This document shows, one piece after another, positions 1 to 64,000 of a DNA stretch of 64,000 nt. A program made the position numbers and the translations under genes. Under the pieces are notes generated by a model, which was not told the DNA's origin, did not search any database, and worked only from the letters and a program-made list of their open reading frames with translations. Each line of letters starts with the position of its first letter. Position 1 is the first letter of the stretch. The DNA comes from Pythium myriotylum (taxonomy: Eukaryota; Oomycota; Peronosporomycetes; Pythiales; Pythiaceae): contig JALJCQ010000017.1 of assembly GCA_023091665.1 (NCBI GenBank), positions 1,054,001-1,118,000 on the forward strand, written 5' to 3'.

Positions 1-71
1 ATGCAGCTCCGAGAATCGATCGTCGGAGTCTCTACTAGGTGGCTTGGGGGTACAACTACGATGGATCTCAT

Positions 72-666
72 TTAGGCCTCGACCTTCTTCTTGGGCTTGG
101 CACCGCGTGGCAGCTTGCAGCCTAATGCTCGCTCCAGCTTGCTAATGATCTGGCCGTTCGGGATGGCCTTGCCCGACTCGTACTCGGCCACGATCTGCGG
201 CTTCTCGTTGATGGCGGTCGCGAGCTGCTTCTGCGTCATCTTCTTATCGGCGCGCGCCTTCATCAGCGCCTGCGAGAGACTGCGGTCCACCTGGTTGTCT
301 AGAAACACAAACCCCCCCCACGTGAGCCATCGCTTCAATACCACCCCCGTCGCCCAAGTCCACGTACGCTTGAAGTTGTCCGTGTCTTCCTCGAGCTTGC
401 GCGCGTTCACGTTGGCGCCCGAGTGCGAGCTCTTGTTCGTGCCGGCGTTGTCTACAACGATCCCCCACATCCGCGTGAGCCTCCTCTCCTCTTCCCCTCT
501 CCCCCTCTCACTCCATGAGCCATCAAAACTACGTACAGCGCGTCTCGGTCACGACGTTGCCCGTGCGGCGCGCCTGGTTGAGCACCGCCTCCTTGGAGAC
601 GCCGCGCTGCGGGCCCTTGCTGCCCCATCCGGCCGTCGACCAGTCCTGACCCTGTGAGAAGCTCAT
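72..666 (-). CDS. MBF1: Multiprotein bridging factor 1 (MBF1) homologue
   Basis: A transcriptional coactivator of the MBF1/EDF1 family, which bridges TBP and bZIP-type activators and also acts on collided ribosomes. Three exons read on the minus strand: 666-537, 451-368 and 298-72. Introns start GTACGT/GTACGTGG and end in TAG; the spliced frame is 146 aa, the usual family size. The N-terminal part starts [10 protein letters not shown] and contains the family core YNAGTNKS across the first junction. The C-terminal half is a Cro/C1-type HTH with [20 protein letters not shown] and the hallmark YESGKAIPN, ending in a basic KPKKK tail. The second intron is open in frame, so an unspliced reading is possible but breaks the family alignment. 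It is divergently placed to the Sm G gene. Confidence 0.92.
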
Positions 667-1051
667 TGTTGCCTTGGCGAGTTGGCGAGTTGGTAAGTTG
701 GTCTGTTGGGAGAACGCCGACGCTCTCGTTCGGTCGCGCGCGGTTGGAATAGTGACGTCGGCGCGGACCGGCGGCCGCCAGTGGGCACCAACACCGACAC
801 CAGAGACCATCACTCTCCACATACGTGGCAAAAAAGAAACCCAGGCACCAAACACGAAACGGGTTTTCTGTTGGTTTCAGAAACCTTCGAGAACTTATCA
901 GGTTTCGAAGGTCATTCCAACAGAACAGTTTTTTGCGATTTGTGTTTCAAACAGTTGGGAAGAAGGTTGTGCGAAGGTAACCCAAGACGCGCGCCCAAAG
1001 GATTCGACGGGGCAACCTGCCGAGCAGCTACGGAATCGAAGGAAGCGGAAA
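667..1051. promoter_or_regulatory. Divergent intergenic region between MBF1 and Sm G
   Basis: These 385 bases separate two start codons on opposite strands and must hold both promoters. A GGTCATTCCAACAG stretch near 910-923 resembles the oomycete initiator (TCATT followed by pyrimidines and CA) and would serve the rightward Sm G gene. No coding potential with a recognisable product is seen. Confidence 0.4.
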
Positions 1052-1352
1052 ATGGTCAAAGTCGTCGGCCCGGATCTCAAGCGGTACATGGACAAGCGCC
1101 TCAGCCTCAAGCTGAACGGCAACCGCAAGGTCACGGGCGTGCTGCGCGGCTTCGACCAGTTCATGAACGTGACGCTGGACGAGACGGTGGAGGAAGTGTC
1201 GGCCACCGAGTCCAACCGCATCGGCATGGTGGTGCGTCAACCTCCGTGGACGAATGGAACGCTAGTGAGCTCACACTGATGGACGGATACCTGTGCGATA
1301 GGTGATTCGAGGCAACAGCATCGTCCAGTTCGAGTGCCTGGAAAAGATCTAG
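1052..1352 (+). CDS. SNRPG: Small nuclear ribonucleoprotein Sm G
   Basis: A core spliceosomal Sm protein that sits in the seven-membered ring on U1, U2, U4 and U5 snRNAs. Two exons, 1052-1231 and 1302-1352, flank a 70-base GT-AG intron; the spliced product is 76 aa, exactly the usual Sm G length. The Sm1 motif is visible as MDKRLSLKLNGNRKVTGVLR with GFDQFMNVTLD, and Sm2 as IGMVVIRGNSIVQFE, split by the intron. The ATG at 1052 gives the canonical start MVKVVGPDLKRYMDK. The gene is preceded by MBF1 in divergent orientation and followed convergently by GAR1. Confidence 0.95.
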
Positions 1353-1725
1353 TGGGCTACGAGCGTGGGGATCGATTCTCGGCGATAGAAATGACCGGAC
1401 GAGTCGTCTCGGGAGAGCGCGCCTGCCACGCCTGAGCGCATGATGCGTTCTCCCGAACTAGTCTCTGGGCGACGCATGAGCAGAGGTATTTTCATCATAT
1501 ATATTGATATACAATAACGCGTTGCTTGGACATGGGGTGCGGCACGTGGTGCGTGGTGAGAGAAGGATGGGTGCCAGAGGTCCGGAAATGGCGTGATGGC
1601 AGTAAGTCGGGCAGCAATGAAGTGTGTCCACGAAATTAGATTACAATATCGAGCGGCGCCGTCCACGGCGAAGCAAGCCTTCTCTTGCTCGCGAGCTATT
1701 CTATCGATGGTTCGCAAGGGCAGCT
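1353..1725. other. Convergent intergenic spacer
   Basis: About 370 bases between the stop codons of Sm G (plus) and GAR1 (minus). It contains an AT-rich stretch (1485-1515) that could hold 3' processing signals for either gene. No gene is seen. Confidence 0.4.
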
Positions 1726-2405
1726 TTAGAATCGGCCACCACGACCGCCACGGCCGCCGCGACCTCCGCCGAAGCCGCGGCCTCCACCGCCACGGCCACC
1801 GCCAAAGCCACGACCGCCGCTGAATCCACCGCGACCGCCAGCGCCGCGACCGCCACCACGACCGCCGCGAGCGCCGCCGCGACCTCCGCCGCGACCACCG
1901 GGGGCTCCTGCAGGCTTCTTGGGCTGCTCTGTGAATCGGCTCAAGGGCAGTAGCTTGTCGGGCGAGATGTAGACCTTGTCGCCGGCCTTGAACGACGTGG
2001 CGCTCACGCCGGCGTCCGGCTTGACCGTGAACATGACGTCGTTGATCGAGCCGAGGATCTCGTCGATCTTGCCGATCTTGGTCTTGTTCTCGAGGAACGC
2101 GCCTGCGTTGAAGTACGGCACCTTGTCGTTCGTGCTCTTGTAGACCATCTCGTTCTCGCACGCGTGGAGGAAAGAGCCCAGCTCTGTGATGCACGCGCCG
2201 TCAGCATGTATTCAGCGCCTCTCTACACCTCGAAGCCATTGTGTCACTCACCGACCACCGTCGCCGGCGGGCCTTCGGGCTCGCGGAAGCCGCCGCGACC
2301 GCCGCCTCGGCCGCCGCCGCGTCCGCCGCTGAACCCTCCGCCCCGTGCGCCGCCTCGGCCGCCGCCCCGCGCGCCGCCAAAGCCTCGTCCACCGCGTCCC
2401 GACAT
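1726..2405 (-). CDS. GAR1: H/ACA snoRNP subunit GAR1
   Basis: A core protein of box H/ACA ribonucleoproteins, which guide pseudouridylation of rRNA and snRNA in the nucleolus. Exon 1 is 2405-2252 and exon 2 is 2183-1726; the 68-base intron begins GTGAGT and ends CAG, and the junction restores a Glu codon. The spliced protein is about 203 aa. It has the classic layout: an N-terminal GGR/RGG-rich domain ([15 protein letters not shown]), a central Gar1/Naf1 beta-barrel domain with [43 protein letters not shown] and [20 protein letters not shown], and a C-terminal RGG/FGG domain. The Gly/Arg-rich DNA makes long open frames on the opposite strand that are shadows. Confidence 0.93.
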
Positions 2406-2948
2406 GCTCGCTCGGCTGCCAAGATGCTGATGCCGGTCGCCACCAATGGCTTGCTCCAGCGCGAGCACCACCCAAGTGACCCCTCGGTATATACCGACCT
2501 TGCTACCGGTAGGAAACCAGTACAGACCACACCATGCGTACACAATGTTTGGAGAGTAATTACGGCTTTTTACACGCAAAAAGCCAGTAAAAGCTGTGAC
2601 ACCTGCTCGACCTCCCTCCGTGTTGTCCCAATTAAAAACGTCTATCTACCGTTTCTAAATTTGCATTCACGTGGCCATTGGCCAGAATGGCGCTTCAACC
2701 TCTCCCAGCCGGGATCCAGGCTCCATGCATGCTCTATCGCCTCTCGCAGGTTGTGGCGAAGGGGGAGGAGGAGGCGCTCGCTCGCTTACTGACGTAAGGA
2801 GCCCACGCGCGCTTGGTCCGAGCGGGCCGCCGTCATCACGCGCCGGCAGCCACCCGACCGCAACGAGCGACCGCCGCGCACGCGACTGAGCTGAGCTCCC
2901 GAGCAGCTCATTTGCCGATTCGCTCGTTGCCGCCCAAGCGCCGCCGCC
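2406..2948. promoter_or_regulatory. Divergent intergenic region between GAR1 and GMP reductase
   Basis: About 540 bases between two divergent start codons. The right end is GC-rich and carries the GMP reductase initiator-like element listed separately. The middle (2560-2670) is AT-richer. No gene is seen. Confidence 0.4.
2906..2920 (+). promoter_or_regulatory. Oomycete initiator-like core promoter element for GMP reductase
   Basis: The bases GCTCATTTGCCGATT lie 29-43 bases before the ATG at 2949. They match the known oomycete core promoter, a GCTCATTYY initiator followed by an AT-rich flank. Position and sequence support a transcription start here, though this is inference. Confidence 0.5.
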
Positions 2949-4055
2949 ATGCCGCGCCTCGAGACCGACGTCAAGCTCGACTTCAAGGATGTGCTCATCC
3001 GCCCCAAGCGCAGCACGCTCAAGAGCCGCTCGCAGGTCTCGGTCACGCGCGAGTTCACGTTCCGCAACTCGAAGCAGAAGTGGTCCGGCGTGCCCGTGAT
3101 CGCCGCCAACATGGACACGGTCGGCACCTTCGAGATGGCCGCCGAGCTCGCCAAGTTCCAGTTCATCACGTGCGTGCACAAGCACTACAGCGTGGAGCAG
3201 TGGAAGGCCTTTGGCGAGAAGCACCCGGACGCGCTGCCCACGGTCGCCGTCTCGGCCGGCTCGAGCGAGGCCGATCTCCAGAAGGCCGGCGAGATCCTCG
3301 CCAACCACCCGGAGATCAAGTTCATCTGTCTCGACGTCGCCAACGGCTACTCGGAGGCGTTCGTCTCGGCCGTCAAGAACGTGCGCGCGGCCCACCCGCA
3401 CCACACGATCATCGCCGGCAACGTCGTCACGGGCGAGATGGTCGAGGAGCTCCTGCTCTCGGGCGCCGACATCATCAAGGTCGGCATTGGTCCGGGCTCG
3501 GTCTGCACCACGCGCAAGCAGACGGGCGTGGGCTACCCGCAGCTCTCGGCCGTGCTCGAGTGCGCCGACGCCGCGCATGGTCTCAACGGTCACGTGATCT
3601 CGGACGGCGGCTGCACGTGCCCGGGCGACGTGTCCAAGGCGTTTGGTGCTGGCGCCGACTTTGTCATGCTCGGCGGCATGCTCGCGGGCCACGACGAGAG
3701 CGGCGGTGACGTCATCGAGAGCGGCGGCAAGCTCTTCAAGAAGTTCTACGGCATGTCGTCGTCCGAGGCCATGAACAAGCACAGCGGCGGCGTCGCCGAG
3801 TACCGCGCGAGTGAAGGCAAGAGCGTGACGGTGCCGTACCGTGGCCCGGTCGAAGGCACGGCCAAGGAGATCCTGGGCGGCGTGCGCTCGACGTGCACGT
3901 ACGTCGGCGCGAGCCAGCTGCGCGAGCTCAGCAAGCGCACGACGTTCATCCGCGTGACGCAGCAGATCAACGAGGTCTTTGGCCGCGCGCCGAACGAGCA
4001 GGAGATCAAGCAAACGACCGAGAACGGCTCGGCCGCCAAGAAGCAGAAGCTGTAG
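2949..4055 (+). CDS. guaC/GMPR: GMP reductase
   Basis: Converts GMP to IMP with NADPH and release of ammonia, linking guanine and adenine nucleotide pools. The uninterrupted 368-residue frame begins [20 protein letters not shown], the conserved eukaryotic GMPR N-terminus. The IMPDH/GMPR barrel signature [20 protein letters not shown] contains the catalytic Cys. The phosphate-binding segments [20 protein letters not shown] and [15 protein letters not shown], and the mobile-loop segment with [13 protein letters not shown], are also present. Length matches the animal enzyme (about 345) plus a short charged extension ending KKQKL. The extension could be a weak type-1 peroxisomal signal, but this is not established. 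The GC-rich antisense strand shows a long shadow frame. Confidence 0.96.
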
Positions 4056-4128
4056 AGCGCCGATCTCGACGTCGCGGATGTACCACCACTTTAAAAAGAC
4101 AGAAACACGAGCAGTTTGATTTATCTAC

Positions 4129-4764
4129 TCAGGTGATTGCTGCGACTCTTTCGTGTGGTCTTGGTCTTGTCTCAGTCGCTAGCGTGCCGACTGCAGTCAA
4201 CAGGAGCTGACCGACTGCAGTCAACAGGAGCTGACCGACGTCCAGCGTGTCGCTGACACGCTCTCCCAGCGTGGTAGCCACCAGCAAACACGCGCATACC
4301 GACGCGAGCGTCACTGTGGCCAAGCCGAGCGCCACGGCCCACAGTTTGTGGAGACTCGCGCCGACGATCAGCAGCGCCAGCGCGGCCGTCGCCGTCGCGA
4401 GCACGACGCTCCACGTCCATTGCCGACTGGACCTCTTGGCCTGCGTCTCACTGACGCCGCCAGAGTGGCGGTGGCAGTACATGTTGTGCTCTCGGCGTCG
4501 ATAGAGACTCCGTTGGCTCACCCACCGCGTCCGCGAGCATCGTCGGCCGCTCGCGTCGACGCCCTCACAGCGCACTTGCACTGCGTTTCTCTGCGACTGG
4601 CGCTCCGTCTCCAGCAGCGCGAGCTCTTGTTCCACGCGGCGGATCAGTTCCTCTCGCTCGCCCTCTCGCTCGTCGTCGCGCGTCGCCTCCATCTCCATGT
4701 AAGAAGATCTTGTCATCTTCCTCCCATGCGTCCTTTCGCGATCTTCTCGTATCCATTTGTTCAT
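4129..4764 (-). CDS. Hypothetical membrane protein with Cys/His cluster
   Basis: A 211-residue frame of unknown function. The N-terminal half is charged and probably helical (RDDEREGEREELIRRVEQEL, about residues 30-50). It is followed by a Cys/His cluster spaced as C-x8-C with a later C-H-x-H (RCEGVDASGRRC and MYCHRH), which could bind zinc. Two hydrophobic segments follow, about residues 118-136 (VVLATATAALALLIVGA) and 142-166 (AVALGLATVTLASVCACLLVA). The C-terminal part contains an eight-residue tandem duplication (VGQLLLTA twice) encoded by a 24-base direct repeat. The start shares a spacer of about 143 bases with the PITH gene on the other strand. No family is recognised; the coding call rests on frame length and the sensible membrane profile. 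Confidence 0.55.
   Translation of the reverse strand: MNKWIREDRERTHGRKMTRSSYMEMEATRDDEREGEREELIRRVEQELALLETERQSQRNAVQVRCEGVDASGRRCSRTRWVSQRSLYRRREHNMYCHRHSGGVSETQAKRSSRQWTWSVVLATATAALALLIVGASLHKLWAVALGLATVTLASVCACLLVATTLGERVSDTLDVGQLLLTAVGQLLLTAVGTLATETRPRPHERVAAIT
4187..4234. repeat. 24-base tandem duplication inside the membrane-protein gene
   Basis: Two adjacent identical 24-base units (4187-4210 and 4211-4234) beginning CCGACTGCAGTC. They keep frame and duplicate eight residues in the C-terminal hydrophobic part of the protein encoded on the minus strand. Confidence 0.9.
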
Positions 4765-4907
4765 TGGCTGAAATGCTTCCCATTACAACCAATCCAAACG
4801 CGTAAACCAATGTAGCAACGTTAGAAACGATCACAAGTGATGGATTTCTAAATATCCTCCCCAAGTGATCTCGAGACCTCCTCGAAGAAGCCCCCGACGC
4901 CGAGCCC

Positions 4908-5717
4908 ATGGCGACTCCCGCTGCCTCCGCCGCCGCCGCGCAGCCCAAGAAGGGCTTCGTGGACCTCGCGGGCGCCGTCAGCACCAAGGACTGCTACTGC
5001 CTCAACGAGCACCCGAGCTTCCCGTTCGCCAACCTCTTTATCGGCGACGAGACGCTGCTGCTCAAGTCGGACGCCGACGGTGGGTCCAACAAGCGCCTCT
5101 CGTGGCCTCTCGGTGGGCTAACTGACTGGCAATCGCCATAGAGCAACTCATCCTCCACATCGAGTTCCAGGACGCCGTCAAGCTGCACTCGATCCGCGTC
5201 GTCGCGCCGCCTGGAGGTGCGTTTGGAGATGTGCAGTATGCTTTCCAATGCGCGGAGGCACTGACGGATGGCTGCAGAGACGGCGCCGCGTGTGCTCAAG
5301 CTCTACGCCAACCGCGCGAACCTCGGCTTCTCGGACGCCGGCGACGTCGAGCCGACGCAGACCATCGAGTTTGGCGACGCTGACGAGCTGGCCAAGCCCG
5401 GCAAGGACGTCGAGCTGCGCTTCGTCAAGTTCCAGCGCGTCAAGGGCCTCACGGTTGGTTCACAAGCTTGTACTCGTATTGAGTTTGCGAGTGACGAGGT
5501 CGTGACGTTAATTTATCCCGCAGATTTTTGTCGAGGAGAACCACGGCGCCGACGACACAGCCATCGCGAGCATCAAGTTCTTCGGTACGATTCTTTGTTT
5601 TCAGGCTGGGAACGGTGGACGACGCTCTGAATTGCTTCTTTCTTTGTCTGCTTGCTCGTAGGTGAACCTATCGCGGGCACGAACATGAATGAACTCAAGA
5701 AGATTAGTGACGAATAA
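4908..5717 (+). CDS. PITH-domain protein (TXNL1 C-terminal-like)
   Basis: A PITH (DUF1000) protein; this domain binds the 26S proteasome in thioredoxin-like 1. Five exons close the frame: 4908-5079, 5142-5216, 5278-5453, 5524-5584 and 5662-5717, with introns of about 60-80 bases that all start GT and end AG. The product is 179 aa. Domain landmarks in order: DLAGAVSTKDCYCLNEHPS, LKSDADEQLILHIEFQDAVK, HSIRVVAPPGETAPRVLKLY, the phenylalanine-rich strand RFVKFQRVKGLTIFVEEN, ASIKFFGEPIAGTNM, and the terminal ELKKISDE. There is no thioredoxin domain, so it resembles stand-alone PITHD1 proteins. Short intron-containing open frames in the region are fragments of this gene. Confidence 0.9.
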
Positions 5718-5899
5718 ATTGCTCCTCCCATGCGAGGATCTTATCGTGTGAGCACCAAGTAGCCGGACTGGCCGTTTTTCTGCTTGCATGCAATAGATTG
5801 GCTTTTGCACACACGTTGAAGTTCCTACCTGTCTCGACTAGTCTGCCAAAATTGTACAGTACTGATGTGGTTCCGTCTTGGTACGTACTCGTCGCTCAG

Positions 5900-7119
5900 T
5901 CACACATCGAACCGATCGTTGGCGTACACCTTGCTCTTGTTGCCGCCCGAGGTCAGGTAAAACGGTTTTTCTTTCTCCTTCGGTGGCTTCCCGAGCGTCG
6001 TGAGTCGTGGGAGCAAGTCCGCTCTTGAACGAGGGATTCCGCGTTTCTTGTAGGGGTTCTCCCAATCGTGGAGATACTCGACACCGGCGTTGATGCCAGG
6101 CGCAGAGAGCTTCTTCAATGTGTCTTGGTTCGAGTTGTGGACAGTTTGGAAGTCTTGTGACGTAATTCGTCGTAATTTGTGGTACTTCTTCTGCGTGCGA
6201 ACAGCATTCAATGCTGTATCGTAGGGTGCGGCTGCTTGGATCGATGCCTTGTTAGCAGGTGGATACGGGATAAGTTTGGAAGGGGGCTTCGACGAAGAAA
6301 GCTGACTCGAGACCAACGTCTTCGTGTTCTCTCGGATGTGTGTCTCAACAGGAACACCGAATGCCGTTGCTGTCGAGGGGAGCATTGGCGAGTTGTACAC
6401 GCCGGAAATGGCGCGGGTGCTCACGAGGTGGTGCAGATTCTGTGAGACTGCTGTCAGTTCACGTCTTGTGGCCTCCTCGTTGGCCTTGGCTTCATCCTGC
6501 AACAGCCAAGAGATGAACACGAGCCGGCTTCGCTTACGATGCGTTAAGAAGAGCTTACCTCGCGCTGCTTTTGCAGGTTCTCCTCGAGCTTTCGTCGCAT
6601 GACCTCACCCTTCTCGGCGATTTCTCGCATGTACGCCTTCCGCACCTTGAAGTCGAGTTTTGTCCGTCGACTGTGTGCACCTCGCAGCATCTTCTGGATA
6701 ACGACCGCGTGGAACTCGAAAAATGCTTGCCGCTGGAATGCTTCCTGTTGACGTCGCAGTCGTCGGCATCTCCGCCTTGCCAAATGCCCTCGATAAACGC
6801 GTGCTAACACGATCTCAGCATTTCTATGGTACAGACGGTCAATACTCGTTCAGTATGAACGGTGAGCATAAAATCCGCTTACGTTTGCTTTGACACAGTT
6901 GCTCGAACGAACTGGCCCCGAAAAAGTCGCTGGATATCGATCGCCGCGCGGCGTTCACGCTCTATGTTAGCTTTTGCTTCACTGCACTCACGCAGTCGTT
7001 ATCGTCAGGCCCGAGATGAACTTAGTGCTGCCCAACAGTTAATGCCCGTACTCGAGGAGAATCTGGAGCTCATCAAGAGTTGTCCGACGGCGCTGCCAGC
7101 ATTGGTAGAACTGCGCCAT
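5900..7119 (-). CDS. SPATA17: SPATA17/CFAP305-like IQ-motif ciliary protein
   Basis: A calmodulin-binding-type axonemal protein; SPATA17 is a sperm and cilium protein in animals. Exons on the minus strand: 7119-7052, 6981-6883, 6823-6559 and 6496-5900. All junctions are GT-AG and phases close to give 342 aa (human protein about 361). The N-terminus MAQFYQCWQRRRTTLDELQ is followed by three IQ-type helices: AAIDIQRLFRGQFVRA, EIVLARVYRGHLARRR and VVIQKMLRGAHSRRTK. A charged coiled-coil stretch follows, then the family signature LVSTRAISGVYNSPML, matching LLSTKQIPGIYNSPF in the human protein. The C-terminal part includes DFQTVHNSN and YANDRFDV. It is head-to-head with another ciliary gene (LRRC46-like), about 230 bases apart, suggesting a shared flagellar promoter. 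Confidence 0.85.
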
Positions 7120-7347
7120 CTTGACTGGATCAAATGATCGGATCACAGCCCACGGGAACACGAGACTCGACCACACTGCGTCGCTTTCCAGCCTTTCCAA
7201 GAATAGTCACGATTGCGTCAAATCGAACGAGTTTTTGTGACCCTACGACGCTGGCTGAAACTGGTGTGACTCCCCGGATGTTCTCAATATCGTTATCGTG
7301 GCTCTGCTTCAGAACGGCAGAAGGAACGAAGAATTTCGCCAAGCTCC

Positions 7348-8691
7348 ATGGCCACCAAGTCCGACGAAAGTGATTTGGAACCATCGATTTTCGATATCGA
7401 AGACATTGATAGCGGCGACAACAGCGATGCTGCGCTTGTGGATGCTGATAGTCAGATGGAGGCAATCGAGGCCACCATTGAAGGCTCACTAAAGGTTATG
7501 AACGACAACGAGCAGCCCAAGCGCCTCACTATGCAACTGATCCGTCAAAGCATGAGCATGGCCATAAGGCAGTCGGCTAGGCGCCTTCTTATCGAAGACG
7601 AAGACGACGAGCCTGAGGAAGACGATGCACAGATCGAGACTGAAGAGATTGATTCTCTGCTTCAAAAGAAGGTTCTACGTCTCGACTGGATGAGTCTGGG
7701 CAAGATCGAGAATTTAGATGCCTTCACGCACGTCGAGGAATTGTACTTACAGCACAACCTCATCAGTAGAATCGAAAATCTCGACGATCATAGCGAGCTC
7801 ACATTTCTTGCCCTTGGCGACAACCGAATTAAGGTGGTTGAAAATATCAAGCACCTCCACAAGGTTCGCCAAGCGTGTTTATGGGTGTGGGATCGGGTCA
7901 CTGACGACTTTATCATGGCCAGCTCAAGTTTTTGGATCTCTCCAACAATGCAATTGAAGACTTTGACATTTGTAGTGCATCCATTGTGGCTTTTGTCTGT
8001 CTACTCCCTGTTTTCTCATACTTGAGTTTTTGGCGTTCGTAGGCGAGTTCCCGTCATCGCTGGTGATTCTCCGGCTCGCAGGCAACCCATTCACGCGTCA
8101 CATGCCTGCGTATATGCACTTGTTCTTCGAACGACTGCCCAACTTGACGCAAATCGACCAGTACCGACGCGTGTCGAGCCACTTGACCAAGCCTACGGTG
8201 GTTGGCAGTCCAGCCTCTTCCTCTTTGCTCGGTGTGTCACCTCGCACACCGTTCGTAGAGCTCGAGATGGAAGTCGAATTGAGCCAGAAGCAACACACGC
8301 CACGTACGGCTAGTCCAACGAAGTCAGAGGAGGACGCGTCGATGTGGCAGTTCGACTCAACCGAGTACGAGAAACAGAAACAAGAGCGACTAGCAAAGTG
8401 GAAACAACAACTAAAGGTATTGGAGACGCGAAAGAGTGAGCTGGAAGGAGATATTCCGGTGATCACACGTTCGACAAGTGCCTCGACGCTGCGTGCGCGT
8501 CGTGCCAAGCTCATCGCCAAGGTTCGTGAAGATACTCAAACGGCAATCGCCGATTCCATCGCCCACTTTCAGGAGGTGAGATGTGAACGTTACAAGCGAG
8601 TAAATGGTGGCATCACTGAACGCTCTCTTTGCTCTGGTAGATGGAGTTGCAACACCAAGAGTGGCAAGAACAGAAGCACCAAGCTGCATGA
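7348..8691 (+). CDS. LRRC46: LRRC46-like leucine-rich repeat axonemal protein
   Basis: A leucine-rich repeat protein related to LRRC46, a sperm-axoneme component. Exons 7348-7863, 7923-7971, 8043-8575 and 8641-8691 splice cleanly to 382 aa. After an acidic N-terminal region come SDS22-type repeats: VLRLDWMSLGKIENLDAF, VEELYLQHNLISRIENLD, LTFLALGDNRIKVVENI and LKFLDLSNNAIEDFD. The capping segment EFPSSLVILRLAGNPF parallels EFPQSLLILNLSGN of LRRC46. A proline/serine linker and a charged coiled coil follow (EKQKQERLAKWKQQLKVLE). The upstream neighbour on the other strand is the SPATA17-like gene. Confidence is high for an LRR axonemal protein and moderate for the exact orthologue. Confidence 0.8.
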
Positions 8692-8784
8692 GGTTGGTGT
8701 TTAGTTTGGGCCATTTCAGCCAGCAAAGCAGTGAATAAAATGAACAAGACTCAGTAGCGTGTTGCGATAGTTGGATTATAATTA

Positions 8785-9369
8785 TTATTGTGCAGCCCTG
8801 ACTGGCCGACGGCGCAGAACCATGGGATGACGAGAAATCGAAGCTGACGCACGGTTCGACTGGGAACAACTCTCTTCGACGGTCTCTTCTGTGGCGTCGG
8901 TGGTGTCGACAGTGGAGTGACTGGGCGAACACAGGTGCCTGAACGCAACGAAGACGATGACAAGTGCGATGACGCAGCAGAACAACAGCAGACGCGGTCC
9001 GTTATCTGCCCCAATCAATAAATTTTGGGGTTTCCTCGGATCCGATGGGTTGAGATTCTTCTTCACAGCACTCGCGGATGCATTGTTCGAGTCTTCACGA
9101 AGCAAAGATTTGACAGTCTGACTTAGCCAAGCACTCGTGACGCGTGTGATTTGCTGGAGAGCAAATCCGAACCCGTTGAAGTAGGAGCCGTGGGTCTCTG
9201 TCGGCGCTGCTTTGGCGTTCTTTTCGCGACGCGCCAAGGCATGGAGGCGCGCGCGGTTCACGGCCTCTTGGTGGACATTCGCGGTGGATAGGTCGGCAAG
9301 TGAGACCGTCGCGGCAATCGCCAGGACCGCTGACCTGTAGACACGCGATGCGACACGGTCGCCGATCAT
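8785..9369 (-). CDS. Hypothetical secretory-pathway single-pass membrane protein
   Basis: A 194-residue product if the Met at 9369 is used. That start gives a typical signal peptide (YRSAVLAIAATVSLADLSTA) directly behind a short basic N-terminus; the open frame itself extends upstream to 9579, but those 70 residues look non-coding. After a charged lumenal stretch (RARLHALARREKN) a second hydrophobic segment, about residues 127-146 (LLLFCCVIALVIVFVAFRHL), would anchor the protein, leaving a Ser/Thr-rich and then basic tail (MVLRRRPVRAAQ). No family is recognised. The predicted topology is type I. Confidence 0.5.
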   Translation of the reverse strand: MIGDRVASRVYRSAVLAIAATVSLADLSTANVHQEAVNRARLHALARREKNAKAAPTETHGSYFNGFGFALQQITRVTSAWLSQTVKSLLREDSNNASASAVKKNLNPSDPRKPQNLLIGADNGPRLLLFCCVIALVIVFVAFRHLCSPSHSTVDTTDATEETVEESCSQSNRASASISRHPMVLRRRPVRAAQ

Positions 9370-10534
9370 GGGTGTCGAGAATTTGCGACTGATCCAGCAT
9401 TCTCGTCCCATCGTGCCAAACAAGACGCCGTCCAAATATTCACAGCAGCTCGACGAAGATAGGATTCTCTCCGATCTCGCGCCGGAAGGAGAACAATAGA
9501 TCACACCATCCGTTGGCAGGAGCGCTTTGCAAGCGTAGTGACTGTATCCATCGGCGGAGAAGCTGTAGCCATGTTGCAACCGTCCTCACTAAAATAAATT
9601 GGGATTCAAATCCTCTCACCCCCAACGGCTCTTCCCGACGAGTGTAACGCATGACGCGACGTGCGAGAAAGGTGGTAAACGGACGTGGGTAATGATTTAG
9701 CAGGCGGCGAAGTGCCCGGAGAATATCTCGCAGCCGACGAGAAGAAAAGCTCGTTCTCACGGAGAATTCCACTGCGAAATCCTCCCACGAGAGAAAAGTT
9801 GGGTGGCGACTTAGTGGGAGCCAGCAGCGTCGAGGGACCTCGACGGTGAACCCACGCTGAGTCACCTGACTGACTGGCTTGCACGACAGGACGATGGAGA
9901 CCTGACCGACTGTCTGGGACAGACGAGCAGTCTTGACAGGAATTGTGGCCAGTTCACTAACTTTTGAGAATGCCAGATATCACTGCGTTGTCAACTAGAC
10001 TGTGAACAAGACTCATCTCACTCGATGAGTTGTCTCGCCTTCGGTGCTGGAATTCTCTGGCATCTTCATCCATGAAGAAAAAAAACAAATTCCCAGTCGT
10101 TTCGAGCTTCCACGTGGCAAGCATCAAGCACACGCACTCAGCATTCTGACGGTGCCGCTTGATCTTCTGGCGTCGAAGAGAGCGACGCGGCGGGCGATGA
10201 CGGCGGTTCGAAAGATCACTCGCGGCGATCTTTCAGCACCCGACCGTTGATGGAACGGACTCAGATGCGTCTCCGCCAATCAGATGCTCCGAAATTTTTA
10301 TCCATCCAATGGATTTTGGTGGATTCCTGTCCTTTCTCACCTTGCACCGAATCTGAGTCGACAGCTCAACTCATCCCACTCTGGGTGCGTGGCTCCTCAT
10401 GGTCGCAGCTGCAACGGGAAACCTACGTCTGGGAACGGTCAGTGCTCCGCGGCTTCACGCTGCAAATCGCTTTCTCTGCGATTCGCGATCACTTTCGAAA
10501 TCGCCGTCTCCAGCTCGCCACTTTGCCTCGAGAA
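9370..10534. other. Intergenic region without a supported gene
   Basis: About 1.2 kb between the minus-strand membrane protein and the first MARVEL-like gene. Several open frames (for example 9440-9865 minus) exist but have random-looking composition and no recognisable motif. The upstream promoter of the MARVEL-like gene must lie in the right part. Confidence 0.4.
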
Positions 10535-11116
10535 ATGTCGTGCCTCACGATGACGCCGCGTGCCATCAAGCGCACCCACATCGGTCTGCGCGCGCTCCAG
10601 TTCCTCTCGACGGCCGCGGCGCTCTCGCTCATCTGCGTGAGCTTCCAGGACACGTTCGGCAATGGCTACTCGCACCGCATCGGCTCGCCGGCCTCGAGCC
10701 TGCAGATGGTCGCCACGTACTCGAGCATGATGTACGCGGCGTGGTTCCTCGTGTGCGTGGAGCTTTACCCGATGGTCGTGCGCCCACGCATCCTCATGAT
10801 GCGCGCCATGGACAGTGCCAACATCTTGCTGCTCCTGGTGGCGGGATTCGTGCAGTACGGCTCGGACTTCATCCGCCACTGCGACGCGTACGGCGTTAGC
10901 TTGCGCTGCAACAACCTCAACTCCTCGCTCTTCTTCACGTTCTTCTCCGTGATCTTCTTCATTGCGTCGATTGTCCTGACGTACGCCAAGGTCTCGGCCG
11001 AGAACGACACCTCGTTGGAGACTGTCGCGTACATGATGGAGACCACGCCGTCAAACGCTGTGTACTCGCCTCGCCCAGCGGCCCACGCCCCACCGACGCC
11101 GTCGACCAAGGTGTAA
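10535..11116 (+). CDS. MARVEL-like four-helix membrane protein, copy 1
   Basis: A 193-residue protein with four hydrophobic segments, at about residues 18-38 (LQFLSTAAALSLICVSF), 58-80 (MMYAAWFLVCVELYPMVV), 93-113 (ANILLLLVAGFVQYGSD) and 132-158 (LFFTFFSVIFFIASIVLTYA). The layout resembles MARVEL-type proteins of membrane domains such as eisosomes, though no diagnostic motif proves it. The ATG at 10535 is chosen because it makes the length match the adjacent paralogue (191 aa) and begins just before the shared region; the frame is open further upstream. The cytosolic tail ends with AAHAPPTPSTKV, closely matching AAPNAPPTPSFKV in copy 2, so the tail is under constraint. Confidence 0.75.
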   Translation: MSCLTMTPRAIKRTHIGLRALQFLSTAAALSLICVSFQDTFGNGYSHRIGSPASSLQMVATYSSMMYAAWFLVCVELYPMVVRPRILMMRAMDSANILLLLVAGFVQYGSDFIRHCDAYGVSLRCNNLNSSLFFTFFSVIFFIASIVLTYAKVSAENDTSLETVAYMMETTPSNAVYSPRPAAHAPPTPSTKV

Positions 11117-12058
11117 ATCGCGACGAAGGCTATTAACACAAAAGGAAAGGAATCCGTTCCATCCCACACCTCCTCTACATCTCCTCTACTTGGCAGCGTT
11201 CATTGCGTAAAACCGTTAACGAAAGCGTCACCTCCCTGCTTCAGTTGTTCATTGCCGTTTCTCGTGTTTGGTTCCTACTACTTTCTACGCAGCTCATTCC
11301 ATAGATGAGCTGCACGTACTGGTACGTACTACACGAGGAATCGTACGTTGTGGAGGTCTTGGTTCGTTCCAAAGCTCTTAGAGAGTCTCTTACCGAAGAG
11401 GCAAGGCTTGCGTGCCACTCTGCAACGTTCACGTGTGACTTGTCACGCCTCGTGAAGCGTCGGAGCCAAACGGTTGGCGTCGAGTCGCTCGCTTCTCGCG
11501 GTTACCGCCCCCCATCCAACACCAGTCCTCCATTTATAAACCACCACATCACACAGATCGAAGGCAGCACCACCATTCGGGGATGTCCACGAGAGTTTTT
11601 GCTGCTCGGCGCTACGAAACGAGATGTGTGATATAGCGACCTGAGTTGAGATACCTGCACCTCCGAAGAATCGACTTTAGAGGATATCTTCAATCCAGCG
11701 AAGTGGTTGCAGTTGGTGGAATCTCGAGAAATCTCCAGCAAAGAAACCCCACCCATGGATGTGGGGTGAGCGTTTCCATGGGCCGCATGCAAGAATATCG
11801 AAGCTCAATCTCTTCTCGGCGTGGTCGTTTCATGGAGCTCATCCTTCTATTTTCCTCTCGGAGCTGTTGCATCAGATACATTTGCCCAATGAAAAATCTT
11901 TATTCAATAAATTATCCAATTATCATCACTTCTAAAATCGATGTCTGATTCCGTCCAAGCTACCCCTGGCCTTCCGACTCGGGGAGACCCATTCCTCCCA
12001 ACTCAACGCATTACTCGATTCTCCGTCCCGTGGTCGCCTCCGTCAGACTCCTGCAGCC
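11117..12058. other. Intergenic region between the two MARVEL-like genes
   Basis: About 940 bases between tandem paralogues. It ends in an AT-rich stretch (11880-11940) and then a CCATTCCTCCCAACT run near 11989-12003, which resembles the oomycete initiator and lies about 55 bases before the next ATG. No gene is seen. Confidence 0.35.
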
Positions 12059-12634
12059 ATGGATCGTTTTTCGATGAAGCCGTCGACGATCGCACTAGTT
12101 AATCGTGTGCTGCGTGGATTCCAACTGGCAACCTCCGTCACGGCCCTGGCCACCTGTGCCTCAAGTTTTGACACCACGTACTCGAACGGTTTCTCCTACC
12201 GACTCGGCTCCCATGCCACCAGCTTCGAGCTCATTGTAAGCTACAATAGTATGCTCTACGCGGCGTGGTTCATTTTCTGTGTCGAGCTCCTCGGGCTCGC
12301 GTCGCGTCCCCGTCTTCCGATGATGAGGTTGCTGGATGGTGCAAACGCCGTGGTGCTCCTTGTCGCTGCTTTCGTGCTGCAGGCGTCCGACTACGTCAAG
12401 CACTGCGAGATCTACGGCTTTATGGTCAATTGCAACGGTTTTCAGCGATCGGTGGCGTTCACATTCACCACGGCTGTGCTCTTTGCTGCGTCCGTCGGCC
12501 TCACGTTTGTCCGCCGCAGTACTGAGACTGAAGACGAGATGGGCTACGTGGTTGAGACAACACCTACAGCTGCTGGAGGGCTCTCGCCTCGCGCTGCCCC
12601 AAATGCACCGCCTACCCCGTCGTTTAAGGTGTAG
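12059..12634 (+). CDS. MARVEL-like four-helix membrane protein, copy 2
   Basis: A 191-residue paralogue of the gene at 10535, in the same orientation. Shared positions include the first helix region, YSNGFSYRLGSHATSFELI against YSHRIGSPASSLQMV, SMLYAAWFIFCVEL against SMMYAAWFLVCVEL, RPRLPMMRLLDGANAVVLLV against RPRILMMRAMDSANILLLLV, and the Cys-containing loop KHCEIYGFMVNCN against RHCDAYGVSLRCN. The paired Cys in the loop may form a disulfide. Both tails end in a proline-rich APPTPSxKV. The two genes are a tandem duplication. Function is unknown; membrane organisation is the most natural guess from topology. Confidence 0.8.
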   Translation: MDRFSMKPSTIALVNRVLRGFQLATSVTALATCASSFDTTYSNGFSYRLGSHATSFELIVSYNSMLYAAWFIFCVELLGLASRPRLPMMRLLDGANAVVLLVAAFVLQASDYVKHCEIYGFMVNCNGFQRSVAFTFTTAVLFAASVGLTFVRRSTETEDEMGYVVETTPTAAGGLSPRAAPNAPPTPSFKV

Positions 12635-12730
12635 TCATACCTTCACTGCAGCGGTTGTAGACAGACTTCATTATTTCCATAAAAAAAAAAAATGCTCTGC
12701 GCGCCTTCGAACTTGTCCGGTTCTGATGAA

Positions 12731-13783
12731 TCAGAGACTGACGCTGAATGCCGTCGTGCACGGGGCAGCCTCACTGAGCCACTGGTTAAGCGTGTTGAGA
12801 TGCACCGTAAACTGGTCCAGAGCAGTGAGCGTGCGAGCATTCGCGACACGAAGACTCTTGGCTACGAGATATGGTGCAACCTCCATGGCCTTGGTGCAGG
12901 CCATTGCGTCAACCTGGTGCGGACTCGCGACGATAAGTCCAAAACGGCCAGCAAGACGGTCGTGAAGCAAGTGCGGTGAGCCAGCGAAGAGCCGTTCGCG
13001 CACGAGCGCCTGCATGAGATGAATTCTCCAGGCAGTTCTCTCCATGGACGTCTCGAATTTCTTCGGTGCGCCGATGACCTGAACATTGGTGAACACTTGA
13101 GGAGAAGCAAGGCAGTAAGCAAGCCGAGGGAAGAACGCCTGGCATATAGCCTCTACGAAGCGTGCACTCTGCTCACTGAGGATGCAGACGGGTCCACGAG
13201 ACGAGACGTTGGTGAGGAGCTGGAGCACGCTCTGCTCGATGCGGGCGAGCGACTCGTGAAGGTACGGATTGCTGATCATGCGTTCCTTGGCCATGAGGAT
13301 TGTGTTGGTCGTAGGTCTCAGTCCAAGATTTTGTGCCATCCACTTGATAGGCACTAGAACATCTTCAAAGCAGATGACGTAGGCGTTTGGGAGTGGAGCG
13401 GTGACTGTCGGCGCGCTGTCAAAGAGGTCGCTCGAGAACGATCCAGCTTCGAGTGAGAAGGCGATCTCCATGGGCTGAGGGAAAATCATGTCGTCGGCGA
13501 CGGTGGGAGTAAACAGAGACGGGCAAGTTGGTGACTGGCGTCTCGTGTCGCCATCGCGCTTCGTTCCGAGGCCGCCACTCTCGTTGCGACGCTGCGCCGC
13601 GCGAAGATTCCTCCTGTGCGTCATCTGTGGATGGATCGAGACGTCTTCCACGGGAGACCACGAGACAGTCGCACGCACCGAGGAAGAGAGGCAATGACTC
13701 GCCAGGGATCCGCGCCAGGGATCTGGGAACTGAGAACAATCCCATTTTCGACCAACACTCACATGTGATCCCCAGACCAGCAC
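12731..13783 (-). CDS. Conserved-type hypothetical protein, possible degenerate HAD-like fold
   Basis: The frame encodes up to 350 residues. The true start is uncertain: Met at 13624 or 13489 are alternatives, since the first 50 residues have random composition. The body shows AYVICFEDVLVPIKWMAQ, then a helical region, then GPVCILSEQSARFVEAICQAF and a third segment beginning VQVIGAPKKFE. This order (hydrophobic strand with an acidic residue, then hydrophobic strand with Ser, then a Lys-containing segment) is reminiscent of HAD-like proteins that have lost catalytic Asp residues. That reading is weak inference. No operon-like context; the nearest neighbours are the MARVEL-like genes. Confidence 0.5.
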   Translation of the reverse strand: MLVWGSHVSVGRKWDCSQFPDPWRGSLASHCLSSSVRATVSWSPVEDVSIHPQMTHRRNLRAAQRRNESGGLGTKRDGDTRRQSPTCPSLFTPTVADDMIFPQPMEIAFSLEAGSFSSDLFDSAPTVTAPLPNAYVICFEDVLVPIKWMAQNLGLRPTTNTILMAKERMISNPYLHESLARIEQSVLQLLTNVSSRGPVCILSEQSARFVEAICQAFFPRLAYCLASPQVFTNVQVIGAPKKFETSMERTAWRIHLMQALVRERLFAGSPHLLHDRLAGRFGLIVASPHQVDAMACTKAMEVAPYLVAKSLRVANARTLTALDQFTVHLNTLNQWLSEAAPCTTAFSVSL

Positions 13784-14025
13784 TCAAAGTTGCACTTCAA
13801 CAATACCTTAACTCAGTTTATCATTCGAAAATTCTTCTGTTGAAGCTGAAAAGGTACTGGTATATGGTACACGGAAGGATTACTTTCGCGCACTTCCGGC
13901 TGGCCGTGCGAGATGGACGCGCGAACTCAGACGCCGTTCGATGCCGGTAATGAGCCATTTCGAGCCCTCAACTGGACGACGTGGGTTGATTCTTCTCTGA
14001 TAAAGTTCTATGGAACGAGGTTACG

Positions 14026-15232
14026 CTAGGCCTTGGAGGATTTGTCCAGTCCGGCGAGAAGATCCACGACCTTGGCCGTCTTCTCTTTCTCTTTGCGGAG
14101 CTCATTACGCTTGACAGAGAGCACAAGCGTTGAGAACTTCCAGTCAGTGCCAGGTGTAGCCATGACAGTCGCCGTGCCCTCTTCCTCAGCTGGAGCCTTC
14201 TTGTACGCTTTCACAATGAGCGTGCCTTCGCCCTTGGGGCCTTTGCACGCGACGCTGTAGTTGGCGATTGCATCGGTCAGACTACCCACGTAGGCCTTGC
14301 GGTCGCTGGTGATAGGGTGGCCCAGGAACTTGCGCGCAGCTTCACTGTTGTTGACATGGTCGAGGACAAGCTTGTGTACGTAGAACGGGCGATTTCGGAC
14401 AATGCGGATCACAAGGAACGACGAGATGCCGCCAATAACTACGCCACCGATCACGGGGAAGAACAGCTTCTTTCCTAGCGAGGACGCTTTTTGCTGACGA
14501 ACCACTTCTTCCGTCTTGACGTACGACTCGAGCGCCGAGAACTCGTTGCCATCCTCCAGAACCACGTGGAGGGTGTCGAACACTGGCACGTCACCTGCAT
14601 CACTCGTTTCTCCACTAGTCTCGGCAGAAACAGTGTGGTGCTTGTAGTTCACGAGTGCCGCGCCCTTGTCTCCAACGACCTTGAACTGTCCTTCGTATAC
14701 CGCAGATTCTTGCAGTTCACCGTTTTCGGCGTTTACGTCCGGGGCATCAATCTGTTCAAGTCCACCCCGTCAATTCAATGGGGCACGAGCAATGCACAAC
14801 CACGCAACAACTCACACGCTCAAATGTCTTTGGGTAACCGATCGCCTCGAAGAGGCGGCGGTCCTTGACAACCGCACGCTTGGCCATGTTGAAGATTCTC
14901 GCACTCTACACAAACACCACATGCCTTAGCATTCTTTATTGACCAGTTGCCAAACCAGCCACTCAAAATAAGAGTATATATACCTCTTCGACCTCTTCCG
15001 ACCGCTCTTTCACGCGCGCGATGGTCGCCATGGCCGCGAGTCCGAACGTGACGTAGCCCAGAATGAGCTTGGTGTTGCTGGAGATCCCCTGGTCGCTCGC
15101 GGGGTTTTTCAGGCCCAGCGGCGACGACGAAGAGCCAGAGCTGAAGCGCGCACGATTGGCACCCGAGACGCGCAGCGCGCGCGCCGCCGGAACGCGCAGA
15201 AGCCGTCGCGCCGCCGCGGTCATCAGCACCAT
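14026..15232 (-). CDS. Mitochondrial inner-membrane protein with two Coa1/TIM21-like modules
   Basis: Three exons, 15232-14984, 14905-14816 and 14751-14026, splice in phase 0 to 354 aa. The N-terminus is a clear mitochondrial presequence (MVLMTAAARRLLRVPAARAL, no acidic residue, ending FSSGSSSS). A membrane segment follows (LILGYVTFGLAAMATIA, about residues 54-70), then a module with RRLFEAIGYPKTFERID and YEGQFKVVGDKGAALVNYK. A second membrane segment (LFFPVIGGVVIGGISSFLVI) is followed by a second module with ARKFLGHPITSDRKAY, YSVACKGPKGEGTLIVKAYK and DWKFSTLVLSVKR. Each module resembles the Coa1/TIM21 fold used in cytochrome oxidase assembly or presequence import. An upstream in-frame Met at 15268 is possible. 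Confidence 0.7.
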
Positions 15233-16416
15233 TTCGCTCCGTCGTGGTGGGCCACACGAAGAGCTCAATCCCGTCTATTCCGATCCGAATCGATTTCAAT
15301 TGACTTCAACAGGTAAAAGTGTTTAAAACATATCTGCCGTGGACATGTATCGAACACAAAACTGTTTAAAACGCTTCTCGCGCTGGGGCCAATCGTTCCC
15401 ATGGAGGTGTGGACCTCGTGAGGAGCTCCGTTCGCCACAATCGAAAATCGTTGCTCTCGTGAGAACCCCCACGCTCTACGTCAGGAGGCTGCGGCTCTTG
15501 CTCCGTATGCAGACTCTGTTGCAAGCGTGGGAGAGGAACGCTTGGCCTGTGCTAGGCCCGTTTTGGGCCCGGCGCTTGTCCGTTCAGGAGGTGATGAGAG
15601 TGGATGGCGGGGCCTCGCGATGCCCCCTGTCCTAGATCAGCTCCTCACATGCATTTTCGCTGTCTGTTGGGACTCTTTGTGGTCTCTGCCAGCACTGTTA
15701 CTGGAATGCTACGTTGACGAGCCCGTCGCCTGCGGGCGGCGCGGCTCCCCGTACGCAGCAATTCTATCGTTGTGCTCATAGCGACGCGAGAACTTAAAGC
15801 ACACGTTTAGTCTGCGACCGTGATCGAATGTGCCGTCAATCGTACTCACATTTCCGTTGGAAAGTGATTAGTTGTAGTAATAGAAGCAGTGTCAGTGCCC
15901 AAGTGGATCCTGCAGTGGCGCTAGTTACCCTTCGAGGCAACGTAGTGGGAGTTTGCCGTGGTGGAAGTGGCACCAACGGTCAAACACTGTGTTGCAGCCC
16001 CGCTAGCGACAATGAGCGTATATATCGACCGCTGTCACCATTGAAACGCACTTCCTGTACTGAGCCGCGAGATGCGGAGCAGATGTGACGTGAGAAACGC
16101 GAGACTGGTGTTGATTCTAGTAGTATGGCAGCTCGCATCCTGGCCACCACCTTCTCCGCCGCTCTGGAGCCCGTTGCCGGACTGAGGCCAATCCACTCGA
16201 CGCAATGGAGCACGGACTGCCACGCGGTCGTGAGATCCGCGAGGCCAGGGACGAGTGGCTGATCTTGGTGGATTGATTCGGTGACGCCAAGCGTGGAACC
16301 ACGGCCCCGCCCAAGTTGAAGAAGCCGCGGCCTCGCACTTAACATCCATCGCGAAAGTTCGCGCTTTCGGTGTTGACGCGCCACTTGGTGGGACACGTCA
16401 ATTCCGCATCCTCGTC
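15233..16416. other. Intergenic region without a supported gene
   Basis: About 1.2 kb between the Coa1-like gene and family member A. Only short, compositionally random open frames occur. The bases just before 16417 should hold the promoter of member A. Confidence 0.4.
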
Positions 16417-18411
16417 ATGGGCGCCACGGCCTCGTCGTCGCTGCCGTCGGCGCCGCGGCCGCCGCTCGACTACCACGAAGCGCTGCGACTGGCGACCGAG
16501 CGCCGCGGCGTCCGCGTCAAGGTGCGCGCGGCCTGCGCGAGCGTCGGCGACGGCGCGTTCGACCCGGCGCTGCGGATCGAGTGGATCGACGTCGAGATGC
16601 AGCAAGACGCGTCGCCGCAGCGCGTGCACCGCGAGCTGCGCGAGGCGCGCGCGCTCGTGGCCGTCTGGTTCGCGCTCTCGTGCTGTCCGGGCTTCGGCGA
16701 GGACGAGAACCCGGTCTTCTGGCACGACGCGCTCTTCAACAACACGGTCGAGCGCTGGCCCGACGCCGTCTCGAGCCTGCGGTTCACCTCGACGGCGAAC
16801 TGCGCCGAGCGGTCATTCCCACGCGTGAGGATCACGCCGGCGATAGGGTACGAGGAAATCACGATGACGACGTTCCTCGGCCATTTCCAGCCCGACGAAA
16901 GTCTGCGCGAGGCGATGGCCACGCTTCGGCCGTTCATGTGTCCCATTCGGTGGCGAGCAAAGTGGGTCGACGTGGCAGTTTGTGGCGTCGATGCGGAGAA
17001 GATGCTGGATGTGCTCGTGGACGTTCGTTCGAAACGAGATCCCGATGAGCACGAGTCGATATTCTTTCGGTTGAGCGCAGTTTATCTCCTGGACGGAGAC
17101 AAGGAGAGAGTTGACGCAGTCGCCGGATCTGTTGACGCCCATGTGTACGTGGAACAAGTCCTCAAGCGACCACGTACCCACTTGTTCAACAACGCACGAC
17201 GGTCGTCCGCGATGCAATCGAATCAACGTCTTCAGCTTGACTACAGGGTGTCTGCTCTACCACACTCCCGAGCCATTACATCGCTTCAGTTGTCAAGTTT
17301 TTGTGGTCTTGGAACAGATGACGTTGAAGCGGCTTGGCTAGGATACACGATTTTCCACCCGGAAGTTGAGATTCACGGCACTTCGTTTTCCCATCTGAAG
17401 ATCATACTTACTGCTCCACTTCGGGAGTCTGCTGTGCGCATGTTGAGGCTCATGTCGGTTGGCAACAACTTGCTGTACGCCATGGGCAAGGCTGCTTCGC
17501 CTTCCACTGGATATCACCATGTCAAATTGCGGCCAGGAGTCGTGATTCGATCCAAGCATCCTCTGTACAGTCGCGATCTCGATATCATTCTTGATCACGA
17601 AATGTGGGTAACATCGTGTGAGTCAATAACCGATTCATCTGTGATTCCTGCGCTAGTCTCGGTTGTAGTTCCGGGCATCGGAATTCAACAGGTTGAAAGG
17701 GACGACATTCTTGACTGCATCACGCAGAATCCCAGTCCACCACACGTTGAAGATCTGCAGTTAACATATCGCGCCGTGCCCTCCGCAGGAAGCCTCGTCG
17801 AGTTCCTCAAAGTCTTCCACGGCAACCTCACTAGTTTGGAATTGAAGTGGCCCCGAGGGTTTACTGTATCGGCAGTACTAGATGTGTTACAAGCATGTCC
17901 ACAACTCAAACGCTTATCAATCAGTCATGACGGCTCCTGTTGGTCAAATGTTGACGCCATTCAAGATTTGCCCAGTCTACCTCGGCTCGAGACCATCGAA
18001 CTTCACGTCCGAAGCTCACTGCCACAGCCACTTTCGGCACCCCATCTCGGTCACTTGAAGGTCCTACGGATCCATACGGAACACTTGGCACGATTTGACC
18101 GTTATCGAAGCGCTGCCGAAGCGATGTTCGCTACCTATCCTTGCCTTCAGGCAATCGAGTGTGGCAGTCGGCTGGTTAAGGCCAACAACTCCTCATCTGA
18201 TCACAGCGGAATGTCGATGCTGAGTTCCCGAGTGTGTGAAGTGGCATTACGCCCCCTGGCGGTCAAGTCGCGGGTTGCTTTTCTCAGCGCGATTCGGCAT
18301 AGTTCAAGCTCAGCTTCGTCGATGTGCCGGTTGAGTCGGGATGAAGTCGCTTTGATCTTCGGTTTCTCGTCAACTGACGTCCCACGAAGATTCGTATTTC
18401 AGAATTTTTGA
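16417..18411 (+). CDS. MG-LRR family member A (SH3b-like plus LRR, intact)
   Basis: A 664-residue uninterrupted frame and the leftmost of eight paralogues. It starts MGATASSS, with Gly2 and Ser6 as in an N-myristoylation signal. Landmarks in order: VWFALSCCPGFGEDENPVFW (about residues 83-102), a charged middle part, AAWLGYTIFHPEVE, the GNNLLYAMGKA segment, an SH3b-like stretch HHVKLRPGVVIRS to VVPGIGIQQVERDDIL, leucine-rich units with ACPQLKRLSISHDGSCWS, and a C-terminal KSRVAFLSAIRH followed by LSRDEVALIFGFSSTDVPRR, which looks like a degenerate F-box helix. The N-terminal 120 codons are markedly more GC-rich than the rest. Function is unknown; a membrane-tethered adaptor is a plausible inference. 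Confidence 0.8.
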   Translation: MGATASSSLPSAPRPPLDYHEALRLATERRGVRVKVRAACASVGDGAFDPALRIEWIDVEMQQDASPQRVHRELREARALVAVWFALSCCPGFGEDENPVFWHDALFNNTVERWPDAVSSLRFTSTANCAERSFPRVRITPAIGYEEITMTTFLGHFQPDESLREAMATLRPFMCPIRWRAKWVDVAVCGVDAEKMLDVLVDVRSKRDPDEHESIFFRLSAVYLLDGDKERVDAVAGSVDAHVYVEQVLKRPRTHLFNNARRSSAMQSNQRLQLDYRVSALPHSRAITSLQLSSFCGLGTDDVEAAWLGYTIFHPEVEIHGTSFSHLKIILTAPLRESAVRMLRLMSVGNNLLYAMGKAASPSTGYHHVKLRPGVVIRSKHPLYSRDLDIILDHEMWVTSCESITDSSVIPALVSVVVPGIGIQQVERDDILDCITQNPSPPHVEDLQLTYRAVPSAGSLVEFLKVFHGNLTSLELKWPRGFTVSAVLDVLQACPQLKRLSISHDGSCWSNVDAIQDLPSLPRLETIELHVRSSLPQPLSAPHLGHLKVLRIHTEHLARFDRYRSAAEAMFATYPCLQAIECGSRLVKANNSSSDHSGMSMLSSRVCEVALRPLAVKSRVAFLSAIRHSSSSASSMCRLSRDEVALIFGFSSTDVPRRFVFQNF

Positions 18412-19349
18412 GTTCCAGCTCCTGACACAAACCAAACAAGTCATGCCATGTTTGCTGGTTGTGTTGCAAGTGCCGACAACTTAATCGAGGTCGTGGTCCG
18501 ACAAATAGCAGGCCTCCAACTCTCATCGGCCGCGTCTTCGTATCTCCAACTTGGTTCTTGTAATGGATCTGCCGGCGACCGACATGAGTGGACGTTGTTA
18601 CACTGATGATGGCACATGCACTGACCGATCACCGCACACCCAGAGTGAATGGTAGAACAAGCAAGAGTACAGACTAGCTCTGCCCAGTTTGAGCAGCAGG
18701 GTTATTCGTAGGCTGACTTCTTCACTACGATCTCTTGTAGGGAATTTCTGCGGCTGACCTCAGGGACCTTACAACCCGCGTATCGGAATCCTCCATGACA
18801 CCATGGTTTGGTTCGAGAAGACGCCCAAGGCTGGATGTCCCACTGAGGCTGTGAGATAAGAGCGACGCTCGTCCACAGGCGCAAATAATGGCACGCAAGC
18901 ACGTTGACGACACCAAAACCTCGACATCGCCGAAGTCTTGACCAACTCACGTGGACGGAGATTGCTCATCTTCCTAGCTGGTCGACTCACAACGCGTCCA
19001 ACTCTCCCGAATCAAGGGAGACCGCCTTGGCAAATGAGACCGTCAGAATTCTCAGACACGTGACCTTACGCAGGCTATAGATACCTAGATAAACAAACCA
19101 AATAGACCTCAATTGAATCGCCGATTGATCGCCAATCTTCACCCGTATGTCGGAGGCATCGTTTACGAAGTATGTGTGTATTATGCAGAGCGAGTATCGC
19201 CTACTATTAGTCGCGGGATATACCTCTTCAAGAACTAGGGCGGTGCCAAACACTAACATCGCCGCTCGAGAGTCACCAACTCTTACCGTCGCCCTATTGG
19301 CAGCAGAAGAACCGACATTGGTTTCTTCATAAATGAAGCCGCAGACACT
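18412..19349. other. Intergenic region without a supported gene
   Basis: About 940 bases between member A and the glycine-rich repeat gene (which ends here on the minus strand). Only short open frames are present and none resembles a known protein. Confidence 0.4.
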
Positions 19350-22067
19350 CTAGTACCCGCCATTTTGAGCGGCAGGGTTGCTCGAAAGCGGGGATGGACG
19401 AGCAGTCTTTGCTGGCGAAGGCTCGTCGCTTGAATCGTCAGCATCGCTCGAATCGTTCGATCCTTCGCCAAGACCACCACCCACACCGACCGGACCAGCG
19501 CCGTTGCCAACACCGACCGGACCAGCGCCGTTGCCCACGCCACGCGATCCATTGTGGGGGTCAACGACAACGCCCGCGCCAACACCAGCACCAACGTCAA
19601 CGCCACCAGAGCCATGCACAAGGTCAACTCCAACGCCCGCGCCAACGCCAATATCGACATCAGCACCGTTCGATCCTGGCTTGCCGTCAACACCGACGCC
19701 AACACCGGCGCCAACACCGACACCGAGGCCGGCACCGTTCGATCCTGGCTTGCCGTCAACACCGACGCCAACACCGGCGCCAACACCGACACCGAGGCCG
19801 GCACCGTTCGATCCTGGCTTGCCGTCAACACCGACGCCAACACCGGCGCCAACACCGACACCGAGGCCGGCACCGTTCGATCCTGGCTTGCCGTCAACAC
19901 CGACGCCAACACCGGCGCCAACACCGACACCGAGGCCTGCACCGTTCGATCCTGGCTTGCCGTCAACACCGACGCCAACACCGGCGCCAACACCGACACC
20001 GAGGCCTGCACCGTTCGATCCTGGCTTGCCGTCAACACCGACGCCAACACCGGCGCCAACACCGACACCGAGGCCGGCACCGTTCGATCCTGGCTTGCCG
20101 TCAACACCGACGCCAACACCGGCGCCAACACCGACACCGAGGCCGGCACCGTTCGATCCTGGCTTGCCGTCAACACCGACGCCAACACCGGCGCCAACAC
20201 CGACACCGAGGCCGGCACCGTTCGATCCTGGCTTGCCGTCAACACCGACGCCAACACCGGCGCCAACACCGACACCGAGGCCTGCACCGTTCGATCCTGG
20301 CTTGCCGTCAACACCGACGCCAACACCGGCGCCAACACCGACACCGAGGCCGGCACCGTTCGATCCTGGCTTGCCGTCAACACCGACGCCAACACCGGCG
20401 CCAACACCGACACCGAGGCCGGCACCGTTCGATCCTGGCTTGCCGTCAACACCGACGCCAACACCGGCGCCAACACCGACACCGAGGCCGGCACCGTTCG
20501 ATCCTGGCTTGCCGTCAACACCGGCGCCAACACCGGCGCCAACACCGACACCGAGGCCGGCACCGTTCGATCCTGGCTTGCCGTCAACACCGACGCCAAC
20601 ACCGGCGCCAACACCGACACCGAGGCCTGCACCGTTCGATCCTGGCTTGCCGTCAACACCGACGCCAACACCGGCGCCAACACCGACACCGAGGCCGGCA
20701 CCGTTCGATCCTGGCTTGCCGTCAACACCGACGCCAACACCGGCGCCAACACCGACACCGAGGCCTGCACCGTTCGATCCTGGCTTGCCGTCAACACCGA
20801 CGCCAACACCGGCGCCAACACCGACACCGAGGCCTGCACCGTTCGATCCTGGCTTGCCGTCAACACCGACGCCAACACCGGCGCCAACACCGACACCGAG
20901 GCCGGCACCGTTCGATCCTGGCTTGCCGTCAACACCGACGCCAACACCGGCGCCAACACCGACACCGAGGCCGGCACCGTTCGATCCTGGCTTGCCGTCA
21001 ACACCGACGCCAACACCGGCGCCAACACCGACACCGAGGCCTGCACCGTTCGATCCTGGCTTGCCGTCAACACCGACGCCAACACCGGCGCCAACACCGA
21101 CACCGAGGCCGGCACCGTTCGATCCTGGCTTGCCGTCAACACCGACGCCAACACCGGCGCCAACACCGACACCGAGGCCTGCACCGTTCGATCCTGGCTT
21201 GCCGTCAACACCGACGCCAACACCGGCGCCAACACCGACACCGAGGCCTGCACCGTTCGATCCTGGCTTGCCGTCAACACCGACGCCAACACCGGCGCCA
21301 ACACCGACACCGAGGCCTGCACCGTTCGATCCTGGCTTGCCGTCAACACCGACGCCAACACCGGCGCCAACACCGACACCGAGGCCGGCACCGTTCGATC
21401 CTGGCTTGCCGTCAACACCGACGCCAACACCGGCGCCAACACCGACACCGAGGCCTGCACCGTTCGATCCTGGCTTGCCGTCAACACCGACGCCAACACC
21501 GGCGCCAACACCGACACCGAGGCCTGCACCGTTCGATCCTGGCTTGCCGTCAACACCGACGCCAACACCGGCGCCAACACCGACACCGAGGCCGGCACCG
21601 TTCGATCCTGGCTTGCCGTCAACACCGACGCCAACACCGGCGCCAACACCGACACCGAGGCCGGCACCGTTCGATCCTGGCTTGCCGTCAACACCGACGC
21701 CAACACCGGCGCCAACACCGACACCGAGGCCGGCACCGTTCGATCCTGGCTTGCCGTCAACACCGACGCCAACACCGACGCCTACGTCGACACCATTGGC
21801 TCCTCCTTTGGTTGGAACAGGCGTGACCACTGGGGTGTTCTGGGCAGCCGGGTTGGTTGGCAGAGGTGTGTTGGTAGCGTTTGGAGGCTGGGGCATCTGG
21901 GCCACGGGGGGAACGTCCGGGTTCTCGGTCGGGGCTGGTTTGATCGGTGCGACGAACTCCGACTTGTCGGAAGGAGCACCTGTCGCGGCCACGAGTGTGT
22001 TTTCGGAGCTAACGAAGAGAGCACAGGCAGTGGCGGCAAGGACGAGAGCAGACTTGAGGCACACCAT
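19350..22067 (-). CDS. Secreted glycine/valine-rich tandem-repeat protein (905 aa)
   Basis: The frame starts with a signal peptide ([20 protein letters not shown]) and a Pro/Asn-rich linker ([15 protein letters not shown]). Then come 31 copies of a 23-residue unit containing [17 protein letters not shown] shorter variant region and an acidic Ser-rich tail ending NPAAQNGGY complete the 905 residues. The signal peptide and silk- or collagen-like periodicity suggest an extracellular structural or cell-wall protein. It is a paralogue of the next gene, which begins MVYLKSALFLCATASAF and ends NPAKQQSKY. A perfect initiator-like element lies about 70 bases upstream of the start. The repeat DNA is open in most frames; this minus-strand frame is preferred because it alone has a signal peptide, a paralogue and a promoter. 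Confidence 0.85.
19672..21790. repeat. Tandem array of 31 near-identical 69-base units
   Basis: The landmark GATCCTGGCTTG recurs every 69 bases from 19672 to 21742 (30 exact periods), giving 31 units that each encode 23 residues. The only recurrent difference is CCGGC against CCTGC in one position, plus a single variant near 20521. Such homogeneity implies recent expansion or ongoing gene conversion. Confidence 0.95.
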
Positions 22068-22890
22068 CGTGTCGAGTTGGCTGGAGAGGACCTTGAGAGG
22101 TAGTGGGGCTTGCTCCGAAGTGGATGTCGGAGAGGAAATTGAGGAATGAGGTCTTGGTCACTATCCGCGATACCTTTTCGCCACAGCCACAGGGTTTCAA
22201 CGGCGTCAGCCCTGGTCGGGCAGACGACAGCAAGATACCATAGATGAGTCGAGGGTGTGATCAACTGAGTCTAGTTATCCTCAAGAGCTCTGCGTGTCTC
22301 TGTTGAGTGTCGTCCGCGCCGCGGTCCAGTAGACGGGCGACGACGTCTCACCGCAAGTTTCTGGTTGGAGGGAGTGTAGCTTCCGATTTCGTCCTCTGGG
22401 GCTAGCGACCAGTAGACAAGAATCCATCGTCGACGCGCTACAAAGACTTCGCGCCACAAAACACAAGGCACGCTACTCGGTCTATGATGGGTGACGACAG
22501 GAAGCGACTTCAAAGAAATTGCCCACCCACGTCTCCTGCACCATAAGAGCCAACGGTCTCGGGGGCACGCCAGCGGCCCTCAGCCATGGCATCGATGTCT
22601 CATCGATCGTAAGGAGCAGCGCCGCTGATCGCCATGATCGATACAGCTACCGGTACACTCAGCGACGACACTGTGCTGTACTTTCTCTCGATCTTGGTGA
22701 GGCATGAGTTCTGAACCGCGGAACGAGTCAGTCCACATGGACCCATGACTCAAGTAGGTGCGGTCACTGCGAACGTCTCACATTTATCCCACCCTCGGGA
22801 GTCAGACGACCCGGCAACAAACGAGATCAGTTCAACTCCACAGACATTCATTCCATTACTGCAGACAATTTTGAGACAACAACAAGACGT
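22068..22890. other. Promoter region of the 69-base-repeat gene and spacer
   Basis: About 820 bases between the two paralogous repeat-protein genes, both on the minus strand. It includes the initiator-like element at 22136-22150 and presumably the 3' end of the region controlling polyadenylation of the next gene. No gene is seen. Confidence 0.4.
22136..22150 (-). promoter_or_regulatory. Oomycete initiator plus flanking element of the 905-aa repeat gene
   Basis: Read on the minus strand this is CTCATTCCTCAATTT, an essentially perfect match to the oomycete core promoter (CTCATTYYNCAWTTT). It lies about 70 bases before the ATG at 22067, supporting the choice of strand and frame. Confidence 0.65.
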
Positions 22891-24021
22891 TTAATACTTG
22901 GACTGCTGCTTGGCAGGGTTCTGGGCGCCGTCGCTACCACCGACGACAGCACCAGCACCAGCACCGACGCCTGCTCCAGCGTTCACGCCGGCACCGAAGT
23001 TCGCACTCGCGTTGATACCGACGCCAGCCTTGACACCAGCACCAGCTCCCACGCCGGCACCAGCACCCGCACCGGCACCCGCACCGACGCCAGCTCCAGC
23101 GTTCACGCCGGCACCGAAGTTCGCACTCGCGTTGATACCGACGCCAGCCTTGACACCAGCACCAGCTCCCACGCCGGCACCAGCACCCGCACCGGCACCC
23201 GCACCGACGCCTGCTCCAGCGTTCACGCCGGCACCGAAGTTCGCACTCGCGTTGATACCGACGCCAGCCTTGACACCAGCACCAGCTCCCACGCCGGCAC
23301 CAGCACCCGCACCGGCACCCGCACCGACGCCAGCTCCAGCGTTCACGCCGGCACCGAAGTTCGCACTCGCGTTGATACCGACGCCAGCCTTGACACCAGC
23401 ACCAGCTCCCACGCCAGCACCAGCACCCGCACCGGCACCCGCACCGACGCCTGCTCCAGCGTTCACGCCGGCACCGAAGTTCGCACTCGCGTTGATACCG
23501 ACGCCAGCCTTGACACCAGCACCAGCTCCCACGCCAGCACCAGCACCCGCACCGGCACCCGCACCGACGCCGGCGTTGAGTCCTGCATTGAATCCGGCGT
23601 TGAAATCGATGCCGAAGTTGAGTCCGCCATGAGCACTCACACTGCCGTGGGTTGATGACTTGCCAGGTATGGCTACGGGAGTCATTGTTGGTGTAAGTGA
23701 TGGCTCAGCTTGCTGGTTGGATGGGGAAGGAGTTGCTTCGGTTGGCCGAGGTGTCACCGGCGTCGACGAGGACGGAGTCTCGTATGAGGGAGTGTTGGGA
23801 GGATCTACTTGGGCAGCGGGGTTTTGAGTGGTAGGTGGAAGTGTCGCCGGTGGTGGGTTCACGGGACCGTTACCCGGGCATGGAGTAGGCGGAGCAGTCG
23901 TTGGCGAAGGGTACTTGTTCTTGAAGAAAGTCATCTGACTTGCCGAGGCCACCGCGTTCGAGTCGGCGAGGAAGGCAGAAGCGGTGGCGCAGAGGAAGAG
24001 AGCTGACTTGAGGTACACCAT
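22891..24021 (-). CDS. Secreted Ala/Gly-rich tandem-repeat protein (376 aa)
   Basis: The ATG at 24021 is chosen because it starts a good signal peptide (MVYLKSALFLCATASAFLA), parallel to that of the 905-residue neighbour; the open frame runs further upstream to 24360 but without plausible coding content. A Pro/Thr/Ser-rich stretch (about residues 45-125) precedes five 40-residue repeats containing GAGAGVKAGVGINASANFGA, and the tail ends NPAKQQSKY. The 120-base units begin at 22980 and recur every 120 bases. With its neighbour it forms a tandem pair of secreted structural-type proteins whose repeats differ completely although signal peptide and tail are related. Confidence 0.8.
   Translation of the reverse strand: MVYLKSALFLCATASAFLADSNAVASASQMTFFKNKYPSPTTAPPTPCPGNGPVNPPPATLPPTTQNPAAQVDPPNTPSYETPSSSTPVTPRPTEATPSPSNQQAEPSLTPTMTPVAIPGKSSTHGSVSAHGGLNFGIDFNAGFNAGLNAGVGAGAGAGAGAGVGAGAGVKAGVGINASANFGAGVNAGAGVGAGAGAGAGAGVGAGAGVKAGVGINASANFGAGVNAGAGVGAGAGAGAGAGVGAGAGVKAGVGINASANFGAGVNAGAGVGAGAGAGAGAGVGAGAGVKAGVGINASANFGAGVNAGAGVGAGAGAGAGAGVGAGAGVKAGVGINASANFGAGVNAGAGVGAGAGAVVGGSDGAQNPAKQQSKY
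22980..23579. repeat. Five 120-base tandem units
   Basis: The motif GCGTTCACGCCGGCACC recurs at exactly 120-base spacing (near 22979, 23099, 23219, 23339, 23459). Units differ by only a few bases, for example CCTGCTCC against CCAGCTCC. They encode 40-residue Ala/Gly repeats on the minus strand. Confidence 0.95.
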
Positions 24022-24658
24022 CTTGGAGTAGACTTGACTAGGGTGTGCTTGGATGGAAACGAGGCGACGGCCTTGTACTTGGTTTTTGCTCCGAACTTGA
24101 GTGTCGGAGAGAGGAATCGAGAATGAGCAGCACGGCGCCGCGAGCTCCTGTCGAAAAGAGACCCATTGTCCGATAGAGATCCTTCCCGCCCACAAGAGCT
24201 CTTTAGTGATCTCAGGATGGGAAGCTGTATCGGCTGTCCAGCTGGGGTCAAGAGGGAGAGGGCGTCTCTCTCGCGAGCCACAAATCCACGAGACCCGCCT
24301 GCTCCAGCCGGTCGACTCATACACCCAAGTCACCGATGCTGTAAAAGCGCGCGATCTCAACAGTGCCCCAAGTCTGGCTGACTCCTGGACGTCTCAGATG
24401 ACCAAATGTCAGGTAAAGGCAACGTGCAGCGAGAGCGTCTCTCCCCAAGAGCCACTGCCCACTGGCTCGCCGGCTCGGTCTGAACTCTGTATCCATATCG
24501 CATTTGAAGGGTGATATGTACTGATTTTCGAAACTGCGTACTTAACCGAGACCCGCGACATGAACTCGGTTTTAATAGAACCACGTGCGTAAGCCCCGCT
24601 TCTATTTTCTCTCGTAAAACCGCCTCGAAGAGCTCCGGCCGTCTTTTCTCACCCGACC
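24022..24658. other. Divergent region between the 376-aa repeat gene and member B
   Basis: About 640 bases between divergent starts. The left end holds the 5' leader and initiator-like element of the repeat gene; the right end should hold the promoter of member B. No gene is seen. Confidence 0.4.
24114..24128 (-). promoter_or_regulatory. Oomycete initiator-like element of the 376-aa repeat gene
   Basis: On the minus strand GCTCATTCTCGATTC lies about 93 bases upstream of the ATG at 24021. It matches the GCTCATT initiator with an AT-containing flank, and supports the start chosen there over the further-upstream Met. Confidence 0.55.
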
Positions 24659-26792
24659 ATGGGCAACCAGCCGGCCAAGGGCTCGCCCTCGGCGCCGCGC
24701 TCCACGCTGAGCGAGCGCGACGCGTGGGACGTCGCGACGGCCTGGAACAAGCAGCTGCGCGGGCTCGCTCGGCTCGCGCTGGACCGCGCGGCCCCCGGCG
24801 ACGCGAGCGACTTCGAGCTCGTCCGGCACTTCGAGTGGGTCGACCTCGACTTGAGTGCAGTCGAAAGCGATGAGCACAAGAAGCTCGCCAAGTCGGTCAA
24901 GGTTGCGCACGCCGCCGTGACGGCGTGGTTTGCGCTGTCGTGCTGTCCGGGCTTTTCGGGCCGCGAGAATCCGGTGTTTTGGAAGCGTGTGTTCTCGGCG
25001 ATTCAGTCGTCGGGACCGGCCATCAGCGACCAAGTCGGCTTCTTGATCGACCCGAGAAGCCGTTCCCACGCTTGCGCGTGAAGTACAAGAAGGGACAGGA
25101 AGCTTTGGTGCTGCAACAGCTCTTCAAGCAGACGCCTGTGCTGGACAAGAAGCTGCAGCTGATCTTGCCCAAGCTCAAGCCGTTCATGCGGGACTCGCGG
25201 TGGCAGCGAGATATTCCAATTGCAATTCAAACGACGCGGGTAGAAACACTCTCTGCTGCATTGTCATGTATGCGGATGACCCACCGAGAAACCCGCCTCA
25301 AGCTCATTGGGATTACATTGAGGATGCTGACATTCAGTTGGATACTAGTGTTGAAGATCTGCTCGAGAATACGGACATCCACTTCTTCATGGGTACTAGC
25401 TGCCACGGATTCAATCTGACGCTCCAGAATCGAGCAATCCATGGTCTTCTCAGCCAACAAGGCCGCTCACCTGGTCGAGGTTGTCGGATGCACATCCGAA
25501 TGCTAGACCTGAACTCCAAGAATGCTAGTCGAGGTCAGCAAGTGCGAGACTTTCGCTGTTGCTGTTCAGCACTGCCGCACTTCCCCGGGGTTACAGGAGT
25601 TCGCTTTGCTTCCGGGTCGACTCTCCATCTGGACGAGATCAATGCAGCCTGGCTCGGTTACTCTATCTTCCATCCCGACGCTCAAGCAAACGGCGCCTCA
25701 TTCTCCGAGCTCACTCTCGGCCTGGGATTAATCAGCCGCCCTGCGTTACGAGCGATGGAGAAGATGGCAAAGGGCAACAATCTCCTTGTCGCAATGGGCG
25801 AGCAAAGCCAGGTGGCGTCGTATTACCAGCAAGTCAAGCTTCGGGCAGGAACAATTGTACATGGTACAACCGATGGGTTTCGCCGAAACGAGCTCTATAC
25901 CTTCAAGTCGAATGCGTGGATCACGTCGTGCGAGGTACTCGACAATCCTGAAGCTTCGCAATCGTGGGTACTCGTGGTTCTCCCTGGGTTTGGCATTGGG
26001 TTTGTGCGCAGCGATGCCGTTCTGGAGTGTCGGTGTCGAGAACCGGGTGGGTCGAGTGTACGAAAATTGCGGCTACAACTTCCTGAGGACTATGACGGCA
26101 ACGGTGAGCTCAGAGAAGTTTCTAAAACACTCTTTCTCGATGTGTTGTCTCTGCTTGGAGGATCTTTACGGTACCTGGACGTGTTGAGCACTTATCCACT
26201 GTCAGTCAGTCTGGTCCGGAATATTTTGCGCCGATGTCCTCAACTCAAAAGCCTCCGGATACGTCACGACGGCTCGTGTTGGTCTGATCCGACTGCAGTT
26301 CTTGATACCCCCGAGTTGCCGGTGCTCGAGGAGTTGGAGATGCAGATAGGGTTCGTGTTCGCACCATTCATTGCGCCGCAGCTGAAACATCTGCGAGCTC
26401 TCAGGATCACCACACCGTACTTGGAACGTTTCGCAGTCAATCGAAAGTCGTTCCTAGCTGTCCTGGAACGTTATCCCCAGCTTGAGTACGTCAACTGGCT
26501 AGGAATGTTCGTTCGCCCCGATTGGGACATCCGCCGACCGAACAATAGCTACGATGATCAGTGCCAGCGGACTCGCGATTTGCTTGGGGAGACAGTGAAT
26601 TCTATACACAACGTTGCCCTCGTCCCATTGACACCGATGGCAAAGCTCTCCTTTCTGAGCGTCGTTCGACACTTCGGCACAGCCTGTATTCCACCTCCTC
26701 CGATTGGAACACTAGGCCAAGACGTTGTGGAGAACATTTTCAGCTTCAGCTCAAGTACTGTGAAGCGGCAAATCCACATCCGCAACCGATGA
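24659..26792 (+). pseudogene. MG-LRR family member B with two apparent frameshifts
   Basis: Starts MGNQPAKGS and has the family core TAWFALSCCPGFSGRENPVF. The first frame ends at a stop at 25079-25081, but the next frame continues the alignment (EKPFPRLRVKYKKGQ) from about 25050. A second shift near 25265-25275 moves into the frame that runs from YADDPPRNP to the stop at 26792. The remainder carries every landmark: INAAWLGYSIFHPDA, GNNLLVAMGEQ, VKLRAGTIVHGT, VVLPGFGIGFVRSDAV, RCPQLKSLRIRHDGSCWSD, KLSFLSVVRHFG and LGQDVVENIFSFSSSTVKR. The lesions are single and the rest is intact, so this is either a young pseudogene or two assembly errors. Confidence 0.75.
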
Positions 26793-27954
26793 AGATGATT
26801 ATGGCTGCGATTCAAGTGCCCGAGCACAAACAACCATGTGGGGAACACATAGAAATGCTTTCGTAAATATACATATATACATTTCAAACAGTTTCTTAAG
26901 TTTGAGCTGAGCTGCAATTGCATGTGGAACTTCGCCGAGTTCTCTTGAGGTAGATTCAGTAATGTAGATGCTTTGGCATTCCGTGAATTTGAAGTGGAGA
27001 TACTCCGTTCCCAAACAAATAAGCTCTGAAAAAATTGACAAGGTAGGTTTGAGTCGACTACCGGTAGAAGTCAATCCAAGCACCGACTTAAACTGCCATC
27101 CACCGCCGTAGGTCGACTCAAACCGTCAGAAACTGACTCAAAGCGATTTACCCGACTCAAATCAAGGCGACGCAAGCCAGTCGGACTCAAGGTAGAAAAG
27201 GAGGCAGGAAGCCATGTTGACTGAATCCTTTTAATCATGAATGCAACATCCAAGGCTTGAGCTTTACGTGAGGTGCCTTGGCAAGAGCTAGAGACCTAGT
27301 TTTCCATGAAGCGGGTGGTGCCATCGAAACCATTGGACCCCGCGATCGCAAAGATGCCAGAGTCCGTGGAGGTGTTATTGGAGATCGCAGTCACGTCGAC
27401 GTGGAGAAGTAGAGAACCTCATCAGCTGAAAGCCCCATGGTGTGAGTCCCCCATACTCGTTGGCACTTCTTTCGATCATAGCAACGCCATTTTTGCGACT
27501 GAACTGCACGCAGTACACTGGAGTGCAGCATGAACGACTTGAGATTGTGCGCGGTGACCATCTCGCCACCAGATCGCCAATATTGATGAAGGGATGTCAA
27601 ACGCACGAAAAAGAATACAGATCTTTTTCCCGTGCCGATCCCCAATTTTACATCCGACAGGTCCCATTTCGGCGCAAGGAACGAGCAAAGATGTACGAAT
27701 AGTATCAAGATTACTCGTCATGACTGGGGGCTGCGACGCGTAATTTGTTTCTCTGTTGCGTCCGGCATTTAGGCCATCAGACATTTCCTCATTTCCTCAG
27801 GACCTCGACTTCTGGGCACAGCACATCACTCACTACGTGCTTGTATTTCGACGTGCAATGTAGAGCTCTAGTGGTTCGGGCAGTTGTAACACAATCGACT
27901 ACAACTTCAAAAGACGAAACAAAGAAAGAAACCAAAAGGAAATCGAGGTAGTTC
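26793..27954. other. Intergenic region with GACTCAA cluster
   Basis: About 1.16 kb between members B and C (converging). It contains a 12-base inverted repeat GTTTGAGTCGAC / GTCGACTCAAAC (27047-27058 and 27112-27123) and several further GACTCAA copies between 27110 and 27195. Open frames here are short and unconvincing. Confidence 0.4.
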
Positions 27955-30223
27955 TCAGTTACCTAACCATGAACGACCAGACAAAACTGACCAGAATGAA
28001 TAATCGACTGAGCTGTCCTTTCTCGGCGACTCGAACACTGCTTCAGTGCAGATCGGGTCAACCCACAGCTCCCGTTGCACGCCATCGACCAGCCCGAAGA
28101 TGTTTTTCAATACCTCAGACGGCAGCTTCGCCACAACTGAATCCTCTTCAGCGGCGTGTATCACACTCAGAAAAGCCACGCGGCGCTTGCATCGAACCTC
28201 ACGATGGCGAGCGCCTTGGATGCCTTCATCTGGATCGAGTCCCAAAGTCGAGTACGAAAAACGCAAGGCTTCGTCGAATCCTTTCAGCTTGGCTCTTTCT
28301 GCGATCCTGATAGTATCACACCAGTGGAAGTATCGAAGTGACATGCTTCCACGCAAGAGGCTGCAAACACTGTCTCTGCTCCCTTCAAAACTGTCGAGGA
28401 GTCGCAGTGCTGCAAGTTCTCGAAAAGCTGTCTCGAGTGCTCGTTTGCTCGGTCGCTGGAACGATCTCACTTCTGCCTCGACCTCAGATCTTACGTACCA
28501 CGTCGGGTCTACTCTATACGTAGATGGCGAAATACAGAGCTCTTTCAAGTGCGGCAGGCCGTCCACATCATCATGCGACCAAACAGAGCCATCGTGGTTA
28601 ACATGCAGTATCTGTAATCGCGGGCAAGAGAGCAGAACCGCACGTAAAGTCTGATCGTCCAAGTACCCGCAAGAGTTGATGTCCAAGTACGTGAGGTTTG
28701 CTCCCACGAGGCAAACAAAATCGAGTGCTGCAGAGACTTCCTCCGGCGTTACCGTTCTCGCGTACTCGAAATCAATCGAGAGAGACTTGAGAACTGAGCC
28801 GTTTGCATCGCACACTTTGATACCAGAAATCTCGGACGACTGGACCCAGCCAAGTCCGACACCAGGCACAATCAAGCGAACCCAGTCGCCAGGAACAGCA
28901 GTGCTATCGTCACAAAGTGCCACGTATGAGTCGTTGTCAAGTTGCACCAGCACAGAGGCCGAGTCCGTTGCATCCACTCGGACGAACGCTCCTCCACGAA
29001 GTCGAGCTGTCCGGTACTTCGTCGATGTGCTCGCACCGATGCCGTCAACAGCGTGAAGGTTGTTGCCAGTCGACATGAGTCGCATGGCCGAGACGCACTC
29101 TTGTGTGATCCCATCCAAGGATATTCGCAAGTGTCTCCACGAAGACGTTTTGGTCGATGGATGAAACACCGCAAACCCAAGCCACGCCCAATCCGCTCGT
29201 GAGAATGACGGATAGGGCATTGACACCTCTAGGGCGACTTGAGACTCGTATGGTCCATTGGAAGTGTATCCATCATATCGCGGAGATGGTAGTGCCAGAG
29301 ATACTGTCTTCACGTTCATTGCATGAGGAAGAGCCGAACACACGGATTCTAGTACTCCGTCACCAAGAAGGTCGCGAGTCAAGTTGATCTCGGAGTAACG
29401 CTTCTGCTCGGCTGCCGACGACGACTGGATCCTCATGAGAACGCGGACATTCGCCGTCGCTGAGGCTGAGTCCTCAGGCAGCGGCACAGTGATGGTGTTC
29501 GAGGACTCCGCAACAGCCTCAAACTTGGGCCAGCAAGCGCCAATATCTCCTTCATATGGAGGTGGATATGTCATGGGTACTGCACGGATGTCATCGAGTT
29601 CGCGCTCAGAAACCCTGACCTGCACCGCACGTTCGAGCCGATCAGGGAGAAGAAAGGGGCGGAGTTTCTTGAAGATCGCCGTCAACTTCATGTCGTCACT
29701 ATCATTCCTCAGCCACGGATGTGCCCCGCACATCATTCTGGATATCCATTGACTGTCGAAGTGGACGCGTGGGAACTCGCACCCTGGCAAGTCGAAGAAC
29801 CGGATCGCGTCGGTGATCTCAAACATGAACTCTGAGGTGGGTCCCGCGTTCCCGGGCTGAAGTAGTAACTCCGCGAAGACACGTTTCCAGAAGCGAGGAT
29901 TCTCGCGACCACTGTACCCGGCGCAACAAGAGAGCCAAAACCATGCCACCGTTGCAAACCGGCCTAGGTCTCTTCTGGTGGATACGCGACGGTGGCGTTT
30001 GCATGTGAACTCGACCCATGCGTAACTTAGATTTGTTGTCGGGGTCGGAGTCAGTTGCGAGTCGTACAGGAAAATCATACGACCATGAGCGCGTGAGACT
30101 CGAGCTCCAGGCCATTGCGATCGCCCACGCTGCACTCTCCGTGAGAACCGTCTCGTTGAAATCGAGATGCAGACCATCTCCACTGGGGGCTTCCCACTTT
30201 GACTTCGATGGCCACGCTCCCAT
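27955..30223 (-). pseudogene. MG-LRR family member C, N-terminal frameshift
   Basis: The main frame (27955 to about 30030) carries VAWFWLSCCAGYSGRENPRF, ITDAIRFFDLPGCEFPRVHF, WAWLGFAVFHPST, GNNLHAVDGIGAS, ARLRGGAFVRVD, LIVPGVGLGWVQSSEI, SCPRLQILHVNHDGSVWS and, near the C-terminus, RVAFLSVIHAAEE with LPSEVLKNIFGLVDGV. Its own 5' part does not match the family. The expected N-terminus, starting MGAWPSKSKWEAPS with AAWAIAMAWSSSL, lies in another frame from 30223. The two frames meet near 30020-30035 where one reads DSDPDNKSK and the other TPTTNLSYAWVEF. One indel separates an intact gene from the present one. Gly2 and Ser6 are conserved. It is head-to-head with member D (about 157 bases between ATGs). 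Confidence 0.75.
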
Positions 30224-30380
30224 GCGAAGGTGCTTCACTCAATGCACAGCTTGGAAAGTGAGAGAGAGCTCAGCTTGAAACTGTGGAGCTTCGAGAGGTG
30301 AGAGATATGAGCGGCTCGACTAAGTACGATAAAATCAGCTTCCTTGCAGTATCTCGCGACCATTCTCTCCCTTGCTTGCA
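30224..30380. promoter_or_regulatory. Bidirectional promoter between members C and D
   Basis: Only 157 bases separate the two ATGs. On the minus strand a TCACTTTCCAAGC stretch (near 30253-30267) and on the plus strand an ACCATTCTCTCCC stretch (30359-30371) resemble initiators for the two directions. This arrangement would couple expression of the paralogues. Confidence 0.45.
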
Positions 30381-32507
30381 ATGGGTAACAGCTCCTCTCA
30401 CGACGCGTTGGACGAGGAGGATGCATGGGCCTTCGCGACGGCCTGGAGCAAGAAACTCCACGCTCTCAGCGACGTCATCACTGTCCGCACAGACGTCTCC
30501 CGGAGTAAGAAGGTCAAACCCATCAAACAGATCACCTTCGTGTTCCCAGTCGACTGCTCCACACTTCGCAAAAAGACAGTTGGCGTCGTCCGAGACGCGC
30601 TGCTTGCGTGGTTCGCGCTATCGTGTTGCTCGGGCTTCGGCGTGGACGAGAACCCGCGGTTCTGGTGCAGAGTCCTGACGTCGTTTGCAGACAGCAATGC
30701 GAACTCGGCGATCTCCAATTACAAGTCTTGCGAGCACGACTCTTCTCCAAGCAACTGTCAGTTCCCTACAGCTTACATCGAGTCCAAGTATAGCGTGGAT
30801 TTTTCGGTCCTCAAGGTCCTCTTGGATGTATCGCTCATGTCGCGCAAACTCAAGTCGTTGCTCCATAAGATCAAGCCATTTATGAACGGCGACCTGTGGG
30901 CTTGCGAGATCCCCGTTATAGTTCGTCCGGCGAGCTATGACACGCTATATAAATTGCCCACATTGCAACCGAGTCGGCAGTCGACGTCGGCGTTCTTGGA
31001 AGTGCGCTCGTTGATTCTCCATCCCAATGTGGGTCTATACGATGAGGTGGTGCCCACCTATGAAGCTTGCCCAAGTTTACACATAAGCCTATCCGAGTGC
31101 GCGACAGCCAATCTATCCATTAAATCAGCTCCAATCGTTGACCGAGCTCTTGGTGGCGAGTCGAGCACGACTAATTGCTTGTGTATCGAGAGGATTCATC
31201 TTCAGAGCGATTTCCCAATTTGGGGCTCAGCACTTCCGCGCTTACCTTCCACGAGCACAATCGTGATTGCAAACGTTACTGACCCAAATCGCTCTCTAAG
31301 TACCGTGAGCGCCGCGTGGCTGGGCTATGCGCTATTCTCTCCGCTGCGAGTGGCAAAAGGGTCTGCTTTCAGCAACTTGGTGATCAAAATCGAGCTTCTC
31401 GACCCCACGACGATGGATTCTATCGAGAGCATGGCCAAGGGGAACAATTTGATGATCGCACTCGGACTTGCAAACAATGCAACCGCGGGTTATCACCTAG
31501 CAAAGCTTCGCGCGGGGACCAACATCTTTGAAACTCGAGACAGTTGCCGAGACAACTCAGCCGGTACTCTGCGCCGCCTCGCGCACGAAGAATGGGTCCC
31601 GCTGTTGGTGAATACTTACCATTCCTCGACAGAAGACGAATGGGTGCGAGTGATCGTTGCCGGTCGTGGCATCGGGTGGACCAGTCGTGATAGCATCATC
31701 GAGTCTGCTTCGGTCCCTGCTGCTGAGTCACCTTTGCGTCGGATGCGCGTACAAATGGCTGATGGAATGATTGACGATGAAGCGTTCAGCCTTCTGATTC
31801 GGTTACTCTCAGCTGTCGGCCGTCGATTGACGTATCTGGATATTCTAAGCTGCGATCTTTTCTCTGCAACCCAAGTGCATGACATCTTGCGCAAATGTCC
31901 GGGGTTGAAAAGTCTCTGCATCGGCCACGACGGGTCGTACTGGTCAGATCTTCCAGCGGCCGAGGCTGCACTACCATCGCTGAGCGAGCTGGAACTTCGC
32001 ATCAGGCGGAGGCTGCATTCGACGCAGAACGAGGTAATGAGACCACGCGCACTGACACGTGTGGATCTGCAGCCTCTCAGATCTCCACTCCTCAACAATC
32101 TCCGCTCTCTCCGAGTGACTGCAGCTGAAGGTTTCAGCAATCATCCCTGCAGCAAACGTTTCTTCGCAGAAACACTACGACAGATTCCCTGCCTGCAGTA
32201 CGCGAGATGGGTAGTCGAGGAACCGAGTCTGCTCGCACCTTTCACGTTCGCGAGCACGCCTGGAGTCTCCCACGAGTTTGACGACGTCAGCCGCTTCGCG
32301 CTCGCCCCGCTGTCGCTGACATCGCGACTGGCGTTTCTCAGCTGCGTTCGCTCGCCCATTGGCCACTCGACATCTTCACGCATCGGCGAGATCGACGACG
32401 ACGTCGTTCGCCACATCTTCGACTTCTCGTCCGAGCCCGTCCCGAGACTCGTTTGCGTGCAAAACTTTGACTTCACGCCTCGTCGTATGATATGCCGATT
32501 AAGATAA
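30381..32507 (+). CDS. MG-LRR family member D (intact)
   Basis: A 708-residue uninterrupted frame if the ATG at 30381 is used, giving MGNSSSHDALDEEDAWAFAT with Gly2 and Ser6 of a myristoylation signal; the frame opens three codons earlier at a TTG. Landmarks: LAWFALSCCSGFGVDENPRF, KIKPFMNGDLWACEIPVIV, SAAWLGYALFSPLRVAK, SMAKGNNLMIALGLANN, an SH3b-like segment YHLAKLRAGTNIFET to RGIGWTSRDSI, LRR-like LTYLDILSCDLF and KCPGLKSLCIGHDGSYWSD, and the tail LTSRLAFLSCVRSP followed by IDDDVVRHIFDFSSEPVPR. Divergent from member C, which carries a lesion, so D may be the functional one of the pair. Confidence 0.85.
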   Translation: MGNSSSHDALDEEDAWAFATAWSKKLHALSDVITVRTDVSRSKKVKPIKQITFVFPVDCSTLRKKTVGVVRDALLAWFALSCCSGFGVDENPRFWCRVLTSFADSNANSAISNYKSCEHDSSPSNCQFPTAYIESKYSVDFSVLKVLLDVSLMSRKLKSLLHKIKPFMNGDLWACEIPVIVRPASYDTLYKLPTLQPSRQSTSAFLEVRSLILHPNVGLYDEVVPTYEACPSLHISLSECATANLSIKSAPIVDRALGGESSTTNCLCIERIHLQSDFPIWGSALPRLPSTSTIVIANVTDPNRSLSTVSAAWLGYALFSPLRVAKGSAFSNLVIKIELLDPTTMDSIESMAKGNNLMIALGLANNATAGYHLAKLRAGTNIFETRDSCRDNSAGTLRRLAHEEWVPLLVNTYHSSTEDEWVRVIVAGRGIGWTSRDSIIESASVPAAESPLRRMRVQMADGMIDDEAFSLLIRLLSAVGRRLTYLDILSCDLFSATQVHDILRKCPGLKSLCIGHDGSYWSDLPAAEAALPSLSELELRIRRRLHSTQNEVMRPRALTRVDLQPLRSPLLNNLRSLRVTAAEGFSNHPCSKRFFAETLRQIPCLQYARWVVEEPSLLAPFTFASTPGVSHEFDDVSRFALAPLSLTSRLAFLSCVRSPIGHSTSSRIGEIDDDVVRHIFDFSSEPVPRLVCVQNFDFTPRRMICRLR

Positions 32508-33013
32508 GACGGAAATCGACGTTGTCTCGTCTCATATGTGCAGCTCGCATTGCTCCTTCTCCGTTCTCGTTGGATCAAGCAGCATGGTTCGAGCACTCGC
32601 AGCCATCGGCGACTAGAGAACTCGCATGTCTGGTGAGCAGGTCCACTGGAAGGAAGCCATGCTGTTCTATTTATACCTCCGGGGTGTCTAATACCTTCAA
32701 CTCGCAACTCTCTCCGTCTACTACACTCATATCATTGCGCAATTAGAGTCCTCCACTGGTGATTGGCTAGAAGCATCCGTCCTTTCTTTACAGCCAATAC
32801 ATGTACCCCAAGAAGAGTGCCAGCTGAAGATCGACGAGCTCCGAATAGAAGCCGCGCCTTCCTTCCTTCCTCTGCCGGCGAAGCGGAAGAGGAAGCCTCT
32901 GTGTCACGGTGCGAGCTCTGCGTCCGCGATCCGCAGCGTCACTCTCGCTCATTCTGGCTCGCAGAATCCTCTCTTTATCTCTCTCTCTCTCTCTCGACTC
33001 GTCTCGACTCACA
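32508..33013. other. Intergenic region with CT microsatellite
   Basis: About 500 bases between member D and the small membrane protein. It has a GCTCATTCTG initiator-like element at 32947 and a (CT)n run at about 32970-32998 immediately before the next ATG. No gene is seen. Confidence 0.45.
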
Positions 33014-33368
33014 ATGGTCTCCAAGACTGGCTGTACGTGGTCGCGCGACTCGTCGCGTTCGCTGTCTCTAACGTCGTGGATTCACAGGCGCGCTCTGCTG
33101 CTCGCTGCTCTCGTGCTTTGGCTTCTTCTTCCTCGTGGCCATCGGCATCTTGGTGAAGACGCAGCCCGAGTACATGAAGCTCGGCAAGGACGTCAAGGGC
33201 ACCGGCCCGCTCTTCGGCTCGGCGTTTCTCTACGGCACGCTCTTCGTCGTCTCCACGACCGTGTACTATCTCGAGACCAAGAAGCAGCAGCAAAACGTCG
33301 AGCACGACCGCTTCCACATGCTCGCGACGGCCGCCGAAGAGCGCAAACCGCTGCTCGAGAAGAGTTAG
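33014..33368 (+). CDS. Small two-helix membrane protein, RNASEK/V-ATPase f-like
   Basis: Exons 33014-33032 and 33088-33368 splice (GTACGT...CAG) to 99 aa. The product starts MVSKTGCALCCSLLSCFGFF and has hydrophobic segments at about residues 7-30 and 50-70 (FGSAFLYGTLFVVSTTVYYL), with a connecting loop LVKTQPEYMKLGKDVKG and a charged tail ending RKPLLEKS. Size, topology, the Cys-rich first helix and the position of the loop resemble ribonuclease kappa/RNASEK, a V-ATPase-associated protein needed for endocytosis. That identification is from general resemblance only; the C-terminal dileucine-like RKPLL is compatible with endomembrane sorting. Confidence 0.6.
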
Positions 33369-33470
33369 AGCTGATCGCCAAAGTATACGTATCCGTGTGC
33401 ATGTGGTTAGACCAGTTTTGACGCGTACATGCAATTGACTGACTATATTTGATACGGGGATGGTAATATT

Positions 33471-36400
33471 CTACTCGATGACTTTCAGGAGCTGCGCGAC
33501 GATGGCAACAGCTGTCTTGGGGTTGATCTTGGCCAAAACGTTGGCACTGGGGTTTGCAGCGTTGGGAGTTGCGCTTTGGGCTGCAGTTTTGCTGGGTGTG
33601 GCGGCCACTCGGGATGTCCAGGCTGCGACCTGCATCTTCTTGACGAGCAACTCGTGGAGAGAACGCAAACGGCGGTGAGCCTCGCTCCACTGGTTAAAGA
33701 CCTCTTTCGATGTGGCAGTGTGAGGCTTGAGAACGAGAAGATAGTGCTTCAGAACTCGCGAGGCGAGAACGAAGATCACGTGCATGTCGCGATGCACATG
33801 GATGAGATCAACCAGGGCATCCACGGCGCGGAGGTCGTCTTGGTCAACTGGTGAGTGCTCGCTGCCCGGAACGATACTGGGGACTGAGTAGTTCTTGGAT
33901 TCCTTGCGTTGGTACGTTGTGAGATTCACGAGGACGAGAAGAAGCTGGTGGAGCAACTCCACGTGAGGGCGACTGCGATTGAGACCACGGATTGCAGCGA
34001 ATATCGTATTGTAGATCTTCAGCTGCACACACTTCCACGCACACTCGCGAGAGTAGCGTGTGCACATTTCGATGGTATGGCTGGCAAACAGCATTTCCTG
34101 GAGACGCTTGCCGTGAAGAAGCAAATGGAGAGCCATCTCTAAGCGAGCACCAAGCGTGAGCGGCTTTGTAGGATCGTGGAGTTGCACACCCGGCTGCATG
34201 TGTTCACTGCTAGTGGACGATGGATGGTCTGGTGTCACGAGTTTCATTGCAGCCAGTTTCTTTCGCTGCTCCACTACAGCTTGATGCTTCTCATGGAGTC
34301 GAACAATCATACCACGCCACCAAGACTGGACTCGACGGACTGAACGGATGTACCCACGTCGGGAACGACTTGCGCATATCACCTTCTTGTATACAACGTT
34401 GCTCACTCTGACTGCAGCAAAGAACTCGCGCATTTTCACGAGTTTTTGGCGTGCGTCTTTTGCAGTAGAGTGTCGAATTTTGCTACGCCACGCATTCTGG
34501 ATCCGAGAAGCAGCAGTCGCAGCTCGCTCTCGTTTCAGCCTCTCGTCACGTTCGTACCGAAGGAAACGAACTCGATAGAGAGCAACTCTCCGCAGCTCCA
34601 TGAGTTGCCACCATTGCTGGATGTGAGTAGCTGACTTGTGGCGAAGAGAGGTCCATTCTACTCTGTCACGAATGGCATTTCGAAGGTGATGAGCCCTCCA
34701 CGACTTCGCAATCGAATCAACTGCTTCGAGGCGCCGGCGAAGAAGCGTGTAGGCAAGCTGAGTCCATCTCGCCTTAATCAGAGCTGATTGACGAGCTTTG
34801 ATGAGTCGGAAACGAGAAGACAGCCAAAGCTGGATCTTCCACGCTGCTGAAAGACAACGAACACGGCCCATACATTCCCGAAAGACCGCGTGGTCATGCT
34901 TAGTGCGTCTTGAACAGAATCCACGGATAATGCTCTGGAGTCGAACAGCCGATTCGCGCATGATGCAAAAGCGGTTGCGCGCAATGAAGCAACGAATCCT
35001 GGCCTGTATCAAGGTGGCTCTGGTTCTGAGGAAGCGTTTTCTCAACGCGGCATTGAGTAGCCAATTCTGTACTTTCCACACAGCCATCTTCTCGTGCCAA
35101 CGGGACTGGCTCACCTTGAAGTTCTTGAAGTTGAACACAAATTCACGATATAACTTGCCTCTGAAGGCAGCTTGGATCTTTACCGCAGCAGCGCGACAGG
35201 CGACGAAATCATTGCGTTGCTTGAACATACGAAGATTCTTTTGAATGATCTTCGCAGCACGTTCTTGACGTCGCTGGTAAATGGAATGAGCAATCCACGA
35301 CTGGATACGCCACAAGGCGATACGTCTCTTGCATTGCGAAGCTCGATGCTTGAATGCAAAGAAGTTAAGTTTGAACTGACGTGACAACATTCCGCGGAAG
35401 TGGGCCTGAACTTTCACCGCTGCAGTGCGCTGAAGAAGAAAGTCGCACCGAGCAATCCACATTCGAACTGACGATTGGACGCGAACAGCAGCATCTTGTC
35501 GCTGCTTGTAGAATCGCCGGAGCTGGGCTCTTGACCAATATGCAATGGTCCACGCCGCAAACAGCATCTTCGTGTGGGCCATCCTTGCCTGGAAGTGAGC
35601 GAGACTAAATCTGAACTGGCGGGACTGGACACCTCTGATGAGAGCTTGAATCCTTGTGGCGGAGGATTTCCACAACTTCAATCGCGCAGAAGCCGAGTAC
35701 ATCCTCCAAGTCTTCTGAATTGCTGTTGCTGATAAGCGCTCAGTCTTTCGGCGAGTGGATACTCTAGCAGTCCATTGTTCGATCTTCCACTTAGCCATCT
35801 TTACGCGCATCACAGTGGCACGCTGACGGAACTGGCTGAAGCACAAGACACGAGAACGCGACTGGGCACCACGGGTTGATGCTTGAAGTTTTACCACGGC
35901 CATGCGGAAGTTAAGGTACTTGCGTTGCTCGATGGATCGACGGAAATGCTTTTGGATGAGAATCGCAGCAGCAAGATTGCGAGCGTTTTTTAAATTCTCA
36001 AGAAGCTGCCGGCATTGGAAAGCTCGGAATGCGCTCTGAATCTTGACAGCGGCTGATTCGCAAGCGTTTGCCAAATACAAGCGCCATGCAATCTGCAGCC
36101 GACAGGCACAACGCTGTTCCACTCTAGCACGAAGCAGTCTTGATCTGCGCTCCCGATCTTGTTCGGCAAGCATTTGTCGGAACCTTTCCAGTGCCTCTTC
36201 CTGCCTTCGCTTAATCCAGAGACGCACCGCAAACTGGAGTCGAATAGCAGCACTACGCATTCGAGTATAATGGTTGTAGGCAATTCGTTGACGCCACAGA
36301 GTCTGAATGGCAGTTGCCGCACACGTTTTGCGGCGGTTCGCGATTACTGTTCTAGCAAAACCTTGAATCTTTCGGACACACCGAGCTTGGACCCTCTTCA

Positions 36401-39400
36401 GTAATGCCTTTTTGTTGGCTTCGAACCGTTGTTGAGCCAGCATCTCCTGGTATCGGAGCATTGCTTCCCGCTGCTCTTTCTTTTGCACAAAGTTGAGCTT
36501 AAACAACTGCTTGATACGGGACACCGATATTTGTTGCTTGATCTTTTCGCATACTGCACGCTTCGAGATGCTAATTCTGATGTGTTGATGCAGTGTGAAG
36601 CACCGCCAGGCCCGTTGAATCGACGCTGCCGCAACTGACCTAGTTTTATCGACGACAGGCTTTCTTCGTTGTCGGAACACTCGCTGCAACGACACAACGG
36701 CACGACGCAACCGAAGAAAACGAGAGCGATCAAACCAAGCACTGACGTACACGGCAATCATTCGCGCGGCGTTGAGTAGCCGACGGCAGCGACGAATAGC
36801 TAGTCGCTTGACGGAGGATGTGTACCACATTCGTTGGATCATTCGAGCTGCGCGATTCTTCTTGCGCCTCATCAACAAACGAATGCGTGGGCTTCTCCAC
36901 CATCTCTTCAATCGTGCTGCGGCATGAATTTCGCGACTAGAATCCATAAGGCGGGACTGGAGGTAACACACAAAAGTCACAATGACCTTTTCGTCTGGTG
37001 GGTTTGTAGAGTCATACTGATCGGGAAGAAGAACGGGAACTTCACCAAGTTGCTTGACTCGATCGTTCACAAGATCAAAATGCATCCGCTCGTTTTCAAG
37101 CGCCTTCGTGATATCGCGCTCAGAATGGATGGCACGAGTTGAGGTGGCGTACTCTGTCGTTGTCATACGGATCTCACCTTTGGTCAGAAGCATAGGATGA
37201 TAGAAATGAAGCAGATAACACAAGGCTCGTCCATCCGCAAATGACTCTGAGAAATCAGCCACACGCACGAAGTAGTTTGCGCACACGACGCGGCACCACT
37301 CCAGCAACAGCTCGCGAACAGCATAGTCCAGCCCTTGGTTGTCATCACCTGTAGTTTGAGGTAAGACTGCATGCCGTCCTGCCTTGCAGTCGTCGTAGAA
37401 CTCCATCGACCGAAAACTCATCCGTTGCTTGATGTTCTCGATTTCTTTGGTTAGTTTGTCAACGTTGACCAGTGAGCGCAGCTGGAACACGCTGATGAGT
37501 TTCCACATGAGTGCTAACGTGCGTTCTCGGTGGCCATCGACGACAGCCTTTGCCATGAGCTCGACCAGTTTCACATCTTCCTTATCGCGTAATGTCGCAA
37601 ACGATAGTCTTCCCACCGACTTTCTGCGAGTATTGGTGGTGCGAATGCTCTCAAAGAAGTCATGACCACACTTTTCTTGTAAGAAGTGCAGGCAGATTTC
37701 GACATTGTGGATCTTCTGTAACCGTGACAGCGCTGGAACTCGCAGAAAAGAAGACAACGGTTGACGAGCTTGTGATGGCGTGTTCGGTGAAATAGTCAGA
37801 GTCTCCAGAAGTTTGGCAAGTCGAACCCCATCTCGCAGATCGACAGCAAGGTTTGTGATCTCTAGATCGACTTCATCCAACGGAACTTGATGGAAGCTGA
37901 CCGAATAACCGAGGTGTTTCAGATGCCTATCAATGCGGCCTTCCTTTGATAGGAACAGCCGACAGAACTCGGTGACAATACTCTGGGAATTCTTCAGGTG
38001 CCTCGAATCATCTTCAGTTATTACCTTCTTTGGTTTCTCGGGCTGAACTCGGAACAGGCACGGAAATCGAGTGAATTTGTCCGTTCTTTGAGCAGCCGCG
38101 CGATCCAAGAGTAGCACAATCATGAGGAACTTGAACACAAAGGAGTCCATCAATGCATCAAAGTACTCGCGACCTGAGATCTTCGGATTTGCTTTTCCTG
38201 TCCGCAGGGTGCCACTGCCTTCAACTGGAGTCTTCAAGTTCTTCACTAGCCGGTACCGCTTGGCGACCTGATGATCGTGAACAAGGTGTTGGAGAATAAC
38301 CCGCCGCAATTGCCGGGGCATTCGAGTAGACGACTTCGTTTCATTCGATTCTCCCTTTTTCTTGCTCATTGAAGCCTTCTCAGCGACGTTCGCACAGTAC
38401 GTCATTACGGATCGAAGTGTACACTTCTCATCGGCCATTGTTCGGTGACCAAGCACGGTCTCCAGTGCCAGGCACAACCAAACGGGATGGTAGTTGTTGA
38501 GCAACTCGATAAGCTCTTCTTGTAGCCCAACATCAGCGTAAGCTGGGCGATCACGACGGACAACCATTTTGCCCTCAGCGATTTCGTTCTTGAGGTTGGC
38601 TGCCGCCTCAGTGATTTCGTCGCTTCGATACAGCTCCATCGCTGCGCGCGACCACATCGATTCCATTCTCTTCATCGCGAGTACGCGAAGTGAAGAGAAA
38701 TCAATGCGCATGCGTCGCTTCCGGTTGCGCGGCGTCGCCAGGCTTGCCCGGTGTGGGTTCTCGATGATCGCGTTCGCTAGTTCCTGGTCATTCTCACCAC
38801 CCGTCGAGTCAACGAGCACGAAATTCATCCACTTGGTGAATCCTTCTTCTTGTCGCTGCATCCACTCCTCGTCTGAAAGCGTCCTGCGCTTCTCCCACCA
38901 AGACCCCTGGAACCCTCCAGTCGTTGCCGAGTTACTGGGCTCGCCGATCTTCTCGTCCTCATCCACGCGCATCTTCTTGGTCTTCTGGTGTCGTGGTGGG
39001 GACACGACCAGCGCCACAGACTCGCGGCGCTTCGTGCCGCTCAGTACGAAGCTCTCGATAGGGTACGTCACAACTGCGTCCTTGGCCGGATTCTCTCGGT
39101 GCTCGTTATCTAGGCTTTTGCGGCTCGCCTGGGCGTTCGCCATGCGCTCTCGCAGACTGACTGGCTTGGTCGTCGCTGCGATGCCGCTGCCGCTCGCCTC
39201 GCACTGCAGTCGGAAGCGGTCGTTCACCGTGAAGCGCAGCATCGCCACGAGGTCCTGGTTCACGTCCTGTTCCTTGGGCTCAAACGTGATCCGCAGCGTC
39301 ACCTTGCCGTCGGCCGGCACGGTGCAGACGTGCATGTCGCACTTGAACCGCGCATCGAGCGTCTGCTTGGGCACGGCTTCGCGCGTGGCGGTGGCCATGG

Positions 39401-39893
39401 CGTATCCTTCGTACTTGACGCGCGCGTTGGCCACTTGGCTCGGGTTCTGCAGCGTCAGCAGCAGGCTCTTGCGCTGGCCCACGGCCACGGCGCCGAACGC
39501 GAGCTCGGTGACGCGCACCAGGTCGTTCACGACCAGCACGTTGCGCGGCGCGCCGTGCTCGTCCGCGTTCTCGTCGTTCTCGCTCTCCTGGAAGAGCTTG
39601 CGCTGGGTCTCGTCCTGCGCGTCGTCTGGCTCGCTGCGTCGCGGCAGCTTGCGCGCGTTGGCGTCGCGCTGCGGCGCCTGCGTGGGCGACGGGCCGCGCG
39701 CGCGCTTGCCCAGCAGCGTCGCGGGCTTGGCGACGACGCTCACGAGCGCGCCGCCGGCGCTGCGCCGACGCACGACGGCGGGCGTGGCGCGCACGGAGAC
39801 GGAGACGCGCGGCGCCGCGTTCTCTTTGTCAGTAGCGAACGGGTCGGCGGACGCGCGGCGCCGCCACTTGCCCTCGGCGCGCGGCGTCGCCAT
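33471..39893 (-). CDS. ASPM: ASPM (abnormal spindle) homologue, 2140 aa, single exon
   Basis: A microtubule minus-end spindle-pole protein. The ATG at 39893 (MATPRAEGKWRRRASAD) is preferred to the upstream in-frame Met at 40094 because the added residues are of random composition. Order: a KEN box (ATDKENAAPRVS) near residue 20, an ASH domain at about 110-230 (VTELAFGAVAVGQRKSLLLT), the conserved ELIELLNNYHPVWLCLALET, two calponin-homology domains (VEICLHFLQEKCG; then ADFSESFADGRALCYLLHFY), dozens of IQ motifs such as AAVRVQSSVRMWIARC and ATRIQALIRGVQSRQF, and an armadillo-like C-terminus with LLHQLLLVLVNLTTYQ. Animal ASPM is longer mainly because of extra IQ motifs. A 6.4-kb intronless coding region is unusual here among spliced neighbours. 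Confidence 0.95.
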   Translation of the reverse strand: MATPRAEGKWRRRASADPFATDKENAAPRVSVSVRATPAVVRRRSAGGALVSVVAKPATLLGKRARGPSPTQAPQRDANARKLPRRSEPDDAQDETQRKLFQESENDENADEHGAPRNVLVVNDLVRVTELAFGAVAVGQRKSLLLTLQNPSQVANARVKYEGYAMATATREAVPKQTLDARFKCDMHVCTVPADGKVTLRITFEPKEQDVNQDLVAMLRFTVNDRFRLQCEASGSGIAATTKPVSLRERMANAQASRKSLDNEHRENPAKDAVVTYPIESFVLSGTKRRESVALVVSPPRHQKTKKMRVDEDEKIGEPSNSATTGGFQGSWWEKRRTLSDEEWMQRQEEGFTKWMNFVLVDSTGGENDQELANAIIENPHRASLATPRNRKRRMRIDFSSLRVLAMKRMESMWSRAAMELYRSDEITEAAANLKNEIAEGKMVVRRDRPAYADVGLQEELIELLNNYHPVWLCLALETVLGHRTMADEKCTLRSVMTYCANVAEKASMSKKKGESNETKSSTRMPRQLRRVILQHLVHDHQVAKRYRLVKNLKTPVEGSGTLRTGKANPKISGREYFDALMDSFVFKFLMIVLLLDRAAAQRTDKFTRFPCLFRVQPEKPKKVITEDDSRHLKNSQSIVTEFCRLFLSKEGRIDRHLKHLGYSVSFHQVPLDEVDLEITNLAVDLRDGVRLAKLLETLTISPNTPSQARQPLSSFLRVPALSRLQKIHNVEICLHFLQEKCGHDFFESIRTTNTRRKSVGRLSFATLRDKEDVKLVELMAKAVVDGHRERTLALMWKLISVFQLRSLVNVDKLTKEIENIKQRMSFRSMEFYDDCKAGRHAVLPQTTGDDNQGLDYAVRELLLEWCRVVCANYFVRVADFSESFADGRALCYLLHFYHPMLLTKGEIRMTTTEYATSTRAIHSERDITKALENERMHFDLVNDRVKQLGEVPVLLPDQYDSTNPPDEKVIVTFVCYLQSRLMDSSREIHAAARLKRWWRSPRIRLLMRRKKNRAARMIQRMWYTSSVKRLAIRRCRRLLNAARMIAVYVSAWFDRSRFLRLRRAVVSLQRVFRQRRKPVVDKTRSVAAASIQRAWRCFTLHQHIRISISKRAVCEKIKQQISVSRIKQLFKLNFVQKKEQREAMLRYQEMLAQQRFEANKKALLKRVQARCVRKIQGFARTVIANRRKTCAATAIQTLWRQRIAYNHYTRMRSAAIRLQFAVRLWIKRRQEEALERFRQMLAEQDRERRSRLLRARVEQRCACRLQIAWRLYLANACESAAVKIQSAFRAFQCRQLLENLKNARNLAAAILIQKHFRRSIEQRKYLNFRMAVVKLQASTRGAQSRSRVLCFSQFRQRATVMRVKMAKWKIEQWTARVSTRRKTERLSATAIQKTWRMYSASARLKLWKSSATRIQALIRGVQSRQFRFSLAHFQARMAHTKMLFAAWTIAYWSRAQLRRFYKQRQDAAVRVQSSVRMWIARCDFLLQRTAAVKVQAHFRGMLSRQFKLNFFAFKHRASQCKRRIALWRIQSWIAHSIYQRRQERAAKIIQKNLRMFKQRNDFVACRAAAVKIQAAFRGKLYREFVFNFKNFKVSQSRWHEKMAVWKVQNWLLNAALRKRFLRTRATLIQARIRCFIARNRFCIMRESAVRLQSIIRGFCSRRTKHDHAVFRECMGRVRCLSAAWKIQLWLSSRFRLIKARQSALIKARWTQLAYTLLRRRLEAVDSIAKSWRAHHLRNAIRDRVEWTSLRHKSATHIQQWWQLMELRRVALYRVRFLRYERDERLKRERAATAASRIQNAWRSKIRHSTAKDARQKLVKMREFFAAVRVSNVVYKKVICASRSRRGYIRSVRRVQSWWRGMIVRLHEKHQAVVEQRKKLAAMKLVTPDHPSSTSSEHMQPGVQLHDPTKPLTLGARLEMALHLLLHGKRLQEMLFASHTIEMCTRYSRECAWKCVQLKIYNTIFAAIRGLNRSRPHVELLHQLLLVLVNLTTYQRKESKNYSVPSIVPGSEHSPVDQDDLRAVDALVDLIHVHRDMHVIFVLASRVLKHYLLVLKPHTATSKEVFNQWSEAHRRLRSLHELLVKKMQVAAWTSRVAATPSKTAAQSATPNAANPSANVLAKINPKTAVAIVAQLLKVIE

Positions 39894-41289
39894 GGCGGTC
39901 GTCGGGGAAGAGGAAGATGGCGCGCGAGCAAGAAGAGCGTTCAAATTTTGAAAGAGATTTCGGAAATTACGAAAATAGAGGAAGGAAAGAACACAGGATT
40001 GGTGGGAAATAGTTGAATTGCATTTATGTACGATTGAGGAAATGGTTAATTGGATATTGACCATAGGAGAATAGGGAATTGCAGCGAGAGGCAAGATGTG
40101 GGTGCAAAGTGCGTCGGTGGCTCGACGTGAGCGCTGCTTGCACGACGACGAAGTCGATGCCAGCTACGGACAACTCAGCACAAGGCTTCTGAAGGAACTG
40201 TCCTATTGCCGAGAAATCTCCCACGTCGGCCAAGGCCACTCAGTTCTAAAAGAAAATGGTCGTGGGAAGAACTGGAGTAACAGTTCAGTCGATTGTGATC
40301 TCGTACGTGATGGTTACCGTCGGGCTGGCCTTCGCCCTCACCCAGCCGAGCGGGTCCAACTAATGGTGCTGGCGTTCAGGTAGCTCGTTCTCTTGAACTC
40401 TGGTTGGGCGAGCAGTAGGAAACCCAGTGCTGGGAACGATCTGGGCTCCAATGGCCCTACGGGGGGGGAGGGGGGGTTACGAAGTCGCGTCCTGGTCCGA
40501 TCACAAAAGTTGTGTTTTGTGTTTTCAGAGATTCCAGGTTATTGGAAACGGTCCTCGCCCGTTTGCCGCGGTTGTTCTCGATCCTCTGTGCTGGCTTAAA
40601 CCATCTCGAGCTGGGTCAACCAGCCAGACCTAAGACGTCCGAGTACACGATAGTTTGCAGCTTCGCTCATTCCTCACGTCTATGTGGATCTCGGTGCTGG
40701 GGACCAAACTCGGATCCTCCATATCCCCCAAAACTGAGAGAGTTGATGATACGGCTGAAACCTCGACCAGTTATGCTAGCAGAGCTGATGACACCACAGC
40801 TTCACAAACCTCCAAACCTCCGATCACGTTCTCGAACCAACAAGAAACTGTTCTGGGATACAAATCCACTTTTCTTGATCTGGTACAGACCAGGGTCCAA
40901 AATCAAACGCAGTTGCGTTTTTGTGATGACGTGCGGAAGGAACGATCAAAACTCCTTCCGAGCATGCTCCAATGCGGAAAGTACGATAACGGGCAAGGCT
41001 CCTTTTGTCGCGAACGTTGCTTGCCCTTCCTCAGCTCTGGAAGGATTCAGTAGCAAATGTCTACAGAATCTTCAGAGCAACACGAAGGTACCGGTAATCC
41101 GTATTTGGAGACGGCTGACGCAGATCAATCCTGACTCATGCGTCGACATCTTTCTCTTCTCGTGTGCCCCTTCCTTCCATCTTCATTTTGCGTCCAGTTC
41201 GTTGGGAATGGAAGGGGTACGATTGGCTACAATACATGAACGCGTTCGTTCTGAACTCGCTTTGACGAGCCCATTGGTGAAGTCGAATC
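39894..41289. other. Upstream region of ASPM and of member E
   Basis: About 1.4 kb between divergent starts. A 13-base palindrome TTCAAATTTTGAA at 39940-39952 lies about 50 bases before the ASPM ATG; it contains TTTGAA on both strands. A G-rich run occurs at 40459-40476. Long open frames at 40512-41363 and 40655-41053 are judged non-coding. Confidence 0.45.
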
Positions 41290-43524
41290 ATGGGGAACAA
41301 GACGTCAACCTGGACCCGTCGGGGCTTGGATACGCCTCGAGATCAAACAGACGATCACAATGAAGACGATTTCAGCTGCGGAGGACTCAGCGCACGCGAC
41401 GCGTGGGACATCGCGCTCACCTGGCGTCAGCAAATACAGGGATGCGTCCGCCTTGAGACAGACGCACACAAAGCCCAGTTTTGCGTCGTCCCCTCTTTTG
41501 AGTGGGTCACCCTCGTCTTCGATGGGTCGCTTTCAGGTGGACTCAAGGAGGTTGTAGACGTCGACCAAACCGTTGCCGCTGCACGTGCATCCATCATCGT
41601 TTGGTACGCTCTCTCGCGTTGCACAGGTTTCGGCATTGATGAAAACCCGACTTTCTGGCGACGCCTGTTCTCAGAGCTGTATTTCCCAGAGTACCCCAAG
41701 GATGATATCGTATTGCTCAAACATCGAGCCGATCGTCCACAGTTGCCGATTACAGATGCAGTCCGTTTCTTCAGTGATACAGCAAAATCATTTCCTCGCG
41801 TGTGCATCGTTCCAAAGCAGAATGCGGAGGAAGCTTGCATTCGGGAGTTCTTCTCTTCGACGTATTTCGATCAGAGACTAAGTAAAGCTCTAGAGAGCCT
41901 TCAGCCACACGTGATCCCATCTATATCGAGTCAGCGCGCCATTCTCGTGTCGATCGAGGGTGTTGAGGTGGAGAAACTCGCTAGAATTGTTTGCGTTGCT
42001 GGTATCTTTGAGAAGGAGGATAAGCCTTTGATGGGTTTAGATTGGCAGCTTCAATACGTCTTCGTCCAGGGTAACGAGCTACAGCAATCAAGTGCGATAT
42101 TTTCAATCTTGACCAATACGCCGGCAAACATTGTAGTTCGAAAGTGCGAATCGTGGAACCTGTTGCCGGCTCCTCGCCAATCAGCATCGTCACTGATCAC
42201 TCCATTCGACGTTCGGCATGGTCAAAATCGACGAACTCGAGTCTACCTTCTTCAAATGTCCGACTCAGGAGGATATCCAAACACCTTTCCAGCGATTTGC
42301 TCAAGTCTGCCGTTCGCTACCGTGGCCGATTCGATCGATATGTCCTTACCGACGCATCGGGGACGAGTTTACGAGACGATATGCACGAGTGACTGGGCTT
42401 GGCTTGGGTACACATTGTTCCACCCAAATGCCGCGGCAGAGTCGTCCTCGTGCTGCCTTGCCATCGATCTCGCCCAAATGACTGATAGCAGCTTGGATGC
42501 GCTTGAAAAAATGGCGATCGGGAATAACCTCCTGTCCACCATCGATGGTTCAAAGACCTGTATCGGTTACCATCTTGGACGAATTCATGCTGGAACCTCC
42601 ATCCGGGCCGATCCTGTGGAATCAGCCAACATGATTGCAGGGTTTGAGATCGACACATGGGTCACTCTCTCGGTTCAAGCGAGTGAATCAGCCACAACAA
42701 CGCGGTGGGTTCGAGTTATCGTCCCAGGCTTCGGTTTTGGTTGGATTCATCCTTTTGATATTCTCGAGATTATCACGCATACGAGCCTGAGGTCGTGCGT
42801 AAAGAGGTTGCGGGTCAAAATGGGGGGTGCACAACCGAACGGGGCAAGTCATTTGACAAGACTTTTATCACTTCTTGGGGACGGTCTAGAGCATCTTGAT
42901 ATTCAAGGCAAAAGACCCTTCGGACTGTCTCAGATGCAGTCAATCTCGTACCAATGTCCATCGCTGAAGTCTTTATTTGTTCACCACGACGGTTCATTCT
43001 GGGTGAAGAAAGAGGTGACTGCGGCCCCGCGGAGCTCGAAACTGGAAGAACTGGGTCTGTACTGCCTGGATGGAAATGCAAGGTTGTACCAACTGAGCTC
43101 ACCGCTTCTCGAAAATATGAGAATGTTTCGAATTGTGTCTCGATCACGCACATCCTCATTCGCAATCAACCAGAAGATGATTCTCGGTACACTTGTGAGA
43201 TATCCAGGCTTGACACATGTGAGTTGGTCAAACAATCCTGCCGACCCAACGTGGTGGAAGCACATTCGCTACGATGAGCGAAAGAGGCGTTCAGACAAGT
43301 ATCTGAGCAAACTTCGACGCGGGGTTCACGGTGTCACGCAAGGACCGACGAGACTTGACTCCAAGCTAGGGTTTATGAGCGTCGTCCGTTGCAAGGGCAC
43401 ATCGGCAATCGGCTGTCTCGGACCAGACGTTTGCCGCAATATCTTCAGTTTTTCAACAAGTTTTGTACCACGGGAGATTCATGTTGAGGAGGATGATTGT
43501 ACCGAGGGAATTGCTTCGTGGTGA
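41290..43524 (+). CDS. MG-LRR family member E (intact)
   Basis: A 744-residue uninterrupted frame. N-terminus MGNKTSTWTRRG with Gly2 and Ser6 as in myristoylated proteins, then LSARDAWDIALTWRQQIQGC (very close to member F). Landmarks: VWYALSRCTGFGIDENPTFW, ITDAVRFFSDTAKSFPRVCI, LQPHVIPSISSQRAILVSI, DWAWLGYTLFHPNAA, KMAIGNNLLSTIDGS, YHLGRIHAGTSIRADP to VIVPGFGFGWIHPFDIL, YQCPSLKSLFVHHDGSFW, and the tail LGFMSVVRCKG with LGPDVCRNIFSFSTSFVPR. The second Cys of the LSCC module is kept while the first is Arg. It lies tail-to-tail with member F (99 bases between stops). Confidence 0.85.
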   Translation: MGNKTSTWTRRGLDTPRDQTDDHNEDDFSCGGLSARDAWDIALTWRQQIQGCVRLETDAHKAQFCVVPSFEWVTLVFDGSLSGGLKEVVDVDQTVAAARASIIVWYALSRCTGFGIDENPTFWRRLFSELYFPEYPKDDIVLLKHRADRPQLPITDAVRFFSDTAKSFPRVCIVPKQNAEEACIREFFSSTYFDQRLSKALESLQPHVIPSISSQRAILVSIEGVEVEKLARIVCVAGIFEKEDKPLMGLDWQLQYVFVQGNELQQSSAIFSILTNTPANIVVRKCESWNLLPAPRQSASSLITPFDVRHGQNRRTRVYLLQMSDSGGYPNTFPAICSSLPFATVADSIDMSLPTHRGRVYETICTSDWAWLGYTLFHPNAAAESSSCCLAIDLAQMTDSSLDALEKMAIGNNLLSTIDGSKTCIGYHLGRIHAGTSIRADPVESANMIAGFEIDTWVTLSVQASESATTTRWVRVIVPGFGFGWIHPFDILEIITHTSLRSCVKRLRVKMGGAQPNGASHLTRLLSLLGDGLEHLDIQGKRPFGLSQMQSISYQCPSLKSLFVHHDGSFWVKKEVTAAPRSSKLEELGLYCLDGNARLYQLSSPLLENMRMFRIVSRSRTSSFAINQKMILGTLVRYPGLTHVSWSNNPADPTWWKHIRYDERKRRSDKYLSKLRRGVHGVTQGPTRLDSKLGFMSVVRCKGTSAIGCLGPDVCRNIFSFSTSFVPREIHVEEDDCTEGIASW

Positions 43525-43623
43525 CATCTCATACAGTGTTCTGTACACTGATCGACCCAGAACAAATCCAGATCGGCGTACTCAATGGTCTGCATCTCGC
43601 ATCTGAAATCGGTGATGACAGAC

Positions 43624-45771
43624 TCATGATTTCCTGATCTCGAAGCCATCACTGCCTATGAACACGCTTCGTGGCAGAGGACTGGTGGAGAAGCTGCAAA
43701 TAATCGAAAGAATGTCATTATCGAAGCGACTCAGAGCGGTCGAAACCGACTGCTTGTGGTGGACGACGCTCACAAATGCGATCTTGGAGTTTCTTGTCAT
43801 CGGCACCTGTGAGACCTCGTTGTGCCCAACGTCGTATTGGCGCTGAAGGGATAAGGAGTGAAGCCGTCGCTTCTCGTAGCTTGAATATTCGGGTCCTCTT
43901 GCGTAGAGCCAGTGTGCAAATATGATGCCAGGGAACAGCGCAAGCGTCGAAAGAAACGTTTTGTGGGATGGGGCGAAACTCTCCGGGCTCAAAGTCCTTA
44001 GCCGTAAAGTCTTAAGTTCTATGAGATCCGATGAACGGAGTGGGTGTAATCTTGCATGCGAGTCGAGAAGCGAATCAACTGAGAGCTCCAGTTCCTTCAA
44101 TCGTGGTGTACTCACCTCTGGCATACTTTGGGACCAAAACTCACCGTCATGACAGATTCTGAGAGTTCTGAGCGACTGGCAGCGATGAAGAATACTTTGG
44201 ACGGCGTCTTTGTTCAGCGGCAGGCTATCGCTCATGTCGAGCGACTGAAGTCCCTCTCCTAACACCGAAAGCAAGTCGAGCACGGAAGACATGATCGACT
44301 GGTGAAGCTCCCCACTCTGGTCGATAACGTCAGGAATGCCAAGACGTAGATGACGAACACACGATCTTCCGGGTGGACGCGTGGCCAATTCTGCAATGCT
44401 ACTCCGTGGGATCCACCCAAGTCCGTAGCCAGGAATGACGGCACGAACCCAATCATCGAGTTTCTTGACATGCTCCGCTTGCTCGCAAAGAGTGACCCAC
44501 GAGTCTGAGTCAAGCTCAGCAGTGAGATCGGTTCGATTGGTGGCGTCGAGGCGCGCCGTGGCAGAAGTCCCGATGCGTGCAAGGGAATAACTGGTCACGG
44601 TTTTTGAACTGAACTGTAGCGCTGATAGCAGGTTGTTACCAATCGACATTCGCTTGAAGATGTCGAGGTTGAATGCATTACTGTCGTCGTCCACGAGTTG
44701 GATCTCGAGTTGATGAAATGTCCCGGAGTCACTCGAATCAGGATGGAAGATGGCGTAGCCGAGCCAAGCCCACTCATTTGTACTGAGTGCTTTTGCGTCC
44801 ATTCGATCTGAGGCCAACTGCACACCCGTCAGCGAGCGTATCTGAGGCAACGCCGAACAAACGACTGCAATCTTGCTTCGAGATCCGACCGATCGAGTCA
44901 ATGAGAGCGTGTGGGTCGAAAACAGACACGGCGATGACGCTGCAGAATTCGGCAAAAGTGTATCGACAGTGCCGCGATGGGTGTGAAAAAGATGCGAGAA
45001 TTCGCAATCTTCAACCACGATCTGCGCGCTGCATTGTATCGAAACCTCGCGAATTGCTGTCGTGTACCTTGTGTCTTGGCGGCGTAGTACTACCATCTCC
45101 AAGGAAAACACAGGGATATCAGAAGACCGTGGCGGGATCATCACGACTCGTGCGACCTCCTCGATGTGGAGCCCTTCTATGGCGAGCGGAATCTTCCGTC
45201 TGGCGAACACTGACTGGCAAATAAATGGCTGAAGCTTGTCTAGCACTTTTTGGAGTTTTCTATCGCCCGTGTTTCCTGCTAAGAGCAGCACGTGCAGACA
45301 CTCGCGATCCTGTGGGAACTTGGGCACAATTCTCACACGTGGAAACGTCTGGTCCTCGCCATCGAAGAACCGAACCGCATCCGAAATCGGTCGCTGCGGT
45401 CGGTATGGAGTGGTTCTCCTCACGCCGCCTGGGCTCTTCTTCGGCTGCGCGAGTGCGTGGAGCTCCGAGAACACGCGCCGCCAGAAGTACGGGTTCTCAT
45501 GGCCGCCGTATCCGGCGCAGCAGCTGAGTGCGAGCCACGCGATGGACGCCGCGCGCGCCGCGAACGCTGCAGCTTTGGCGTCCTTGACTTCTTTGAGCCC
45601 GTCCGCCGGAGACCCGTTGAACACGAAGGTCACCCATGAGAAAATCGGGACGATGGTGTTCTGGGCCTCGCGCGATGCTGCGTCAGTCTCGAGACGCACG
45701 CAGCCCTGCAGCTGGTCCTTCCACGCGAGCGCGGCGGCCCACGCGTCTCGCTCGCCCAGGCGCTTCCTCAT
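43624..45771 (-). CDS. MG-LRR family member F, N-terminus lacking MG
   Basis: A 715-residue frame beginning MRKRLGERDAWAAALAWKDQ. The region upstream of this Met meets an in-frame stop after a few codons, so the Met-Gly leader of the other members is missing and membrane tethering by myristate is not expected. Landmarks: IAWLALSCCAGYGGHENPYF, ISDAVRFFDGEDQTFPRVRI, EWAWLGYAIFHPDSS, RMSIGNNLLSALQFS, LARIGTSATARLDA to VIPGYGLGWIPRSSI, HRCQSLRTLRICHDGEFWS and the tail KIAFVSVVHHKQ with FDNDILSIICSFSTSPLPR. It is most similar to member E (shared QLQGCVRLETDA near the N-terminus), so E and F are probably a recent inverted duplicate. Confidence 0.8.
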   Translation of the reverse strand: MRKRLGERDAWAAALAWKDQLQGCVRLETDAASREAQNTIVPIFSWVTFVFNGSPADGLKEVKDAKAAAFAARAASIAWLALSCCAGYGGHENPYFWRRVFSELHALAQPKKSPGGVRRTTPYRPQRPISDAVRFFDGEDQTFPRVRIVPKFPQDRECLHVLLLAGNTGDRKLQKVLDKLQPFICQSVFARRKIPLAIEGLHIEEVARVVMIPPRSSDIPVFSLEMVVLRRQDTRYTTAIREVSIQCSAQIVVEDCEFSHLFHTHRGTVDTLLPNSAASSPCLFSTHTLSLTRSVGSRSKIAVVCSALPQIRSLTGVQLASDRMDAKALSTNEWAWLGYAIFHPDSSDSGTFHQLEIQLVDDDSNAFNLDIFKRMSIGNNLLSALQFSSKTVTSYSLARIGTSATARLDATNRTDLTAELDSDSWVTLCEQAEHVKKLDDWVRAVIPGYGLGWIPRSSIAELATRPPGRSCVRHLRLGIPDVIDQSGELHQSIMSSVLDLLSVLGEGLQSLDMSDSLPLNKDAVQSILHRCQSLRTLRICHDGEFWSQSMPEVSTPRLKELELSVDSLLDSHARLHPLRSSDLIELKTLRLRTLSPESFAPSHKTFLSTLALFPGIIFAHWLYARGPEYSSYEKRRLHSLSLQRQYDVGHNEVSQVPMTRNSKIAFVSVVHHKQSVSTALSRFDNDILSIICSFSTSPLPRSVFIGSDGFEIRKS

Positions 45772-45943
45772 CAGTCCGTAGCTCTTCGATTTTCTTTCAT
45801 ATTCATTGACGAGGTTCTACGTCGTTCGATACCCTCTCCTAGTCGATATGTCTTTAGAGAGGAGAATGTCGTGCGAAGGTGGCTTTCAACAGCTGAATTA
45901 ACACAATGTCGCAGGAAAATTTGTACAGTGCGTTTTATGTACG

Positions 45944-48082
45944 TTAAGATACTTCAGTACACTCGCCGACCCAGACATCGCGGAGCAGCGAGCCGGAGGC
46001 AAAGGCAAAGATATGGGAGCTGAGGTCTCGATGGACGCGAGCGACTGCAGACGAGGGGTTGCTGGTCTGTCTGGCGTGGACGACGCTGAGGAATGCCGCT
46101 CTAGCATCCAACTGTCGGTTTTCAAAGAAGCTGTTACCGAGCCACTTGTGGGTATTGATACGACCCTTGATATAGGCGTCGTCGACTTGGCTGAGGAAGC
46201 GCGTGTTGGCTCACTCGTTCGGGTCGCACACATGGAAATATGCTAGCTTGCGTAGAGAATTCACGAATGCGCAGACGGCAGACCTGTTTCGGGAGAAAGT
46301 CTGGTAGGTGGTGAGAACTCGCAGAGCCGACAGATGCTGGAGCACCGAGTTGAGCATGTCTTGGTGCGGCTGATGCAGGTCTCCACCGTCTAGAGATAGA
46401 CTCAATTGCTCGAGACGAGGAAACTTGGATAGCTCCTGTTGTTGGACTGGATACGTCCACATCGTGCTATCATGGGCTACACTAAGCGATTTGAGAGCCG
46501 GGCACGCAAGAAGCAATCTGCGCAGCTGATCAGCCGAGAATGCTCCACACCCACCGATATCCAATCGCTCCAATCGTGAGCCGAGGATCTCGATAAGGCG
46601 AAGCACGGCGTTGGAGTCGAAATGTTTGCCGCCGCGAACTCGCAGTCCGCGTAGCCACGACTCACCTGGTGGGTGAGACGAGATCCCAGTGATGGCGGAG
46701 GAGCGCACCCATCCAAATCCGACGATGGGAAGAACAATGCGGGCCCAGCCGTTGAGTTCAAACACTCGATTGGATGAGTCCACGCAGAGGTAGGCATACG
46801 TCGCATCGCTTAAATGGTGTGCGTCGCGGGCTTCATCGTTCGGAGATACTCGCACGACCGTGCCGGGGCAAATTCGCACTGCATGATACGAGAAGCTTGT
46901 GTAGTCTTGCGATTTAAGCTCGGCATTGACGAAATTGATACCCTTTCCCATCGATTCAAGCGATGCCACTGAATCGCGAGTGATGCTGTCAGCGCTGACG
47001 TCAAGATTCCGCCACGAAGAATGCTTCGTTTCAGGATGGAAGATGGCGTAACCGAGCCATGCCCATGTCATAGATTCGCTTGTCGAGGCCCCAACGGCAT
47101 CATCGGACTTGGTCAGGGACACAACCTGGACAGTTGAGACAGCTGTCGAGTATGGCAGCGCAGAGCAAATTCTGCTGATGAGGTCGGAGGAGGCAACGTC
47201 GTCGCTCATTCGAAGAGTCTGGAACCGAAATCCATCAGAGCAATTGCTGATGTAATCGCTAGGTGTTGTACGCGAAGATGCCAGCAAGCAGCGAGCGTCG
47301 TCCACGGACTGAACTTCAAATGCATCCATCGAGAGCTCGAGTTCTGACCGTTGGTGGGGATGTGGTGACTGGACGAGAACTGAATGCAGGCTAAAGTGAG
47401 GATCCCTCGCAGTGGGATTGCTCAATACCGCTGACACGTTCGTGACGGCGATTCCGCTTGTGCTTTCAAGGCGAACAGGAATCGTTCGTCTTGCTCGAGA
47501 GGGCATTACGTATGGCTCCAGCTGAAGTCGAATGAGCTCGATTTTGGCTTGCTCTCGTTCGGGAGTGGACGAAGTGAAGAATGCGTCGCATTGGGCAACG
47601 TTCTGATATTGGAGGTGGATCTGCGGGAACACGCACTCGGATGCATCAAAGAAACGCACAGCATCTGTGACGACGGGGAATGTGGGAGGGTACTTGAACT
47701 CGTCGCATGGCTGCTCACGCTGGAGCTCATTAAACACGCGTTTCCAGAATCGAGGGTTCTCTCTCGCACTGTAGCCGGGACAGCATGACAGCCAAAACCA
47801 TGCAAGCGTGGCAGCTCTCGCGACCGCTGCATCTTCTTGAGTATCTACGCGGATTTTGACCCACGCATAATTTCCGACCACCGAAAATGGGTCGACACGC
47901 ATGATCTCCTCCTTCAGCCGCAGCCGCTCGTGGCCGCTGTGAACACTTTGCAGCTGCTGGGCCCACGCCATGGCGATGGCCCAGGCCTCCTCTTCGGGGA
48001 CCGCAGGCACACCGAGTGGCGCGCCATGCAGCGCCTCAACGGCTTCGGCACTTGAGTGTGTCGACGGATCCGTTGTGCACAT
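45944..48082 (-). pseudogene. MG-LRR family member G with in-frame TGA
   Basis: The frame from 48082 (MCTTDPSTHSS) encodes 623 residues and then meets TGA at 46213-46211. The same frame continues without a shift for 88 more codons to TAA at 45944 and encodes the family tail: ARAAFLSVVHARQTS and VHRDLSSHIFAFASGSLLRD. A single nonsense change therefore removed the C-terminus. Upstream landmarks are all present: LAWFWLSCCPGYSARENPRF, VTDAVRFFDASECVFPQIHL, WAWLGYAIFHPETK, HAVRICPGTVVRVS to VLPIVGFGWVRSSAI, ACPALKSLSVAHDSTMWT. The N-terminus lacks Gly2. Readthrough or a functional truncated form are alternatives. Confidence 0.8.
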
Positions 48083-49349
48083 GGAAAATCGAGATGTGAC
48101 CCAGACCCAGCAACTGACTGACTGCGGCTCGTGGATCCACGCGGCGAAGTGTCATCAGTCTCGTCCGCCGTGTGCACGCAATGTGTGATGCGCGACAAGG
48201 TGAATGAGTTATGGAAAACGAACCCACATCTTGCGTTTTTGAGTTGGGTTCAGACAGAGATCTTTTGGTCAGCATTTTTGTGGGTGCAGCCCATGAAGTA
48301 CTGGTTTTAGTGTGAGTACAGAGTTCGAAATCAGGTTTTGGTCTCGGCAAATCCTCGAGCACACCACCAGGTGGTGAAGCTTCCAGCCGAGAAACTGAGA
48401 TTTCGTGGAACACAACGAAATCTCATCGTCAAGCCGAATGAGTCGCTCGAAAAAACACAGCAGACCAGCCCAAATTGTTATAAAGAATGAGGAACTCTAC
48501 CTCGGATAAAGCTCATCGCGAACCGTACTGTAGGTGAAGAGGATACAAAAGCAAAACCGTGATTCATATTCTAGGATGAGTCAGATCCCGCGTGGACTCG
48601 TTGAATAGTCTCACGCGTCTTTCGAATTTGTCGTGTGCTCCCAGGAGGTAAATGGCGTGACGTATGATGTGAGGGCAGGTGGCGTTGGTTGGAAGTGAAG
48701 TCTATTGAGATCAACTGTGTGATTACTAATAGCTACATGCAATACGTGCAAAATCTACGGTTGCTCAACGCGGTGGGGGGGAGGTCCACCATGGAAGTAG
48801 ATCGTTGGAGAGCAGATCGGGAAGGTCGGAGTGGCCGTCCAGCGAGGAGGCAGGTGGCGTGGCGAGTGATATCAGGAGATAATGGCCGTGTCGTGTGATT
48901 TCAGTGGGCGATTCCACCGAAGTTTCCCCATTCTGTGGGATTAATGATGGGCTGTGTGTGTGTGCGGGGGGGGCAGTGGGAGTGAAGATAAGTTCAGAAA
49001 CATTTTCGCAGCCAGCTGAGAAGTGCAGTTTCTTCTCGGGAAGCGGTCTGATTGACCACTAGTCAGAATGCAACAACACTTCTCGCGGGGGTCGGAAGGG
49101 TTTTGGTCAGCGAAGAGCCACTATTTTAAAGCGTAGTGGCTCTCCAAAACAAGTTGACAACTTGGAATGCGAAATGGCCCCAAGACAACGGATTCAAAAG
49201 TCGGAGGGTCGAAGTGGTAGATTGAATAGCATGATAGGGCAGTATTCGGTCTGTTTTTGTCTACAATGATCCATCGTTTCCCTCTCCGATGGCTTCCCCT
49301 CAAATGAGTCACTTGAGGGGAATTTACGGCTCTTTAAAGAAGCCGTAAC
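48083..49349. other. Intergenic region with three hairpins
   Basis: About 1.27 kb upstream of member G and next to the retroelement relic. The right end holds three perfect or near-perfect inverted repeats (49114-49143 with outer arms at 49100-49106 and 49144-49150; 49294-49322; 49324-49348). No gene is seen. Confidence 0.5.
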
Positions 49350-50450
49350 TTTGACGAGTGAACGAGTGAAGTGTATTGAGTTCATCCTGTGAATCCTAAC
49401 AGCTTGGGGGGGGGGGGGGGGGGGGGGGGGGGCTGGTACAATTAGGCCTGTGGGGCTTCAACATGGCGGCTCGGGGATGTCCACCATGGACTCAGTTCAT
49501 TGTGCAGCAAAATCGACAAGTCGGCAGTGCCGGTTTGGGAGTGGAGGGTGATGGTGTGGGTGGCTGCGCCTGAGTTTAGCCGAGCTTGACCAATTTCCCC
49601 GCCATCTTGTTGTGGGCCCGAGAATGTGAGGTCCACGCTGAGACTTCAACGAGGTCAGCGAGTTTGCGCGCGTGCAGGAAGAGGTTGCGTAGCGCGGTAC
49701 GTCGAGGAGGGCGATGATCGCGAAGTTGCGAATGAGTACGGTGCTGTGACCGATAACTTCCAGCTGGGTGAGGTTACGTTCCCGGACTGCTTGGAGGCCT
49801 GCAGCGAGGCCTTTGTAGGCGACTTGGTGGGATATGACACCAGCGGTCGTGAGGACGGCGCTTGTGGCCCAGATAATCGAGGCATCCCCCGAGGCTTTGG
49901 CCGCTCTGATGAGGACGGCCGCTGCCGCGGACGTCTCGGATGCACCAGAAGAACCCCCATCGAAGAATAGGAGGTGGATGTGAGCTTGGGCGGGTTGGCC
50001 CGCAGGGTGGGTGGTCGGTGGGACGATCAACTTGGTCCAAAAGGTTGCGCGCAGTTCGTCAACCAGGACAGTCTCCGCTGTGGTGGAGGAGGGTTCTGCC
50101 GCTAGCCGTGTGCTAAGCACCATCTGAGATTCCCGCATCGCTGTCTGATTTGGCTGTCATGCCCACGCTGTGCGAGTTCCCTCATCCGCTTGCTGCGACA
50201 TCCCCACGCGTGCCTTCCCACGGACAAGACGATGTTGCACGTGGCATTCGCGTCTTGAAGATGCGAGCACTGCGCCTTCCCTTTGTGGGTGTGGCGGCCC
50301 GAGACACCCGCGTCAAAGGTCCAAACGTGCCAAGCGAAGCCAATCTCTTGCAATATCCCACGCTTTTGCAGCCTTTCCACGAAGTAACGGCCACTGAGTC
50401 AGTCATCTCCCTGACGGTCTCCGATAAAGTCAGACTGATGTCCATCCGTG
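49350..50450 (-). mobile_element. 5'-truncated non-LTR retrotransposon end with RNase H domain
   Basis: On the minus strand the frame 50138-49497 (213 residues) contains an RNase H-like domain: LLFFDGGSSGASET, then VLIRAAKASGDASIIW, SHQVAYKGLAAGLQAV and LEVIGHSTVLIRNF. It is related to the copy at 63277 (SHQAEYKGLLTGLQAA, LEVIGTNACLLRQL). The first catalytic Asp is kept but the Glu of the HQAEY motif is Ala, so it is inactive. The 3' untranslated part also matches the other copy (AAGCTRTTAGGATTCAC and GAACTCAATA), placing the 3' end near 49350. Sequence up to about 50450 on the 5' side looks like remnants of the preceding domain. Both boundaries are approximate. Confidence 0.65.
49406..49432. 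repeat. Homopolymer of 27 G
   Basis: An uninterrupted run of 27 G lies within the 3' part of the retroelement relic (a poly-C run when read in the element's sense). The related copy has a C run in another place. The exact length is prone to sequencing error. Confidence 0.9.
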
Positions 50451-50581
50451 ACGGCGTCCTTTCACGAGGGCACGCCAGCGGAAGTTACACTCAAGACAGA
50501 CGATCCGTTACTCGTGTGTGAGCTCGCCCCACGGAACCCGTCTCGCTTTTGCAGCAACTCAGAGTGGGCCGGGAGTCTCGG

Positions 50582-50596
50582 TCCACTCTGCAATTT
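50582..50596 (+). promoter_or_regulatory. Oomycete initiator plus flank of the Cys/Trp-rich secreted gene
   Basis: TCCACTCTGCAATTT fits the oomycete consensus YCAYTYYNCAWTTT and ends 31 bases before the ATG at 50627. This helps choose that ATG over the earlier in-frame Met at 50549. Confidence 0.6.
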
Positions 50597-50626
50597 ATCT
50601 TCTCCTCGACAATCTCCTCCGACCGA

Positions 50627-51121
50627 ATGCCTGGAGTCTCGAAGACTGCGTCGCTGCTCGCGCTTTTCGTCGGCGTCACGATGGCGACCGACGATTCCAC
50701 CGCCTCACCGCCGGTCGGTGCCACCACCAACAGCTCGACAGCACATATCAAGTCGATTGTCTGCACACCGGATACGAAGAACGGCATTTGGTCGTGGTAC
50801 TATAACTCGTGGTCCGACGGCCCCTACTCATGCACGACTAAGAACGACAGCCGCGAGTGGTGCATGTTCAATGCCTACCGCGCTGGTGGTGCAAAGGATA
50901 TCCACTGGAAGTACACAGACGACGTCAATGACAAGGCGTGCTTGAACAATTGGAAGTATTACTCCGAAGACGGTGAGAAGCTGCTCGCGACTATCGCTGG
51001 GCGCACGACCACGTTCAACGACTCTCGCCGTTGGTGCGCGCTGCCTGTTTACCGGTCGGGCGGCGTCTACAACAAACAGTGGGGGGAGTGCTGGTGCCAG
51101 CAGGACCGCGCACGACAGTGA
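50627..51121 (+). CDS. Small secreted Cys/Trp-rich protein with two tandem modules
   Basis: A 164-residue protein. The ATG at 50627 starts a signal peptide (MPGVSKTASLLALFVGVTMA). The mature part has two related modules. The first includes IWSWYYNSWSDGPYSC, then NDSREWCMFNAYRAGGAKDI. The second includes NNWKYYSEDGEKLL, then NDSRRWCALPVYRSGGVYNK and ends GECWCQQ. The repeated DSR-x-WC-x4-YR-x-GG pattern shows internal duplication. Nine Cys in a short secreted protein suggest disulfide stabilisation, as in oomycete apoplastic effectors, but no known family is recognised and no RXLR or LFLAK motif is present. It sits next to the elicitin cluster. Confidence 0.75.
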   Translation: MPGVSKTASLLALFVGVTMATDDSTASPPVGATTNSSTAHIKSIVCTPDTKNGIWSWYYNSWSDGPYSCTTKNDSREWCMFNAYRAGGAKDIHWKYTDDVNDKACLNNWKYYSEDGEKLLATIAGRTTTFNDSRRWCALPVYRSGGVYNKQWGECWCQQDRARQ

Positions 51122-51760
51122 CAGCGCCCACAGTGTAGTGAGCACCACTCATAGTCAGTGAGAGTAACGCCTTCGATACGAATAAACAATCGCAAACAAC
51201 CACAACCGTCGACGTACTTCATATGCTTCAAAACGATATTTGAACAGCGGTGGCTGGTGGAGTCCACAGAGTCCAATGAGTCCGCTACAATGGCGGCGTA
51301 GGTCTTCCGGCTTCTTCGATCATACAGCCTCTTCAACTCGTCGACAGCTTGTTTTTGAACTACATGTTATGACAAAGTGTATTACAAAAGCTTCCCGCAA
51401 ACATTGTTGTTGGGAAGCTGATACTTCCGCAATGGGGAGGAGTTCAAAGCAGGTCCTAAGTGAAGAGGCGTTTGTCACAAGATAATGGACTCCAATATGA
51501 ACACTCACCATCCTTCACGTGGCACTTCACTGTCCTCATGTGCGATCATGATGGCCGCTCTCAATGGGATCTCGAGAGAGTCCATGTCGTTCCAAAGCCA
51601 CTGTCTCCCGTGGGTCGGGAAGTGCAGGAGTCAAAACCTCGTTAGCCGCAATGGTAATCAATATACGGAGCACGGTCGGCTCGAAGCGCTGCTGTGTACG
51701 CGATCACTTTCCAAAATTCCTTTGGACTCCCCAGTCGATCTTTCAACTACTCAAGCGACG
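51122..51760. other. Promoter region of the long elicitin-like gene
   Basis: About 640 bases. The right end includes the initiator-like element at 51704. The frame of the next gene opens upstream at 51485 but that part lacks a signal peptide and looks non-coding. Confidence 0.4.
51704..51718 (+). promoter_or_regulatory. Oomycete initiator-like element of the long elicitin-like gene
   Basis: TCACTTTCCAAAATT matches the YCAYTYYNCA-W pattern and ends 42 bases before the ATG at 51761, consistent with a transcription start here. Confidence 0.5.
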
Positions 51761-53251
51761 ATGCTCCGTTTCGGCGTTCTTATCTCATTGGCAATCGCAA
51801 CAGCGTCAGCTGCCGACTGCAACTTAATCAATCTCCTGCCGTTGGCCGACGATCCGCGAACCGCGCAGTGCTCCAAGGATGCGAACTACACCTTCCTCCC
51901 CCCTACCATCCCAACAGGGGACCAAAAGACCATGTTCTGCTTGTCTCCTACGTGCCGGGCCTTGCTTGCTAAGTTAGAAACCCTTCTTCCGACCGAATGC
52001 ACCCTCTCAGTCCTCAACCCGCCACTCCAATTGTACCAAGACCTTCTCAAACCACTAGAGAGGACGTGTGCATCCGCGGCCGCCCCTCTACCTGAAGCAC
52101 CTGCCACAGAACCAGATACACCTTCACCCGAGCCAACTGACGGTCCTGCCGATGTCCCTGTCGATACTCCTGCCGCTGGGTCCACCGATGGCCTCGCTGA
52201 CACCCCAGCCAATACTCCTGCCTCCGGTTCGACTGACGGCCCTGCTGATGCCCCAGCCGATACTCCTGCCTCCGGGTCAACTGACGGCCCTGCTGATGCC
52301 CCAGCCGATACTCCTGCCTCCGGTTCAACCGATGGCCCTGCTGATGCCCCAGCCGATACTCCTGCCTCCGGTTCGACTGACGGCCCTGCTGATGCCCCAG
52401 CCGATGCTCCTGGCTCCGGGTCAACTGACGGCCCTGCTGATGCCCCAGCCGATACTCCTGCCTCCGGGTCAACTGACGGCCCTGCTGATGCCCCAGCCGA
52501 TACTCCTGCCTCCGGGTCAACTGACGGCCCTGCTGATGCCCCAGCCGATACTCCTGCCTCCGGGTCAACTGACGGCCCTGCTGATGCCCCAGCCGATACT
52601 CCTGGCTCCGGGTCAACTGACGGCCCTGCTGATGCCCCAGCCGATACTCCTGCCTCCGGGTCAACTGACGGCCCTGCTGATGCCCCAGCCGATACTCCTG
52701 CCTCCGGGTCAACTGATGCCCCTGCTGATGCCCCAGCCGATACTCCTGCCTCCGGTTCGACTGACGGCCCTGCTGATGCCCCAGCCGATGCTCCTGGCTC
52801 CGGGTCAACTGACGGCCCTGCTGATGCCCCAGCCGATACTCCTGGCTCCGGGTCAACTGACGGCCCTGCTGATGCCCCAGCCGATACTCCTGCCTCCGGG
52901 TCAACTGATGCCCCTGCTGACGCTCCTGCGGTCGGTTCAACTGATGGTCCTGCTGACTCTCCCGTGGTTGGGTCAACTGATGGTCCTGCTGACGTTCCTG
53001 GTGCTGGGTCAACTGACGGTCCTGCTGGCGCTCCTTCGGCCGGGTCAACTGATGGCCCCGCTGATGTTCCGGCGGCTGGGTCAACTGATGGTCCGGCCGA
53101 TACCCCGGCTGGCGTTCCTACCAACGCAACTATTGTTCCTACGTCGCAGCCAACTGACGCTCCTGGCCCAGCACCAACTCTCGGTCTGAAGGCTGGACCA
53201 CCAACGTCAGCGCCGACGATGAAGCCAGCAGTGCCCAGGGCCCAGTGCTAA
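51761..53251 (+). CDS. Elicitin-like secreted protein with long repetitive C-terminal domain
   Basis: A 496-residue protein. The ATG at 51761 starts a signal peptide (MLRFGVLISLAIATASA) and is favoured over the frame's earlier Met at 51485. Mature residues about 19-106 are an elicitin domain with six Cys: DCNLINLLP, AQCSKDANY, MFCLSPTCRALL, ECTLSVLNPPLQLYQDLL and ERTC. Elicitins bind sterols outside the cell and are perceived by plants. A Pro/Ala/Thr/Ser/Asp-rich region of about 390 residues follows, including about 16 copies of a 16-residue unit like TPASGSTDGPADAPAD; such stalks are likely O-glycosylated and wall-associated. It ends PRAQC, matching the PRPQC end of the second elicitin here. 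Related to the gene at 57335. Confidence 0.93.
   Translation: MLRFGVLISLAIATASAADCNLINLLPLADDPRTAQCSKDANYTFLPPTIPTGDQKTMFCLSPTCRALLAKLETLLPTECTLSVLNPPLQLYQDLLKPLERTCASAAAPLPEAPATEPDTPSPEPTDGPADVPVDTPAAGSTDGLADTPANTPASGSTDGPADAPADTPASGSTDGPADAPADTPASGSTDGPADAPADTPASGSTDGPADAPADAPGSGSTDGPADAPADTPASGSTDGPADAPADTPASGSTDGPADAPADTPASGSTDGPADAPADTPGSGSTDGPADAPADTPASGSTDGPADAPADTPASGSTDAPADAPADTPASGSTDGPADAPADAPGSGSTDGPADAPADTPGSGSTDGPADAPADTPASGSTDAPADAPAVGSTDGPADSPVVGSTDGPADVPGAGSTDGPAGAPSAGSTDGPADVPAAGSTDGPADTPAGVPTNATIVPTSQPTDAPGPAPTLGLKAGPPTSAPTMKPAVPRAQC
52160..52925. repeat. About 16 tandem 48-base units in the elicitin-like gene
   Basis: A 48-base unit containing CTGACGGCCCTGCTGATGCC recurs in phase over this span and encodes TPASGSTDGPADAPAD with minor changes (TPGS, APGS, STDAPAD). 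The last copies degenerate toward the 3' end. Confidence 0.9.
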
Positions 53252-53462
53252 ACCGAAGACCCGTGAATATTCCTACGCGTCGCATTGAAGCGTCCAAGAA
53301 CTAGGGACGATACAGCTTTTGACTGCATAAACGCGAATTCTTTCATCTGTTACTTTTTTATTGTTGCTTCAACTTCCGAAATTGTGATCATCACCGATCA
53401 CAATAATACTGGTTTCATACCGGTACTGCGACTCTCACACCCAAACAACACGCGAAGCAGCC

Positions 53463-55803
53463 ATGACGGGGTCTTCGCCTCTCTGCGAGCTCTCGGAGGC
53501 GCGCGCGTCGGCCATCGCAGAGGCCTCGAGTGCGTCTCTCCAGGGACGACTGAGCCTCTTGAAGATCGAGTCCAGTTTCGAGATCTCGGCCGCGTACGAG
53601 TGAATTCCAACTCAAAATGGCAGACCCCGCCGAGGAGGGCACTGAGCCCGCGCTCGCGTGGATCCGCGAGGCTTGCGTGGTGTGGCACATGATCGCAAGC
53701 TGTCAGGACTTTGGTGGCCACGAGAACCCGACGTTTTGGAAGCGATTGGTTGACAAGATCGCGCGCGAGGTGCCCAAGAAGAAGATCAACAACCTCCCGT
53801 CGAGGGGGGAACGAGTGGCCTTCTGAAGAGAGACCATGGGTGTTTGCATCGGACCAATACCGGTTCTTCTCGGATCGAAGTGATCGCCACCTTCTCTTCC
53901 CAAGGTTCGGCCTCGAGCTGCCGTCGTCAGAGCTCATTAACGAACAAAATGACTAATGGGAAGCCTCAAAAGTCGGATTCGAACACGAAGGTGAGGGTGT
54001 CTACGTGAGCGCCGAGGAGAACGAGCACAAGTCTCTTGCAGACGAGGAGGACTTCATCAATCCGGGAACGCAGTGGATCGATCGAGCAGTTCGGGCATTT
54101 CTTGGAAACCTCTGCATCGGAATCAAGAATTGAAGGGCTTCACAGATGAACTTCTTCCGTATGGGTCGAGCCAGCGAAGCCTGACGAACCCGGTGGAAGT
54201 GGGCTTGAGCTTGACCAACCACTGCCCATTGAAAGGCGTTGCAGAGGTCTTGCACAAGATTATTGTGGAGTGTGCAGATTGACACTCTTCAGGGAGGAGC
54301 TCCTCAACTAACGATCACAATCTGTAATTTCCGTTTGTGGTGATTACTGAGGTTTCACTGAAGAAAGAGCTCGGAGAGGATCAAGAGGTTGTTGCATTGG
54401 CCAAGATCACTGAACTGTGTCCCATCAAGATACCTGAAATCACCATTGCTGTTCAAAGGAGGATGACTGAATCGACTCTGACAAGAATAATGCTGGCGCC
54501 TACGAGCAATCAGGCATCCTCCTCTGACCAAGTCCTTGCGACAAGCCTGAAGGACGCATCCTCTATTCAGATAGAAATCCTCTTTTCGGCGCTTTCTATA
54601 GCAGTCAGTGGCTCCTTGCGCGGAGTAATTATCCGTTCGATGCCGAACAAGTATGCTGTAGCTGGCTGGGCATGGCTGGCCTATGCTGTGTTCTACCCTC
54701 TCTACTGAACGGGGCATTCAGCTGCCTCGATCTCCAAGGGACCGACATATCCGAGAAAGCCGCGATTCGAGATGTTGCGTCGATTCAACGAACCTTGTAT
54801 TGCTTTGCCCACGGGACAGCGGATAAGAGTTTGATGGCCAAAGAAATCGGTGACCAGTAGTTTACACGTTGGTTCAGCTTCGCGCGGATGCCTTCTGGTA
54901 TGCGTCAAAATCTCTTCGAGGAGAAAAGATGCGTGCTCCTCAACAAGTTGTCACGGCAATCGTCCAGCAAACAGAGAATGATATTTCAGCTTACCTGGGT
55001 CTTTATGCGTGGTGATTCCTGGCTATGGGCCTCGTTGGGTGTCGCGCGAAGATATCATCAGGGTGGAACAATTGAATTCGACTAGGAGTGACATTTCCAG
55101 TCTTTGTATAGGCCCTTGTCGGGAGAATCGTAACATGTCGCCAAGAGTGTTGGGCCCCCTCGTTCAGGGAGCTCGGCTCATGGATATTTACAAGTGGGGT
55201 AGAGAAGCCGACGATTCTTCTTGATTTCCTCAACATGAGTCCAGACCTAAACCAACTCCGTGTGCAAAACCGAGGCGATTTATTTAGCGATTAGGACGAC
55301 CGTGCAACAAGTGAGCGACCGGGACTCCAAAGCCTCTCCTTGGAGCGTATTGAAATGATTTGTTTCGATAATTTTGGGCCTCTCTCGGCTCCTTCCAAAT
55401 TTGCGTGGAAGACCTGTCTTCGAAACTTGTCGGAACTTCAGATCTGGACGTTCGGGACTGGAGAACCACACGAAAAAACCATACGACAGATTCTGTGCGA
55501 GGGATACTCGATTGAGAAGCTCGTTTGGAGCAACTGTACGTGGAAAAGAATCACAACCCACCCGACGTACGAGGAGGGGCATTCTTCATCTCTCAAGATA
55601 CTCGGGTTATCGAATTCGCCTCAGCCTTTGGCTCAGCGCTCGTTAACAAAGATGGCCACGTCGCGCTCTTGAGTGTAATCAAGCATTGCAATACGAAAAT
55701 TTTTTCAAGCGCACTTGCACGATTTGGGGAAGATGTCGTCAAGTTAATTGGCTCGTTTGCGACTACGGATATCCCACGAGCGGTTTGGGTCCAAGATCGC
55801 TAG
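53463..55803 (+). pseudogene. MG-LRR family member H, decayed
   Basis: Pieces of the family occur in order but in several frames with stops between them. From 53463 a frame reads MTGSSPLCELSEARASAIAE, matching the DAWxxAxAW region. From 53617 another reads VWHMIASCQDFGGHENPTFW, the family's core module. Near 54655 WAWLAYAVFYPLY matches AWLGYxxFHP. Near 55005 VIPGYGPRWVSREDIIR matches the SH3b-like end. Near 55395 and 55640 come the LRR remnants and HVALLSVIKHCN with FGEDVVKLIGSFATTDIPR. At least five frame changes and several stops rule out a functional product. The extent of the decay shows the family turns over. Confidence 0.8.
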
Positions 55804-56217
55804 ATCTTACACAAGAATGGATGTCACTTCGGCGGACTCTGCCTTTTACTTTCATATTTCGAAGTATTTCGTAGAGCGTTGCACCAAACCAAAAGCAACG
55901 TAAATACCTCTTCGATCCTGAGTTATTCAAATGCTCTCCAGTTCGATACTTGAGGAAAGAGAAATACCCAGCTTCGAAGCATTTGGTACAGCGAATGCCC
56001 TCAAGTTATCAAGTGACCTTTACGACTGAACGCATGGGGCAAACCGGGTTCGTGAACCGAGTGATGCGAGAGTCGAGAAAAGTCCCGAAGAACGAGTCTT
56101 CCGGCAAAGTTAACTTATCTACATCTCTCATCCACGTAAACGTGTTATCCTCGCCGATCACGGAATCGTCCTTGTGAGCTAGAACTGTATTCTAAGGAGT
56201 AATCGAATCCACAGACT

Positions 56218-56641
56218 ACAGTTTGTTCGCGCTCTAAGCCGGACCCCTGATTTATCGAAGCAACGGATCAAATAAAATTTCAGAGTATTAGCAAGAAAAG
56301 TACAGCTAATGCTTTAGGAATTTTTTGGGCTTCTGATTCATACAAATCTGGTATCTTCTCTATACAGAATATGACAGGATCCGCACGGGTTTGGCCATAC
56401 TGACTCCACACATTTCCGCGCGATCATGCTCCCCACGCATATCGACTGTAAAATATCCCCTTTTCAAAAGTCGTCTTCTTCGAAGAGCTGGCTCCGGACT
56501 GCACGAGTCTGTTGGTCTCATCCACTTGGACCGTGCGTCAGTACATCCACCCATCTCCATATCATCTCCCTGCGGGAAAGAAATATGGATTATAACAGGT
56601 TCATAGAGAGTTGACACCGGCTTAGAGCGCGAACAAACTGT
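56218..56641. repeat. Perfect 25-base inverted repeat enclosing about 370 bases
   Basis: Arms at 56218-56242 and 56617-56641 are exact reverse complements over 25 bases (left arm begins ACAGTTTGTTCGCGC). The similarity stops abruptly on both sides. The arrangement resembles terminal inverted repeats of a small non-autonomous element, but no clear target-site duplication is visible. Confidence 0.8.
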
Positions 56642-57280
56642 ATCTTGTTTGGGTTTGCACCGCCTTTCTGTATCTGCGGAAGTTTCGACGACGCATACAC
56701 ACTGGGAGAGAGAAAAATAGCGAGCGGAAGGTCGCCGCGAATAGCTAACACCGTACCGGCGAGCACTAACACTCCATTTGAGGACTGTAAAGATGGAACA
56801 CTCGGCGGCCGTCACGGTTGATGGCTCGACACGTTGGCGTCATCCAAAGATGTGCTGCACCCAGCTGCGATGACGTTGCATCATTCGCGTTGGCACTTGA
56901 ACCACAGAATGTGACCTGCTCCGACACGATCCCCATGCCCGTCGCTTCAGTCCACAAACGCGAGACCAACTGGTTGAAGTGGACGCCAGCAAAACCGATC
57001 CAAACCTCTATGATCAAATACCTGAGATCTGGTTGGCAGGAAAAATCAACGTAATTCTCTCTATCACGTACTCTGAAAACGGATACGGGGTGATAGAGTG
57101 CTCTGTGTTGTTCATCATCCCACACAGACACGAAATTCTGGTGCAATCGCGAGGAACAGAGGAGCCTACCTCAGCACTTGCGACTGATTCAACTTTTAGG
57201 ACGCCGTGGTATAAGCGTTTCCCATCCCTTTCCTGGAAGAAGGAAGAGGAGATCTGTCGGCAGCAGAGGAACATACAAAG

Positions 57281-57296
57281 TCTCATTATCCAATTC
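57281..57296 (+). promoter_or_regulatory. Oomycete initiator plus flank of the second elicitin
   Basis: TCTCATTATCCAATTC fits the CTCATT initiator with CAATT flank and ends 38 bases before the ATG at 57335. Confidence 0.6.
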
Positions 57297-57334
57297 GCCC
57301 TCTACCGTGAGCGACCAAGACACCACACAATCCA

Positions 57335-57877
57335 ATGCACTTCTCCACCATCCTCGCCGTCCTCGCTGCTACTGCTGCCACGATCGCCACTGCAGCCGAC
57401 TGTGACATCGCAACTCTCTACCCTGTCGCGACAAGCCCGACCGCGAAGCAGTGCACCGCAGACTCGGGAGTCAATTTCGTTCCTCCGGAGGTCCCAAAGG
57501 ATGAGCAGATCCCCAAGCTGTGCGCGTCCAGCGCTTGCAGAGAGCTTCTCGCGCAGCTCAAGAAGGCGGCGCCGAACGAGTGTACCATCACGATTTCGAA
57601 CCCGCCCTTGCAACTGTACAAGGACTTGATTAACCCGATTGAGAAAAAGTGCACTGCAACCCCGGCACCGACGCCTACTCCAACGCCTGCCCCGACGACT
57701 GCGCCGACGACTGCTCCAACGACTGCTCCAACGGCTGCTCCAACGGCTACCCCGACGACTGCCCCGACGACTGCGCCGACGACTGCGCCGACGACTGCGC
57801 CGACGACTGCGCCGACGTCAAGCCCTGGTCCGGCCCCGACCGTCACTCCAGCTCCTGCCCCCAGGCCACAGTGCTAG
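57335..57877 (+). CDS. Elicitin-like protein with Pro/Thr tail
   Basis: A 180-residue secreted elicitin. Signal peptide residues 1-20 (MHFSTILAVLAATAATIATA), then an elicitin domain of about 98 residues with the six Cys in family spacing: DCDIATLYPV, KQCTADSG, LCASSACRELLAQL, NECTITISNPPLQLYKDLI and EKKC. The tail of about 60 residues is a Pro/Thr/Ala repeat (APTTAPTTAPTTAPTA) that should be O-glycosylated and ends RPQC. The domain is close to that of the gene at 51761 (NPPLQLYxDLxxPxExxC in both), so the two are duplicates that differ mainly in the tail. Elicitins acquire sterols from the host membrane and are recognised by plants. Confidence 0.95.
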   Translation: MHFSTILAVLAATAATIATAADCDIATLYPVATSPTAKQCTADSGVNFVPPEVPKDEQIPKLCASSACRELLAQLKKAAPNECTITISNPPLQLYKDLINPIEKKCTATPAPTPTPTPAPTTAPTTAPTTAPTAAPTATPTTAPTTAPTTAPTTAPTTAPTSSPGPAPTVTPAPAPRPQC

Positions 57878-58908
57878 GTGTAGACGAGCGGAATACTTAG
57901 GCGCCTGTATGTGTATAGTTTTGAAACGTGTGATTGATTGGCGCCTGTCGGAGTAATGAAAAAATGCATGACCAACGTCTTTAGCGGTGCACGGGAAGTA
58001 GTATGTCACCCTTTGGATCGCTTCCTGTCGGTTTTCGATCGCACGATTGATCGGGTATCTAGATTCCGATCGACGCCGGCGGATGACAGCTAGAAAACGA
58101 TCTATATAGTAGAAACCGCGACCAGCCTCGCACGCTCCTCGGGGTGGAGATATCTCGATCGACACTCCATTCATATCGGCCTCATTCTTACTGGAATCTG
58201 TTTAGAGGGCCATGAAGTCGGTGCTATGCTGGACAGATCTCCAAATCAGTGGGTCCATGCAAGTATTGGTGCTCAGAGAAGCCGAGCGTTGTGACGGCAA
58301 CCTCCTTGGACTTTCTCTATGGCCATCTTCAGTTTTGTGGTATCCATCTTGCCCATTTGTTGAGTCACGTAGGATAGCCGAAGGCTTTGCTCAAGCATTT
58401 CGTACAGTATGATCGAAGATAAAATCTCCCGGCCGCGGAGACCAACACAAATGAAGTTGCTCGACGCAAGGACCGTATGCTTCGTCGTGTCCTCTGCCAA
58501 CAACCGCAATGAGATAGAGAGAGAAAGTGGTCGAAGAAACTGCATGCTCAGGTTTTGCCTTTGGAGATTGATTTCTCTTGCTGCATTCCGCTCGCTGAAG
58601 CGATGCACATGTTGGTACCATGTCCGGCCCCGTTGGGATGTGAGACGAGGATTTCGTGGTGGCGTCATCTTCTTGACAAACAAAGATAACATTGAAGTGG
58701 ACCCCCACCATTTCGTCCAATGATCAATGGCCACAACCACTTGTGACATGTGAGAGAGTGATCACTGAGTGATGACAAAATACAGAACGACTGTCTCAAC
58801 AGAGTTCCCGGATCTGTTGCTGCTACCCGGTCTCAGCAAAACATTTGGCGTGAAGGCCCCCGAAGCTTCTCCTCATTCCTCAAAAGTCCAAGCACCACCG
58901 AGATCACC
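57878..58908. other. Intergenic region without a supported gene
   Basis: About 1 kb. A minus-strand frame at 58273-58749 is open but lacks recognisable features. The initiator-like element of the next gene is at the right end. Confidence 0.35.
58872..58886 (+). promoter_or_regulatory. Oomycete initiator-like element of the HIG1-like gene
   Basis: CTCATTCCTCAAAAG ends 22 bases before the ATG at 58909 and follows the CTCATTYYNCA consensus. Confidence 0.55.
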
Positions 58909-59514
58909 ATGAGCCAAGCCGCTGAACACCGCCCACTGATGCCCCACTCCACCAAGGCCCGAGACATCATCTCCAAGCACGCGACCAAGGTCGGCTTCGA
59001 GTACAGCGCGATTGCCGGGGCCACTGCCGGCGCGGCTGTCTTGGCTGCCAACACGTACTGGCCAGCTTTTCGACGCCGGCTTGGTGCGAGCGGCAAGACC
59101 GCACTGGTCGTGTCCTCGGCACTAGCTACGTTTGTCATTGTCGCTGAGAACCACCTTATCGCCGGGGCCCACAACCCGCAGAAGTACCTGGCGTCGCTCG
59201 ACCCCAACTACGTCGCGGAAGAGACCCATGACCGATCAACTCTAAAGTGGCACCACCGCCTCGCAAACACAATCTACGACCATCCATATCGGTCTCTTGC
59301 GACAGTTGGTGCGCCTCTCGTCGGCAGCATCTTCGCGTATCAGACCAGCAACCACGCAATTCAGCGATCCCAGCAGATCATGCACACACGCATTTATGGT
59401 CAAGCGGCAATCGTTGCACTTCTACTTGCATCAATGGGCTTCCATGACTACATGCGAAGCCGTGGGGGACGGTTCGAAGAAAGAGATGAAGAGTACCACG
59501 AGCGAGCCCACTAG
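58909..59514 (+). CDS. HIG1/Rcf2-like mitochondrial membrane protein
   Basis: A 201-residue uninterrupted frame. The N-terminal part has an amphipathic segment (STKARDIISKHATKVG) and two hydrophobic helices (AIAGATAGAAVLAANTY, about 34-50, and TALVVSSALATFVIVAEN, about 63-80). The C-terminal part, about residues 107-185, resembles the HIG1 domain of respiratory-supercomplex factors: HHRLANTIYDHPYRSLATVG, then a helical hairpin AFLS-like region GSIFAYQTSNHAIQRSQQIM, then IYGQAAIVALLLASMGFHDY, with the usual Q-x3-R-x-x-Q-x-A pattern. Rcf1/Rcf2 proteins tune cytochrome oxidase. The ATG is preceded by an initiator-like element. HIG1 assignment is by pattern and moderately sure. Confidence 0.7.
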   Translation: MSQAAEHRPLMPHSTKARDIISKHATKVGFEYSAIAGATAGAAVLAANTYWPAFRRRLGASGKTALVVSSALATFVIVAENHLIAGAHNPQKYLASLDPNYVAEETHDRSTLKWHHRLANTIYDHPYRSLATVGAPLVGSIFAYQTSNHAIQRSQQIMHTRIYGQAAIVALLLASMGFHDYMRSRGGRFEERDEEYHERAH

Positions 59515-59815
59515 ACCAGTCGCATGCAGAGTTTAAATCAACTCACTTTGAATGTATACTTCTTAAACAAGCTTGGCATGATCGAATCAGTCGTTGCTCG
59601 ATTGGTGAGACCTTTGCTTCTCAATACAATATGGAAAACCCTAGCCGTTTCAGCAGTTTCCGTGCGGGCTAATTTTGTTGGAGGTAGGATGTTCGATGGT
59701 AAGCTTCGGGCCAGTATGTGTTGCATGGAAGTTCGCAGTGAATTGAAAAAAAAAAGATTGCTCAAGGTCTCAGCTAGGCATATATTGAACAACGAACTAC
59801 AGCTAAATCATTCCT
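59515..59815. other. Convergent spacer
   Basis: About 300 AT-rich bases between the HIG1-like gene and the minus-strand secreted gene, with an A-run at 59748-59757. Contains 3' ends only. Confidence 0.4.
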
Positions 59816-60280
59816 TCAACAATAGACCTTCCCCGTGCGCTGGCAGTTGGACACGGTGAAGTTAGTACCACCACCGCACGTTCCATCCGCGACAGCTCCC
59901 GTGTCCGGCGGGTTGAACTGCGTGCGCCAGTAGCGCACCCACATGCCGTGCTCTGACGAGCTCTCGGAACTAAACGAGTTGCGGCCTCGCATGAGTTCGC
60001 GCTGAACTTGGTTCGCAGCTGTCCACGCGCACGTCTCGGTAGTCGTAGCCACCCAACAGGCAATCTGGTGGCAGTCCTTGCCGCTCCCGAACATGCCTGG
60101 CAGCAGAGGTCCGAGTGTCTGGGCGATAGAGAAGACAGCGAGCGCGCCATCTGTAGCGAGGTCCGGAGTCAGTCCAGTCTTGGCTTGGAGCACGCGCTGA
60201 TCCGTGAGTTTATCTTGAACACCAAGAGCTGTTGAAGCCGTCAGAGCGAGCGTAGAGATCACGAGCACTGCAGACTTCAT
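59816..60280 (-). CDS. Secreted Cys-rich protein, shorter copy of a divergent paralogous pair
   Basis: A 154-residue protein. The ATG at 60280 starts a signal peptide (MKSAVLVISTLALTASTALG), 42 bases downstream of a strong initiator-like element; the frame is open further upstream but without coding character. The mature part has a C-terminal module that it shares with the gene at 60946: KDCHQIACWVATTTETCAW, VQRELMRGRNSFS, HGMWVRYWRTQFNPPDTG, VADGTC and NCQRTGKVYC, with six aligned Cys. No known domain is recognised. Secretion and paired cysteines suggest an apoplastic role. Confidence 0.8.
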   Translation of the reverse strand: MKSAVLVISTLALTASTALGVQDKLTDQRVLQAKTGLTPDLATDGALAVFSIAQTLGPLLPGMFGSGKDCHQIACWVATTTETCAWTAANQVQRELMRGRNSFSSESSSEHGMWVRYWRTQFNPPDTGAVADGTCGGGTNFTVSNCQRTGKVYC

Positions 60281-60945
60281 GGATTGGTGTGATTGGAGAG
60301 TCGGGTTGAAGGCTAGTTGTCGAATTGGAGAATGAGAAGAGTGAGGGCGCGTTTCGGAAGACGGAGACGCGCCGCAGACAGTCACCGCGGGTGCTCTGTC
60401 GACTAGTCTAAGGTCGGACCTGTTTGTGGCAGACAAGGCCACACTGACAGGTGCGCTATCCATCGTCATGTGGATAGAATTCGAGTTCAGTGGATTCCAC
60501 CATCCGTTCGCTTCAACTTGAAGTGGACATCTGGTAGGTTGTCCTCAAGAACTGAAAGGCTCGTTTATGGGCCTCCGACGGCGACATGGATTGGCCAGAA
60601 TTCTCCCAGAACGTTGTTGATTGGCTGTTTCCTTGACTTCAATACGATCCTCCGGTGTCTCTACCGCAAACCGCTGCTTTTCCGCGCAGTTCCGAGACCC
60701 TCACCCACCACCGAGGCCACACATTGGAGCGAGATGTCACAAAGACCGACCTTGTCCGTCGCACTGTACGTGTCGAGAAACGCGTACGATACTGATAAAA
60801 CCACAGGCACCGAGACGAGAGCTTGCTCTTGTCTCCTCAATCCCAAGGAACCAAGAGAGGAGTCCCAAGTCACCTGAAAGCATTCTGTCACAACCAATTT
60901 TCCCTTCAGCCTCACAAGCCTCCTTCGAAAGCCGCCTTCTTTCCG
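60281..60945. promoter_or_regulatory. Divergent promoter region of the secreted paralogue pair
   Basis: About 665 bases between the two ATGs. The left element is listed at 60322. On the right a TCACAACCAATTTT stretch (60888-60901), 45 bases before the ATG at 60946, is a weaker initiator plus CAATTT flank. Confidence 0.45.
60322..60336 (-). promoter_or_regulatory. Oomycete initiator plus flank of the shorter secreted paralogue
   Basis: On the minus strand CTCATTCTCCAATTC lies 42 bases before the ATG at 60280 and matches the initiator and flank consensus, supporting that start. Confidence 0.6.
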
Positions 60946-61608
60946 ATGAAGTTCTTCCCCCCAGTTGCTTCTCTTACTTTGCTAGTCGCTGGCTCCACGG
61001 CGGCTCAACTCAACGACGCGGTCATGTACTTCAGGCCAGAACCGAGTGAGGACCGTGATGGTGACAGTACGAAGGTCCAGGAGCTCGTCGGACCAGATGC
61101 CGACCCAATCTTCGCCAATTTCGAGGGTTACAACGCAGACGACGACACTGGCACCGGCGGTGACAAGAACGAAGGAGCAGTGCCCAGATCTCCGACAACC
61201 AACGATCTAACGTTCAGTGATCTTGACGGAGATAGCCGAGACGGCGCCCGACGCCTCGCTGTGCCAGTGGCAGCCGTTGTGGCTGGGTTCGAGATTGCTG
61301 CAGCGGCAGCGCCGATCGTCGCCGATCTCATCAAGGGGTCCAAGAAAGAGTGCCAGCAACTCGCGTGTTGGATCGCGACTGACTCCCGCACGTGCGCTAT
61401 CAGCGTGGCCGAGCGCGTGCAAAATGAGATCACCAAGGGCCGCGACCGCTACTCATACGAGACATTTCAGTCGGGAGGTCTTTGGGCTCGCTACTGGCGG
61501 ACGCAGTTCGAACCGCAGGACCGCGGAGAGGTCGCCTCGGGCAACTGCACAAACAACGAACCTTTCGGCGTGACCAACTGCCAATCAACTGGGCGTGTGC
61601 ACTGCTGA
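60946..61608 (+). CDS. Secreted Cys-rich protein, longer copy of a divergent paralogous pair
   Basis: A 220-residue protein starting with a signal peptide (MKFFPPVASLTLLVAGSTAA). It has an extra acidic, Asp/Gly-rich insert of about 70 residues (such as FEGYNADDDTGTGGDKNEG) that the shorter copy lacks. The C-terminal module aligns with the gene at 59816: KKECQQLACWIATDSRTCAI, VQNEITKGRDRYS, GGLWARYWRTQFEPQDRG, VASGNC and NCQSTGRVHC, six Cys conserved. Before it lies a hydrophobic helix-prone stretch (AAVVAGFEIAAAAAPIVADL). Divergent arrangement suggests duplication by inversion. Function unknown. Confidence 0.8.
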   Translation: MKFFPPVASLTLLVAGSTAAQLNDAVMYFRPEPSEDRDGDSTKVQELVGPDADPIFANFEGYNADDDTGTGGDKNEGAVPRSPTTNDLTFSDLDGDSRDGARRLAVPVAAVVAGFEIAAAAAPIVADLIKGSKKECQQLACWIATDSRTCAISVAERVQNEITKGRDRYSYETFQSGGLWARYWRTQFEPQDRGEVASGNCTNNEPFGVTNCQSTGRVHC

Positions 61609-61787
61609 TAGTGAGGGTTTCTCATCTGGTACGCCGCAGTAGCTTCTTCGGCGCACCGCTGTTTGCGTTTGTAGTAGTTCTTGGTTCCTTCGCCAGCTTC
61701 TTCTTAATTCACAATATCATGCATGCCACCAGAACCGCCATCCTGAAATTTCCCAGGGTATTCCGCAAAGAAAGTGGAAACACGTGC

Positions 61788-62660
61788 TCAGGAATTTTGT
61801 GGCGGTGAATCGATACTACTCGCCGGCATGGCCAACGTGCAGACATGGCCATACACAGGCCAGGTTCCTTCACTGTCCTCTCGGGTTGAATGCACAACAC
61901 CTTGCGCAGCATGGTTGTCGTGGGAGGCGTTCTTCTCGACTTTCCACACCAAGTTTCGAATGTCGTAACGGCGTGGGATGCTCGGCGTCTTCTCCAATAA
62001 GGGCTTGCAGATCTCCTGGGTTGGTGCGCGCCGCAGCGCGAGTAAAGTGACTTCTTTGTGCATCTGCTCATCCAGCTGGAAACGATTCTTCGGATAGCAA
62101 GCGAAGCGATCCTTGCTAAGACCGTGGTTATGCTCCACATCGAACTTGGTGATATGCACGCGGTATTTCCATCTTGATGCACGCGCCTTTCTAGACATAC
62201 GACAACATGCGAGTGCTCGTTCCAGGATATCACGGAGCGCACCAGGACATCAAGCACAATGGCTTACCGATGCTGGGCATTCCCGCGCTCGTGTGGTTGT
62301 TTTCAGGCGCTTGCCCTTCCCTCTGGATTTGAATTACCCCGCGTGCATCCAAGCCCACGAATTGCTGTACCGCTCCACATCGGATTCGATCAGCACAACG
62401 CTGCGGGACTTTCTCGGCTTCAAGACGCGGCCCTCGGCCTCGGCCTCGGCGATCTTCGCCTCGCGCTGCGCGTCTCACTGGGCTTTTTTCTGGAGCGTGT
62501 CGGCGTTGTTGTCCGCGATGGACACGGAGCCTCGAATGCGCATCACCTGCGGCGAGTACCGTGAGTGCACAGATGACCATGCGTGGTGCGGAGCCGCTCA
62601 CCTGGTTGGTCGTCTCGAAGTAGTTTTGCAGGAGCTCGTCGCACTCGCGCCATACTCGGT
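61788..62660 (-). pseudogene. FAR1/MULE-type transposase-derived relic
   Basis: Minus-strand remains of a MULE/FAR1-like protein of the kind common in oomycetes. Upstream (near 62655-62615) the piece AYRVWRECDELLQNYFETTN ends in a GTGAGC donor. The next piece VMRIRGSVSIADNNADTLQK follows a CAG acceptor and hits a stop at about 62490. From 62198 an open frame has KYRVHITKFDVEHNHGLSKD, PKNRFQLDEQMHKEVTLLAL and SIPRRYDIRNLVWKVE, the N-terminal DNA-binding-like region with HNH. No catalytic core follows. Stops and missing exons make a functional protein unlikely. Confidence 0.6.
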
Positions 62661-62687
62661 ATGCACCAGTAATATCCGAATGTGTTT

Positions 62688-62736
62688 CATTTTATACCCT
62701 TCAGCCAAATATAATATGGCTGAAGGGTATAAAATG
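62688..62736. repeat. Perfect 20-base-pair hairpin
   Basis: Arms 62688-62707 and 62717-62736 are exact reverse complements of 20 bases around a nine-base AT loop (AATATAATA). Outside, TGTGTTT and AAGACACA extend the pairing with one bulge. It could be a foldback insertion or a hairpin RNA source; a protein-coding role is unlikely. Confidence 0.85.
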
Positions 62737-63276
62737 AAGACACAGAGGAGAGCATGATGAGGATCTGCGGCTTCGAGAGAAAGGCATTGAGTGACGCATG
62801 CGAGTTTTCTGCTTCTTAATCGGAAGAGACCGAGCTCTCGAGGTTTTGGCTCCATATTCTGTTCTCAGAGGACTGAAGATTACGGGTACGAGGACTTGGA
62901 TATCGACTGTGCGGACGACTAGTTCACGGGCACATTCTTTGGTCCGAATGACGCATTTATTGACGCGCCAGTTGCGAGTAACGCAATCAATTGTGTTTGT
63001 TCCATTGGATTCGACCGAAACGCCTCGTACCTGGCGAGATCGAGGCGAATCCTATCAGTTTGAAGATTTTATAAGCGAACTCTTCGCTGAAATTTATACT
63101 GACGCTTTCGAAACGAAGGGAGACCATGCAACAAGAGGGGCGCCAAAGATGAATCCTCGCTCTGGGCTGAGCAGGCAGCTCACAAAGATGAATATTTCAG
63201 ACGACTCCTCTGAATTTTCTTGACTCATACATACTTCAGTACGTACATGTATATGAAACGCAATGGAGCCGAGGAT
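62737..63276. other. Intergenic region without a supported gene
   Basis: About 540 bases between the hairpin and the right-hand retroelement. An open frame at 62798-63223 has no recognisable features. Confidence 0.35.
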
Positions 63277-63966
63277 ATCATATCGCGCCCCGCCCTCTGT
63301 GGCTCCGCGCCGCCCACCTCAGGCAGCAGAGCATCTCCTCCTGTTTGCAGGCCGCTCTAGCTGCGATCCCTGCCTCGCTGGCAGCGGCGTCGTACTCGTG
63401 AGAGCTAACCGCTCCTCCGGAACGGCTACCCTACTTTGGAGCGCGGCACTCAACCACGCGACTAAGACGACATCACATCAAGCGGAATACAAAGGTCTAC
63501 TAACAGGGCTCCAAGCCGCTCGGACTCTCGGACTCACATCTCTCGAGGTCATCGGTACCAACGCGTGCTTACTCCGTCAGCTTCGCGACCACCGTCCGCC
63601 TCGTAATGGTATCCTCCACGGGCTATACCAACAAGCGCAGGCACTGGCTGGTCCTCTCGGGGCACGTCAATGGACATGGCACCCACGCGCCAACAACACG
63701 ATGGCTGACTCGCTGGTCAACCGCGCTTTGCAGACGCGCACCAGCCTACACGTCAACCACGTCACCCCTAGTGCAGGTCACGATGACCTGCCATACAAGC
63801 TTCTCAACGACCTGCGTCCGTGGTGGATCTCTCAGCCCCCCCCCCCCACGTTGAGCTTCAGTAAGTCGCTTGATCGAAGCCTCCCCAAGCTATTAGGATT
63901 CACTAGTTGAACTCAATAGACTTCATTTGCATCATCATCATCATCATCATCATATCGCGCCCCGCC
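63277..63966 (+). mobile_element. 5'-truncated non-LTR retrotransposon with RNase H and 18-base target-site duplication
   Basis: An 18-base direct repeat (ATCATATCGCGCCCCGCC) flanks the insert at 63277-63294 and 63949-63966. The insert carries an RNase H domain: GSGVVLVRANRSSGTATLLW, SHQAEYKGLLTGLQAA, LEVIGTNACLLRQL and WTWHPRANNTMADSLVNRAL. The Glu of HQAEY and the terminal Asp-bearing MADSLVN are kept, but the first Asp position reads FAGRSS, so it is inactive. After the stop comes a 3' tail of seven ATC repeats (63931-63951). Truncation, duplication and microsatellite tail are the signature of target-primed insertion. The open frame at 63263 starts in host DNA. Confidence 0.8.
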
Positions 63967-64000
63967 GAGAGGAACGACACAGCTCAGTCTCCAACAACGA

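Follow-up and report, generated by a model that had tools for sequence, protein, structure and literature searches.

A clustered branch of a large LRR-type protein family with a conserved N-terminal cap and a probable SH3b-like barrel

Gene copies at the locus and their neighbours

The window, a stretch of 64,000 nucleotides (contig C17:1054001-1118000; the assembly searched comprises 58.7 Mb in 55 contigs), contains eight related gene copies, A to H, five of them on the plus and three on the minus strand (Table 1). The sequence-only reading had proposed eight paralogues in both orientations, and this family is real: seven long frames match each other over long stretches in tblastn searches (best E-value 2.9e-121, F versus E), with about 25–37% identity across long alignments, and copy H is connected to them by fragments. 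The states that it assigned to the copies also agree with our analysis, which finds open frames in A, D, E and F, breaks in B, C and G, and decay in H. The N-terminal part of copy C contains a frame break, and a family-like N-terminus (MGAWPS...) is encoded upstream in a different frame; copy C is placed head to head with copy D, with the ORF starts about 200 bp apart. In copy G, the C-terminal similarity continues in the same frame past the stop at 46211, to about 45953.

Table 1. Family copies in the window and protein parts assigned in copy F
Feature	Position	Strand	Description
Copy A	16417..18411	+	Open, 664 aa, N-terminus MGATAS
Copy B	24659..26792	+	Broken, two frame breaks; N-terminal piece from 24659, N-terminus MGNQPA
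Copy B, middle piece	about 25036-25254	+	Different frame
Copy B, final open frame	25266-26792	+	508 aa
Copy C	27955..30177	-	740-aa open frame, initial ~50 codons outside the family frame
Copy D	30381..32507	+	Open, 708 aa, N-terminus MGNSSS
Copy E	41290..43524	+	Open, 744 aa, N-terminus MGNKTS
Copy F	43624..45771	-	Open, 715 aa, N-terminus MRKRLG, without a myristoylation-type start; structure-model reference
F, N-terminal cap module	45457..45750	-	Residues 8-105
F, first LRR part	44776..45345	-	Residues 143-332
F, SH3b-like barrel within solenoid	44374..44601	-	Residues 391-466
F, second LRR part	43798..44373	-	Residues 467-658; holds CPxLKSLxIxHDG
F, conserved C-terminal tail	43648..43797	-	Residues 659-708; pLDDT mostly below 50
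Copy G	45953..48082	-	623 aa up to an in-frame stop at 46211
Copy H	53641..55803	+	Decayed, identifiable fragments only

The two motifs previously described as common to all eight copies are present, but that wording was slightly strict. WFxLSCC is exact in five of the eight copies (A, B, C, D and G), with the variants WLALSCC in F, WYALSRC in E and VWHMIASC in H; AWLGYxxFHP is likewise exact in five (A, B, E, F and G), whereas C has AWLGF, the motif of D ends in FSP and H has AWLAYAVFYP at 54670. Besides this motif, copy H retains an identifiable LSV...FGEDVV piece at 55669, and its similarity to the family at E < 1e-3 is restricted to about 60 residues at the 5' end (best E-value 1.4e-7).

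Several other genes share the window. In the middle of the cluster, a minus-strand gene (33471-40064) encodes a protein of 2197 aa that resembles abnormal-spindle (ASPM) proteins and has ASH, CH and IQ motifs. Two elicitin-domain genes (Pfam PF00964) are located on the plus strand at 57335-57877 and 51485-53251, the latter with a long Pro/Thr/Ala/Asp-rich repeat; their two elicitin domains (E-values 4.7e-19 and 2.9e-13) are in keeping with an oomycete source. A 905-codon minus-strand frame (19350-22067) consists mostly of a near-perfect tandem repeat, opposite which there are also long open frames, and it adjoins a frame (22891-24021) whose N-terminus is similar and which carries another Gly/Ala/Val repeat.

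Architecture of the encoded proteins

The order of parts is an N-terminal cap (WFxLSCC..ENPxFW), an LRR solenoid, AWLGYxxFHP followed by an SH3b-like barrel, further LRRs and a C-terminal tail. With moderate confidence, we describe this architecture as a solenoid of F-box/LRR-NLRP shape that carries a conserved N-terminal alpha/beta module, a barrel in mid-solenoid and a conserved tail. The motifs fit this single LRR solenoid better than a set of free-standing modules. The solenoid is supported by the AF2 model of copy F and its fold matches, for which whole-chain TM-scores are low, as well as by profile matches to LRR proteins (best E-value 5e-6); the Pfam LRR matches in the 26 proteins scanned are all below cut-off. 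The lowest conservation is found in the first LRR part (mean pairwise identity 0.19 over 14 rows). In copy F, the cap motif WLALSCC..ENPYFW is carried by two helices (residues 65-83 and 94-105). Searches of Pfam, PDB sequences and PDB folds, at the sensitivity used, gave no match to the cap, which supports the earlier statement that no characterised domain explains the first module; the N-module alone gave no useful match among PDB folds. The C-terminal tail is perhaps an LRR C-cap.

The inserted barrel is likely to adopt an SH3b fold, judging from the structural model. Taken inside the longer model, it matches PDB 9ovi_A with a probability of 0.99, a TMt of 0.66 and an rmsd of 3.2 over 70 columns (E-value 0.11). 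The best match of the barrel segment to a Pfam SH3 family has an E-value of 0.004, which is below cut-off and is approached by unrelated families. Four of the ten families in a single-segment Pfam scan were SH3-type or GW (SH3_3, SH3_4, SH3_YKFC_2nd and GW) and six were unrelated, while a second segment scan gave an SH3 family in three of eight cases, unrelated families only in three and nothing in two. Shuffled barrel segments produced no SH3 match (0 of 10), and profiles of the barrel segment did not find SH3 chains among PDB sequences. The barrel resembles bacterial-type SH3 domains (Pfam SH3_3 and SH3_4; PDB 9ovi) in fold, with sub-threshold sequence matches, but differs from them in being placed inside an LRR protein and in that all its sequence matches are below the Pfam cut-off. 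Overall, the building blocks are known, and no description of this domain arrangement was found in the literature among the matches listed.

An N-myristoylation-type signal is predicted in part of the family. The consensus for this modification is an M-G-x-x-x-S/T start. M-G starts are present in 11 of the 18 nearer copies (A, B, C, D and E in the window and L007, L011, L012, L014, L015 and L018 elsewhere in the genome) and absent from F, G, H, L016, L022, L023 and the copy on contig C26. MGxxxS is found in ten of the 18, copy B being the only M-G starter that lacks S at position 6; these counts are non-independent, as the copies share kinship. The background frequency of MGxxxS is 10 of 487 window ATGs with 60 open codons, family members included. 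The start residues are retained although the stretch up to the LSExDAW block varies greatly in length and letters. Among 14 distant members (L024-L028 and L031-L039), several of whose frames may lack the true start, MGxxxS occurs once, in L039 (L039:101-2398, contig C15), which begins with MGSSWS; because of this member, the lipid-anchor-type start may predate the branch in the window or have arisen twice. Hydropathy scoring revealed no signal-peptide-like N-terminus: the top 11-residue mean within the first 45 residues is 1.65 (23 sequences, fragments included). Over 19 residues, the length used for transmembrane helices, the hydropathy maximum is 1.72 in the seven window ORFs and 1.99 in L025.

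Genomic extent and evolution of the family

The family is larger and more orderly than first claimed. Copy F as query gives 24 matches in the genome. On the same contig, five copies follow within 30 kb to the right of the window and a sixth lies at about 1186 kb, some 70 kb beyond it; the earlier coordinates hold for the start of A and the end of H, but not as the limits of the family, since they were bounded by the window. Queries from other branches reach copies on contigs C9, C15, C17, C19, C22, C27 and C30, and the 120 matches of five queries merge into at least 68 places in the genome, although in some cases two of these may be parts of a single gene. The supposed eight-member family is therefore one branch of a much larger one, for which our counts are lower bounds (63 of 86 candidates of the L028 query were scored). 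The branches are linked to each other, as F finds L025, L026 and L028, L028 finds kin of L026, and L026 finds F; L028 is absent from the match list of L026. The frames read by eye broadly share the order N-terminal part, LRR, AWLxxxxF, GxGWV and CPxL, and most of them also have the tail SVxxx..LDxxVLxxIFxF.

The low identity across long alignments implies that most of the duplications are old. In a tree of 20 members, the median terminal branch is 1.11 changes per site, and L007, L012 and L016, which come from elsewhere in the genome, are placed among the cluster copies. The only young copies seen are C, L012 (contig C3) and L019/L020 (contig C26). For these young pairs, to which the proposed dN/dS comparison was applied, values of 0.23-0.42 across whole alignments indicate purifying selection. 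The youngest pair having a full-length partner, C and L012, shows a dN/dS of 0.31 (NG86) or 0.38 (YN00), with the lowest values in the N-module (0.17-0.20) and the highest in the tail (0.43-0.79). On contigs C3 and C26, D-like pieces adjoin the C-like copies on the opposite strand, suggesting that a C-D block has been copied. Gene loss does occur, since breaks or decay affect four of the eight copies in the window. The proposal that the family expands and turns over quickly is weakly supported by these data. The observations are consistent with an old family in which copies have recently been made and lost to some extent, and rapid turnover is not clear.

Possible functions

The best explanation, to which we give somewhat better than even chances, is that the window copies belong to one branch of a large cytosolic LRR protein family whose members may act as receptors or adaptors, many of them putatively membrane-tethered. 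This role is inferred, and some of the members are predicted to be myristoylated; the copy number, together with the divergent LRRs, suggests receptors or adaptors of differing specificity. In such a scheme, the M-G copies would be N-myristoylated and positioned at the inner membrane face, the variable first LRR half would bind a partner, the conserved cap may couple to a shared downstream partner, and a second binding site could come from the barrel.

It is unlikely that the proteins are instead substrate receptors of SCF-type ubiquitin ligases, that is, F-box/LRR proteins whose F-box has diverged past recognition in the N-module or the tail (LxxDVxxxIFxFxxxxxxR). The F-box/LRR proteins FBXL2, FBXL5, FBXL17, TIR1, COI1 and MAX2/D3 have the same type of solenoid and are among the top fold matches, and FBXL proteins, TIR1, COI1 and MAX2 are among the nearest solenoids by both fold and profile (best E-values of F-box/LRR profile matches from 4.7e-5 to about 1e-3, the rest weaker). 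The tail pattern L-x-x-[DE]-[VL]-x-x-x-I-F also resembles the consensus of the first helix of an F-box. However, NLRP, RNA1p and ribonuclease inhibitor have the LRR resemblance too, and Pfam scans of 26 proteins (7, 10 and 9) and 16 tails found neither an F-box nor a SOCS-box domain, the sole matches connected with F-box proteins being to their LRR models. The family further differs from F-box/LRR proteins by the barrel that interrupts the solenoid and by the M-G starts.

A more specific and distinctly unlikely form of the receptor reading is an intracellular, membrane-tethered recognition repertoire of an oomycete, in which a constant signalling cap would be combined with a variable LRR half and a barrel perhaps binding cell-wall peptides, allowing NLR/NOD-like sensing without a nucleotide-binding domain, for antimicrobial defence or self/non-self recognition. 

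The solenoid is similar in shape to the LRR domains of NLRP, NOD and NLRC proteins and to ribonuclease inhibitor, but unlike NLRP, NOD and NLRC proteins the family has its own N-terminal cap, and no NB-ARC or NACHT domain was matched by Pfam in 26 proteins. Oomycete LRR receptor kinases are likewise LRR proteins proposed as microbe sensors (PMC2939053, PMC10390575). The LRR proteins counted in the survey PMC2939053 are those with a transmembrane helix; it reports that nearly all oomycete ones carry a kinase and regards them as possible receptors of innate immunity. The receptor kinases have a transmembrane helix, a kinase and short LRR parts (PMC2939053), whereas the LRR part of our family is long and Pfam scans of 26 proteins detected no protein kinase domain. 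Surveys like PMC2939053 would probably miss the family, since it is below all Pfam cut-offs (26 proteins) and lacks a clear membrane helix. Should many of the copies prove to be myristoylated cytosolic proteins whose LRRs vary, they would be candidates for an unstudied recognition layer.

It is quite improbable that the proteins are structural scaffolds of the cytoskeleton or flagellum without any recognition role, their copy number reflecting dosage or drift. Axonemal and radial-spoke LRR proteins do occur among the fold neighbours, and purifying selection in the tested pairs would suit such a role, but the high copy number, the strongly divergent first LRR half and the broken copies are features seldom seen in a structural component, and the M-G starts point to membranes. 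Some effector families are multi-copy, clustered and partly decayed, and the genes described here share these features and lie near elicitin genes, but we regard host-directed effectors entering plant or animal cells as very improbable, given that the N-terminal 11-residue hydropathy peaks at 1.65 (23 sequences), RXLR-type strings occur in 3 of 23 sequences (first 120 residues) and crinkler (LFLAK-type) strings in none of the 23, and the myristoylation-type starts fit a protein produced and retained in the cytosol.

Minor features were noted inside and beside the cluster. RNase H-like (RVT_3) frames at 49497-50138 (minus strand, below the Pfam cut-off) and 63263-63910 (plus strand) are perhaps derived from retroelements. 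Two small proteins are encoded in divergent orientation at 60946-61608 (plus strand; most of its length is without a Pfam match) and 59816-60469 (minus strand), and they have a Cys-containing end in common, with CWIAT..TC... and WARYWRTQF in the former and CWVAT... and WVRYWRTQF in the latter.
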